A DNA stretch of 64,000 nt from Scleroderma bovista. Its lineage: Eukaryota; Basidiomycota; Agaricomycetes; Boletales; Sclerodermataceae. The translations under genes were made by a program, and so were the position numbers. The DNA is taken from NCBI GenBank assembly GCA_037178675.1, contig JAYMGJ010000263.1, forward strand, positions 1 to 64,000, given 5' to 3'. This document shows, one piece after another, positions 1-64,000 of this stretch (the stretch's first letter is position 1; each line of letters starts with the position of its first letter). A model generated the notes under the pieces. It saw nothing but the letters and a program-made list of their open reading frames with translations. It was not told the DNA's origin and ran no database searches.

Positions 1-433
1 ATGGAACTCTTCACACACTATAACTTTTCTAGAACCCTTCAGATCATCACAGATCTCTAAGAAAAGATTTTATATATCCTTTTGGGTTTTTTATTTCAAT
101 CACTTTATGTCACCCTGAGCATTATTCAGCATTCAAAATATTTTTTTCACTCTAGAACCTTCTCTAGAAGCTCAGAACCTTGGTTGACACCTGTCAGGGT
201 CTCTATAAATCCTTTTAAAGCTATATGAGGAGTTGATTCATGTAATCTTCCTTGGCAACTGCCATAAACAGATTACAGACTTTACTATTTTAAGTTATAT
301 TCCCTCAGGTCTAGCTCACCTGTCCAAATATATTATGGGAAATAGTCTAGTCTGTGACATAACTGTCTAACCACATGACTCCCTCAGTTATGGCATCTCT
401 GACTAGTTCTGACTCACACAGTCTAGTCTTTTT

Positions 434-455
434 CTGATGGGCATGACACCATCAG
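434..455 (+). other. Perfect 7-bp stem hairpin upstream of the leader TATA box
   Basis: CTGATGG (434-440) and CCATCAG (449-455) are exact reverse complements around an 8-nt loop, about 70 bp before the TATA box. It recurs at 8407, 16380 and 26374. Function unknown; it lacks a hammerhead ribozyme core. Confidence 0.4.
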
Positions 456-526
456 GAATTTTCTGATTGGTGGAATTTTTATTGTACACTTTAGGAATGG
501 ATGATGTAATCCACCCTGTCCAAGTG

Positions 527-534
527 TATATATA
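527..534 (+). promoter_or_regulatory. TATA box, unit 1 leader
   Basis: TATATATA stands about 830 bp before the RT start codon, with a purine-rich likely initiation region about 30 bp downstream. It is the only strong TATA motif in the leader. A transcript starting here would carry the proposed 700-nt leader intron. Confidence 0.5.
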
Positions 535-655
535 CTGCTCAGTTCAAGGCCTTTGCTGGAACAAAAAACTCTCCTCCCCTCTTCACTCCAGACTGGGAAC
601 TGAAGAAGCCTTTGTGCAGAAACAGACTTTGGCACTCTGTTTTCCCTCTTTGAGG

Positions 656-1355
656 GTGAGTTTTCATTTTCTGTTTCTAGTAATACTTCTACTCCTTCCT
701 CCCATATTCCTTTTTTTTGTCTGGGACTTTTATTATTTTTGTTCAAAAGGGAAACCCACCCATAGTCTCTATTTGTTGAGCTACCTTGATCCTTGGTTTT
801 ATATCCTATGGATCTCCCCCTTCCTATCCTACCTTCTTTGGGGCTGTGTCCCCATAAACAGGTGTGCTCCTTATAGGCAGCTTTGACCTTTACACCACTC
901 TTTATCCTCCTCTTCTGAACAAGCATTCTAGCTTGTATTTTTTCATTTGAGTTTCAGACACCAAAAAGTACCCTTTATTTCTCTGGTACTATTTTTCCTC
1001 TCTTCCCTTTGGAGCCCTTTGCCCAAAGTCTCTTAGAGAGTCATGTAGAACATGATTCATTTGAGAAACAGTCATACAACTCCCATGTTTTGACTAGAGA
1101 AGAGAAAGTTATGTTGTTCCTTGGATGACTTGAGCATGGCTGGCTTCCAAGGAATACTTGACTTTGGGAATTTTGCTCTAATATACCTATACTCAAAAAA
1201 CAAACCACCAAAATAAAAATATAAAAATACACAAAAACACTCAAATCTCATGAGTTTTTGTTTTATATGTGATCCACATATCTCTATAAACTTTAAACAC
1301 ACATTTCCCCTCCTCTATGTGTTTATCTTGATAACTAATCATGGTCTATTCCCAG
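656..1355 (+). other. Probable 5' leader intron, unit 1
   Basis: A consensus donor GTGAGT begins at 656. A good acceptor (TATTCCCAG, ending 1355) lies 5 nt before the ATG at 1361, with a branch-like ACTAATC about 20 nt upstream. Removal would join the TATA-proximal leader directly to the RT start. At about 700 nt it is much longer than the ~50-bp introns of the host genes. The region holds open frames on both strands (for example 467-886 plus and 423-926 minus) that look non-coding. Equivalent positions exist in units 2 and 3. Confidence 0.45.
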
Positions 1356-1360
1356 ACAAC

Positions 1361-4084
1361 ATGGATAATCTATCTCTACCCCCCACTCCTGAACCAAATG
1401 CACCAGAAGCAGAGATTATTGACTACCTGGTCAAATCTACTGTCACTGTCAATGACAACCCCTCTGTAGCCCCCTGGCTTCTTTCAGAACTTCAGAATCA
1501 CAAGGACAGACTAATCAAAGCAGCCAAGGATGCCTATGTCCACTCTCATAATATTCAGAAAATGGCTGATAGCTTTGAACAAACCAACACTCTTCCACTG
1601 TTCATAGCCCAGATAAAATCACCCTCTGTCAACCCTCCCACACTTACTGCCCTTCAAGAACTATGGGATAAGGTCACCATCAGTTATAAAGAGCAACTCT
1701 TTAAAACTCTCATCTCTTACAAGAGAAACAAGACAGACACTCTTCTCAACATTACCTCCCCTACTGGGGAAATATCCAAAGCCTTCACTGTCTCTGTCAA
1801 GTCCCAAGAAGCTAGCCTCCTTACCTCCTCTGATAAAAGAACTCATACTAGTATCAAAAAGGAAGCTACTGCTGCTATCTCCTACTGGCTTCAACAAATC
1901 CCTCAGTGGATTGAAACTGGCCAACAGCAAGCCAAAGAAGCCATTACCAAAGGAGAAGCTAAAAGTAAAGCTTTAGCTGAACAATCTGAGAGTGATGCTC
2001 TTGCCAATAATGTACATCTCCCCTCCTCTTCTTTACTCCTTACTCACCCTATCATTGAAGGAGAAAAAACCTCAGAAAAAATTCAGACCAACTCCATACA
2101 CAAGAGGAGTTCCAAAGAGAGGAAGAGGTGGTCACTTCACCAGGGGCAGAGGTTCCTACAACAGAAACTAGTCAATAATAGGAGAAAGTCTAAACTCCAA
2201 TTTAGATTACAAAAAGATTCTGTTGATACCCTATTTGATTTCTCACTTCAAATCAAAAATCTGAACTCCATTGGTGTGGCATATACTGAAGTACACAATA
2301 TATCAAGCATTCATTTAAGCCAAGAAGCACTTAACATCCTTGCTCTTGGATATAAATTTGTCTTGACACCAAGAATCATTACTTCTCTTATAGATGATTC
2401 TATGTCAGACTTTAGCAGAAGAACCAAACTCAGATACATATTTAAAGATGAACAAAATACTAAACCATTATATTGGATACCATCCAAATGGTCACCTCCT
2501 TTTGATCAAATACCCTTTCAATTGGATGAGGCTCTTACCTCTCTTAAACAAATCCTACTACATAAATCTCAATATGACTCTCATCCAAATTTTTCTAAAA
2601 AACAAATGACCATTCTAAATTCCATTCTTACCAACCCTGAAATTATGGTCATCACTGCAGACAAAAATCTTGGTTATGTTATAGTTGACATATCCTGGTA
2701 TGAAAAAACTTGTCTAGAACATCTTAACTCCTCTTCCTACAAAAAAGTATCTGATGTATTTTTACTCAATGATCATGGCATGTCTTTTACTTCTTCCCTC
2801 TTCAGAGAACTCTGTGACCAAGTCAATTATGCCTCCAAGCATTATCTCATCTCTACAGAAGAAGCTAAATGGATCTGTCAAAAAGAGGTCTTTACACCTT
2901 CTAAATTTTATATTCTAGCTAAAATCCATAAACAACCCATTAAAGGGAGACCAATTGTACCAAGCATGACATGGCTAACTTTCCATCTCTCAGAATGGAT
3001 TGCCAATCAATTAAATCCTCTGGTTCTTAACCACTGCAAAGATGTATTGAAAGACACTACTCAATTACTTCAGGATCTACACCAACTCAATCAAAACAAA
3101 GTGTGCACTAAAACTATTGCCTTATGTACTGCAGATGTAGAAGCTCTATATCCTAGTATGGATATTACTTTAGGCCTCACCCTTTTAAAAGGATTTCTAA
3201 ATGAAGTTCACTGGGAAACCCCCAAGAAAAGATTATTTTTATTATGGGCAACAGAATTTGTCCTTACTCAAGGATATATTGCTTTTAAAGATGATATATA
3301 CCAACAAACTAATGGAGCTGCTATGGGAAGTCCTATGATCCCTCCCTATGCCAATATATTTATGCACATGCTTGAGAAAAGACATGTACAGGAGTTAATG
3401 GCTAAACAAATTATTATTCTCTATAAGAGATTCATTGATGATGTATTCATTATTTTTAACAAAGGATTCTCTCATGAACTACTCATCTCAAATACTTTTA
3501 ACTCACTTCATCCTGCCCTAAAACTCCTCTTCTCCAAACCATCTCATACACAAGATTTTCTTGACATAACTATCTTTCTGAATCATCAAAAATCTGTGAT
3601 TGAGACTGTCACTTTTCAAAAGCCCATGAACAAATATACCTACCTTCCATATCACTCCTTTCATACCCATAGTATGAAAACTGGATTTATCAAAGGAGAA
3701 GTCATTAGATATGCCAGAACCTGCTCCAGAAAAAAGGACTTCAATAGAATGTGTACATTATTTACCCTCAGATTACAAAGAAGAGGATATCCCATTGATG
3801 TTATCAAGAAACAAGTTTCAGAAGTAAAATACTCTGACAGAGCTAAATTTCTCTTATACAAAAACAAGGTCAAAGATAAAATCCCATTTATCTTCAAAAT
3901 CCTTCACAATCAACAAATTCCTCACCACTTCCTCAGACAGAAACTGAATAAATTCTCTAGAGTAATTCAACAAAACATCCCTAATCTTCCTAACACTCTA
4001 AAAGAAAAAATCACTCTGTGCTACAGTCTACCTCCTAGACTTCATAACAAAATTCTATCTGCCAGAAAAAAGAAAGGTTTCTAA
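1361..4084 (+). CDS. Endonuclease-deficient Penelope-like reverse transcriptase, unit 1
   Basis: A 907-aa RNA-dependent DNA polymerase. I start at ATG 1361 because an acceptor-like CAG ends 6 nt before it; the frame is open back to 1250, but those 37 residues look like intron read-through. Residues 1-290 are a family-specific, partly basic N-terminus. Then come PLE-typical blocks: the HNIS...LGYKFVLTP region (about 311), ADKNLG (434), KIHK...RPIVPS (521-534), motif A ADVEALYPSMD (Asp592), motif B QTNGAAMGSP, motif C FIDDVF (Asp693, Asp694), FLDITIF (about 733) and a thumb with LPYHSFH. The chain ends in LPPRLHNKILSARKKKGF, where canonical PLEs would continue into GIY-YIG, so it belongs with EN(-) PLEs such as Coprina/Athena, which are thought to prime on free chromosome ends. 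All Arg codons I checked are AGA/AGG. Confidence 0.88.
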   Translation: MDNLSLPPTPEPNAPEAEIIDYLVKSTVTVNDNPSVAPWLLSELQNHKDRLIKAAKDAYVHSHNIQKMADSFEQTNTLPLFIAQIKSPSVNPPTLTALQELWDKVTISYKEQLFKTLISYKRNKTDTLLNITSPTGEISKAFTVSVKSQEASLLTSSDKRTHTSIKKEATAAISYWLQQIPQWIETGQQQAKEAITKGEAKSKALAEQSESDALANNVHLPSSSLLLTHPIIEGEKTSEKIQTNSIHKRSSKERKRWSLHQGQRFLQQKLVNNRRKSKLQFRLQKDSVDTLFDFSLQIKNLNSIGVAYTEVHNISSIHLSQEALNILALGYKFVLTPRIITSLIDDSMSDFSRRTKLRYIFKDEQNTKPLYWIPSKWSPPFDQIPFQLDEALTSLKQILLHKSQYDSHPNFSKKQMTILNSILTNPEIMVITADKNLGYVIVDISWYEKTCLEHLNSSSYKKVSDVFLLNDHGMSFTSSLFRELCDQVNYASKHYLISTEEAKWICQKEVFTPSKFYILAKIHKQPIKGRPIVPSMTWLTFHLSEWIANQLNPLVLNHCKDVLKDTTQLLQDLHQLNQNKVCTKTIALCTADVEALYPSMDITLGLTLLKGFLNEVHWETPKKRLFLLWATEFVLTQGYIAFKDDIYQQTNGAAMGSPMIPPYANIFMHMLEKRHVQELMAKQIIILYKRFIDDVFIIFNKGFSHELLISNTFNSLHPALKLLFSKPSHTQDFLDITIFLNHQKSVIETVTFQKPMNKYTYLPYHSFHTHSMKTGFIKGEVIRYARTCSRKKDFNRMCTLFTLRLQRRGYPIDVIKKQVSEVKYSDRAKFLLYKNKVKDKIPFIFKILHNQQIPHHFLRQKLNKFSRVIQQNIPNLPNTLKEKITLCYSLPPRLHNKILSARKKKGF

Positions 4085-4087
4085 AGA

Positions 4088-5050
4088 ATGGAACTACCAT
4101 CACATCTTGATCTTTCTTCCTGGTTGAGTCAAACAATATTTTCCAGAACCAATCAACTCCTTCATGATTTAGAAATAAACATGATACAGGAAATGCATAC
4201 TTACCTATCTGAGAGGCATATTAAACATAAACAACTACCCCTACATGTCAAAAAAGACCACCTTAAAACCCATATTACTGCCCTCACATCAGGCTTAGAA
4301 CAAAAGCTGCTTCATGATATAGACCAACTTTTCACTACTACTACCAAACTCACTCTCAACATGAAGCTTCTTTCTGACAAACCACATAAATTTAACTTCA
4401 GAAGTATCTCTCCTATTCCCAGATCTCTAGCCCATCTGTTCTCACAATCAAATATTTATAATCACCTGGGTTCATCCCTTAACAGTTTGGTCTTTCTTGA
4501 TCTAGAAACTGATGGTCTTGACAAAAACTGTAATATCCTCTCTATCAGTATTCTCAAAGCATCCACTTGGAATTCAACTAAAGAAATCACCCTTACTCCT
4601 CTTTTGAATACTTTTGTCAAGCCTCATCCTAAATATATGGTTGATGCCACCAAACCTGCATTTAAAATCAACAAAATCACACAAGATAATATAGACTCAT
4701 GCAATACTTCCTTGGCAGATATTGCTTATAAAATCAATAGTATCCTTAGCACACACACTGCTGTTGGATTTAATATCCAGAGATTTGATATTCCAATCTT
4801 ACAAAGCAATCTCAACAGGCTTAACTTCACTTTGAAGTACAGTCAAATCCTGGATTTATATCTCCTTAATCAGAGATTTACCAAAAACAATCTCTCATCT
4901 GTTCTTGACAAATTTCATTGCTATAAATTAGCTGATAATGAAGCACACAATTCCAGTCATGATGCTGAAGCATGCATTAGACTTCTAGCAGCTATGGAAT
5001 CTCAATACCACTTTGTTAAAAATACTTGTTCCATACCTCTATCTAAATAA
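4088..5050 (+). CDS. DEDDh 3'-5' exonuclease of the retroelement, unit 1
   Basis: A 320-aa protein. Residues 1-130 match nothing I recognise; 135-310 form a DnaQ/TREX-like exonuclease fold. ExoI is FLDLETDGL (Asp138, Glu140), ExoII is GFNIQRFDIP (Asp234), ExoIII is HNSSHDAEA (His287, Asp292, spacing H-x4-D). All five catalytic residues of the DEDDh class are present, so it should be active. It lies in the same frame as the RT with only TAA AGA between, so it could be made by stop read-through as an RT fusion or by re-initiation. Exonuclease ORFs are known from giant telomeric PLEs of rotifers (terminons), there described, as I recall, as DEDDy; here the ExoIII histidine makes it DEDDh. A role in trimming 3' ends before priming or in proofreading is inference. 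Confidence 0.85.
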   Translation: MELPSHLDLSSWLSQTIFSRTNQLLHDLEINMIQEMHTYLSERHIKHKQLPLHVKKDHLKTHITALTSGLEQKLLHDIDQLFTTTTKLTLNMKLLSDKPHKFNFRSISPIPRSLAHLFSQSNIYNHLGSSLNSLVFLDLETDGLDKNCNILSISILKASTWNSTKEITLTPLLNTFVKPHPKYMVDATKPAFKINKITQDNIDSCNTSLADIAYKINSILSTHTAVGFNIQRFDIPILQSNLNRLNFTLKYSQILDLYLLNQRFTKNNLSSVLDKFHCYKLADNEAHNSSHDAEACIRLLAAMESQYHFVKNTCSIPLSK

Positions 5051-5151
5051 AGATACCACTCTCCAAATCATATTTGTTGATTGACAAAATCCATTTAAAG
5101 AGAACCTCTATCAAACCACCATATATATAAAAAAGAACTGGCATATAAATC

Positions 5152-5540
5152 CTGACTACCCCATACCTGTTAACTGAAAAAAGGATAATCCTTGCATAAC
5201 TTAACCAACCCCTCACCTTTTAACTATATATAGTCTATGACTACCCCATACCTGTTAACTGAAAAGAGGATAATCCCTGCATACCTTAACCAACCCCTCA
5301 CCTGTTAACTGGATACAATCCATGATTACCCCATACCTGTTAACTGAAAGGATAATCCCTGCATACTCTAACCAACCCCTCACCTGTTAACTGGTTACAA
5401 TCCATGACTACCCCATACCTGTTAACCAAAAAGAGGATAATCCCTGCATACCTTAACCAACCCCCCACTGGTTAACTATATATATATAAATTCATAACCA
5501 CCCCATACCTGAAAAAAAAGATAATCCCTGCACATCAACT
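5152..5540 (+). repeat. ~80-bp degenerate tandem repeat after the exonuclease, unit 1
   Basis: Five imperfect copies of a C-rich, G-poor motif containing CCCCATACCTGTTAACTGA, GGATAATCCCTGCATA and TTAACCAACCCCTCACC. The complementary strand carries repeated GGGG/GG runs and short GGTTAAGG words that look telomere-like, but there is no true telomeric array. It begins about 100 bp after the exonuclease stop. Confidence 0.8.
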
Positions 5541-5927
5541 CCTCACTGTATACTTCAATCCAATTCATATCTACTTATCCTATATATGGGGCTTTAAAAA
5601 TTTCTATCAGTCAAACTCAAACCAGGATCCTTCATAACAATACCTGGCATTACAAAAATGCTCTGTTATAAGAATACCTACCCTGTCAGGTTTTGTCATA
5701 TCATGTCTCTTTTTTCTTTTTGGTTCAGAGATAAAAGATAAAAAAATATTTTTACTCTGACACACCATTTTAACAGAGATTGATCACTAGCCAATCCTAG
5801 CTACAGTCATCTAACCACTCTTGTCAAACTTTCTGTGACATTTACCAAATCATTCATGTCATAATCTCTCTGACAGTACACTCTGCCAACATTCAGCCAG
5901 ATAAATTTGTCATAATAAAATACATGA

Positions 5928-6186
5928 CACAACTTCCAGTCTACTCATCCCTGACTTACTCCTTAAGGATAAAATACTTTACACACTGGTGTCACAACTT
6001 CCAGTCTATCCATCCTACCTTACCCTTTAAGGATAAATACCTTACACATTGGTGTCATAACTTCCAGTCTATCCATCCCTGACTTACTCCTTAAAGTTAA
6101 ATACCTTACACACTGGTGTCATAACTTCTAGTCTACTCATCCCTGACTAACTCTTTAAGGATAAATATCTTACACATTGTTGACAC
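5928..6186 (+). repeat. ~64-bp tandem repeat, four copies, unit 1
   Basis: Four copies of 64-65 bp, each starting CACAACTTCCAGTCTA or CATAACTTC and containing CTTAAGGATAAATAC and ACACTGGTGTCA. It lies between the exonuclease and the third ORF. No coding potential seen. Confidence 0.8.
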
Positions 6187-6366
6187 AACCTATCAACTCA
6201 ACCCTGGTACAATCAACTCTTTTAAGAAATATTACACAATCACCCCTTCTAAAAAGTTACATATGTAACACATGACACATCTTTCTCCTTTTATAAAAAA
6301 TCACACCACTTTTTTATTCCTCAAACATATAAAATCACTCAACCCTTCAGGAGAATCTCTCACACC

Positions 6367-6582
6367 ATGGCCCAACTCCCCTTTAACATCTCTGGCTGTC
6401 ATTATTATCCTCACTCTTTGGATCCAACCTTTCATACTCCCCCTCATGTTCCCATCAACAGAACACTCTGGTTTGACATACAGGTCCAGATGGAATCTGT
6501 AGCCATTGCAAAAATTAATCTGGATACTATGAGTTATTGTAGGGTACTTTTTGGTTGTCTGTATATAAAACTCTATTTTTGA
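6367..6582 (+). pseudogene. Third ORF, truncated by deletion, unit 1
   Basis: Starts at the ATG used by the unit 3 third ORF and shares its first 57 residues, to TMSY. The 2022-bp deletion then joins it to downstream sequence that ends after 14 unrelated residues. The product family is not recognised. Confidence 0.6.
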
Positions 6583-7974
6583 AAAAAATACCAGCTTCTG
6601 TGATCATATCAGAAGAGGCTAGCATACTCTCCAATGTCATTAATACATGCTAGTTAAGAGAAATGAACATAGACTTCCCCAGTCTCTAACTAAGTGGGAT
6701 ATATCCTCTATTGTAATCTTATAAAGAGTGCCTATTAGTTTAGGACAGATCTGTATGTTATATCCTGTCTTCCAAAGTGTTGACTAGTTAGGTATATGTG
6801 TAGGCTACACATATATTTCAAAGGGTTGTATCACTTCATGTCTGATCTTGCCAAGATACTCTAATAAAAGACATCTCCCTTGACATTTCTCTTTTGGGAT
6901 AACCCATAATTCCTGGGTTGTTTATAGCTGAGCTTTTCTTTGTCTCACTCCTGAGCCAATAGAATACATCAAGTCTGAGGATTTAATCCACAGCTTCCAC
7001 CAAATCTCTCCTCTCATTTTAAAAGGACTGTGTTTACTGTTTAAATATTATATTCTGGTGACACTCAAATAATCACTTTCACTCTGTCAGAACAATAGAT
7101 TCAATACTAGGTAATCTGTTTGATAACACTGCATATTAGCAGGACTTCAAAATATCCATGCTCTCTACCTATGGTAGTGTCAGCTAAAATGGATGTTTTT
7201 GTTAGAGTTTCTGTAAAATATCAGTTTAAAAATCTTTCAGAGAAAAACCCTTATATTGATAGAGCTAAACCAGCATCTATTTCTCTCTCAGACCTGTTCT
7301 ACAGGATAAAGAGCATTTATTCTTTAGCTGGACAAGTATAGACTGTCCTTTGAGCCATCAGTGAATTAACTATGTAGAGATTACTCTACTTAAATAGCAT
7401 AAAGAAAAAGATAATTTCTGCTCACAGGGTTAACTTGATCCCTGGTTTGTCAGTCTGACCAGTTGTCTCAACTGAATAGGATTTGTCCTATTATTGCAGC
7501 ATCAGAAGAAATTTCTTTGCTCAAAGGGATAACTTGATCCTTTATTTGTCAGTCTATCTAGTTATACTAACTGTTTGTACTAGAAGTGATGGTTCATTCT
7601 TGACCTCTAATAAATAAACACTCTCAAGTGAACACCTATACAAATCCCATACCAATTCACACCTTCACTTATAATTTAAATTAGGAAATATAATTTCCTA
7701 CATAAACCACTCTTTATCAGAAACCAGTCCCCCCCTCTCCTGTGTACCAACAACCCATACTCTAATCAAATCATGTATTTGATGCCCACCACTCAATTGA
7801 AGTGTTCACTCCTTCCAGTGAGATTTTTTCTAAAAAGGATACAGGGTGCATGATGTGGTAATCATTGCAGCAGCCTCTGACCAAAAGCCTCAAGGTCAGA
7901 CCCTGTTCAAATTTTCCCCTTTTAGATTTAATTGAACTATAATAGCACATGTGCTAAAAGCCTTTACCAAGGCT
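6583..7974 (+). other. Non-coding tail of unit 1
   Basis: No convincing gene. An imperfect ~100-bp duplication (about 7404-7565, marked by GATAACTTGATCC and TTTGTCAGTCT) is present, and overlapping AATAAA signals lie at 7609-7618. A 73-codon open frame at 7120-7341 begins with TTG and is conserved only because the units are nearly identical. The same region occurs at 14556-15947 and 24508-25941. Confidence 0.5.
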
Positions 7975-8499
7975 ATGGAACTCTTCACACACTATAACTT
8001 TTCTAGAACCCTTCAGATCATCACAGATCTCTAAGAAAAGATTTTATATATCCTTTTGGGTTTTTATTTCAATCACTTTATGTCACCCTGAGCATTATTC
8101 AGCATTCAAAATATTTTTTTCACTCTAGAACCTTCTCTAGAAGCTCAGAACCTTGGTTGACACCTGTCAGGGTCTCTATAAATCCTTTTAAAGCTATATG
8201 AGGAGTTGATTCATGTAATCTTCCTTGGCAACTGCCATAAACAGATTACAGACTTTACTATTTTAAGTTATATTCCCTCAGGTCTAGCTCACCTGTCCAA
8301 ATATATTATGGGAAATAGTCTAGTCTGTGACATAACTGTCTAACCACATGACTCCCTCAGTTATGGCATCTCTGACTAGTTCTGACTCACACAGTCTAGT
8401 CTTTTTCTGATGGGCATGACACCATCAGGAATTTTCTGATTGGTGGAATTTTTATTGTACACTTTAGGAATGGATGATGTAATCCACCCTGTCCAAGTG

Positions 8500-8507
8500 T
8501 ATATATA
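8500..8507 (+). promoter_or_regulatory. TATA box, unit 2 leader
   Basis: Exact copy of the unit 1 TATA box and its surroundings. Confidence 0.5.
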
Positions 8508-9333
8508 CTGCTCAGTTCAAGGCCTTTGCTGGAACAAAAAACTCTCCTCCCCTCTTCACTCCAGACTGGGAACTGAAGAAGCCTTTGTGCAGAAACAGAC
8601 TTTGGCACTCTGTTTTCCCTCTTTGAGGGTGAGTTTTCATTTTCTGTTTCTAGTAATACTTCTACTCCTTCCTCCCATATTCCTTTTTTTTGTCTGGGAC
8701 TTTTATTATTTTTGTTCAAAAGGGAAACCCACCCATAGTCTCTATTTGTTGAGCTACCTTGATCCTTGGTTTTATATCCTATGGATCTCCCCCTTCCTAT
8801 CCTACCTTCTTTGGGGCTGTGTCCCCATAAACAGGTGTGCTCCTTATAGGCAGCTTTGACCTTTACACCACTCTTTATCCTCCTCTTCTGAACAAGCATT
8901 CTAGCTTGTATTTTTTCATTTGAGTTTCAGACACCAAAAAGTACCCTTTATTTCTCTGGTACTATTTTTCCTCTCTTCCCTTTGGAGCCCTTTGCCCAAA
9001 GTCTCTTAGAGAGTCATGTAGAACATGATTCATTTGAGAAACAGTCATACAACTCCCATGTTTTGACTAGAGAAGAGAAAGTTATGTTGTTCCTTGGATG
9101 ACTTGAGCATGGCTGGCTTCCAAGGAATACTTGACTTTGGGAATTTTGCTCTAATATACCTATACTCAAAAAACAAACCACCAAAATAAAAATATAAAAA
9201 TACACAAAAACACTCAAATCTCATGAGTTTTTGTTTTATATGTGATCCACATATCTCTATAAACTTTAAACACACATTTCCCCTCCTCTATGTGTTTATC
9301 TTGATAACTAATCATGGTCTATTCCCAGACAAC

Positions 9334-12057
9334 ATGGATAATCTATCTCTACCCCCCACTCCTGAACCAAATGCACCAGAAGCAGAGATTATTGACTACC
9401 TGGTCAAATCTACTGTCACTGTCAATGACAACCCCTCTGTAGCCCCCTGGCTTCTTTCAGAACTTCAGAATCACAAGGACAGACTAATCAAAGCAGCCAA
9501 GGATGCCTATGTCCACTCTCATAATATTCAGAAAATGGCTGATAGCTTTGAACAAACCAACACTCTTCCACTGTTCATAGCCCAGATAAAATCACCCTCT
9601 GTCAACCCTCCCACACTTACTGCCCTTCAAGAACTATGGGATAAGGTCACCATCAGTTATAAAGAGCAACTCTTTAAAACTCTCATCTCTTACAAGAGAA
9701 ACAAGACAGACACTCTTCTCAACATTACCTCCCCTACTGGGGAAATATCCAAAGCCTTCACTGTCTCTGTCAAGTCCCAAGAAGCTAGCCTCCTTACCTC
9801 CTCTGATAAAAGAACTCATACTAGTATCAAAAAGGAAGCTACTGCTGCTATCTCCTACTGGCTTCAACAAATCCCTCAGTGGATTGAAACTGGCCAACAG
9901 CAAGCCAAAGAAGCCATTACCAAAGGAGAAGCTAAAAGTAAAGCTTTAGCTGAACAATCTGAGAGTGATGCTCTTGCCAATAATGTACATCTCCCCTCCT
10001 CTTCTTTACTCCTTACTCACCCTATCATTGAAGGAGAAAAAACCTCAGAAAAAATTCAGACCAACTCCATACACAAGAGGAGTTCCAAAGAGAGGAAGAG
10101 GTGGTCACTTCACCAGGGGCAGAGGTTCCTACAACAGAAACTAGTCAATAATAGGAGAAAGTCTAAACTCCAATTTAGATTACAAAAAGATTCTGTTGAT
10201 ACCCTATTTGATTTCTCACTTCAAATCAAAAATCTGAACTCCATTGGTGTGGCATATACTGAAGTACACAATATATCAAGCATTCATTTAAGCCAAGAAG
10301 CACTTAACATCCTTGCTCTTGGATATAAATTTGTCTTGACACCAAGAATCATTACTTCTCTTATAGATGATTCTATGTCAGACTTTAGCAGAAGAACCAA
10401 ACTCAGATACATATTTAAAGATGAACAAAATACTAAACCATTATATTGGATACCATCCAAATGGTCACCTCCTTTTGATCAAATACCCTTTCAATTGGAT
10501 GAGGCTCTTACCTCTCTTAAACAAATCCTACTACATAAATCTCAATATGACTCTCATCCAAATTTTTCTAAAAAACAAATGACCATTCTAAATTCCATTC
10601 TTACCAACCCTGAAATTATGGTCATCACTGCAGACAAAAATCTTGGTTATGTTATAGTTGACATATCCTGGTATGAAAAAACTTGTCTAGAACATCTTAA
10701 CTCCTCTTCCTACAAAAAAGTATCTGATGTATTTTTACTCAATGATCATGGCATGTCTTTTACTTCTTCCCTCTTCAGAGAACTCTGTGACCAAGTCAAT
10801 TATGCCTCCAAGCATTATCTCATCTCTACAGAAGAAGCTAAATGGATCTGTCAAAAAGAGGTCTTTACACCTTCTAAATTTTATATTCTAGCTAAAATCC
10901 ATAAACAACCCATTAAAGGGAGACCAATTGTACCAAGCATGACATGGCTAACTTTCCATCTCTCAGAATGGATTGCCAATCAATTAAATCCTCTGGTTCT
11001 TAACCACTGCAAAGATGTATTGAAAGACACTACTCAATTACTTCAGGATCTACACCAACTCAATCAAAACAAAGTGTGCACTAAAACTATTGCCTTATGT
11101 ACTGCAGATGTAGAAGCTCTATATCCTAGTATGGATATTACTTTAGGCCTCACCCTTTTAAAAGGATTTCTAAATGAAGTTCACTGGGAAACCCCCAAGA
11201 AAAGATTATTTTTATTATGGGCAACAGAATTTGTCCTTACTCAAGGATATATTGCTTTTAAAGATGATATATACCAACAAACTAATGGAGCTGCTATGGG
11301 AAGTCCTATGATCCCTCCCTATGCCAATATATTTATGCACATGCTTGAGAAAAGACATGTACAGGAGTTAATGGCTAAACAAATTATTATTCTCTATAAG
11401 AGATTCATTGATGATGTATTCATTATTTTTAACAAAGGATTCTCTCATGAACTACTCATCTCAAATACTTTTAACTCACTTCATCCTGCCCTAAAACTCC
11501 TCTTCTCCAAACCATCTCATACACAAGATTTTCTTGACATAACTATCTTTCTGAATCATCAAAAATCTGTGATTGAGACTGTCACTTTTCAAAAGCCCAT
11601 GAACAAATATACCTACCTTCCATATCACTCCTTTCATACCCATAGTATGAAAACTGGATTTATCAAAGGAGAAGTCATTAGATATGCCAGAACCTGCTCC
11701 AGAAAAAAGGACTTCAATAGAATGTGTACATTATTTACCCTCAGATTACAAAGAAGAGGATATCCCATTGATGTTATCAAGAAACAAGTTTCAGAAGTAA
11801 AATACTCTGACAGAGCTAAATTTCTCTTATACAAAAACAAGGTCAAAGATAAAATCCCATTTATCTTCAAAATCCTTCACAATCAACAAATTCCTCACCA
11901 CTTCCTCAGACAGAAACTGAATAAATTCTCTAGAGTAATTCAACAAAACATCCCTAATCTTCCTAACACTCTAAAAGAAAAAATCACTCTGTGCTACAGT
12001 CTACCTCCTAGACTTCATAACAAAATTCTATCTGCCAGAAAAAAGAAAGGTTTCTAA
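9334..12057 (+). CDS. Endonuclease-deficient Penelope-like reverse transcriptase, unit 2
   Basis: Same 907-aa protein as in unit 1, with no amino-acid difference and all catalytic aspartates kept. Start chosen at the ATG after the CAG acceptor ending at 9328. Two and more intact, identical copies argue for recent amplification rather than decay. Confidence 0.88.
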   Translation: MDNLSLPPTPEPNAPEAEIIDYLVKSTVTVNDNPSVAPWLLSELQNHKDRLIKAAKDAYVHSHNIQKMADSFEQTNTLPLFIAQIKSPSVNPPTLTALQELWDKVTISYKEQLFKTLISYKRNKTDTLLNITSPTGEISKAFTVSVKSQEASLLTSSDKRTHTSIKKEATAAISYWLQQIPQWIETGQQQAKEAITKGEAKSKALAEQSESDALANNVHLPSSSLLLTHPIIEGEKTSEKIQTNSIHKRSSKERKRWSLHQGQRFLQQKLVNNRRKSKLQFRLQKDSVDTLFDFSLQIKNLNSIGVAYTEVHNISSIHLSQEALNILALGYKFVLTPRIITSLIDDSMSDFSRRTKLRYIFKDEQNTKPLYWIPSKWSPPFDQIPFQLDEALTSLKQILLHKSQYDSHPNFSKKQMTILNSILTNPEIMVITADKNLGYVIVDISWYEKTCLEHLNSSSYKKVSDVFLLNDHGMSFTSSLFRELCDQVNYASKHYLISTEEAKWICQKEVFTPSKFYILAKIHKQPIKGRPIVPSMTWLTFHLSEWIANQLNPLVLNHCKDVLKDTTQLLQDLHQLNQNKVCTKTIALCTADVEALYPSMDITLGLTLLKGFLNEVHWETPKKRLFLLWATEFVLTQGYIAFKDDIYQQTNGAAMGSPMIPPYANIFMHMLEKRHVQELMAKQIIILYKRFIDDVFIIFNKGFSHELLISNTFNSLHPALKLLFSKPSHTQDFLDITIFLNHQKSVIETVTFQKPMNKYTYLPYHSFHTHSMKTGFIKGEVIRYARTCSRKKDFNRMCTLFTLRLQRRGYPIDVIKKQVSEVKYSDRAKFLLYKNKVKDKIPFIFKILHNQQIPHHFLRQKLNKFSRVIQQNIPNLPNTLKEKITLCYSLPPRLHNKILSARKKKGF

Positions 12058-12060
12058 AGA

Positions 12061-13023
12061 ATGGAACTACCATCACATCTTGATCTTTCTTCCTGGTTGA
12101 GTCAAACAATATTTTCCAGAACCAATCAACTCCTTCATGATTTAGAAATAAACATGATACAGGAAATGCATACTTACCTATCTGAGAGGCATATTAAACA
12201 TAAACAACTACCCCTACATGTCAAAAAAGACCACCTTAAAACCCATATTACTGCCCTCACATCAGGCTTAGAACAAAAGCTGCTTCATGATATAGACCAA
12301 CTTTTCACTACTACTACCAAACTCACTCTCAACATGAAGCTTCTTTCTGACAAACCACATAAATTTAACTTCAGAAGTATCTCTCCTATTCCCAGATCTC
12401 TAGCCCATCTGTTCTCACAATCAAATATTTATAATCACCTGGGTTCATCCCTTAACAGTTTGGTCTTTCTTGATCTAGAAACTGATGGTCTTGACAAAAA
12501 CTGTAATATCCTCTCTATCAGTATTCTCAAAGCATCCACTTGGAATTCAACTAAAGAAATCACCCTTACTCCTCTTTTGAATACTTTTGTCAAGCCTCAT
12601 CCTAAATATATGGTTGATGCCACCAAACCTGCATTTAAAATCAACAAAATCACACAAGATAATATAGACTCATGCAATACTTCCTTGGCAGATATTGCTT
12701 ATAAAATCAATAGTATCCTTAGCACACACACTGCTGTTGGATTTAATATCCAGAGATTTGATATTCCAATCTTACAAAGCAATCTCAACAGGCTTAACTT
12801 CACTTTGAAGTACAGTCAAATCCTGGATTTATATCTCCTTAATCAGAGATTTACCAAAAACAATCTCTCATCTGTTCTTGACAAATTTCATTGCTATAAA
12901 TTAGCTGATAATGAAGCACACAATTCCAGTCATGATGCTGAAGCATGCATTAGACTTCTAGCAGCTATGGAATCTCAATACCACTTTGTTAAAAATACTT
13001 GTTCCATACCTCTATCTAAATAA
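12061..13023 (+). CDS. DEDDh 3'-5' exonuclease, unit 2
   Basis: Identical in sequence to the unit 1 exonuclease, and again separated from the RT by TAA AGA ATG in one frame, so the single-stop arrangement is maintained across copies. Confidence 0.85.
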   Translation: MELPSHLDLSSWLSQTIFSRTNQLLHDLEINMIQEMHTYLSERHIKHKQLPLHVKKDHLKTHITALTSGLEQKLLHDIDQLFTTTTKLTLNMKLLSDKPHKFNFRSISPIPRSLAHLFSQSNIYNHLGSSLNSLVFLDLETDGLDKNCNILSISILKASTWNSTKEITLTPLLNTFVKPHPKYMVDATKPAFKINKITQDNIDSCNTSLADIAYKINSILSTHTAVGFNIQRFDIPILQSNLNRLNFTLKYSQILDLYLLNQRFTKNNLSSVLDKFHCYKLADNEAHNSSHDAEACIRLLAAMESQYHFVKNTCSIPLSK

Positions 13024-13124
13024 AGATACCACTCTCCAAATCATATTTGTTGATTGACAAAATCCATTTAAAGAGAACCTCTATCAAACCACCATATATA
13101 TAAAAAAGAACTGGCATATAAATC

Positions 13125-13513
13125 CTGACTACCCCATACCTGTTAACTGAAAAAAGGATAATCCTTGCATAACTTAACCAACCCCTCACCTTTTAACTAT
13201 ATATAGTCTATGACTACCCCATACCTGTTAACTGAAAAGAGGATAATCCCTGCATACCTTAACCAACCCCTCACCTGTTAACTGGATACAATCCATGATT
13301 ACCCCATACCTGTTAACTGAAAGGATAATCCCTGCATACTCTAACCAACCCCTCACCTGTTAACTGGTTACAATCCATGACTACCCCATACCTGTTAACC
13401 AAAAAGAGGATAATCCCTGCATACCTTAACCAACCCCCCACTGGTTAACTATATATATATAAATTCATAACCACCCCATACCTGAAAAAAAAGATAATCC
13501 CTGCACATCAACT
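13125..13513 (+). repeat. ~80-bp tandem repeat after the exonuclease, unit 2
   Basis: Copy of the unit 1 array at the equivalent position, five imperfect units. Confidence 0.8.
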
Positions 13514-13900
13514 CCTCACTGTATACTTCAATCCAATTCATATCTACTTATCCTATATATGGGGCTTTAAAAATTTCTATCAGTCAAACTCAAACCAGGA
13601 TCCTTCATAACAATACCTGGCATTACAAAAATGCTCTGTTATAAGAATACCTACCCTGTCAGGTTTTGTCATATCATGTCTCTTTTTTCTTTTTGGTTCA
13701 GAGATAAAAGATAAAAAAATATTTTTACTCTGACACACCATTTTAACAGAGATTGATCACTAGCCAATCCTAGCTACAGTCATCTAACCACTCTTGTCAA
13801 ACTTTCTGTGACATTTACCAAATCATTCATGTCATAATCTCTCTGACAGTACACTCTGCCAACATTCAGCCAGATAAATTTGTCATAATAAAATACATGA

Positions 13901-14159
13901 CACAACTTCCAGTCTACTCATCCCTGACTTACTCCTTAAGGATAAAATACTTTACACACTGGTGTCACAACTTCCAGTCTATCCATCCTACCTTACCCTT
14001 TAAGGATAAATACCTTACACATTGGTGTCATAACTTCCAGTCTATCCATCCCTGACTTACTCCTTAAAGTTAAATACCTTACACACTGGTGTCATAACTT
14101 CTAGTCTACTCATCCCTGACTAACTCTTTAAGGATAAATATCTTACACATTGTTGACAC
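13901..14159 (+). repeat. ~64-bp tandem repeat, unit 2
   Basis: Copy of the unit 1 four-unit array at the equivalent position. Confidence 0.8.
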
Positions 14160-14339
14160 AACCTATCAACTCAACCCTGGTACAATCAACTCTTTTAAGA
14201 AATATTACACAATCACCCCTTCTAAAAAGTTACATATGTAACACATGACACATCTTTCTCCTTTTATAAAAAATCACACCACTTTTTTATTCCTCAAACA
14301 TATAAAATCACTCAACCCTTCAGGAGAATCTCTCACACC

Positions 14340-14555
14340 ATGGCCCAACTCCCCTTTAACATCTCTGGCTGTCATTATTATCCTCACTCTTTGGATCCAA
14401 CCTTTCATACTCCCCCTCATGTTCCCATCAACAGAACACTCTGGTTTGACATACAGGTCCAGATGGAATCTGTAGCCATTGCAAAAATTAATCTGGATAC
14501 TATGAGTTATTGTAGGGTACTTTTTGGTTGTCTGTATATAAAACTCTATTTTTGA
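14340..14555 (+). pseudogene. Third ORF, truncated by deletion, unit 2
   Basis: Carries exactly the same deletion junction (TTATTG joined to TAGGGTAC) and the same chimeric 71-codon frame as unit 1. Confidence 0.6.
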
Positions 14556-16472
14556 AAAAAATACCAGCTTCTGTGATCATATCAGAAGAGGCTAGCATAC
14601 TCTCCAATGTCATTAATACATGCTAGTTAAGAGAAATGAACATAGACTTCCCCAGTCTCTAACTAAGTGGGATATATCCTCTATTGTAATCTTATAAAGA
14701 GTGCCTATTAGTTTAGGACAGATCTGTATGTTATATCCTGTCTTCCAAAGTGTTGACTAGTTAGGTATATGTGTAGGCTACACATATATTTCAAAGGGTT
14801 GTATCACTTCATGTCTGATCTTGCCAAGATACTCTAATAAAAGACATCTCCCTTGACATTTCTCTTTTGGGATAACCCATAATTCCTGGGTTGTTTATAG
14901 CTGAGCTTTTCTTTGTCTCACTCCTGAGCCAATAGAATACATCAAGTCTGAGGATTTAATCCACAGCTTCCACCAAATCTCTCCTCTCATTTTAAAAGGA
15001 CTGTGTTTACTGTTTAAATATTATATTCTGGTGACACTCAAATAATCACTTTCACTCTGTCAGAACAATAGATTCAATACTAGGTAATCTGTTTGATAAC
15101 ACTGCATATTAGCAGGACTTCAAAATATCCATGCTCTCTACCTATGGTAGTGTCAGCTAAAATGGATGTTTTTGTTAGAGTTTCTGTAAAATATCAGTTT
15201 AAAAATCTTTCAGAGAAAAACCCTTATATTGATAGAGCTAAACCAGCATCTATTTCTCTCTCAGACCTGTTCTACAGGATAAAGAGCATTTATTCTTTAG
15301 CTGGACAAGTATAGACTGTCCTTTGAGCCATCAGTGAATTAACTATGTAGAGATTACTCTACTTAAATAGCATAAAGAAAAAGATAATTTCTGCTCACAG
15401 GGTTAACTTGATCCCTGGTTTGTCAGTCTGACCAGTTGTCTCAACTGAATAGGATTTGTCCTATTATTGCAGCATCAGAAGAAATTTCTTTGCTCAAAGG
15501 GATAACTTGATCCTTTATTTGTCAGTCTATCTAGTTATACTAACTGTTTGTACTAGAAGTGATGGTTCATTCTTGACCTCTAATAAATAAACACTCTCAA
15601 GTGAACACCTATACAAATCCCATACCAATTCACACCTTCACTTATAATTTAAATTAGGAAATATAATTTCCTACATAAACCACTCTTTATCAGAAACCAG
15701 TCCCCCCCTCTCCTGTGTACCAACAACCCATACTCTAATCAAATCATGTATTTGATGCCCACCACTCAATTGAAGTGTTCACTCCTTCCAGTGAGATTTT
15801 TTCTAAAAAGGATACAGGGTGCATGATGTGGTAATCATTGCAGCAGCCTCTGACCAAAAGCCTCAAGGTCAGACCCTGTTCAAATTTTCCCCTTTTAGAT
15901 TTAATTGAACTATAATAGCACATGTGCTAAAAGCCTTTACCAAGGCTATGGAACTCTTCACACACTATAACTTTTCTAGAACCCTTCAGATCATCACAGA
16001 TCTCTAAGAAAAGATTTTATATATCCTTTTGGGTTTTTATTTCAATCACTTTATGTCACCCTGAGCATTATTCAGCATTCAAAATATTTTTTTCACTCTA
16101 GAACCTTCTCTAGAAGCTCAGAACCTTGGTTGACACCTGTCAGGGTCTCTATAAATCCTTTTAAAGCTATATGAGGAGTTGATTCATGTAATCTTCCTTG
16201 GCAACTGCCATAAACAGATTACAGACTTTACTATTTTAAGTTATATTCCCTCAGGTCTAGCTCACCTGTCCAAATATATTATGGGAAATAGTCTAGTCTG
16301 TGACATAACTGTCTAACCACATGACTCCCTCAGTTATGGCATCTCTGACTAGTTCTGACTCACACAGTCTAGTCTTTTTCTGATGGGCATGACACCATCA
16401 GGAATTTTCTGATTGGTGGAATTTTTATTGTACACTTTAGGAATGGATGATGTAATCCACCCTGTCCAAGTG

Positions 16473-16480
16473 TATATATA
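16473..16480 (+). promoter_or_regulatory. TATA box, unit 3 leader
   Basis: Exact copy of the unit 1 TATA box. A transcript started here and ending near 26727 would span the full long form and carry about 230 nt of terminal redundancy. Confidence 0.5.
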
Positions 16481-17306
16481 CTGCTCAGTTCAAGGCCTTT
16501 GCTGGAACAAAAAACTCTCCTCCCCTCTTCACTCCAGACTGGGAACTGAAGAAGCCTTTGTGCAGAAACAGACTTTGGCACTCTGTTTTCCCTCTTTGAG
16601 GGTGAGTTTTCATTTTCTGTTTCTAGTAATACTTCTACTCCTTCCTCCCATATTCCTTTTTTTTGTCTGGGACTTTTATTATTTTTGTTCAAAAGGGAAA
16701 CCCACCCATAGTCTCTATTTGTTGAGCTACCTTGATCCTTGGTTTTATATCCTATGGATCTCCCCCTTCCTATCCTACCTTCTTTGGGGCTGTGTCCCCA
16801 TAAACAGGTGTGCTCCTTATAGGCAGCTTTGACCTTTACACCACTCTTTATCCTCCTCTTCTGAACAAGCATTCTAGCTTGTATTTTTTCATTTGAGTTT
16901 CAGACACCAAAAAGTACCCTTTATTTCTCTGGTACTATTTTTCCTCTCTTCCCTTTGGAGCCCTTTGCCCAAAGTCTCTTAGAGAGTCATGTAGAACATG
17001 ATTCATTTGAGAAACAGTCATACAACTCCCATGTTTTGACTAGAGAAGAGAAAGTTATGTTGTTCCTTGGATGACTTGAGCATGGCTGGCTTCCAAGGAA
17101 TACTTGACTTTGGGAATTTTGCTCTAATATACCTATACTCAAAAAACAAACCACCAAAATAAAAATATAAAAATACACAAAAACACTCAAATCTCATGAG
17201 TTTTTGTTTTATATGTGATCCACATATCTCTATAAACTTTAAACACACATTTCCCCTCCTCTATGTGTTTATCTTGATAACTAATCATGGTCTATTCCCA
17301 GACAAC

Positions 17307-20030
17307 ATGGATAATCTATCTCTACCCCCCACTCCTGAACCAAATGCACCAGAAGCAGAGATTATTGACTACCTGGTCAAATCTACTGTCACTGTCAATG
17401 ACAACCCCTCTGTAGCCCCCTGGCTTCTTTCAGAACTTCAGAATCACAAGGACAGACTAATCAAAGCAGCCAAGGATGCCTATGTCCACTCTCATAATAT
17501 TCAGAAAATGGCTGATAGCTTTGAACAAACCAACACTCTTCCACTGTTCATAGCCCAGATAAAATCACCCTCTGTCAACCCTCCCACACTTACTGCCCTT
17601 CAAGAACTATGGGATAAGGTCACCATCAGTTATAAAGAGCAACTCTTTAAAACTCTCATCTCTTACAAGAGAAACAAGACAGACACTCTTCTCAACATTA
17701 CCTCCCCTACTGGGGAAATATCCAAAGCCTTCACTGTCTCTGTCAAGTCCCAAGAAGCTAGCCTCCTTACCTCCTCTGATAAAAGAACTCATACTAGTAT
17801 CAAAAAGGAAGCTACTGCTGCTATCTCCTACTGGCTTCAACAAATCCCTCAGTGGATTGAAACTGGCCAACAGCAAGCCAAAGAAGCCATTACCAAAGGA
17901 GAAGCTAAAAGTAAAGCTTTAGCTGAACAATCTGAGAGTGATGCTCTTGCCAATAATGTACATCTCCCCTCCTCTTCTTTACTCCTTACTCACCCTATCA
18001 TTGAAGGAGAAAAAACCTCAGAAAAAATTCAGACCAACTCCATACACAAGAGGAGTTCCAAAGAGAGGAAGAGGTGGTCACTTCACCAGGGGCAGAGGTT
18101 CCTACAACAGAAACTAGTCAATAATAGGAGAAAGTCTAAACTCCAATTTAGATTACAAAAAGATTCTGTTGATACCCTATTTGATTTCTCACTTCAAATC
18201 AAAAATCTGAACTCCATTGGTGTGGCATATACTGAAGTACACAATATATCAAGCATTCATTTAAGCCAAGAAGCACTTAACATCCTTGCTCTTGGATATA
18301 AATTTGTCTTGACACCAAGAATCATTACTTCTCTTATAGATGATTCTATGTCAGACTTTAGCAGAAGAACCAAACTCAGATACATATTTAAAGATGAACA
18401 AAATACTAAACCATTATATTGGATACCATCCAAATGGTCACCTCCTTTTGATCAAATACCCTTTCAATTGGATGAGGCTCTTACCTCTCTTAAACAAATC
18501 CTACTACATAAATCTCAATATGACTCTCATCCAAATTTTTCTAAAAAACAAATGACCATTCTAAATTCCATTCTTACCAACCCTGAAATTATGGTCATCA
18601 CTGCAGACAAAAATCTTGGTTATGTTATAGTTGACATATCCTGGTATGAAAAAACTTGTCTAGAACATCTTAACTCCTCTTCCTACAAAAAAGTATCTGA
18701 TGTATTTTTACTCAATGATCATGGCATGTCTTTTACTTCTTCCCTCTTCAGAGAACTCTGTGACCAAGTCAATTATGCCTCCAAGCATTATCTCATCTCT
18801 ACAGAAGAAGCTAAATGGATCTGTCAAAAAGAGGTCTTTACACCTTCTAAATTTTATATTCTAGCTAAAATCCATAAACAACCCATTAAAGGGAGACCAA
18901 TTGTACCAAGCATGACATGGCTAACTTTCCATCTCTCAGAATGGATTGCCAATCAATTAAATCCTCTGGTTCTTAACCACTGCAAAGATGTATTGAAAGA
19001 CACTACTCAATTACTTCAGGATCTACACCAACTCAATCAAAACAAAGTGTGCACTAAAACTATTGCCTTATGTACTGCAGATGTAGAAGCTCTATATCCT
19101 AGTATGGATATTACTTTAGGCCTCACCCTTTTAAAAGGATTTCTAAATGAAGTTCACTGGGAAACCCCCAAGAAAAGATTATTTTTATTATGGGCAACAG
19201 AATTTGTCCTTACTCAAGGATATATTGCTTTTAAAGATGATATATACCAACAAACTAATGGAGCTGCTATGGGAAGTCCTATGATCCCTCCCTATGCCAA
19301 TATATTTATGCACATGCTTGAGAAAAGACATGTACAGGAGTTAATGGCTAAACAAATTATTATTCTCTATAAGAGATTCATTGATGATGTATTCATTATT
19401 TTTAACAAAGGATTCTCTCATGAACTACTCATCTCAAATACTTTTAACTCACTTCATCCTGCCCTAAAACTCCTCTTCTCCAAACCATCTCATACACAAG
19501 ATTTTCTTGACATAACTATCTTTCTGAATCATCAAAAATCTGTGATTGAGACTGTCACTTTTCAAAAGCCCATGAACAAATATACCTACCTTCCATATCA
19601 CTCCTTTCATACCCATAGTATGAAAACTGGATTTATCAAAGGAGAAGTCATTAGATATGCCAGAACCTGCTCCAGAAAAAAGGACTTCAATAGAATGTGT
19701 ACATTATTTACCCTCAGATTACAAAGAAGAGGATATCCCATTGATGTTATCAAGAAACAAGTTTCAGAAGTAAAATACTCTGACAGAGCTAAATTTCTCT
19801 TATACAAAAACAAGGTCAAAGATAAAATCCCATTTATCTTCAAAATCCTTCACAATCAACAAATTCCTCACCACTTCCTCAGACAGAAACTGAATAAATT
19901 CTCTAGAGTAATTCAACAAAACATCCCTAATCTTCCTAACACTCTAAAAGAAAAAATCACTCTGTGCTACAGTCTACCTCCTAGACTTCATAACAAAATT
20001 CTATCTGCCAGAAAAAAGAAAGGTTTCTAA
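17307..20030 (+). CDS. Endonuclease-deficient Penelope-like reverse transcriptase, unit 3
   Basis: The third identical 907-aa copy, this one in the long-form unit that also retains the third ORF. It is the copy most likely to belong to the complete, autonomous element. Confidence 0.88.
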   Translation: MDNLSLPPTPEPNAPEAEIIDYLVKSTVTVNDNPSVAPWLLSELQNHKDRLIKAAKDAYVHSHNIQKMADSFEQTNTLPLFIAQIKSPSVNPPTLTALQELWDKVTISYKEQLFKTLISYKRNKTDTLLNITSPTGEISKAFTVSVKSQEASLLTSSDKRTHTSIKKEATAAISYWLQQIPQWIETGQQQAKEAITKGEAKSKALAEQSESDALANNVHLPSSSLLLTHPIIEGEKTSEKIQTNSIHKRSSKERKRWSLHQGQRFLQQKLVNNRRKSKLQFRLQKDSVDTLFDFSLQIKNLNSIGVAYTEVHNISSIHLSQEALNILALGYKFVLTPRIITSLIDDSMSDFSRRTKLRYIFKDEQNTKPLYWIPSKWSPPFDQIPFQLDEALTSLKQILLHKSQYDSHPNFSKKQMTILNSILTNPEIMVITADKNLGYVIVDISWYEKTCLEHLNSSSYKKVSDVFLLNDHGMSFTSSLFRELCDQVNYASKHYLISTEEAKWICQKEVFTPSKFYILAKIHKQPIKGRPIVPSMTWLTFHLSEWIANQLNPLVLNHCKDVLKDTTQLLQDLHQLNQNKVCTKTIALCTADVEALYPSMDITLGLTLLKGFLNEVHWETPKKRLFLLWATEFVLTQGYIAFKDDIYQQTNGAAMGSPMIPPYANIFMHMLEKRHVQELMAKQIIILYKRFIDDVFIIFNKGFSHELLISNTFNSLHPALKLLFSKPSHTQDFLDITIFLNHQKSVIETVTFQKPMNKYTYLPYHSFHTHSMKTGFIKGEVIRYARTCSRKKDFNRMCTLFTLRLQRRGYPIDVIKKQVSEVKYSDRAKFLLYKNKVKDKIPFIFKILHNQQIPHHFLRQKLNKFSRVIQQNIPNLPNTLKEKITLCYSLPPRLHNKILSARKKKGF

Positions 20031-20033
20031 AGA

Positions 20034-20996
20034 ATGGAACTACCATCACATCTTGATCTTTCTTCCTGGTTGAGTCAAACAATATTTTCCAGAACCAATC
20101 AACTCCTTCATGATTTAGAAATAAACATGATACAGGAAATGCATACTTACCTATCTGAGAGGCATATTAAACATAAACAACTACCCCTACATGTCAAAAA
20201 AGACCACCTTAAAACCCATATTACTGCCCTCACATCAGGCTTAGAACAAAAGCTGCTTCATGATATAGACCAACTTTTCACTACTACTACCAAACTCACT
20301 CTCAACATGAAGCTTCTTTCTGACAAACCACATAAATTTAACTTCAGAAGTATCTCTCCTATTCCCAGATCTCTAGCCCATCTGTTCTCACAATCAAATA
20401 TTTATAATCACCTGGGTTCATCCCTTAACAGTTTGGTCTTTCTTGATCTAGAAACTGATGGTCTTGACAAAAACTGTAATATCCTCTCTATCAGTATTCT
20501 CAAAGCATCCACTTGGAATTCAACTAAAGAAATCACCCTTACTCCTCTTTTGAATACTTTTGTCAAGCCTCATCCTAAATATATGGTTGATGCCACCAAA
20601 CCTGCATTTAAAATCAACAAAATCACACAAGATAATATAGACTCATGCAATACTTCCTTGGCAGATATTGCTTATAAAATCAATAGTATCCTTAGCACAC
20701 ACACTGCTGTTGGATTTAATATCCAGAGATTTGATATTCCAATCTTACAAAGCAATCTCAACAGGCTTAACTTCACTTTGAAGTACAGTCAAATCCTGGA
20801 TTTATATCTCCTTAATCAGAGATTTACCAAAAACAATCTCTCATCTGTTCTTGACAAATTTCATTGCTATAAATTAGCTGATAATGAAGCACACAATTCC
20901 AGTCATGATGCTGAAGCATGCATTAGACTTCTAGCAGCTATGGAATCTCAATACCACTTTGTTAAAAATACTTGTTCCATACCTCTATCTAAATAA
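20034..20996 (+). CDS. DEDDh 3'-5' exonuclease, unit 3
   Basis: Identical to the other two copies and in frame with the RT across TAA AGA. The catalytic set (two residues in FLDLETDGL, the Asp of QRFDIP, the His and Asp of HNSSHDAEA) is complete. Confidence 0.85.
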   Translation: MELPSHLDLSSWLSQTIFSRTNQLLHDLEINMIQEMHTYLSERHIKHKQLPLHVKKDHLKTHITALTSGLEQKLLHDIDQLFTTTTKLTLNMKLLSDKPHKFNFRSISPIPRSLAHLFSQSNIYNHLGSSLNSLVFLDLETDGLDKNCNILSISILKASTWNSTKEITLTPLLNTFVKPHPKYMVDATKPAFKINKITQDNIDSCNTSLADIAYKINSILSTHTAVGFNIQRFDIPILQSNLNRLNFTLKYSQILDLYLLNQRFTKNNLSSVLDKFHCYKLADNEAHNSSHDAEACIRLLAAMESQYHFVKNTCSIPLSK

Positions 20997-21097
20997 AGAT
21001 ACCACTCTCCAAATCATATTTGTTGATTGACAAAATCCATTTAAAGAGAACCTCTATCAAACCACCATATATATAAAAAAGAACTGGCATATAAATC

Positions 21098-21485
21098 CTG
21101 ACTACCCCATACCTGTTAACTGAAAAAAGGATAATCCTTGCATAACTTAACCAACCCCTCACCTTTTAACTATATATAGTCTATGACTACCCCATACCTG
21201 TTAACTGAAAAGAGGATAATCCCTGCATACCTTAACCAACCCCTCACCTGTTAACTGGATACAATCCATGATTACCCCATACCTGTTAACTGAAAGGATA
21301 ATCCCTGCATACTCTAACCAACCCCTCACCTGTTAACTGGTTACAATCCATGACTACCCCATACCTGTTAACCAAAAAGAGGATAATCCCTGCATACCTT
21401 AACCAACCCCCCACTGGTTAACTATATATATATAAATTCATAACCACCCCATACCTGAAAAAAAGATAATCCCTGCACATCAACT
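21098..21485 (+). repeat. ~80-bp tandem repeat after the exonuclease, unit 3
   Basis: Same five-copy array as in units 1 and 2 but one A shorter in the last copy. Confidence 0.8.
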
Positions 21486-21872
21486 CCTCACTGTATACTT
21501 CAATCCAATTCATATCTACTTATCCTATATATGGGGCTTTAAAAATTCCTATCAGTCAAACTCAAACCAGGATCCTTCATAACAATACCTGGCATTACAA
21601 AAATGCTCTGTTATAAGAATACCTACCCTGTCAGGTTTTGTCATATCATGTCTCTTTTTTCTTTTTGGTTCAGAGATAAAAGATAAAAAAATATTTTTAC
21701 TCTGACACACCATTTTAACAGAGATTGATCACTAGCCAATCCTAGCTACAGTCATCTAACCACTCTTGTCAAACTTTCTGTGACATTTACCAAATCATTC
21801 ATGTCATAATCTCTCTGACAGTACACTCTGCCAACATTCAGCCAAATAAATTTGTCATAATAAAATACATGA

Positions 21873-22131
21873 CACAACTTCCAGTCTACTCATCCCTGAC
21901 TTACTCCTTAAGGATAAAATACTTTACACACTGGTGTCACAACTTCCAGTCTATCCATCCTACCTTACCCTTTAAGGATAAATACCTTACACATTGGTGT
22001 CATAACTTCCAGTCTATCCATCCCTGACTTACTCCTTAAAGTTAAATACCTTACACACTGGTGTCATAACTTCTAGTCTACTCATCCCTGACTAACTCTT
22101 TAAGGATAAATATCTTACACATTGTTGACAC
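21873..22131 (+). repeat. ~64-bp tandem repeat, unit 3
   Basis: Same four-copy array as in units 1 and 2. Confidence 0.8.
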
Positions 22132-22311
22132 AACCTATCAACTCAACCCTGGTACAATCAACTCTTTTAAGAAATATTACACAATCACCCCTTCTAAAAA
22201 GTTACATATGTAACACATGACACATCTTTCTCCTTTTATAAAAAATCACACCACTTTTTTATTCCTCAAACATATAAAATCACTCAACCCTTCAGGAGAA
22301 TCTCTCACACC

Positions 22312-22572
22312 ATGGCCCAACTCCCCTTTAACATCTCTGGCTGTCATTATTATCCTCACTCTTTGGATCCAACCTTTCATACTCCCCCTCATGTTCCCAT
22401 CAACAGAACACTCTGGTTTGACATACAGGTCCAGATGGAATCTGTAGCCATTGCAAAAATTAATCTGGATACTATGAGTTATTGGCTTGAAATCACTCAT
22501 CCACAAAACAACAATAACATCTACAGCAACAGACCTATCACCCATAGGAAAGTACCCCCCACTTTTCTATAA
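22312..22572 (+). CDS. Third ORF of the retroelement, 5' part (long form only)
   Basis: 86 codons starting MAQLPFNISG and containing RTLWFDIQVQ, NLDTMSYWLEITHP and a run of Asn. No family recognised. It is followed 30 bp later by a second open stretch in the same frame, with an acceptor-like CTACTCACAG ending at 22601. A simple GT donor near 22552 would not restore the frame, so I cannot give a confident splice. It may be one exon of a ~225-aa protein or a separate small protein. It lies between the 64-bp repeats and the 154-bp repeats. Confidence 0.4.
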   Translation: MAQLPFNISGCHYYPHSLDPTFHTPPHVPINRTLWFDIQVQMESVAIAKINLDTMSYWLEITHPQNNNNIYSNRPITHRKVPPTFL

Positions 22573-22601
22573 AAAGAATATTAAATTTATTCTACTCACA
22601 G

Positions 22602-23046
22602 GGAAGCTGCAACTCTCACATTTGTGTCAACCCTAGGACACAATGATGCCATTGATTGGTTTCACTTCATGGTCTATAACATCAGGTATTATTTTACCTA
22701 TCTATTACTATTATACCAACTCATTATTCCACAAAAAAGAGAATATCTTCACAACTACTCTGCTGTCATTACCAGTTATGTCCTTCTTGCAACCCACTAT
22801 CCTGCTCAATTCCCCCTCTCTCTCCTGAGAGAAAGCTGGAGCAAAATCTCTACCAAAGTATTCAAAGACATCTTACTTTTTGATGTCAATGGTAATCTTA
22901 AATATGTACCCATTCTTGGTTGCAGATTTACCATGTCAGAAGATGTAGGAAGAGGTTGGTATGATCTAGACATGTTTCTTAATTCTGATGAAGGATTAGC
23001 ACAACTTAGAGATTTGTCTTCCTTTGACAATATTTTCTCTTTTTAA
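22602..23046 (+). CDS. Third ORF of the retroelement, 3' part (long form only)
   Basis: An open stretch of about 147 codons ending at TAA 23044-23046. The first ATG-independent residues read AATLTFVSTLGHNDAIDWF, so it probably depends on splicing from the exon upstream. It has a hydrophobic, aromatic-rich segment (YYFTYLLLLYQLII), then ITSYVLLATHYP and a better-conserved-looking half with DVNGNLKYVPILG and GWYDLDMFLNSDEG. I do not recognise a domain. Absence from units 1 and 2 shows it is not needed in every copy for amplification. Confidence 0.4.
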
Positions 23047-23448
23047 CTTGATGTCACATTTTGTTCATACTCTTTTACTTGAGTATCCAGACTGTTCTCA
23101 CCCTTATAAATCAGACCACTGGTAACACCACACTTCTGCAGTGATTAAATAAAATCACACATATTAACTTTGAAGTATAGCTGAAAACTATTACTTGATC
23201 ATATTCAAGAACACACTTTGTGCTCACCATACTCAAAATAACAAAAAAGGATTTATCCCTGCCTTTAAAACCACATATCACACTCATAAAGGATCTTGAC
23301 AACCAGTAATCACATACAAAGGATTAAAATATCCCTTCATCACCAGTATCATTACCTACACTCAAAAAATAGTGTAACTCTCATACTGACCAAAAAAGTC
23401 ACCTATATACTGGTCTTTTATCATAAAAACACATGAAACACTGGTATC

Positions 23449-24330
23449 ATCCTCTTTTTTTGAAAATATAACTCTATAGCCTTTGCTACAGATCTGACAA
23501 GCCTTGTCTATACAATGGAACTCTATAGAACCATATACAACTGCCCTTTCACTGACTAAAAGTCACCTACATGTTGTGTCTTTATTCTATAAAACACTGA
23601 TAAACAAATATAAAATCACTATTGTCACCCTCTATTATTGCAGTTCAACTCTATAACCCTGGCTACATATTTATGCAAGCCTTATTTACACTGCTGAAGT
23701 CCCCTCACTGACTAAAAGTCACCTACATATTATGTTTTTGCTCTATAAACACTGATAAACAAACATGAAATCATTGTTATCACCCTCTATTATTGCAGTA
23801 CAACTCTATAACCCTGGCTACATATTTCCATAAGCCTTATTTACACTGCTGAAGTCCCCTCACTGGCTAAAAGTCACCTACACATTGTGTTTTTGCTCTA
23901 TAAACACTGATAAACAACACAAAATCACTGTTATCACCCTCTACTATTGCAGTACAACTCTATAACCTTGGCTACATATTCATACAAGCCTTATTTACAC
24001 TGCTGAAGTCCCCTCACTGGCTAAAAGTCACTTATTTATTGTGTTTTTGCTATACAAACACTGATAAACAACATAAAAACACTGTTATCACCCTCTACTA
24101 TTGCAGTACAACTCTATAACCCTGGCTACATATTTATATCAGCCTTATTTACACTGCTGAAGTCCCTCCACTGACTAATAGTCACCTACATATTGTGTTT
24201 TTGCTATATAAACACTGATAAACAACTAAAAATCACTGTTATCACTCTCATTTATTGCAGTACAACTCTATATCCTTGGCTACATATTCATATAAGCCTT
24301 ATGTACACTGCTAAAGTCACCAACACACAT
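23449..24330 (+). repeat. ~154-bp tandem repeat in the long-form block
   Basis: About six copies, the first diverged. Repeats of ATCACCCTCTA, TTGCAGTACAACTCTATA, GCCTTATTTACACTGCTGAAG and CTATAAACACTGATAAACA recur near 23627, 23782, 23937, 24091 and 24244. No coding potential seen. Confidence 0.8.
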
Positions 24331-24424
24331 AAATAATGTTGTGTTATTGTTCTGTAACAACAATGATCACCAGTTACCATTGTTCATCCATTTTAGGATA
24401 TTTGGCTTTGTTTGTCCCTCTGGG

Positions 24425-24432
24425 TATATAAG
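24425..24432 (+). promoter_or_regulatory. TATA box at the end of the long-form block
   Basis: TATATAAG in a pyrimidine-rich setting, 50 bp before an ATG at 24475 that opens a 24-codon frame crossing the deletion breakpoint. Lost from units 1 and 2. It may be a second promoter driving the following unit. Confidence 0.45.
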
Positions 24433-25941
24433 AAGCAGCTCCCTCCCCCTCCTTCTTTCCCTCCAACCACTACCATGGTTGTACCCAACAGTACTACTAG
24501 AAACAGTAGGGTACTTTTTGGTTGTCTGTATATAAAACTCTATTTTTGAAAAAAATACCAGCTTCTGTGATCATATCAGAAGAGGCTAGCATACTCTCCA
24601 ATGTCATTAATACATGCTAGTTAAGAGAAATGAACATAGACTTCCCCAGTCTCTAACTAAGTGGGATATATCCTCTATTGTAATCTTATAAAGAGTGCCT
24701 ATTAGTTTAGGACAGATCTGTATGTTATATCCTGTCTTCCAAAGTGTTGACTAGTTAGGTATATGTGTAGGCTACACATATATTTCAAAGGGTTGTATCA
24801 CTTCATGTCTGATCTTGCCAAGATACTCTAATAAAAGACATCTCCCTTGACATTTCTCTTTTGGGATAACCCATAATTCCTGGGTTGTTTATAGCTGAGC
24901 TTTTCTTTGTCTCACTCCTGAGCCAATAGAATACATCAAGTCTGAGGATTTAATCCACAGCTTCCACCAAATCTCTCCTCTCATTTTAAAAGGACTGTGT
25001 TTACTGTTTAAATATTATATTCTGGTGACACTCAAATAATCACTTTCACTCTGTCAGAACAATAGATTCAATACTAGGTAATCTGTTTGATAACACTGCA
25101 TATTAGCAGGACTTCAAAATATCCATGCTCTCTACCTATGGTAGTGTCAGCTAAAATGGATGTTTTTGTTAGAGTTTCTGTAAAATATCAGTTTAAAAAT
25201 CTTTCAGAGAAAAACCCTTATATTGATAGAGCTAAACCAGCATCTATTTCTCTCTCAGACCTGTTCTACAGGATAAAGAGCATTTATTCTTTAGCTGGAC
25301 AAGTATAGACTGTCCTTTGAGCCATCAGTGAATTAACTATGTAGAGATTACTCTACTTAAATAGCATAAAGAAAAAGATAATTTCTGCTCACAGGGTTAA
25401 CTTGATCCCTGGTTTGTCAGTCTGACCAGTTGTCTCAACTGAATAGGATTTGTCCTATTATTGCAGCATCAGAAGAAATTTCTTTGCTCAAAGGGATAAC
25501 TTGATCCTTTATTTGTCAGTCTATCTAGTTATACTAACTGTTTGTACTAGAAGTGATGGTTCATTCTTGACCTCTAATAAATAAACACTCTCAAGTGAAC
25601 ACCTATACAAATCCCATACCAATTCACACCTTCACTTATAATTTAAATTAGGAAATATAATTTCCTACATAAACCACTCTTTATCAGAAACCAGTCCCCC
25701 CCTCTCCTGTGTACCAACAACCCATACTCTAATCAAATCATGTATTTGATGCCCACCACTCAATTGAAGTGTTCACTCCTTCCAGTGAGATTTTTTCTAA
25801 AAAGGATACAGGGTGCATGATGTGGTAATCATTGCAGCAGCCTCTGACCAAAAGCCTCAAGGTCAGACCCTGTTCAAATTTTCCCCTTTTAGATTTAATT
25901 GAACTATAATAGCACATGTGCTAAAAGCCTTTACCAAGGCT

Positions 25942-26727
25942 ATGGAACTCTTCACACACTATAACTTTTCTAGAACCCTTCAGATCATCACAGATCTCTA
26001 AGAAAAGATTTTATATATCCTTTTGGGTTTTTATTTCAATCACTTTATGTCACCCTGAGCATTATTCAGCATTCAAAATATTTTTTTCACTCTAGAACCT
26101 TCTCTAGAAGCTCAGAACCTTGGTTGACACCTGTCAGGGTCTCTATAAATCCTTTTAAAGCTATATGAGGAGTTGATTCATGTAATCTTCCTTGGCAACT
26201 GCCATAAACAGATTACAGACTTTACTATTTTAAGTTATATTCCCTCAGGTCTAGCTCACCTGTCCAAATATATTATGGGAAATAGTCTAGTCTGTGACAT
26301 AACTGTCTAACCACATGACTCCCTCAGTTATGGCATCTCTGACTAGTTCTGACTCACACAGTCTAGTCTTTTTCTGATGGGCATGACACCATCAGGAATT
26401 TTCTGATTGATGGAATTTTTATTGTACACTTTAGGAATGGATGATGTAATCCACCCTGTCCAAGTGTATATATACTGCTCAGTTCAAGGCCTTTGCTGGA
26501 ACAAAAAACTCTCCTCCCCTCTTCACTCCAGACTGGGAACTGAAGAAGCCTTTGTGCAGAAACAGACTTTGGCACTCTGTTTTCCCTCTTTGAGGGTGAG
26601 TTTTCATTTTCTGTTTCTAGTAATACTTCTACTCCTTCCTCCCATATTCCTTTTTTTTGTCTGGGACTTTTATTATTTTTGTTCAAAAGGGAAACCCACC
26701 CATAGTCTCTATTTGTTGAGCTACCTT
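25942..26727 (+). mobile_element. PLE-like array, partial fourth unit ending at chromosome junction
   Basis: Matches unit 1 positions 1-753 and then stops abruptly: after the shared sequence ending in GAGCTACCTT the other units continue with GATCCTTGG, while here ACTATGAATA follows. One substitution (G to A at 26409) separates it from the other copies. It contains the leader TATA box but no coding sequence. Beyond 26727 the sequence belongs to a Tnp2 transposase gene. Confidence 0.88.
26467..26474 (+). promoter_or_regulatory. TATA box, partial unit 4
   Basis: The same motif, 253 bp before the junction with the Tnp2 gene. Here it has no element gene downstream; any transcript would read antisense into the truncated transposase gene. 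Confidence 0.45.
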
Positions 26728-29067
26728 ACTATGAATAGCATAAACAACCTTCCCATGTAATTAAAGATGGAGAGAAGTGACGCACGTCTGCAAGCATGTT
26801 GTGCAGTGTCGTGAGCTCGTGGTTTGGCCGTAATATCTTGCTTTGAATCCATATGCTGTAAAAGTGCGTCTTGACTAGACCTGAGCACGGAAGATGAGTT
26901 CAAGATTGGCAGAATGATGGGAACTCACCTAGAAACAAATTGTGCATTGGGTCTATCACAATTTGGCGTACCAAATCGAAGTATGGGAGGCGCGAAAGCT
27001 GAGAGTACCGCGTGGCAAACTCTTTCACAAAGTTCTTCTTTGCGTTTGGTGTAGCAAGTTTTCGATATTCTTCACCTAAACGACGCTGCTCTGTGTCGGT
27101 CCGAGGCAGAAAAGCTTATGAATTTATGGTGAGCCGGGTAGAGTAAAAGTGATTGACCGCATACCTCCATGCTGAAAGGCGCTCACATCCCCCTTACTTG
27201 ATATGGATATCCAACAGTCTGTACAGTAATAGGTGTGCGAGTGTGATGCGAATCCTCCTATCTTATGTGCGGCGGGCTTGTCGCATACAACTGCAACTAG
27301 TGCAACACGGACAAGTCGTCCTACAGTATATGAGTAGGTATGTACACAAAAAGATAACGTAGACTTGCCTTGAGGCTGAGACTCAGTCGGGACTTTGATA
27401 CCATACTTCCAGAGCCGCAAGAGATCAGAGACAATAGGTCGAAGGTAGCGCTGTACCTCGTCGGGTGTTTGTTCCTTTGGACCGGGCATAATACTTGTGC
27501 ACATCAAATTTGCTGTGCGATATCTGTCAAGGATGGAGTTACGTGTAAGCAAGAGTAAGTATAACCAAGTTACCTGTACTCGGGTGGTAGATTGCAAATC
27601 GAGAATGAAGTGGGAGCCGATGAGTGAGATGGTGCGATATTGCTCCGAATGTATGAAAACCTATAACATCGTGCTTTCAGTCATGACATCAATGAGAAAA
27701 ACATACCAATCGATGCCCAGGTTCACACCCAAACGAAGTTCTCCGTTAGGACCATGGCGTTCATCTACTTTGTTCGAGAAGAATAGCTTGCCATCTGGAC
27801 CTTTGAGTTTGGAACGACAAATGTCGCCATCGAATATGTCCACATATGTGCCAGAGGTGCGCGGCTTGACTCGCCACTCGTCAAGGGTAGCCTCAATGCC
27901 AGGGATCTTGAGGATGGAGGCGATCTGCTCAGAGAGAGGAAGGTAAGGGTATTTAACAACAGGCGTCTTCAGTGCACGGGCATTACCCCGCTGAGTCTGC
28001 CCTGGAAGGAAAAGATCAACATTGCAGGAGGTGCAAGTATCATGACAAAGTGGTGACGTGGCTGGTGGGTATACATCGTGACAAGTCGGGCAGACCGGTA
28101 AAGTGTGGACAGGTTTATCGACTCCGAGTAGGCGATTCCCGGACTGGAGAGTGGTGAATGGAGGGGGGGTGGATGGGTTGAAAAACAGTAAAACGAGGGT
28201 GAAAATGGCCAAGAGCGCATTGCAGGCGATGCGTGGGAGGTGAAACTGGAGATGGAGCCAGGATACGACAGCATGGATGACAGAAATATGCTCTGGGATG
28301 TCAGCAAAGTCGATGTTGTCGGATCGCACCTCTTCATCAATTAAGAATGGATCGGGATCGTCTTCATCGACTCCATGATGGGGAACTTCATCTGGTGTCT
28401 CTGCTTCAAAAGCATCGTCAATTTCGTCATGATGGAACCAAGAACCATCTTCATAGGACAGATTTCCGAGCTCCGGGGACAGGCCATCACCCAGGGGACC
28501 GTTCTGCCCCTGACAAACCTCCTCTGCGATCTGTGCAAGCTGGCGTTCAAAAGCCCGGTGTTCTGGGTCAGAGGGAAGATGGCGAGCTTCAAATGAAGTG
28601 AGAGGGCGAGAGCCAGCAGACGTTCTGGCGTTGTACTCCTGGAAGTAATCGACAGCAGACGCGAGGGCCTCTGGGCTATGGAAATTGGGCCCTAAGTTCG
28701 GTAGTGCACTGCCAAAGGTCAGAATGTCAACGTCCTCGCCTGTCAGAGTACCATGGTCGAGCATTTCTTGTTCAACAGGGCTAGTTGAAATGCGTGGTGG
28801 ATCTGGGAACACGACATCGGGAGAAAGTGGTGGTGAAGGTGCACATATAGGGTGCGGGAAGGTTCGTGAGACCGGACCAATGTCTTCAACAGCCGTTGGC
28901 ATAACCCTGTTCCCTGTAACACGCAGCTGCGACTGTGTCACCATAGTTTTTTCACGTAGATCTGATCGTGTATGGCTAGCTGCGACATGAGCCGGTACAA
29001 GCGCCCCACGGCATTCATGAGTTGTGCAATAGCATTGCCGAAGCCTTGTAGTGTTGCGACCCGGCAT
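26728..29067 (-). pseudogene. Tnp2-type (CACTA-like) transposase, 3' end cut by the retroelement array
   Basis: Large basidiomycete Tnp2-family transposase read on the minus strand. Start taken at 29067, before a CYCTTHECRGALV Cys-rich motif. Exons 29067-27707, 27660-27574, 27523-27369, 27320-27165, 27114-26929 and 26880-26728 keep one frame across introns of 48-58 bp; the intron 27368-27321 is GC-AG. Signatures: FDGDICR, LGVNLGIDWF, SIMPGPKEQ, ALVAVVCDKPAAHKIGGF, YYCTDCWIS, ATRYSQLSRLPYF and VIDPMHNLFLG. After LHNMLADV the frame slips, but YMGRL in the next frame matches the expected continuation, so host sequence reaches the junction. The C-terminal half is missing. A transmembrane-like segment (LLAIFTLVLLFF) sits in the N-terminal part. 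Confidence 0.85.
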
Positions 29068-29228
29068 CGAGAGAGCGAGGGAGCAAGGGAGGGCAGGTGA
29101 TGTCGAGAGAGCGGGGTGCTGATAAGATCTCACTACGCGTCATTAAGAGGAGTCACGTGCACGATCATGCATATACTTGTCAACTTGCTACAGCTAACTA
29201 GTACGAGTCCAAACGTCCAAGAAAAAAA

Positions 29229-30369
29229 CTATTTGCGGGAGCGTTTCGGGGGGCGAACTGGTGAACTATCTTCAGAGAATAGGGGAATACAATGCTTTCT
29301 ATTGTTTTCCTGACCAGCAGTGAGACTGTCCTGAATTGCAGCCCAGCGTTCCTAAGTGATGCAATGAATACAAAACGACACAATAGATAAAAATTACTTA
29401 CACACATTGCTTGCGTACTGGTAGGATCGAAACTCTCCGATAGGGCGAAGCTATCAGGAGTGTAGCTACGTCCAAGAATTCGGGGAGGACTGTAATGAGT
29501 AAATGGTATTTTTGTAGCGATATTCTATACATGTATATTGTCAGAAAAGCAAGAATAATATGTCATGCATTACCTTAATCACAGAGACAGTTTTCTCCAT
29601 GTTTTCGGACTCAGTTAGACTTTTACTGATCTTATGAGAGAGAGGCCGCTGTACAACATTAGCTGCTGACTCGAGCTGGCTGTCACCTATTGGAACATGG
29701 TCTGTAAGACAGCCAGCAGACGGTCCTTGGACGTTTGGCGTGAATTCCTGAGGTTATTAAGTATTGGCAAATTATGAGTGCGATAGTATGAGCTTACCAT
29801 TGAGTTATGCGCTGAAGGCACATCACATTTGTTGTCAAGACGAGTCAGGACTGGACCTACAGCCTGAAAGGATCCCTGTGAAACATGTCAGTACTATAAG
29901 GAAGGGCAATAAACAATAACTTACCGAGCTGACCAGGGTAACATCACCAGGCTCGAGCTTGGCCCTGTGAGTACTAGTAATATTCTTGGCGCCATTGACA
30001 ATGGAGTCTTGAACAGTAGGCAGGGTGTGAGCAATGATCGCTGGCTCAGGCAGTTTGGTGATCAAGGAAATGTCAATTGTCTGGCGCGTGAAGGTCAGCA
30101 AAGGCATATTACAATGGAATGATTGTTACGCACCACTGGACCCTGATGTTTGGGCTCAAAGGATACAGTAATGTTGTCCACAGTAGTTGGAACCTGAAGC
30201 TTAACGACGTGGGGAAGGCGTATGACTGTGGGTGTGGGTGGCGACCTAAACGAAAGAGTGCTGTCGAGAAGCTCAACTTCATCGGGTTCCGAGGTCGGAA
30301 CTCTCTCGAAAGTGTTAATATTGACCTTGAGAAACTCACTGAGTATGCTGAAGTTGCTCGGGAAGGAAG
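29229..30369 (-). CDS. Hypothetical spliced gene upstream of the Tnp2 gene
   Basis: At least five exons on the minus strand show coherent coding. From the 5' side they read FLKVNINTFERVP...ELLDSTLSFRSPP...VTVSFEPKHQGPV-like text, then TIDISLITKLPEPAIIAHTLP...KLEPGDVTLVSS, GSFQAVGPVLTRLDNK, EFTPNVQGPSAGC..., SPPRILGRSYTPDSFALSES and ERWAAIQDSLTAGQ, ending PPVRPPKRSRK-like, with a basic, nuclear-localisation-like tail; the stop codon is at 29229-29231. Introns have usual GT-AG borders of about 45-90 bp. The 5' exon could not be fixed because no upstream candidate keeps the phase. I do not recognise the family. Confidence 0.4.
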
Positions 30370-30429
30370 GAAAGACGTACCTTCTGGTTCATCATGACGT
30401 ACACGGTATACCTGCACGGTGGAGAGCAA

Positions 30430-30924
30430 CGGAAATTTTTTTAAAGTCCATTCTATTAATGCGAGGTCAGGAAAAGACGATGGTGAAGGATTTCAGATGC
30501 GTGCGGCGTTGGATTATGGGTGATAAAGTCAACCATAGTCGGAGTCAGCAGATAAGTGTGTGTCAACCTGATTTAGGTCGGTGTTTAGCTAGTTGTTCAT
30601 AATCAGACTTGGTATAGAGTGGGATTTTTTGCACGCAACGCTCACAAATTCCCAAGTCGGACTTCACTCAGGTTATCAACTATATCTTACAGAAATAAAT
30701 CTGAGGTTAGATTATATCACTACCCGCATCTGACTATGCTCCTCTTAAAAACTCGTTTCCGCAGTGAATGTCCACAGCACGCTGTGGAAAAGGCCTACCT
30801 TACAAGGTAAGTCCCGTAAGTCCCATTCAAACTCCGATAAGTCTTAGGACCCGTACAGGTTTGGACGGACTGCCTTGAGGCCTACATAAAGTCGGCGCGT
30901 GAATTCATTCGTCCGTGCCACAAC
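30430..30924 (+). other. Intergenic stretch upstream of the CRN gene
   Basis: No gene seen. It lies between divergent genes and should hold the CRN promoter; no clear TATA box near 30925. Confidence 0.4.
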
Positions 30925-33160
30925 ATGGAAGCACTCACACTCAACTGTTGGGTCCGTGATCGGGATGCTAAAGAGATCTTCGAGATCAACATTCCAAGAT
31001 CAATGACTGTCGAAGCCCTGAAAGAAGCCATTAAGAACAAGCGGTCAGCAACTTTTCGCGACGTGGACGCGGCCTGCCTTTCTCTTTACAAGCCCAGTGA
31101 ACCCGTGGCCAAACCCTACGAAGAAAATCTCAGCAATATCGTTCTCTCTGAGCTGGGGGGACCCTTGCAACCATTGGATAAACTATCGGATCTGTTCACA
31201 GCAGCACAACCCGAAACGCATATCCACATCATTGTCGGTATGTACATGGCCGTCACAATCCTAGCTTGCTCTTATCATTGATTACTGGTTATTCAGATAC
31301 ACCATACCCGACAATCTTTTACTGGTTTCGAGGTGGAAAGACTGAGCAAGAAAGTGCATTGAAAATTCAATCAAACGGAACAATCTGGGAAGTCAAAGAG
31401 CAGCTCGCAAAGCGTCACGCCGAGCTTCGTGATGTACCCACTGCTTGCATACAAGTGTACAGGATTTTGGAGGATGACATCGAGGAGTATCTCGACAAGA
31501 TGAATGAGGGCAAGCGCCTCAACGGCAGACAAAAAATATCCGATTGTTTTGCGGATCTCCCTGTTCTCCAAACGTATTGTGTCGTTATCGAAATTGTTCA
31601 AACCGACCGTAAGTGATCGTCTGACCTCATTGAGTCATACTGAATCCCGGACCGCAGCGATACTGAAAACTAGACTTCCTCCGCCGACTCCCGGCCAAGT
31701 GATCGCAGGAGAGGATCTGACCGACGAAGGGGATCCGATTAAAGTGGCGCGGAACGAGTTCCTCAAAGGTCGTCCCTCAAAGGCTCCTTCTGATTCATCG
31801 CATCCTTCGTCATTCCGTGGGTCGCAACGAAATCCGACGACGCAGATACGCTGTGGCCGTCCTCGCGATCCCGAAGAGACTATTCCGGCGACGCTTTTAC
31901 ATCCAGCGTTTGGGCAGTTCCTGGACGACTGCAAGACTCACTCGATAACAGAAGAAGATAATGTTTTCATCGGGAAGTTTGCAAATGCCATGTCGGAGGT
32001 GTATGATAACGAAAAAGAGCGAGTGGACAAGGTCAACGCGGTGCTTGCAAGCTACGAAATTGGACTTCGCGTTACCGCGAAGAAAGGAACCCAGGATTAC
32101 CAGGTGGACGGTGACTTGTCCGTCGGCGAATATCGCTACGTGATTGCAGAGTTCAAAAACGAGGCAGCAGCCTCTGTCTCAGAGCCATACATGCAAGCTG
32201 CGGCGTACTACCTTGAGCGGACGAGAACGCAAGTGCTTGAAAGCACGGGGTCTCCCCTGCCATGTTTTCTCTTGGTTCTTTTCGGTTAGTTTTCCGATTT
32301 CTTTACGATTCACTGACAAGCAGACCGCTCTCTCTCCAGGACCATACATTGTCTTTGCTGGTGCTGTGTGGAACCTGCGTCCTGCAGTTCAAATTCTTTC
32401 GACACCGCTGGCCTTCAATTATCATTCTACTGATACCGACAATCAGATCGCCGCAGCACGCCACATGTCTGCTTTCCGGAAAGCTGTCCGGTCGCTGAAG
32501 CAATATTACGAAGTCTTGGCTGTCAATGGACTTTCCAACACGCTGTCTCACCCGTCGCTTTTCCCATATCCCACAAGTTACGTGTCTCTCGCCGATGGCA
32601 GCAAGAAAACATTCTGTTATAGAGAACGGGTCAAGGACGATCACAAGCTTCTTTTCTTCGGAACGCTGGTTGAAGACTCGGGCACTGAAGTTCCGATCTG
32701 CATCAAATTTGTCCGACGATATTCACGGGAGGCTCATTGGCGCTGTGCACAGTTAGGTTTCGCACCCGCGTTGCGGGGGTTTGAACAGACCGCGGGTGGT
32801 TGGTTCATGGTGGTCATGGATGAGCTCGTTGGCTACAAACCATTGAATGACTTGACGGACCGCCTCCCCAAGTCGGCCTTTGAGGAAATCCGCAAGCAGT
32901 TGGTCCAATTACATGGCGATGGTTTTGTTCATGGTGATGTCCGCGATGTAAACTTCATGGTGAGAAAGGGAGCTAGGATGATGATTCAATTCATGATCAT
33001 CGACTTTGACTGGGCTGGCAAAATAAAGGTGGTATGTTATCCTCCATACGTGAACAGAAAAGATATAGATAGGCCAGATGGTGCGAGAGATGGGGAGCCT
33101 ATTTTGGCAGCTCACGACCTTTGGATGCTGGACGATATAGTCAGGAAGAAGGGCAAGTAG
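30925..33160 (+). CDS. Crinkler (CRN) effector-type protein: header, PD-(D/E)XK nuclease, kinase
   Basis: Four exons (30925-31237, 31297-31608, 31658-32284, 32340-33160) with introns of 49-59 bp join in phase into a 690-aa protein. Residues 1-105 form a CRN N-terminal ubiquitin-like header (LTLNCWVRD...FEINIPRSMTVEALKEAI). Residues 106-207 look like a second header-like domain (WFRGGKTEQESALKI...WEVKEQL). About 230-440 is a PD-(D/E)XK nuclease-like region with DYQVDGDLSVG, IAEFKNE and YMQAAAYY. About 500-690 is a protein kinase fold with ICIKF (lysine), HGDVRDVNFMV (catalytic loop) and IDFDWAG (metal-binding Asp). This nuclease-kinase architecture is a known class of CRN proteins in basidiomycetes, thought to act in the nucleus in conflict or effector roles. 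The gene looks intact. Confidence 0.85.
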
Positions 33161-33369
33161 GAATAGATACCTGGAACACAGAAGCTAGATGTGAAATGTA
33201 CTAGGAATCTTACAAGACAATTGTCTTGCACCACTCAGTCGGTCATAACCATTTAGGCTCGAATGTGAGCACTGGAACTTTGATCTCCGCCCCCGTCTTT
33301 GCAGCTTGCACTCTAACCAAATTGTTATTCTGTCCCCCTTTCTAGATTCTCTTCATCCTAAATCCTACT

Positions 33370-34395
33370 ATGGCTGACGAGTGCACTAATACTACGTCAC
33401 CTCTAGTTTCTCCAACTCCCTTGTGCATCGCACCAGACACCGTACTCCGTTTGCGCCATGCTACACTTGACCATGTCTGAGACTGTTCCCAGTTCATCCT
33501 TCGTTACGAAATCGACGACGCCTACTACTTCGACGCAGATAGTAGATTCATGAGCAACGCGTTCGAATACGGGGATGCCCTCCTTTTGCAACAAACCGAC
33601 CCTGACACTGGTGAATGTATCCCAGCCCAGATCGGTAATAATCTACCTTACCTGAACCTGGCCACGTACGTATTCTGTTTGTGTCCTCTGAATGACCTTT
33701 TAGTGATACCGGCCAGGTTCCGCATGGTTTCCTAGCGGATGAGGATCTCAAGTCCTTCTTTGAGATGGATTTGGTAGCGCCCTTTGGAGACTGTACCAGA
33801 TCTAGTGCTTCCAACACACAACAGCGGGTTCTTACATAGGTGACCGCCTTGCTATCGATCGATATACGAGGGCGGTGGAACCCCAAGCGCGCGAGTCTCT
33901 TCTCTCGCCGATACCGAGTAAATCGAGCTTTCCGTCTGGCGGGACAGCAACACTTTCGCCTTCAAAGGCATCATCATTGACGCTCACAGTTGATACGATC
34001 GCGGACAGTGCTTTGGAAGATGGGTTGTCGGCGGCGGCGTTATCCTCGGCAGGTTTCACCTCTTTGCCACCGTCAAGGCAGTGAGCGCGGCATTCTTGGA
34101 CCGGACGCCGTTTGCGATTGATGTGGGTGACAACGAGGATGATAGTGGTGACCTTGACTTGGTTCACAGTGAGGACGACAACCAAGTCGTGAATGAGGTT
34201 ATTTTGACATTCGGAACGCTGATTCATTGCGAGCCGCAGGTTGACACTTTCTTGGAGGCAAATGATTCGGGACAGTCGGAGGCTGACAAGGAGGTCGTGA
34301 AAGGTGAATACATGGTCTTTATTGGTCCCCTGTTCCCTCAAAGACATCATGACCCACCATTAATTCTAGATCTCCTCAATGCGAAGCCAAGGTAA
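33370..34395 (+). pseudogene. Unidentified, probably decayed gene
   Basis: From ATG 33370 a frame reads MADECTNTTSPLVSPTP and meets TGA at 33478, yet continues sensibly in the same frame (FILRYEIDDAYYFDADS). It then crosses a plausible intron after 33665 (GTACGT to TTTTAG) into FLADEDLKSFFEMDLVAPFG and stops at TAG 33838. A Ser/Thr-rich stretch (33875-34084) and an acidic frame (34081-34395; NEDDSGDLDLVHSEDDN) follow in other frames. No domain recognised. The two in-frame stops suggest a pseudogene, although unrecognised introns could hide them. Confidence 0.35.
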
Positions 34396-35002
<607 letters not shown>

Positions 35003-35315
35003 TCAAAGGTGGTCGTGGGCGCAACATAGTACTCTACCACGGGCACGAACACGTCCACTAAAGTTCGACTGCTCAGGACACCCGCGTCCAAAAATTCGCT
35101 TAGCCGACGAAGTGCACGCGTCCGACGATGCGTTTGGATATGATAGCAATTCACGAAGAAGCTGGCTCCTTCGTCGCCACCTGCTAAAAGGGGAGTAATG
35201 ACGAGATACCAGTGCATTGTGAGATTGCATATGCGAGCACACCCAGTACTTCGGCGCATACGAGCTCGCTATTGGCACGCAATGCACCCTGTAGAGCAGG
35301 CAATACGACTCGCAA

Positions 35316-35617
35316 CGTCTTGACGAAGATCTGCATACTGCCACGGAGACGGGGGACAAGGTGGAGGGTGAACTCCTTCTGGATGTTGTAATCCAAAAGG
35401 GTACGCCCGTCCTCAAGCTGTTTGCTGGCGAAGATGAGGCACTACTGGTCCAGGGGAATACTGTCTGGCATGTCAGTGGACATGCTCTTGAAATTGGAGC
35501 TAATTCCACTTGTCCCTCTTTGTCTTGAATCATGGCCTCGATGTTATCGATAGTGTCGGAAGACTCCGCCTCGAGGGCGATTGTCTTTCCAGTGGGGGTC
35601 TTGACGAAGATCTGTAT
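35316..35617 (-). pseudogene. Polyubiquitin pseudogene
   Basis: The minus strand shows [34 protein letters not shown], an intron-like gap, then [34 protein letters not shown] and the start of a second repeat, MQIFVKTL. The first codon is ATA (35617-35615) instead of ATG, an in-frame TAG lies at 35454-35452, and the second repeat breaks after 8 residues. It is clearly a dead copy, next to the WD40 fragment. Confidence 0.8.
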
Positions 35618-35649
35618 GCTGTCAAATGAATTAGCAAGGTGTTGCAACG

Positions 35650-36165
35650 CTGGGAGGAGATGCCTACGTAGTGGTTGGAGTGTTTGGGTTTAGGGCTCCG
35701 TGAAAAACTCCAGGTGAGTTATTGACATGTTATTTACCTAGGAAGGTTATCGCCACGACAGAACAAGGCTGGCGGCGCCGGAACGCACCTTGTTTACGCC
35801 GATGCCACCTCCATCAATATGGTAACATGAACACCAGTAACGATGTACTATGTACAAAGGAACCACGAATCTCCGCCTTGGAACTGTCGCTATCTTCATT
35901 CGTATGTCCTTGCCGGCTGCCGCTGAACCTGGGTATGTAGGAAAAGTAGAAGCTAAGAGACAATGAGGCCTTCCACATGGTGAGCGTTATAGGTTGCACT
36001 TACAAATCGTCACGGACGGTTTTGACGAGGATGAAGAAACGCCACCTGGGCGTCGCACACCATGCCGCCTAAGATCCAGTGCACATCCATCACTCCAAAG
36101 CGCCGAAACATGTCCACGCCGCATACACCTACCCTAGGTGCTGTCCCAAAGTCAACCCACGTGCA
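35650..36165. other. Unrecognised stretch between pseudogenes
   Basis: Short open frames only; no domain or repeat identified. Confidence 0.3.
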
Positions 36166-36360
36166 GCAACGGACCCTGAATGGGTGGATCTCCTGAAACA
36201 TGTTCGGAACGGCAGTTACAAGGAAGAGTAAGTACTTATCCATACTCCAAAGGCTCGTGCTCACAGAGGACAGTTGTGCTGCCACCGACTTGCCTTGTGC
36301 GCCATGGAAGGGTGCAGTGTTGGTCACTCCCCGTCAGGAAAAAAGCTCAGCGCTCAGGCC
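36166..36360 (+). pseudogene. PIF1-like helicase fragment (possible Helitron remnant)
   Basis: Plus-strand reading gives ATDPEWVDLLKHVRNGSYKE, an intron-like GTAAGT gap, LQRLVLTEDSCAATDLPCAP and WKGAVLVTPRQ. This resembles a segment of the PIF1-type helicases found in fungal Helitrons and related proteins. Helicase motifs I and II are not in the window, so it is a fragment at best. Confidence 0.45.
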
Positions 36361-38031
36361 TTCAGGTGTCATAGCTGCCTGCTAAATTGGCACTGCGGAG
36401 GTGCTCACTGAAGGGCTTGTGAACGAGGTGTGTCATTCTGGAACTCACGATCCGCACAGATTCACTCTAGTATGTATTCACACCTTTTTTCAGATCTGGC
36501 CACGCCTTGCGCTTGTGTATCTCACCCAGTCGTGGATGCTCCTCTACTCTCTTGGCCGTTATGGCATCTCACTGAATACGTTGTACATGTGGTGCGCGCC
36601 GTGCATACCGAATGCATCAGAGCCGAGCCCGCCTAAAAGTGCATTGTCGTAGTCAGCCTGACGATACGAATGGCCAATGACCATGACCATCTAGCCAGTG
36701 AAAGACGATGATGACCGCGATCACCACCACGCCTCATCTGTGCAGCCAGCGCGACGACAGCGATAGCGGCCGCCACCATCAGCACTGTGCAGCTAGCACT
36801 ACGATGACGACTGCACCATCACCAGCCAGCACGACGATGACGACAACTGCACCATTCTGCCAACTCGTTGACGTTGACGATGGGCAACATCACCATTGCA
36901 ACCAATGGCACATCAACAATGATGACGATTACCACGATCCCCCAACTTGGCTCCCTCGTGCAGCCAAAACGTTGATAACGGCCACCACCATACTTCTCTG
37001 ACTGCCTCCACTACCGCCCCCACTTCCTCAGTGCGGCCTTCCGTCCCTGCGCTTCCGTTGCATGGCCCCCAGGCAGTCTGGGAGGGGTGCATACTCGACG
37101 CGTGCACCCACAATGACGACAACGATCCATTAGCGATGTGGAAGTCGATGGAAAGCGAAGATCACGAAGAACATGACAACAAAAACAGAGACGTTCGTGT
37201 ATCTTAGTTGGGAAAAGTATACAGTCAAGTAAGTGGGCGGGTGAATGTTGTGTCTGGGTGTACAATACACCCATGTGCAGATCTTTATCTAGCCATCCAT
37301 CCTCCGGGACTGGGATATTTCCCAGTACAAAGTCACCATTGTATTGACTCGATGACCTAATTATGTACAATATGCATAAGCTTGCTACAAGCCTGTTCCC
37401 TTGCTCGCAGAGCAAAGGGTTCTGGGAGAATGCTATATCGTGGGAACGACTGACGACAGAACTTTTTGCCTTCTTTGGATCCGTGTGATTCGGTTGCCTT
37501 ACCTTGCTACCTATGATCCAAGTACGCAATCCAACATGCGGAGAGCAAGGGTTCTGCCGACGTGGGCGGCATTTCAAGTTTTGTAGGGTCATCGCAAAAC
37601 CCTATCTTGTGTGACGCAAGTGACGAGTTATCTGGGGAAAATGCGTATTCCACGTCCAAAGTATACCGAAGGTACTTGGTCTTGCCTATGCATGGTTTAT
37701 GGCAATGGACCACTTCAATTGAAGCCTAGTATTAGTGACAGTTTCAGTCTCGCTATGAATTAAAACATGAAACACACGGTTTGATAGCATCATGGAATGA
37801 CAAGCTGACACAAAAGTGTCATCACTCACGGTAGTTGTTTAGCTCCCACTCTTCACCTTTGCATTGATCTTCCAAATAGAGGGCCCTCAGCAAAACACCA
37901 ACAAGTGATGAAGTAAAGCACCCACCACGCCCACCCAAGAATGATCACAACCATGTTGTATCTGGTGGAACGCAACGTCTGTTGGCTCATTCCGGCTTCC
38001 AGGGATCTGCGACCCCATGCACCTACTTAGG
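36361..38031. other. Low-complexity and unrecognised region before the KDZ-type element
   Basis: 36705-36990 is dominated by degenerate GAC/ACC trinucleotide-phase repeats. A looser relative on the other strand lies near 52000-52200. The rest contains scattered short frames with no recognisable product. Confidence 0.35.
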
Positions 38032-39487
38032 CCGTCTAACACGGCCACCCGAAGGTGAAAATCGGCCGAGTGTCACGGGCCAGCGGACGGTAGCCCAAGG
38101 ATGGACTGTCACCATGTAACACGGGTTGGGCCCAAGTTGGATATTATCACCTTGTGATATGGGTGGGCTATGGTGCTGTTTCAGGGGAGTGGATAAAGGT
38201 GTAATCACCATGTCATAGGTGCGGGCTGAGATTTGCTGTAATGGAAGGTAACAGGTGGGCTAGGAAACATTAGTACAAATGAATATAGTAGGGCTGAGCC
38301 ACTGGGCAATAAGGTGGAACTACAAATAGGACTGCAGGTTCACTGCCAGGGTTTGACTACCGCGGGTTGACTACCGTGGGTTGACTACCACGGATTGACT
38401 ACTGCGGGTTAACTAACTCGGGTTGACTACCATGGGTTAACTACCATGGGTTGACTACCGCGGATTGACTACTGTGGATTGACTACCGCGGGTTAACTAA
38501 CTCGGGTTGACTACCTATGGGTTAACTACCGCGGGGTAACTACCGCGGGTTGACTACCATGGGTTGACTACCTCGGGTTGACTAATGTGGGTTGATGCAG
38601 GCAAGTTACTTCAACCTAGAGCTGCAGTGGACATGCCCCTAACAAATAAGGCCATACAAACCATGTCCTGGGCATATACAACTGTGTAAATATGATTTAT
38701 ACAAATGAAAAACAAGTTCTAGCAGCAGGATAGATTATATGGACAAATATGGCTGCGGGAAAATTACTGCGGCCTAGCACAGCCGCGGTACACATGTCCT
38801 TAACAAATAGGGCCATACAAAACAGTTCCAGGCTATGTACAACTGAGTAAATATGATTTTCACAGTTAATACATGATCTAGTAGCAGGATGGATTATATG
38901 GACAAATATGGCCACGGGAAATTTACCGCAGCCTAGCACAGCCGCGGTACACATGTACTTAACAAATAAGGCCATACAAAACAGTTCCAGGCTATGTACA
39001 ACTGAGTAAATATGATTTTCACAGTTAATACATGATCCAGTAGTAGGAAGGATTGTATGGACAAATGAGGCTGTGGGAAGATTACCGTGGCCTAACACAG
39101 CAGCAGTACACATGTCCCTTACAAATAAGACATTTCCTGGGCATGTACAACTGAGTAAATATGATTTGCATATTTAATGCACTGAGATCCCAGTCCTAGC
39201 CGCAGGGAGGATTGTGCAGACAAATAAGGCCGCGGGAAAATTACTGCGGTATAGCACAGCTGCGGTGTACATGTACCTAACAAATGAGGCCATACATGCC
39301 ATGTCCTGGACATGTACAACTGAGTAAATATGATTTGCGCAGTTAATGCACTGAGATCCCAGTCCTAGCTGCAGGAGGATTGTACGGACACATAAGGCCG
39401 CGGGAAAATTACCGCGGTGTAGCACAGCTGTGGTGTACATGTACCTAACAAATCAGGCCATATACACCATGTCCTGGGCATGTACAA
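38032..39487 (+). repeat. Left long inverted repeat
   Basis: Pairs with 49408-50873. From outside in: a 300-bp unique tip, the 14-bp minisatellite, then copies of the ~165-bp repeat. Small indels in the minisatellite distinguish the two arms. Confidence 0.85.
38345..38600 (+). repeat. 14-bp minisatellite (GGGTTGACTACCGC)
   Basis: About 18 degenerate units of GGGTTGACTACCGC with GGTTAACTA variants. The mirror copy lies at about 50298-50560. Confidence 0.85.
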
Positions 39488-40560
39488 CTGAGTAAATATG
39501 ATTTGTGCAGTTAATGCACTGAGATCCCAGTCCTAGCCGCAGGAAGGATTGTATGGACAAATAAGGCTGCGGGAAAATTACCGCGGTGTAGCACAGCTGC
39601 AGTGTACATGTACCTAACAAATAAGGCCATATACACCATGTCCTGGGCATGTACAACTGAGTAAATATGATTTGCGCAGTTAATGCACTGAGATCCCAGT
39701 CCTAGCCACAGGAAGGATTGTATGGACAAATAAGGCTGCGGGAAAATTACCGCGGTGTAGCACAGCTGCGGTGTACATGTACCTAACAAATAAGGCCATA
39801 CACACCATGTCCTGGACATGTACAACTGAGTAAATATGTGCAGTTAATGCACTGAGATCCCAGTCCTAGCTGCAGGAGGATTGTACAGACACATAGGCCG
39901 CAGGAAAATTACCGCAGTGTAGCACAGCTGTGGTGTACATGTACCTAACAAATAAGGCCATACACACCATGTCCTGGGCATGTACAACTGTGTAAGTATG
40001 ATTTGCACAGTTAATGCACTGAGATCCCAGTCCTAGCCACAGGAGGATTGTATGGACAAATAAGGCTGCAGGAAGATTACCGCGGTGTAGCACAGCTGCG
40101 ATGTACATGTACCTAACAAATAAGGCCACACACACCATGTCCTGGACATGTACAACTGAGTAAATATGATTTGCGCAGTTAATGCACTGAGATCCCAGTC
40201 CTATTTGCAGGAGGGATTGTATGGACACATAAGGCCATGGGAAAATTACTGCGGCCTAGCACAGCCGCAGTGCACATGCCCCTAATGACTTAGGCCATAC
40301 ACCACATTGCATGGGCAGGTACAACTGTGTAAATTATGATTTGCACAGTTAATGCAACAAGTTCTAGCCACAGGAAGGATTGTATGGATAAATATGGCTG
40401 CGGGTATAATCCCACAGGTCACTACGGCTGCAGTAAACATGTACCAAACAAATAGGGCCATGTGCCAACCATGTCATACCCACACAGTGTCATGGAAATT
40501 GCAGATCAGACCACTGAGGATTGACTTTCTGCATAGTTGTGTCATTTTATTCCCCACATG
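38603..40560. repeat. ~165-bp tandem repeat array
   Basis: About twelve units carrying CCATGTCCTGGGCATGTACA, TGAGTAAATATGATTTG, GCACTGAGATCCCAGTCCTA and GGAAAATTACCGCGG. The outer units (to 39487) are also in the right arm; the remainder (39488-40560) is left-side only. Open frames of 100-140 codons in this array and its mirror are products of the repetition, not genes. Confidence 0.85.
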
Positions 40561-40830
40561 GTTTATCAGTCTCGAATGTGTTTAACATGGATACTTGCAG
40601 CTCAAAAATATCTAAATAGGTACTACTATACTAGACCCGAAGACCAATGATATCCACTAAGGAGGCAACCACTCCAGATATGGCCAAGAGAGGAAACTGC
40701 ATATGTCTCACAATCGGGGTTGCATCAGTAGTCTGGCTGTGTATACATTTGCTGACTACCTAGGGGGCTGTGGATTACTACTGCTTGCTCACTACAGTAT
40801 ACATAAGGCAATAGCACAAGGGGATTGAGC

Positions 40831-41311
40831 AGGGGAAGTCAAATAACATACCAGATGGCATGGGAAAAAGGCTCAAAATTGCGGAGACTTTCAAAACATA
40901 TCAAAAACGTGCAATAGTACACAACACACAATATTGAGTGTTCTATGAATGATGCAATGGAGTCTTCACTGTCCCTGAATGCTGATTGTATGCTATTTGT
41001 CATTCTTCACAGCTATCAAACCTCTCAGATGTGACATTGTGCACAATGAAACCCCTGATCAATGCTAACATATCAATGCTGCAATGTACATGCCATACAT
41101 CCACATGCTCCAGTCTGTGTCTTGTGTCAGGCTAATGGAGGTGTAATATATGTCTGAATTGTTTCAGATGCAAGAAACTCAATAGCACCATCTATACAGA
41201 TGGGGGTATGAGGTGTTGTGTACTATTGCATGTTTTTGATATGTTTTGAAAGTCTCCGCAATTTTGAGCCTTTTTCCCACGCCATCTGGTATGTTATTTG
41301 ACTTCCCCTGA
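40831..41311. mobile_element. Small hairpin (MITE-like) element truncating the KDZ gene
   Basis: Arms of about 95 bp (40831-40926 and 41218-41311) are near-perfect reverse complements starting AGGGGAAGTC, around a ~290-bp spacer. GAGC flanks both outer ends and could be a 4-bp target-site duplication. The transposase frame of the neighbour enters the right arm and loses its homology there. Confidence 0.6.
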
Positions 41312-43182
41312 GCATTGGACTTTGAAAATACGCGTTCGCAAGTTTCGAGATCTTCTATCCCAAGGCCTTCCACATACGTGGTTAGATGTGACAGTTGACA
41401 GATGCGGCTATGGGCATGGCCATGGAATGCGCCCACCAGACATGTGTGACGCATCAGTTCGGCGCGCGGACCAACGGAACTGCCTGCTAATGTAGTCTTA
41501 AATTTGCAGCCAATATCATATCCTCCTCCAAGATCTTCGCCGAAGACCTCCAGTAGCTTTGATACAGTGGCCAAAGGGTACTTCGCCCTTGGAAAAGGTC
41601 CATCAGGGGATCGGTATCAGTAGCAAGAATATTCACTCACCGCTCACTGCTTTGAACCATATCTGCCAGAACCAAGGTGAAACCATGCTGACAAACAGCC
41701 AGGAACAACCCCGTTTCATCGTAAATGCCCCATGCCTTGGACGTCTTCTGTTCGTCCATATTCTTCCAGCGACCAGTGCACGCGCTTTCACTACCAACAT
41801 CCTACAAACATGAGCATGTTATGTCAATATATAATAGGAGCAATATACCTCTGTATGACGTCCGAACGCGTCAACGTCCGAACGAGAAAGGTACAAACTA
41901 GAAACAGGGACTGTAAGTCCTGTTGTAAGTTCGATACTTCGTGCCAGTGTACTTGCCTCTTCATCTTCTTCCACCTCTCGACGTGCCACACGCTTCAATG
42001 AGTCATTTCCGTCCATCGCATAGAGTAGTTTGAACTTGAGTGCGTCTTCATTCTTCAGCACATAAGTACATGCCGGGCACACGTGTTCTATGCGCCAATC
42101 CAGTCGGTCCCGATGGAGGGCTTCAGCGATGAGTGCGTCCACGTCAGCGAGAATTTGAAGATATATATTGAAGGCAATGGAAAATTGACAAGACAAATGG
42201 CGATGGAACCCGATCTGACAAAGCCATCTCATCATGTGAATAGACATTCAGAAGAAAGAACTAACCCCATGTAAATCGGACAAAGTCTTGATAAACGCTT
42301 GTATCGACAAGTGGGGACATCTAAGGTGTGAAACACGGTAAAGTTCCAGTGCATCGATTGTTACCGCTACGGAGGGAGATATTGGAGAGCATGGGACCAT
42401 GCCCTGGCGCACCAAAGCTGACGCGATGAATGCATCGGTTGGCAAGATGGTGCAGCCTAGTTTCTCCGCACCTAGACCCTGGTTAGGTGGATATGCCATA
42501 GTCCAAACAAAGACCTACAGTAGACATCTACCACGGTAATTGCCCACGCTGATGACTCATTGTCTGGGGCTATCTCGTAGCATCTTCTGAAGGCCTTTCC
42601 ATTGCTTTCTAACGACCACTGTAGATAACTGTCGGTAAGCACAGGCATTTGCTTGCAGAATGCCTGATTCCGACGTAGAACTCTATCGCGATGTGTTCGC
42701 TGGTCGGGGCGCCGAGTCTTCGGCCTTCAAGAACGATGGTGAGTGAACTGACAACTGGCCACATTATTGGACTTACTTATTCCATATGTCCCCCATGATA
42801 GCCTTCCCTATCTCTTCAATCTCTTCGCCACCATGACTGTATGGCAAGACCTCTGTTCCATGCAGGACATCGTCCAGCCCAATTTCAATGTCATCTGTGA
42901 ACCGTGTACTTTCCTCCATCGCCTGAAGGCTTCTCAGTACAGCACGTTCGTCCTGACTTTTGGCTGCCAAAGGTGGTGAGTAAATTCACCTTTTTTCTAT
43001 TACAATGACTCACCAAGTAGACGTGCTTCCCAACGTGCTTCAGCCATCTCTGCGAGCCGTACCAAGGCCGTGTGGGTGAGTATTTCGCACTTGCATTTGG
43101 GAGGACCATCTCTTGTACTCGTTGACTTCAGATGCCGCACCTTGCGGAGCGATAGGTTTGTTCGAAATCCTTTCCCTCCCAT
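41312..43182 (-). pseudogene. KDZ-family transposase, truncated at its 3' end
   Basis: Multi-exon transposase on the minus strand. Recognisable blocks in order: RDRVLRRNQAFCKQMPVLTD, SALVRQGMVPCSP, LELYRVSHLRCPHLSI, FSIAFNIYLQ, HVCPACTYVL, YAMDGNDSLKR, GRWKNMDEQKTSKAWGIYDE (with a catalytic-type Asp), FLAVCQHGFTLVLADMV, FGEDLGGGYDIGCKFKTTL, VGAFHGHAHSRICQL and YVEGLGIEDLETCERVFSKS. This order is that of fungal KDZ transposases. Introns are about 40-50 bp; one after EEDEE uses a GC donor (GCAAGT). Homology ends right after FSKSNA, where the hairpin element begins, so the C-terminal part of the catalytic domain is lost. The N-terminal exon at 43182-43014 (MGGKGFRTNLSLRK) is less certain. Confidence 0.82.
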
Positions 43183-43339
43183 CTCACACTGAAGCAGAAG
43201 TCTAAGTTGTAAGTATCGTTATTGTTATATGATATATGATATATTATATTGACAAGCGTGTGTGCTCCCCCGGGATGATACACGTGACCAAATCTCGAGC
43301 TGTTGCACTGTCATCCAGCCCTAGCCGTTCATCTCCTCC

Positions 43340-44258
43340 ATGTCAGACTCACCGGATACTACACTTAGCACCATATCGGTCCCCCCTGACGATGGTGTGC
43401 AGGATGAGCCAAACTCAGGGTTGAGAGAACTTCTTGTCAATCTCAGGTTGTCAGGTAAGTCTTATTTCTCCGGCTTGTACACAACTCTGATCGCTCGCCA
43501 GACATCCCCGATACAACCATTACCTGGAAGCGCAAGACTGTTGAGGAGACCATAACAATCACAACCCCGCCACAAAATGGACACCGTCATGTTTGCAGCA
43601 ACCGGAATCAGAGGTCATCACCAACCCCATCGTCTACTTCAATGGCTACGTCTTCTCAGCTGAGCTCCAGTGTGCCCACCGAGTCTATGGCTACATTTTT
43701 CCAGACAGCGCCCACTGCAGCGGCTAAGGCGTCAACAGCTATGTTTTCCTGCCAGGGCCAAGGCGCAGCCGCACCTATGTCTACGTCTTTCCGCGTGAGC
43801 TCCAGTGCACAACAGCCGCTGGCTACAGGCACATCTTCCCGTGATCCCTATGGATCAAATCCTCTCATACCACACCCACACAAAATCAAGCTTCTGTCCC
43901 ACAGTGATGAGGTTGAGGGATATTGAGTGGTCATTGTTGGACAAGAAGTCGGTATTTTTTTTCGCTGGTAAGTGCTCCTATGAGTCTATTATTTATGCTA
44001 ACTAAGTACTGCAGGGCTGATGTTACACGGCGTACGAACTATGTCAGTGGCAGCGTTCAGAAACGCTGGCCTACTTTCGCTCAAGCATTGAATCTCTACA
44101 CTACAAAATACAATGAAGGGTCACTCGAGGCAAAGCCGATTCCTGGAGGCCCGTTCTGGAAGTCGAGAAAGAAGACCCAGACCCTGCCTGATCCCACCGA
44201 GTCCGAGGATGAGTTGTGGGCGCAGATTGAGAAGGACAAGGGGACGGGCGCTCATTAG
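43340..44258 (+). pseudogene. Viroplasmin/RNase H1-type hybrid-binding domain gene with in-frame stop
   Basis: Starts MSDSPDTTLSTISV. An intron at about 43456-43501 leads into a Ser/Thr/Ala-rich linker (MATSSQLSSSVPTE...). The frame hits TGA at 43924-43926 but continues directly in the same frame with VVIVGQEVGIFFRW, an intron (GTAAGT to CTGCAG), then NYVSGSVQKRWPTFAQAL and GGPFW. That is the pattern of the caulimovirus-VI/RNase H1 N-terminal domain, a small fold that binds RNA-DNA hybrids and is common in Agaricomycete genes; it is a fungal gene here. The C-terminus is acidic. Either it is disabled by one nonsense codon, or an unrecognised intron removes it. Confidence 0.55.
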
Positions 44259-44787
44259 TATACTCATGTATCGCAATCTCTATAAAATTTGATGTCCATT
44301 GCATGCTCCCAATGAATGCTGAATAAATGCTTTATATGTATGCTATACTCAGGATGGATGAGTGTATTAGTCAGTTATTGAGGTTCACTATATGTATAGA
44401 GAATGCTATGTGCCATACAATACTTCATATGCAACTAAGAATTGCGCTCTCGAGTCTCAATATTACAACATACCACTGAACCTCCTTACAATACATCGGT
44501 TTTTCACTTATCCTTGGTCTACAACTCGACAGGAACATATTGCACATCCAATCAACCTGTAATCCATACGTAGCAGCCATGGTTTGTTATGTTTGTTATC
44601 AGTTTCGCTACGTTCGCTATCAATCCGCTATATTCGTTATCGACTCGCAACAGTCAACATCAGTTCGTTATTAAGTGCATTATATAGAACGTTCACCATT
44701 CCAACTAGTCTTTCACTACCATTGTTGCAACATCAATTTTACTAGTCACCATTTGTTACTATTTACCAGTAGTCAACTATGTACTTT
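44259..44787. other. Spacer with degenerate short repeats
   Basis: Between convergent genes. 44584-44675 contains degenerate copies of a ~15-bp GTTCGCTATCAATCC-like word. No gene. Confidence 0.4.
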
Positions 44788-45622
44788 CTACTCGGATGAC
44801 GAATCATCACGCAGTGCAAGCATGATTTCATAGAACTTGAGCTCGGGAAGAAGCGAAAGTAATACATCATAAAGTAGCCTGATATCATATTTCAAGCCGG
44901 TGCTGCACCGCTGACACGGTGTCAGCATGATTTCCTCGACTGACTGCAAGATGGCATGCCCTTCTTCCACATGATGGGTAACATCAGCATAGAATTCATC
45001 CACCACACAGCCTGGGGCATCAAATGCAGCCAGGAGCGCTTCTTCGTAATAAGGGAGCCAGTGTCTCTCGGCTTTCCGGTTATATAAGCGCGCCCATTCC
45101 CTGATAGTCTGTTGCGTACTGACCAGCGTTGGTCCATTGCAATTGCACGGCAGGTCGTCAGGAAAGCGCATGATTCCAACATCTGGTGTAGGCGATGGAC
45201 GGAATGAGTCTTCATCTACAGACGTTCCATGGTTCAGCGGTGAAGGTGAAGACGTTAAGTCCACAACGCCGCCGCTGGAAAGACGGCTATCTAAACGCAT
45301 TTATCAGCACATTGATGTCCATAGCTACAAACGGCGAGTGAACCCACGTTCCATTGTTGATAGATCCAGGGATTGGTTATCTGACAAGCTCGCAGATTTT
45401 GAAGGTGAACGAGGCAAGTCGATGTCGACGTCATTCTGCTGGTTTAACACGATCAATCGGTTGGCTACAGAATATTTATGAATGTATCAGGAACCAGAGT
45501 TTGGTCGCGAAAGTGAACATACCATTGTCATCTCCAGACGTCGCAGACCTTGACGACAAAGGTGAACGTGTCAGGTCCACGACATCAACACCACGCTCTT
45601 GTTTTATTGTAAAGGCGGCCAT
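44788..45622 (-). CDS. Hypothetical protein with SUMO-site and SIM-like motifs
   Basis: Minus-strand gene starting MAAFTIKQERG at 45622 with at least three exons; the last runs 45285 or nearby to 44788. The N-terminus has IKQE, a fit to the sumoylation consensus, and VVDLT twice (DVVDLTRSP, GVVDLTSSP), the core of a SUMO-interaction motif, in a repeated acidic/Ser-Pro setting; a related VDIDLPRSP lies between. The C-terminal ~130 residues (REWARLYNRKAERHWLPYYE, PCQRCSTGLKYDIRLLYDVL) look globular but match nothing I know. The junction of exons 1 and 2 is not resolved in phase. It sits inside the long inverted repeats, so it may be a transposon passenger. Confidence 0.5.
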
Positions 45623-46877
45623 TTTCTTCCTGGTAGATGTTTAGTAGGTGGAACGGGGATAAGGAGAATGCGAACTTGGCACGATTTCTTATGAAAGGGA
45701 TGAGGACTTGCTTCGTGTTGGCAGGAATGACTTACCACGCTGAATGGAGCTGTGCCTTTTCGAGCTGATCTTCCTTCACCCTGATGAGGCCGTCAAGTGA
45801 GCATAAGATAGGTCATAGTCCAAAGAACTTACCCTGGCTTTGTGAGCCATCGTTTTGTCACCTCACGCTGTTTAGCAGACCGACTGGACTTTGGTTTGCA
45901 AGAGTCGCAGCCACGAGCCATGGAGCTCCAAACAGTTGGAGGATCAAAACTTGCAAGCTGATGTCAAAGAACTCACATACTTACCCAGGTGCTGGAGCTT
46001 CTGCTTTGCTAGCTAATCGTAGTCAGAGAATGAGTATTATTGAGGTGGTGTGTCGATGAAGGGAATCCCCGGCGCATGTCGAACCGATGACAAATTCTAG
46101 CATTGCACCTGGGAGTAGAGGCTGTCATTTGCATATGAGAGAGATATTAAGGTGTCAAATACCTACTTGATGGCGAACCCACCCCTGCTCCAAAATACCG
46201 GCAGTAGTCGTGAAGCGAAAGACAAGTTGTAGTGGAGTTTGAAATTTGAAGTCGAGCCGTGCGCCACAAAACACTGACTCCACCGCATCATGTCACCGCA
46301 ACGTATGCCTTGGTGGAGGGTAAGTTTGTACTTGACTGGATAGCTGATCCTAGTTTTTAGATCTTCTCTTCTTCGTATCAAGGGTATCCCTTGGGACGAG
46401 ATGCACCATCATCAAGCACTACCGGCTGATATCGGATTCATCTTCGAAGGTATGTCGTGTATGCTATTTAATGCCAGTGTACAAGCTAGCGAATTGCACG
46501 AAAACTGCTGATACTAATGTTTCGTGGGGCAGCGCTCAGCACTCAATCCCTTGATCTCATGTCATCACAGGAGGCTAATTTTCTTTTATCCCATGCATCT
46601 TGCATTCACAATTTTTTGAAGGCACGAAGGTATGTCCTTGATGGCTTATCCCATAGCTGACGGCCTCTTTAAATCGCATGCTGCCAAACGCAATATCGAA
46701 TGACACAGCTGTAGGAAAATATCGAATGTAGCCGCTGTCGAACGCAATACCGAATGTTGCCCGATGATTGATAGGTCTATGGTTTGTATACTTCTCAAAT
46801 AAACGTTTGATGGCCGCTAATTTTACATATGTCATAAAGGATTCACCGGAAACATAGCAGTCTGGTATCACGACATT
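45623..46877. other. Region with possible upstream exons, unresolved
   Basis: Plus-strand stretches such as SSLLRIKGIPWDEMHHHQAL (about 46363-46450) and SLDLMSSQEANFLLSHASCI (about 46540-46630), with splice-like borders, may be 5' exons of the gene at 46878, but I could not join them in phase. The rest (45623-46290) shows nothing firm. Confidence 0.35.
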
Positions 46878-48711
46878 ATGGACTATGTCTTTGGACCGTT
46901 CAGCAACAGCAGTCTCAACACTGGGGGTGATTATACCCCTCAAGGAGAAGCGTTCTCTGGAGGACCATTCAATGACATTGGCCACAACAATGGGGGTGAT
47001 CATCTCCCTCAAGGAGCGGGGTACAATCCATGTACGTATGATTCTTCAATCAAATGCGTTGAAAATAACACCTTTTCTTAGGGCCCGTTTTACCACTGCC
47101 TACACTCGCAGATGACTGGGACATCCCAGGAGAACAAGCTTCGACATTTGAAGGCACTTTCGACTTGGGGGACCGGAGTCCGCCTGCGTATTCAATGGAG
47201 GAGCGAGGTCTACTTCAATCCAGTCGCTTGAACGCTGATCACCACACAGTGACGCCTCCGTCACTCCCGGAGGGCACTGGCCACGTGAACGAGGATGAGA
47301 ATATCCCTCTTCGAGGCTCTAATCAAGCGACCTGGGCTGGACGCAACGCCTCATGCCCCATTATCCAGCCCCACTCGCCTTGCCGACCCCTTACTCAAGT
47401 GGCGAAGCATTCACGCCAAATCTCAAGGCTTCAAAGGCAAGAAGCTACCCAGCAGCTTAAAAAGGCGGTCACCGACCTAATCGCTGAACAAGCCATCAAG
47501 GCCGATGCGATTGCAGACGCTCACAGTGTCAAGTCGAAACGGGTGAAGGCACTCATTGTTGGCGGTACGAACTATGGGTCCAAATGCAAGTCACAGCTAT
47601 ACAATGCGCTTGTGAGCGCCAAGGCGCAGGAAGTCAACTCTGGTAAGTTTTTGTCATCTATATTTACAACTATTAACTCTCCCCCTAGGTCTTCAGGCTG
47701 GGGAGCGCCATTCCCTGATCGAGATCCAGAAAATGGTCGCGGAAGACCCGAAGATGCAGAACCTAACTGAGGAAAAAAAACAAGAATATATCTCCGCACT
47801 TTCGAATACAAGGAACATGCAGACGCATGGTGTCTGCGCAAACAACGCTGCCGCTGCACGGGACGTGCTCAAGACTGTCGATAGAATTCAGACCGAGGTA
47901 CGCATTCACCTGTTCTATTATCCTTCAATATTTACTTATTTATTCTGGAATGACACAGCTAGAAAATCTGCGCAGCTGCACTGGAATTTATGCCACCCTG
48001 TTCGTTGTCCGTGGACATGTGAACGATACGACTCAGGGAACTATGTACACGTCCGATGATTCGGAAGACTTTTGGGAGGACCACCTTCACCGTCCCTTGG
48101 CAGATATCTGCCGTCAATATGAGCAGTGGGCTTGCGCCCAAGGAAAAAGTATGTGATCACTCAGTAAATTTTAACTCTACACTGACTGTTGTCCAGACCT
48201 TGTGGAACGGGACTCACCACCGAATCTACGCAAGCAAATCACACGCATGGTATCCCGGGGTCTCAGTATGTTATAACAAGTATTTGTTAGGTTTAACTCA
48301 TTTGTTTTAGTTGCCATTACAGGGAAAAAAGACATCGTGATGAATTATCGCAACTACGAGACTTCTATCGTCGGAGCGTGGGGTGTGAGGCTCATTGGAT
48401 GGCCCACTGGTATCCCGTTTGTCAGCCCAAGCCATCTAGGCACGGTATCGGAGCTCCGGAAGATTCGTGACACACTGAAATCGAAATTTTGCAAATGGGA
48501 AGCACTTTCAGCAAGTGAGCTCCAAGCACACGAGGCCAACCTCCAAGCTCGTCAAGCAGCTGGCGAAGTCATCAAGGTCCCGCGAAAGAGATGCTCTGAC
48601 TCTGGCGTCCGCAAAGGAAAAAGGGTTTCGACAACAGAAAGGCCTGCCAAAAGAGCTAGGAGGACTGCACCCAAGAGCGCGGAGCACATGGAGTCGGGCA
48701 ACGAGGAATAA
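46878..48711 (+). CDS. Six-exon gene of a recurrent Agaricomycete family, function unknown
   Basis: Exons 46878-47031, 47082-47642, 47689-47897, 47959-48148, 48197-48265 and 48311-48711 join in phase to 527 aa with introns of 45-61 bp. The N-terminal half is low-complexity (Pro/Gly/Ser-rich, then a basic helix SRLQRQEATQQLKKAVTDLI). Then come GLQAGERHSLIEIQKMVAED, ATLFVVRGHVNDTT, KDIVMNYRNYETSIVGAWGV, LIGWPTGIPFVSPSHLGT and a basic KRARR tail. I recall these blocks from many uncharacterised, transposon-adjacent proteins of mushrooms, but no function. It is inside the inverted repeats, in opposite orientation to the KDZ gene, and is free of stops. The true 5' end may lie further upstream. Confidence 0.65.
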
Positions 48712-49407
48712 ACCTAGGCAATACATTCATTTATCGTATCCTTGTGCATATTGCAGTGCACACAATTGTAGTAGTTTTAGCTGTTTATGGTGGCTTATTC
48801 ACTACTACCACACAATGTATCGGTGATGAATTGGTGACTAACAATACAATGAAATATCTGGACGCGAAGGACGGAGTGCACGGCATTGGTTCGTTATCAA
48901 GCACAGTGAGCATGCATGGGCGGGGCAATGCTGACGTCAGCATGTGACAGCGCACGGACGGCCGGACCGCGCAGTACCGTCCCGTCACGCACGTTGATTT
49001 GTAATCTGTACAAGTACAGCAAAGTTAAACTAGGTTTTATGTAGTGTTGTACTCGTAATATAAGCATACTAGTGATAACCCACAAGGCACAAAAAGCCTG
49101 GAGTTCTGAATCGCAGTATTTGGGGCGGAACGTGAGCTCATCGTCGGACACAGCGAGCACGACGGCAGGAGACAGCAGGCGCAATGCCCAACATCGGCAG
49201 CGCCCCACTGACAGCTGGACACGTGCCTGTCAACGTCACATGTGAGGGGATTGGCTCCGAGCACGACTGGTATTGTAGGATAAGGACACCCCATACTGAA
49301 GAGATATTGAAGGATGCTGTATTTTGTTCTATCTACTACATATTAGAGGGGCACACCACACGCGATAGCAAGTCTAATTAGTATAGTATACGTGGGAGTC
49401 ACAGGTG
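48712..49407. other. Spacer between the six-exon gene and the right inverted repeat
   Basis: No gene or repeat recognised. Confidence 0.35.
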
Positions 49408-50873
49408 GTACATGCCCAGGACATGGTGTATATGGCCTTATTTGTTAGGTACATGTACACTGCAGCTGTGCTACACCGCGGTAATTTTCCCGCGGCCTTA
49501 TTTGTCCATACAATCCTTCCTGCAGCTAGGACTGGGATCTCAGTGCATTAACTGCGCAAATCATATTTACTCAGTTGTACATGTCCAGGACATGGCATGT
49601 ATGGCCTTATTTGTTAGGTACATGTACACCGCAGCTGTGCTACACCGCAGTAATTTTCCCGCGGCCTTATTTGTCTGCACAATCCTCCCTGCGGCTAGGA
49701 CTGGGATCTCAGTGCATTAAATATGCAAATCATATTTACTCAGTTGTACATGCCCAGGAAATGTCTTATTTGTAAGGGACATGTGTACTGCTGCTGTGTT
49801 AGGCCACGGTAATCTTCCCGCGGCCTCATTTGTCCATACAATCCTTCCTACTACTGGATCATGTATTAACTGTGAAAATCATATTTACTCAGTTGTACAT
49901 AGCCTGGAACTGTTTTGTATGGCCTTATTTGTTAAGTACATGTGTACCGCGGCTGTGCTAGGCTGCAGTAAATTTCCCGCGGCCATATTTGTCCATATAA
50001 TCCATCCTGCTACTAGATCATGTATTAACTGTGAAAATCATATTTACTCAATTGTACATAGCCTGGAACTGTTTTGTATGGCCCTATTTGTTAAGGACAT
50101 GTGTACCGCGGCTGTGCTAGGCCGCGGTAATTTTCCCGCAGCCATATTTGTCCATATAATCTATCCTGCTGCTAGAACTTGTTTTTCATTTGTATAAATC
50201 ATATTTACACAGTTGTATATGCCCAGGACATGGTTTGTATGGCCTTATTTGTTAGGGGCATGTCCACTGCAGCTCTAGGTTGAAGTAACTTGCCTGCATC
50301 AACCCACATTAGTCAACCTGAGGTAGTCAACCCATGGTAGTCAACCCGCGGTAGTTACCCTGCGGTAGTTAACCCATGGTAGTCAACCCGAGTTAGTTAA
50401 CCCACGGTAGTCAATCCGCAGTAGTCAATCCGCGGTAGTCAACCCATGGTAGTTAACCCATGGTAGTCAACCCGAGTTAGTTAACCCACAGTAGTCAATC
50501 CGCAGTAGTCAATCCGCAGTAGTCAACCCACGGTAGTCAACCCGCGGTAGTCAAACCCTGGCAGTGAACCTGCAGTCCTATTTGTAGTTCCACCTTATTG
50601 CCCAGTGGCTCAGCCCTACTATATTCATTGGTACTAATGTTTCCTAGCCCACCTGTTACCTTCCATTACAGCAAATCTCAGCCCGCACCTATGACATGGT
50701 GATTACACCTTTATCCACTCCCCTGAAACAGCACCATAGCCCACCCATATCACAAGGTGATAATATCCAACTTGGGCCCAACCCATGTTACACGGTGACA
50801 GTCCATCCTTGGGCTACCGTCCGCTGGCCCGTGACACTCGGCCGATTTTCACCTTCGGGTGGCCGTGTAAGAC
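49408..50873 (-). repeat. Right long inverted repeat
   Basis: Reverse complement of 38032-39487. Pairing stops at GTACATGCCC (49408), where the left arm continues with more 165-bp units while the right side turns into unrelated sequence. Confidence 0.85.
50298..50560 (-). repeat. 14-bp minisatellite, right arm copy
   Basis: Reverse-complement copy (GCGGTAGTCAACCC) of the left-arm minisatellite, with a few different unit variants. Confidence 0.85.
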
Positions 50874-51090
50874 GGGACAAAGTAGGTACATTATGTGGAT
50901 CTGCACATGCTTGGGCAAACTGACAAGGTCATTGGATAAGTATGGCAGAACATGTCAAGAGATTTTTACATCCCTTGTGTTGTACAGGTATGTGGCGATG
51001 GGACGACACAGTGTCCACAATGATCCGAGGAGATGATCAATTAGTGCATGAACACATACAAGACAGACATGGGGCGAAGGGAAAATAAAG
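50874..51090. other. Flank outside the composite element
   Basis: Nothing recognised. AAAGTAGGT just outside the right repeat mirrors ACCTACTT outside the left repeat, so the inverted repeat may extend a few more bases. Confidence 0.3.
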
Positions 51091-51204
51091 GACCCATGGG
51101 TCACTTATAATAATGGCCCCTGCGGTGGTCATTGTGACCACCCAGCTTCCTGCAATGAAGCTCAACTTGTGTCGAGCTGCCCAATCTGCAAACCTCTTTT
51201 TCAT
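51091..51204 (-). pseudogene. Rcf2/HIG1-domain fragment
   Basis: Minus strand reads MKKRFADWAARHKLSFIAGS followed by WVVTMTTAGAIIISDPW. It resembles the first helix and loop of the HIG1 domain in mitochondrial Rcf2 (respiratory supercomplex factor). The usual continuation and second helix are absent, so only a fragment is present. Confidence 0.45.
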
Positions 51205-53526
51205 GGTGAGGGTCCCCCACTGGAGCTGCTCCTCATGCCCACAATGTTCAACGGTGAATTTATCCACACCATCCCTGAGGAATCCAGCATATATATGCTG
51301 GAAAGGGGTAAATTTATATTCAAATGTGTGAGTGATTTCAACAGAGTACCACGCACCAGTATGCGGTGTTCTGTGAGGATGTTTATCATAGGAAATACAG
51401 CAACGATGGTGCCTACTTGTTTAGTTGCTTGATGAAAGAGGTAAAGTTGGAGTACTTGAACATGTGAGGAAGGGCAGACTTGGTGAACACCTGAAAAAGT
51501 GGACAGCGTGTGCTAGCGAGCAACCGTGAGTGGAAGGAAGATTGATGAAGTCGACCATGGGGAAGGGGAAGTAAGAAAGAAGTGATATAGTGAGACCACC
51601 TTTACAACAAAGAAATCTTCACTGGGGCCCATGATACGATGTGCAAGAATGGGTGGTCCGCGAGCATCATCAGCAAATTCACACATTACTTTTTTCCACT
51701 TTTGCCACTTTTCAGAATCATTTTATGGCTTTTTGACTTTTTCTACTTCACACTTTGTTGAAAGTAAAAAAAGTCCAATGGCTCCACAAAAGTTGAAAAA
51801 GTTGAAAAAGTTGGCTTGCAATCATGAGGTCACTAGTATTATAAAATTGTTTGTCTTAGCAATTGACTCAGTAGGTAATTAATTACTATGGAATGCTACC
51901 AACATCGTCACTACTGTACAGCGGAGGCAGTGACTACCAACGTGGGTGGTGCCACTGCACGTTAGTGGTCAAGGCCATAGGGAAGGCCGTTATTGTCATG
52001 CCGAGTCATTGTCATTGTTGAGCTGGTGGTGGGGCTGGTGGCCGTTGTGCGGTGGTGGGGCTGTTGTCATTGTCGTTGATGGTGGGGCCATTGTCATTGT
52101 CATTGGTGGTGGATCGTTGTGGTTGGTGGTGAGGGCCGTTATGGTTGTCGTGCTGGTGGCCCGTGGGGTTGTTGATGTCCTTGATAGTGGAAGTGGTGAT
52201 GTGGCCATCAAGTCTTGGGACTTTGCAAAAATTTCGGGCATGTTGTGATTACATCAGCGTGTTTATAGGATGACATGGCCTTCCACCAACAAGCAACTGT
52301 CATGTCCCTCCTACTCTGTCGTCCTCCTGGTCATCCAGTGATGCTTCTCTACCTCCACTCCCGTCTTCTGGAATGTATGACCAAGATGAGCAGCAAGTTC
52401 ACCAGTGGGTCCCTGACTGCTCTTGAGACTCGAGGTGATGACGTGTCTTTTTATATTCCCAGTGCCAGGCTGCCAGGCTGCCAGTGTTATCTTTATCACC
52501 GATGCTCAGCCCTTTTTCTGTGGTGTACGTCCATTTTTTTTACTCCTTGCATCACCTTGTACTGCTGAATCTTGTATTTTCATTACCAAGGGTCAGCCAA
52601 CAACCAGCCCCACTTGCCAGCATGACAACAGTACCAATGACGACAACAACGCCCCCACCTCCAGCTCAGCGTGACAACAATAACGTGCAACAGCGCCCAC
52701 CCCGGTAGCCTGGCACCACTTTCACGTGAACGTGATGGGCATCTATCTTCCTTTTCCCTCTCGACACCATGTGATGCGCGTTGTAGAAGGTAGGTTCCGG
52801 AAGGGTGCAAAACAGGTCCGCCCAAGGGAACTGGGTCTGGCTCAAACTGGTAGAGTCGGAAAAGTGAAGGAAGGTGCACAGAGCACTCGGACTAGCAAGG
52901 AGTGGGGTGTGACGAGCAGCGCAGTGGAAAAGAGAGTGGACAAGAGAGCGCGAGGTGTGCCCTAGTCAAAAGCCTAGAGAGTTCCCTAGAGAGCGGAGGA
53001 GAGATGTATGCGAAAGCGAGGGACACGCGGCGAAAGACGAGACGATGCAACGAAACGAGCGAATACGATAAAATGCGGCGACGAGACCTTGAACAAACTG
53101 AAACCTCATGTAGAAGCTGGGGCTCTTACTCTGCTATGAGGGGGAAAAGAGAGTGGTGTATTCTTCCAGGGTAAGGTATATGTGGCCCTAGGACCGATGT
53201 ACGGAACATAAGGGTCAAGAAACTCTGTAGCGCTCCAAGCGCGTCTAAGCGGTAACTCTAGTCTAAATAAGGGAAATGGTGTGCACTCTGGCGCTATCTG
53301 ACGTAATGAAAAGGGTCCACAACTGAGTAACAGGCACCCGAGCATCAACAAATGACATAAAGAAGTGGGAAACTCTAACAAGGGAGACGGGCGCGAAGAC
53401 GTACCCATGACGCGAAGTGTACAAAAGAGGGAGGGCCGGAACAGCTTAACAGGGTCGCGGGTGGTTGCGTTTGCGTGCGAGTGAGTGAAGGTGGTTGAGT
53501 CGGGTCCTACTTGAGCTTGGGCAAGC
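51205..53526. other. Low-complexity and unrecognised region
   Basis: 51690-51815 is T-rich then A/G-rich around GTTGAAAAAGTTGAAAAAG. 51990-52200 is a GGTGGT/GTTGTC-type repeat. 52600-52690 is a CAACAA/CACC tract. Open frames here follow the composition and show no domain. Confidence 0.35.
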
Positions 53527-53760
53527 ATTCGGGTGGTCTGCGAGTCGAGTTGTGGCTACACCCGTGCGAGCGATCGGGCGCACAGCAGCTGCGGATACAC
53601 TCGCACGAGAGAGAACGCGAGCGGGTTGGACGTGACGTGATCGAGTGCGATGCGAGACGAGTCACGACTACACCCGTGCGAGTGATCAGGCACGCAGCAG
53701 CCACGGATGCACTCGCGCGAGCGAGCGAGCAGTCGGGTGTGATGCGATCGAACAGATGCG
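53527..53760. repeat. CpG-rich ~114-bp tandem repeat
   Basis: Two copies marked by CTACACCCGTGCGAG (about 53554 and 53668) followed by GCAGCAGC and CACTCGC, with many CGAGCGAG words. Strikingly CpG-rich compared with its surroundings. Confidence 0.6.
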
Positions 53761-53899
53761 AGCGGATGGGCTAGTATGCGGGTCGGATGCGATGCAATCA
53801 GGGGGTGTGCCTTATCGCGGGGGCGCGTCTAGGTGGGTCTCTCGCAGGGCTTAGGGTGTGACAGCTAGGGAGCTGTGCGCCTAGAGACCCGGGTGTCTC

Positions 53900-54205
53900 T
53901 ACAGTGTGCTTGCTGCTTCTCTTCTCTTGGCTTGTCTGTCGGTGAGCGCTGCCTTGCAGCCTCTGTAGGTGAGTTTCATGTTTTCGGGTCGTTTCGACAC
54001 ATTCTAATGTTTTCTGCTTCGTTTACAGCCATTTTCGTGTTGTTTGCAATGCTTGGCACATCTGCACATATGCTCAATGTATCTGTGCGGTTCCCGAGTC
54101 CGTTCAGCTTGTCTGGACGTCCTCTGGCAGCTCCAGTAGGTGAGTCCAATGGTTTCCTTCTCTTTCAGGTTGTTCTAATGTTCTGGGTTGCATTTGTAGT
54201 CATTA
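53900..54205. repeat. Imperfect ~170-bp duplication next to the palindrome
   Basis: Two related blocks, each with CTTGTCTG, a GTAGGTGAGT word and TGTTCTAATGTT or ATTCTAATGTT, end exactly where the palindrome begins. The right side of the palindrome has no counterpart. Confidence 0.5.
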
Positions 54206-57200
54206 ACATTCTATGTCCTTTTGTGTAAGTCGGTTAGGGTCAAAGTAGGGTTCTAGTAGCATTTGTACCCCTGATCTACGCACACCAATACATTTAAGTG
54301 TGCGTGGAACACTACATGCAATGTATCATGCAAATCATATACCCCCATGATATGCGTATCACAGCTGTATGACTGATATATATTAGAATACTGAGATGTG
54401 TTGGTATGATCTGCACATATCATGGGGGTACTTGATATGCGTGACAGTGTGGATGGATAATATATAGTACAATATCATAATATAACACTAAGATTCATGC
54501 ATATCGAAGGGGTCCATGAAATGTGCAATACAGTGTCACAGTTAATTCAATCCACCAAATGTGAATAAAATGACAGGATCTGCGCAAATGATGGGGGTAC
54601 ATGAAATGTGTGACACAGGGGTAGTACAACACATGTTATTTCAAATACCATGTGGCATAAATTGATCTGATTTCATTTGGAGTGCAGAGATTAAAACAAT
54701 CGATTGTGTGAATCAAACCAATAAAACAAACAAAATTACATGAGATGAAAATATGGATCCTAAGAGTACAACATGTGTGGTGGTGTACTGAATACATGGG
54801 GTGTATATGAACAAACTGATAGATAATATAAAGTTGAATTCTATGTCCTTTTGTGTGACTCTGTATCATATCTGATTCCAATCAATGTCACTACTTATCA
54901 ATAAGGTGACATTATCTGCGCAAATGATGGGGGTACCTGATATGCATGCTACTGGGGTAGTACAACTATACCTCACGTCAAATAACATGAGGTATATATC
55001 AATCAGATTGTATTCAAGAGTGTGAACATCAAAATGATAAACCATGCAGATAAATTCTAATTACCATTATTGTAACCCCTCGATTAAATAGTGGAAAATG
55101 CGCAAATAAAGGAGCCCCATGATTTGCGCAAAACAGGGGTCTCAGAATCAAAATACCCTACATCCACTGTGTTGGATTATCATAATCATGTATGATCTCA
55201 ACAATTATTGTACAACCATCAGATTATTTATTATTTATTATTTATATGCTAGTCATGCACAAACAATTACTATAATATAGTGTTTGCTTATCATATATTG
55301 ACCACCTGATAATATTTTATGGCATAGAAAACACAGGCTCTATGAATGACTGGAACACATGCTGAGCACAACAATTACTGAATATGGATCACCATCACCA
55401 TCACCATACATGGTGATGCCTGCACAGCCACCAGAAAAGGTTTTGCATTCATGCTGGATAATTGACTAGAACAATAACAGTACTCACTATTCCACTGGCT
55501 ACCACCAACATCTACCATATATGATTGTTTCTGCACAGCCACATATATTGTATTTAGCATACATCCTTATGAAATTGTCTACCAATGATGACCAGGGATT
55601 TCAAGGCATTACTAGTGATTACCAGAGTGTGAGAAGGAACGATTCCTGGCCAACAATATCAAAGTGGCTGCAGGAAATTAGTGTATGCTCCATATAGCAA
55701 ATACTACCATCTATGCACATGACGGTACATAGTAGATGAAATGCAGCACACGGCAATACGGTTGATAATAAACTTACCTGTGCAAGACAGTTGTTGTGCA
55801 GTGATCACCAGTGATTAGCAGAGTGATTCCTACCATACATGGACATACCTGGACAGGGACATAAATTTAGCATACATGTATAGTAAATTGACTAGCAGTG
55901 ATTGTTACCATACATGGAGATATGTGGATAGGCACTAAGCACGAGTAGCAAATAGGAGAATTGTACCTGGACAGCGACAGGGAATTAGTACAGAGGTATG
56001 GGTGAATTTAGTACACCAAGGATGAAAATAAAATAATTAGTAGAGTAACCATGGATGATAGTTAGATGGGGAGTGAAAAGTATGGTAAATAGTGATGAGT
56101 AGAAGAGAAGGAAAATATAAGATGATGATAATGACATGGGTAGTGAATACTATGATATAATAGTGAACATGGGGATGAGAAATTAGTAAATTGAGTGGGA
56201 GAATACTAAGAGTGACGAGTGACGAGCATGAGTGATTGAGTATGATAATATAAGATTGAAGAAACAGGAAGATAATTATGATGGAAATAGGATACAGACA
56301 TGGTCGATTTCAGGGTGGAATTGTAGAATGATAAGGGAGTTTTGTAGATGGGAAATCAACTGTAGAGTAAGTTATTCTAAGTGGTTTCATGTGACTTGGT
56401 GATGATGAAAGTAGGTGTTCTATTAGCATTTGTCGGACCGATCCACAGACTCCCATAGTTGTTTGTATGGGTAAAGCAGTACATGGAATACAACATGCAA
56501 ATCATATATCCCAACAACATGCATGACACAAGTAAAATGACTGACATATATTAGCATATATCAACATGTTGGTATAATGCACGCATTCTATGGGGGTAGT
56601 TGATATAGAATACTGAAACATGTTGATATGATCTGCACAACAGTGTGGGTGGACAATATATAGTACAATATTATAATATAACAATATGATTCACGGATAT
56701 GGAAGGGGCCCAGGAAATGCGCAATACAGTGTCACAGATAATTCAATATACCAAATGTGAATAAAATGACAGGATCTGCGCAAATGATGGGGTACCTGAA
56801 ATGGGTGAGACAGGGGTAGTACAACATATATTGATCAGATTTCATTTGGAGTGTGGATATTAAAACAATCAATCATGTGGAACAAAATTACATGTAAGGG
56901 AAATATGAATCCTATGAATAAAATAAGGGTAGTAGTGTACCAGGTAGACGAGGTGTTGATGAATAAAGTGAGAAACAAAATGAAGCAGAATGAAAGTTGT
57001 ACAGGTAATTACAAGCGGAGACAGAAGTTGCAGTGATCCAATCTATACCCTCAACCCAAACAATGGTAACATTTCAACTTCCTACCACCACCACCACCAC
57101 CACCACCACCACCACTCATACTAACAAACAAGATGCCCACACAAGCAAAGGAGGGAGGAGAAGCAAAGAGAAAGAAGGAAAAGGATTGAAAGGAAGCAGG

Positions 57201-57232
57201 AGATGGTGCCAAGGTGTGTGATGATGACATTG
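54206..57232 (+). repeat. Left arm of the palindrome
   Basis: 3027 bp. It contains an internal diverged duplication: 54240-54870 resembles 56420-56900. It carries at least seven copies of a motif built from GCGCAAAT, ATGGGGGTAC and ACANGGGG. Confidence 0.85.
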
Positions 57233-57779
57233 GATTATTGAGCATAAATGTAAAACCATTTCTGGTGGCTGTGCAGGCATCACCATATGTGGTGATGGTG
57301 ATCCATATTCAGTGATAGTGGTTCCCAGCATGTGTTCCAGTCATTCATGAAGCCTGTGTTTTCCCTGCCATAAAAGATTATCAGGTGGTCGATATATGAT
57401 AACCAAACACTTATATTATAGAAAATGTTTGTGGATGACTAGCAGATAAATAATAACTAATAAATGGTCCAATGGTTGTGATCATATATGATTGTCTTAA
57501 TCCAACACGGTGGAGATATGGTATGTTGATTCCAAGACCCCTGTTTTGCGCAAATCATGGGGGTCCTTGATTTGCGCATTTTGCACTATTTGATAGGGGT
57601 TTACAAGAACCACTTATATTTGACCATTTTTACATACAAGGATAATATATGTACCAAAAATATAGACCGTTGAGTAAGTGTTTTCACACAAATCATGACG
57701 GTACTTGAAATGTGCATCAGACCATGCTATGAAACAATATTAGATTTCATCAATAGTGTGTAATATAATACCCACATCG
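57233..57779. repeat. Palindrome spacer containing a diverged copy of arm sequence
   Basis: The first ~370 bp are a diverged direct copy of right-arm 59575-59950 (shared TTCTGGTGGCTGTGCAGGCA, TATTATAG, TTTTGCGCAAATCATGGGG), so the spacer derives from the same family rather than from unique DNA. Confidence 0.75.
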
Positions 57780-60700
57780 CAATGTCATCATCACATACCT
57801 TGGCACCATCTCCTGCTTCCTTTCAATCCTTTTCCTTCTTTCTCTTTGCTTCTCCTCCCTCCTTTGCTTGTGTGGGCATCTTGTTTGTTAGTATGAGTGG
57901 TGGTGGTGGTGGTGGTGGTGGTGGTGGTGGTGGTGGTGGTAGGAAGTTGAAATGTTACCATTGTTTGGGTTGAGGGTATAGATTGGATCACTGCAACTTC
58001 TGTCTCCGCTTGTAATTACCTGTACAACTTTCATTCTGCTTCATTTTGTTTCTCACTTTATTCATCAACACCTCGTCTACCTGGTACACTACTACCCTTA
58101 TTTTATTCATAGGATTCATATTTCCCTTACATGTAATTTTGTTCCACATGATTGATTGTTTTAATATCCACACTCCAAATGAAATCTGATCAATATATGT
58201 TGTACTACCCCTGTCTCACCCATTTCAGGTACCCCATCATTTGCGCAGATCCTGTCATTTTATTCACATTTGGTATATTGAATTATCTGTGACACTGTAT
58301 TGCGCATTTCCTGGGCCCCTTCCATATCCGTGAATCATATTGTTATATTATAATATTGTACTATATATTGTCCACCCACACTGTTGTGCAGATCATATCA
58401 ACATGTTTCAGTATTCTATATCAACTACCCCCATAGAATGCGTGCATTATACCAACATGTTGATATATGCTAATATATGTCAGTCATTTTACTTGTGTCA
58501 TGCATGTTGTTGGGATATATGATTTGCATGTTGTATTCCATGTACTGCTTTACCCATACAAACAACTATGGGAGTCTGTGGATCGGTCCGACAAATGCTA
58601 ATAGAACACCTACTTTCATCATCACCAAGTCACATGAAACCACTTAGAATAACTTACTCTACAGTTGATTTCCCATCTACAAAACTCCCTTATCATTCTA
58701 CAATTCCACCCTGAAATCGACCATGTCTGTATCCTATTTCCATCATAATTATCTTCCTGTTTCTTCAATCTTATATTATCATACTCAATCACTCATGCTC
58801 GTCACTCGTCACTCTTAGTATTCTCCCACTCAATTTACTAATTTCTCATCCCCATGTTCACTATTATATCATAGTATTCACTACCCATGTCATTATCATC
58901 ATCTTATATTTTCCTTCTCTTCTACTCATCACTATTTACCATACTTTTCACTCCCCATCTAACTATCATCCATGGTTACTCTACTAATTATTTTATTTTC
59001 ATCCTTGGTGTACTAAATTCACCCATACCTCTGTACTAATTCCCTGTCGCTGTCCAGGTACAATTCTCCTATTTGCTACTCGTGCTTAGTGCCTATCCAC
59101 ATATCTCCATGTATGGTAACAATCACTGCTAGTCAATTTACTATACATGTATGCTAAATTTATGTCCCTGTCCAGGTATGTCCATGTATGGTAGGAATCA
59201 CTCTGCTAATCACTGGTGATCACTGCACAACAACTGTCTTGCACAGGTAAGTTTATTATCAACCGTATTGCCGTGTGCTGCATTTCATCTACTATGTACC
59301 GTCATGTGCATAGATGGTAGTATTTGCTATATGGAGCATACACTAATTTCCTGCAGCCACTTTGATATTGTTGGCCAGGAATCGTTCCTTCTCACACTCT
59401 GGTAATCACTAGTAATGCCTTGAAATCCCTGGTCATCATTGGTAGACAATTTCATAAGGATGTATGCTAAATACAATATATGTGGCTGTGCAGAAACAAT
59501 CATATATGGTAGATGTTGGTGGTAGCCAGTGGAATAGTGAGTACTGTTATTGTTCTAGTCAATTATCCAGCATGAATGCAAAACCTTTTCTGGTGGCTGT
59601 GCAGGCATCACCATGTATGGTGATGGTGATGGTGATCCATATTCAGTAATTGTTGTGCTCAGCATGTGTTCCAGTCATTCATAGAGCCTGTGTTTTCTAT
59701 GCCATAAAATATTATCAGGTGGTCAATATATGATAAGCAAACACTATATTATAGTAATTGTTTGTGCATGACTAGCATATAAATAATAAATAATAAATAA
59801 TCTGATGGTTGTACAATAATTGTTGAGATCATACATGATTATGATAATCCAACACAGTGGATGTAGGGTATTTTGATTCTGAGACCCCTGTTTTGCGCAA
59901 ATCATGGGGCTCCTTTATTTGCGCGTTTTCCACTATTTAATCGAGGGGTTACAATAATGGTAATTAGAATTTATCTGCATGGTTTATCATTTTGATGTTC
60001 ACACTCTTGAATACAATCTGATTGATATATACCTCATGTTATTTGACGTGAGGTATAGTTGTACTACCCCAGTAGCATGCATATCAGGTACCCCCATCAT
60101 TTGCGCAGATAATGTCACCTTATTGATAAGTAGTGACATTGATTGGAATCAGATATGATACAGAGTCACACAAAAGGACATAGAATTCAACTTTATATTA
60201 TCTATCAGTTTGTTCATATACACCCCATGTATTCAGTACACCACCACACATGTTGTACTCTTAGGATCCATATTTTCATCTCATGTAATTTTGTTTGTTT
60301 TATTGGTTTGATTCACACAATCGATTGTTTTAATCTCTGCACTCCAAATGAAATCAGATCAATTTATGCCACATGGTATTTGAAATAACATGTGTTGTAC
60401 TACCCCTGTGTCACACATTTCATGTACCCCCATCATTTGCGCAGATCCTGTCATTTTATTCACATTTGGTGGATTGAATTAACTGTGACACTGTATTGCA
60501 CATTTCATGGACCCCTTCGATATGCATGAATCTTAGTGTTATATTATGATATTGTACTATATATTATCCATCCACACTGTCACGCATATCAAGTACCCCC
60601 ATGATATGTGCAGATCATACCAACACATCTCAGTATTCTAATATATATCAGTCATACAGCTGTGATACGCATATCATGGGGGTATATGATTTGCATGATA

Positions 60701-60818
60701 CATTGCATGTAGTGTTCCACGCACACTTAAATGTATTGGTGTGCGTAGATCAGGGGTACAAATGCTACTAGAACCCTACTTTGACCCTAACCGACTTACA
60801 CAAAAGGACATAGAATGT
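57780..60818 (-). repeat. Right arm of the palindrome
   Basis: 3039 bp, reverse complement of the left arm. The TGG run at about 57898-57942 is four codon-lengths longer than its partner. Confidence 0.85.
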
Positions 60819-62041
60819 AATACCCTCCACACAGTGTTGATCAGGCCTAATAATAGAGCTCTATCAGAGCAAAACCATTACTGGAATTGGCAGGAACCTC
60901 CGCCTGAGGAGGGCATCTATTTGATACATTGTTAGGTACACAAAAAATATATCTAAAGACCGTGGGAACATGAAAAAACTGCTGCCAAGGGTGGACATTG
61001 AGACCGAGACGGAAAGCAGCAGCGACAGCGAACAAAGAGATGGCAACGTCGACTCAACGCGAGTCGAAGAAGCGCGGCTAGCTGGAAGAAGTCAGCGCGT
61101 GCAATGAACCAACAATCGCAAGATAATGACTTACCATCCAGCCTCGTCTCTCGCAGGCGTGGGCTGTGTGCGACCTACGTTGGTTGGGCTGGGCCGAGCG
61201 TTAGCTCGGCAGGGACAAGGCAGGTGGAGCCGCTGGGTGGGCGGGCCACCTGGTTGTCTATGGGTCGCACTACAGTGACTAGTATGAATGGGTGACATTA
61301 TTGGCCGGTGCAAGTAAACTACTACATGGCAGTGTGGTGTATTAATGGGAGCGGTGGGTGGGTACAAAGGAGTGACGTGCAACTGTGCGGGCGCACGAGA
61401 CGGCGTCAACTGTTGTCGTTAGAGAAAGACTACCGAACTCCGCTTGGGCTTCCGCTTGGCTGGACGCTTGCTGCCGGGGAGTTCCGGCAGCTTGACTAGA
61501 CCACCTGCAAAACTCCGAAGGGGGTCATCGAAGACATCGATGCGGGCGTATCAAATTCAAAACTGTAACAATCAGCGCAGTGCAGGAATGCAAAACAACT
61601 TACCTTGGACGGGCATGAGCCGTGCAGCCACCTGGAAATCACTCGAGACATGCCCGTGTGGTCAGTGGGCCAAGGTGTCGACGCAGAAGGTTAAGGACGC
61701 GACCTACAAACGTTTAAGCTCCTGGCTGGCGTGGTCGCTCTCATGAGTCTCATCTCCTTGATAAAATGTAGTAAAAGTGTCGAAATCACCATCAAATGGG
61801 TCAGAGCCATTTCCAGACATGGTTATAAAGTGGAAAGAAGAACTTACCCGTCTAGGCTGGTCCTTGGACTCGGAACGCTTGATTTACAAGCATTCCATTT
61901 CCCTTTGCTTTCTTTGGTTCACCGCACACTACGGGGCTCGCTTCGTCGGTTTTCTCGTCCTGTTGTGCGTTGGCAGCCACTTGCTCGTATACATCTCCTC
62001 CATGCCATCTCCTTCCCTCGCCCCTTTGCTTACAATGATTT
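60819..62041. other. Mostly unrecognised stretch right of the palindrome
   Basis: A 45-residue acidic/Ser-rich frame (MKKLLPRVDIETETESSSDS..., 60970-61107) may be an N-terminal exon, but no continuation was found. Near 61960-62110 broken frames (LLRLGNLVRSNPSD) belong to the recombinase remnant that follows. Confidence 0.35.
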
Positions 62042-62590
62042 GTGTTGGCTCACACAACTCCTCTGTGGGTTTCGGCCTCCTGCGATTGGGCAATTTGGTT
62101 CGGTCTAATCCTTCTGATGGCTATGCTCAGCTGTCTTCGCGTTCTTCAGTTCGTGGACGTCGAGATCTCCTCTTTCTCCTTCGTCGTGCTGCAGCGCAAG
62201 TCTGACACCCTTCATGAAGGCGACACGATTCGGATTGTCCAAACTCCACTTGCTGATGATTCCTTCTCGGTCTTCACCCAATATCTCACCTATCGAGATG
62301 CTTCTTTCCCTCTCAACCCTCTGCTCTGGGTTCGTGCGGATGGGTCGTTCCCACCCGTGCCTGATTCCTTGCCCGCTTTCGCGCCGTCTTCCCTGACCCC
62401 TCTCTTGGTGGTCACTCCTTGCGCTCTGGCGGCGCAACCTCTTTGGCAGCTGCTGGTGTTCCTCCCTACCAAATTCAGGCTATCGGAGCTTGGTCATCCT
62501 CCACGTGCCAGCACCACGTTTGCAAGCATCCTATCTTGTTACAAACTCTTCTTTTTCATCGGCGTCCCCTCCATGATTCTCCCTTTGCTC
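62042..62590 (+). pseudogene. Tyrosine-recombinase (Crypton/DIRS-type YR) remnant
   Basis: Plus-strand pieces read QTPLADDSFSVFTQYLTYRD, PLNPLLWVRADGS, then after a frameshift near 62346 and a TGA at 62364 FRAVFPDPSLGGHSLRSGGA, AAAGVPPYQIQAIGAWSSST and KHPILLQTLLF. The HSLRSGGA box carries the H-x-x-R catalytic motif of the phage-integrase fold. The position where the family has its nucleophilic Tyr (WSSSTWQIYIRKHP-like) reads CQHHVCKHP, so the active Tyr is gone as well. Decayed copy. Confidence 0.6.
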
Positions 62591-63015
62591 CCCTGTGATC
62601 TTTCTTTCTCTTCTCCTTTCTTTTTCCTTACATCTCCCTTCTTAATAGCCATAATAGCTGTTTTTTCCCTTTCGGACCTCTCTCAAGCCTTATCCCTTGG
62701 TTTGCTATCATTTCTCCTAAATGTATTTGTAGTCTGTTTTCCTGTTTGTAGCGCTGCCTCCCAACTGGTCTCTGCGCCTGCGGAGGACCTATGTGACTGT
62801 ACACACGCCAATGCTTATGGTGCGCGTCACCTACATATAACCCTAGAGAAAGAATGCCCAAGGCTGGATTGTTTCTGTTGTTCCAATTCAGGAGTGGCTG
62901 TTCCCTTCATTCCTGGCGTACAGTAGCACAGGGGAGCATCGGAACGTCGGAAGCCTGGAAGAAACTCCCTCCAACCTTGTTTGCCAAAATGTTCGCGTTG
63001 TAACTACGTAGATCA
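62591..63015. other. Unrecognised stretch
   Basis: A continuous frame to 62926 is rich in hydrophobic residues because the DNA is C/T-rich. Nothing convincing. Confidence 0.3.
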
Positions 63016-64000
63016 CTACATATCCATATCGTATTTGTGCTTGAGTAATTTGCAAAGAACGCCGACCTGCTTTGAAATCGTTTTATCCTCCATGGCCAAA
63101 CTCGTCACTTCGTCAATATGCCAGTCCAACACATCAGAAGGTCCTCCATCATCTATAACATAGATGCTGTGCTGCAAGCACTCGAGCGTATCCGTCATTT
63201 TTGGTTCATTCTTCACCACATCTAACAGGCCACGTATGTGGTGGTTGATCAGGTGAGATGCCGAAGCCTTGAAACGTTTTGGCGTGGAATTCACAGCCTC
63301 TTCATCTGCAGATCTCTTCTTCGAGGTTGAAGCTTCACCGGGAACCTATGCAGAGTACCTATTCATGCAAAGTTCGCTCAAATATGAATGAATTACATCT
63401 TCAGCTTTCTCAGAACCTGATGCAGCAGTTCTGTTTTGCGGTGGCGATGCTTCAGCTCTCAGCACCGTGGTACTTGTGACCGTGCCTGATGTACTTGCGT
63501 TCCCCACTTCCACAATAGCCCGTCTCTCTTGCTGGCACAATGCTTTGGCTGTCGGCTCCGTGGAACTTGCGACCGTGCCTGACATGCTTGTGTCCCCTAC
63601 TTGCATAGTAGTTATGTCACCCTAGTGAGAATGGCTTAACTCGAGAGCACACCTTGGATTGCGTTCCCCACTTCCGTAGTAGTCGCTCTCTTTTGCTGCG
63701 GTGATGCCTTGGCTGTCAGCTCCATGGCACTTGCGACCGTACCTGACGTACTCGCATCCTCTACTTGCATAGTAGCCATGTCACCCTAGTTAGAATGGTT
63801 TAACTCGAGAACACACTTTGGCTTGTCAGGCTCTCCGTATGCTGTTTCAACCACTCGGAAGCTGATTCTGCACCCACAGGAACTGGCAGAAGCGTAAATT
63901 CCACTAGATTTTTACCATCGTTACTTGAGCCCCTCAAGAGGCAATGCGCCACACTCCAGACCTTCTGTGGAAGAATTCAGCGATGTGCTTGAGATGCCCG
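63016..64000 (-). CDS. Hypothetical gene with internal repeats, running off the right edge
   Basis: Minus-strand gene; stop at 63018-63016, 5' end beyond the window. The exon nearest the edge reads HCLLRGSSNDGKNLVEFTLL and SASEWLKQHTESLTSQS. Then come two copies of a ~150-bp coding repeat (MQVEDASTSGTVASAME..., MQVGDTSMSGTVASSTE...) rich in Ser/Thr/Ala, a basic segment KKRSADEEAVNSTPKRFK that fits a bipartite nuclear localisation signal, and a C-terminal ~75-residue domain (NHHIRGLLDVVKNEPKMTDT, SIYVIDDGGPSDVLDWHIDE) ending HKYDMDM. Family not recognised. The gaps between repeat copies (about 30 bp, GTGT...CTAG) are shorter than usual introns. Confidence 0.5.

Follow-up and report, generated by a model that had tools for sequence, protein, structure and literature searches.

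Organisation of the array

The left part of the window (the whole analysed stretch of Scleroderma bovista DNA, 64,000 nucleotides) is a tandem array of head-to-tail units of roughly 7,973 bp, one of them 2,021 bp longer. Since contig position 1 falls within the array, the phase of the units is arbitrary. The features below are on the forward strand.

1..7974, unit 1 of the CpG-free array
1361..4084, ORF1, 907 aa, telomerase-fold reverse transcriptase (RT), Penelope-like
4088..5050, ORF2, 320 aa, DEDDh (RNase T/DnaQ-like) 3'-5' exonuclease
5148..5532, tandem repeats of 85 bp in the noncoding 3' part, recurring from 13121 and 21094
7590..7936, 3' stretch with relics elsewhere (genome search)
7975..15947, unit 2
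9334..12057, ORF1 of unit 2
12061..13023, ORF2 of unit 2
15948..25941, unit 3, the long form with 2,021 extra bp
17307..20030, ORF1 of unit 3
20034..20996, ORF2 of unit 3
22485..24505, unit-3-specific segment (the insert), 2,021 bp, CpG-free, one genome-search match
23549-24318, five 154-bp repeats within the insert
25942..26727, partial unit 4; the array ends on the right at unit position 787
26728..28200, host repeat adjoining the array; its copies on C197 and C403 cross the same point without the array

Compared to unit 1, unit 2 has a single one-base gap, unit 3 two substitutions and two single-base gaps (insert excluded), and unit 4 one substitution and one gap. Hence the near-identity of units 2–4, noted in the preliminary description, holds with the insert set aside, and the array contains about 10 kb of independent sequence. 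Full-length matches to the element are confined to one contig. No tRNA genes were found in the window, and a tRNA- or pol III-like nature of the conserved 3' core was weighed but not demonstrated.

Encoded proteins

As described earlier, three copies of each frame are open, and these are identical. The ORF1 residues D592, D693 and D694 are invariant across 21 alignment rows, and the ORF2 residues D138, E140, D234, H287 and D292 across seven. The Exo III motif of ORF2 is H-x4-D (H287, D292), hence the exonuclease is of the DEDDh and not the DEDDy type. ORF1 is an RT of the telomerase/Penelope-like element (PLE) kind, and the element shows a further PLE trait, tandem copies with a partial one at the array end. 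Neither ORF1 nor ORF2 has a Pfam match to the GIY-YIG endonuclease at E<=1, and thus the element fits only the endonuclease-deficient group of PLEs, to which Coprina belongs. It is thus a tandemly arrayed, telomerase-like retrotransposon of the Penelope-like, endonuclease-lacking kind, and autonomous-looking.

Athena and the Terminons (PMC6431247 and PMC5408684) share with this element a PLE RT without GIY-YIG, tandem arrays and an accessory DEDD exonuclease. However, the Terminons are reported to have DEDDy exonucleases, hammerhead motifs and telomeric repeats, whereas the S. bovista element has a DEDDh exonuclease, no Rfam hammerhead match, no run of telomeric repeats in its unit and no CpG. 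The hammerhead search covered Rfam at E<=5 (positions 1-9000) and a simple core pattern, which a diverged motif could escape. The unit contains two lone CCCTAA motifs and no TTAGGG, and the array starts at the contig end. The assembly contains no exact (TTAGGG)4, so that the telomeres are either unassembled or different in repeat.

Absence of CpG

The preliminary description reported 26.8 kb without CpG, and the count agrees: positions 1-26727 and 1-26780 contain no CG, and the first one is at 26781, 54 bp beyond the array end, exactly where it had been placed. As the array copies are not independent, the expectation is best taken from unit 1 and the insert. There, 243 and 55 CG, respectively, are expected, about 298 in all, and none is observed. 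When five parts (5' region, ORF1, ORF2, 3' region, insert) were each shuffled 500 times, the count never fell below 14 CG. All 39 arginine codons counted in ORF1 and ORF2 are AGA or AGG, as claimed, and no codon is of the form NCG; with synonymous codons permuted, the mean number of CG is 36.5 in ORF1 and 11.2 in ORF2, versus zero in the actual frames. CHG sites are present (CAG and CTG are visible).

The flank at 26781-64000 contains 1,498 CG, with the observed-to-expected ratio (o/e) of 0.74. The "ordinary" CpG content ascribed to it is only partly correct, as the ratio at positions 54001-60000 is 0.26-0.35.

Avoidance versus decay

As a measure of decay, we used the index TG*CA/(AG*CT). In simulations (single 60-kb runs of a simple model) avoidance yields 1.00 and deamination equilibrium 1.43-1.51. 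The index of the unit is 0.95, with no scar of decay, and that of the unit with the insert is 1.05 (95% interval 0.91-1.24; joining unit 1 and the insert in the script created one artificial CG at the seam). For parts of the array it is 1.62 for the insert alone, 1.24 for ORF2, and up to 1.55 in 2-kb windows; the insert value is the one that partial decay would give. The background comprised 113 2-kb windows, a non-random set taken from loci picked for RT relatives and from the flank (the one starting at 26001 includes 727 array bases). Twenty of them have o/e of 0.2-0.6, with median indices of 2.33 and 2.38 and the minimum of 1.36, and no background window has an o/e below 0.2.

NCA codons account for 62 of 286, far fewer than the 36.5% expected from deamination (P about 1e-7). 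They are also fewer than the 30.3% expected from plain avoidance (P 0.001), and hence the baseline of this codon test is imperfect. T precedes G in 54 of 82 cases; deamination would give 77% (P 0.025) and avoidance 64% (P 0.73). Simple methylation decay of the unit is therefore disfavoured by the TpG/CpA index, the codon tests and the simulation, with the exception of the insert alone. The earlier proposal that the element was shaped to avoid CpG is supported for the unit.

In other repeats of this genome, CpG-directed decay is plain. CpG-to-TpG/CpA changes (in either direction) constitute 13 of 18, 5 of 10, 5 of 13 and 7 of 51 differences between copies; one comparison of older divergence, C653 copy 1 with copy 2, was left out (72 CpG transitions among 498 differences). 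Two CpG-free runs, of 1,478 and 1,015 bases, have decay-like indices of 1.5 and 1.89. Such runs, together with the insert, would suit a mutational equilibrium, in which prolonged CpG hypermutation by the host cleared all CpG while purifying selection kept the frames, so that the absence of CpG is a footprint and not an adaptation. CpG is likewise missing from the relics of the element (none versus about six expected in the two pieces examined). However, the index predicted for such an equilibrium is well above that of the unit, the expected excess of NCA and of T before G is absent, and background windows do not go below an o/e of 0.2. We consider this explanation rather unlikely.

Selection could also have acted on RNA, via CpG-sensing RNA decay, rather than on DNA. 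Because CpG reads as CpG on the opposite strand too, avoidance at either level is expected to leave one and the same signature in the sequence. Still, ZAP, the known sensor of CpG, is a vertebrate protein. UpA is often avoided together with CpG, and at codon boundaries it is only slightly low here (106 versus 116.4 in ORF1, 49 versus 53.5 in ORF2). Selection on RNA therefore seems very improbable.

Junction, relics and origin

The right end of the array adjoins a point inside a host repeat, whose copies are 98-99% identical. As the contig begins within the array and the flank is such a repeat, an assembly contamination or a false join was considered. Against it, there is no overlap between the junction and the uninterrupted site, relics of the element are present in the same genome, and the array copies differ by a few changes; we regard this explanation as very improbable.

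The relics correspond to the pieces 7590-7670 and 7828-7936, are 80-85% identical to them, and lie at five other genomic places, within other copied repeats, so that these places may trace to few insertions. They bear on another alternative, horizontal arrival from some host with a CpG-excluding genome or mutation regime, in which case the fungus is only the present carrier. The confinement of full-length matches to a single contig and the composition of the array (G+C 36.4%, C 23.5%, G 13%), unlike that of the flank, are compatible with such an arrival. The relics, even if derived from few insertions, argue against it; moreover, no nuclear genome entirely devoid of CpG at 36% G+C is known to us. 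Hence we regard horizontal arrival as improbable.

Relatives

The same genome contains distant relatives (25-28% identity), whose frames are open over as much as 1,351 aa and whose copies are nearly identical. Their CpG o/e is 1.06-1.10, as measured at five loci (L004-L008) out of 29 matches besides the element. The tandem RT elements on C836, C653 and C247, which we read as Penelope-like, are RT kin of the element (best E 1.2e-27) with open frames; they differ from it in having only 25-27% identity and CpG o/e of about 1.1. Over 4,568 positions, C247 and C653 show 57 differences, of which only 10 are CpG transitions. With one locus reoriented, C836 matches C653 at 99.0% identity; given the opposite orientation, this pair was left out of the table of CpG transitions. 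Since relatives with full CpG have long open frames and near-identical copies, the spread of such elements in this host needs no loss of CpG. Like the index of the insert, these relatives speak against the proposed loss of the substrate of methylation-based silencing.

Further relatives, 35-56% identical (P0001-P0020), come from a public genome and metagenome collection. Scans of viral contigs and genome contigs with the ORF1 alignment yielded no DNA relative of ORF1, and a scan of viral contigs with the ORF2 alignment yielded one distant exonuclease locus (L042, 28%), which was set aside.

Methylation setting and known systems

CpG is a pair methylated by many fungi. How hypermutation of transposons makes basidiomycete genomes deficient in CG is a known topic, reportedly treated by Clutterbuck (2017). 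The S. bovista genome has 150 TET/JBP matches, all except one above the cut-off, and four C5-methylase matches on three contigs, some containing stops. Basidiomycete methylation is reported to prefer CpG and to be concentrated in regions rich in transposable elements (PMC13297926). On the other hand, in mammalian cells a CpG-free transgene was silenced anyway, although the silencing had no memory (PMC1449906).

In the open-access papers searched, we found no case of a whole CpG-free transposon. The closest parallel is ONSEN (ATCOPIA78) of Arabidopsis, also a retrotransposon, whose lack of symmetric methylation sites is read by its authors as circumventing maintenance methylation (PMC3907296). 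Its LTR/promoter is described as lacking both CG and CHG, whereas the S. bovista element lacks only CG, over its whole 8-10 kb with the genes; the two also belong to different element classes and kingdoms. Fungal DNA transposons bearing TET/JBP may also counter host cytosine methylation or C-to-T hypermutation, as the author of PMC12730594 speculates. They carry an enzyme acting on 5mC, and the S. bovista element has instead no CpG.

Interpretation

We favour selection against CpG over decay. Selection would have kept CpG out of the whole element, coding and noncoding, in a host that attacks repeats at CpG, by maintenance of CpG methylation, by CpG-to-TpG/CpA mutation, or both. A CpG-free copy would give a maintenance methylase nothing to copy and a CpG mutator nothing to change, and its frames would thereby remain open and its copies identical. 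We infer that the loss of CpG was selected, with CpG methylation or mutation as the probable selecting agent. Escape from these processes appears the likeliest cause: removal of CpG would, as proposed from the sequence, strip methylation-based silencing of its substrate, and escape from CpG-directed mutation is an equally good interpretation.

This explanation draws on the zero count against about 298 expected, the index close to 1, the codon tests and the decay of other repeats, and is supported by the TET/JBP and C5-methylase matches and the reported CpG methylation in basidiomycetes. It is weakened by the CpG-full relatives, the elevated indices of the insert (1.62), ORF2 (1.24) and some array windows (up to 1.55), the NCA frequency below 30.3%, the CpG-free runs in decayed repeats, and the silenced mammalian transgene. 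We give selection against CpG, with CpG-directed methylation or mutation by the host as the likely cause, about an even chance. The wider claim, that a complete gene-bearing retrotransposon has become invisible by sequence to host defence through a whole-length purge of one dinucleotide, arginine codons included, is somewhat more tentative.

If true, this would be a third answer of transposons to CpG methylation or mutation, beside the TET demethylase and the anti-silencing protein. The coexistence of CpG-free, CpG-normal and CpG-decayed elements in one genome is a natural experiment on how CpG methylation and CpG mutation affect transposons, with a measurable contrast between avoidance, lacking the TpG/CpA excess, and decay, where this excess is large. 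Hence a single long-read methylation run could ask whether the loss of sites suffices for escape.

Organization of the array and its site

The element, a telomerase-like (Penelope-like, endonuclease-lacking) retrotransposon, is repeated head-to-tail, with the units beginning at window positions 1, 7975, 15948 and 25942. Two further features define the layout:

22485-24505: extra 2,021 bp in the third unit (the insert)
26727: end of the fourth unit

Apart from the insert, no copy departs from the others by more than a few bases, hence the independent evidence amounts to one unit plus the insert. Within the genome, full-length matches to the element are found on this contig only. A host repeat adjoins the array from 26728. 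Two other copies of this repeat, on contigs C197 and C403, are uninterrupted at the corresponding position and lack the array, which marks the junction as a place where host DNA was either inserted into or broken.

Strand asymmetry is marked in 1-7973 (C 23.5% and G 13.0% on the coding strand). The long unit has two more small frames, of 86 and 125 aa, at 22312-23046, perhaps representing one third gene, interrupted or spliced, that is missing from the short units. Elsewhere in the window, a 9-kb stretch lies between mirror-image arrays at 38337-40461 and 49408-50554, which are built from a 14-bp repeat (TTGACTACCGCGGG or its reverse complement) together with one of 159-169 bp; these arrays resemble the termini of a large DNA transposon.

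Absence of CpG

The preliminary description, which reported no CpG in 1-26780 and apparently only AGA or AGG among arginine codons, proved exact: no CG was counted, the first one being at 26781, and AGR is used in 39/39 cases. The element genes, ORF1 (907-aa reverse transcriptase) and ORF2 (320-aa DEDDh exonuclease), contain no NCG codons. The expected CG numbers are 243 for the unit and 55 for the insert, and in 500 shuffles of each of five parts the minimum never fell below 14. Permutation of synonymous codons (2,000 tries each) yielded on average 36.5 CG in ORF1 and 11.2 in ORF2, with minima of 22 and 4.

Decay or avoidance

CpG decay operates on other repeats of this genome: the share of CpG<->TpG/CpA changes among differences is 13/18 for C197/C403, 5/10 for loci L034/L036, 5/13 for L033/L035 and 7/51 for L034/L033. 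Its signature, TG and CA excess, was measured by the composition-free index TG*CA/(AG*CT) against a non-random sample of 113 background windows. The median index is 2.33 (range 1.36-4.32) at CpG o/e 0.2-0.4 (n=10), 2.38 at 0.4-0.6 (n=10) and 0.90 (0.60-1.51) at o/e of at least 1 (n=44). The unit scores 0.95; with the insert included the value is 1.05 (bootstrap 0.91-1.24). In a simple simulation, avoidance led to 1.00 and CpG-hypermutation equilibrium to 1.43-1.51. NCA codons number 62/286 in the element genes versus 36.5% predicted by deamination (P 1e-7), while T stands before G in 54/82 cases, the predictions being 77% for deamination (P 0.025) and 64% for avoidance (P 0.73). Given the index, the simulation, these counts and the codon permutation, the unit appears to have been under selection against CpG and does not resemble a product of fresh or steady decay.

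The window region 54001-60000 is heavily CpG-depleted (o/e 0.26-0.35, index 4.0-4.3) and contains runs of the triplets ACC and GTG.

Several results speak against avoidance or evasion. The index is 1.62 for the insert alone, 1.24 for ORF2 and 0.77 to 1.55 in 2-kb array windows. The avoidance baseline is imperfect, as NCA falls below even its expectation (P 0.001). Other repeats have CpG-free runs of 1,478 and 1,015 bases (index 1.5 and 1.89). Most telling among these results are the distant relatives (25-28% identity) in the same genome. Their CpG o/e is 1.06-1.10 (five loci measured of 29 matches), frames are open up to 1,351 aa with stops in 3/29 matches, two copies differ at 57/4,568 positions with just 10 CpG transitions, and another pair is 99.0% identical; thus CpG-rich relatives thrive here too. 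Moreover, in mammalian cells silencing is reported to have hit a CpG-free transgene too, without memory of silencing (PMC1449906).

Tandem RT-element arrays with normal CpG lie at or near contig ends at L009-L014 and L017 (contigs C836, C653, C247 and C8), with 8-29 scattered TTAGGG/CCCTAA words per locus, counted without a chance control.

Relics elsewhere in the genome

Two stretches of the unit, 7590-7670 and 7828-7936, have counterparts of 80-85% identity at five other genomic places. At the two places examined, the matching pieces contain 0 CG versus about 6 expected, and the 310-bp surroundings at four loci contain 1, 2, 0 and 0 versus 10-11. This suggests earlier residence of related elements in this genome, possibly from few insertions, as all five places belong to larger repeats that have undergone copying of their own. 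Element and host relics share 38 identical bp at 7850-7887, within a 109-bp stretch of 85% identity; this core is at most reminiscent of a pol III-type internal promoter.

Possible mechanism and known parallels

Basidiomycete CpG methylation is described as maintained by DNMT1-RFD and DNMT5 and densest in TE-rich regions (PMC13297926). CpG-biased hypermutation is reported in the agaricomycete Rhizoctonia solani (PMC4014442), and in black truffle, too, CpG is the preferred methylation context (PMC4165359). Reported transposon answers include a captured TET/JBP dioxygenase, its role there being speculation (PMC12730594), and, in the VANDAL elements of Arabidopsis, anti-silencing proteins named VANC (PMC10398659). 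Of 159 candidate TET/JBP matches in the whole genome, 150 were scored and all except one exceeded the cut-off. Terminons, as described, combine PLE reverse transcriptases with DEDDy exonucleases, whereas the exonuclease here is DEDDh.

The ONSEN promoter lacks CG and CHG, which its authors read as circumventing maintenance methylation (PMC3907296). Hence the principle is already known for a promoter, and an entire gene-bearing element without CG extends it. Such an element would offer neither a site for maintenance methylation nor a mutable site; that CpG absence evolved to deny these sites is an evolutionary cause that we infer and to which we give an even chance.
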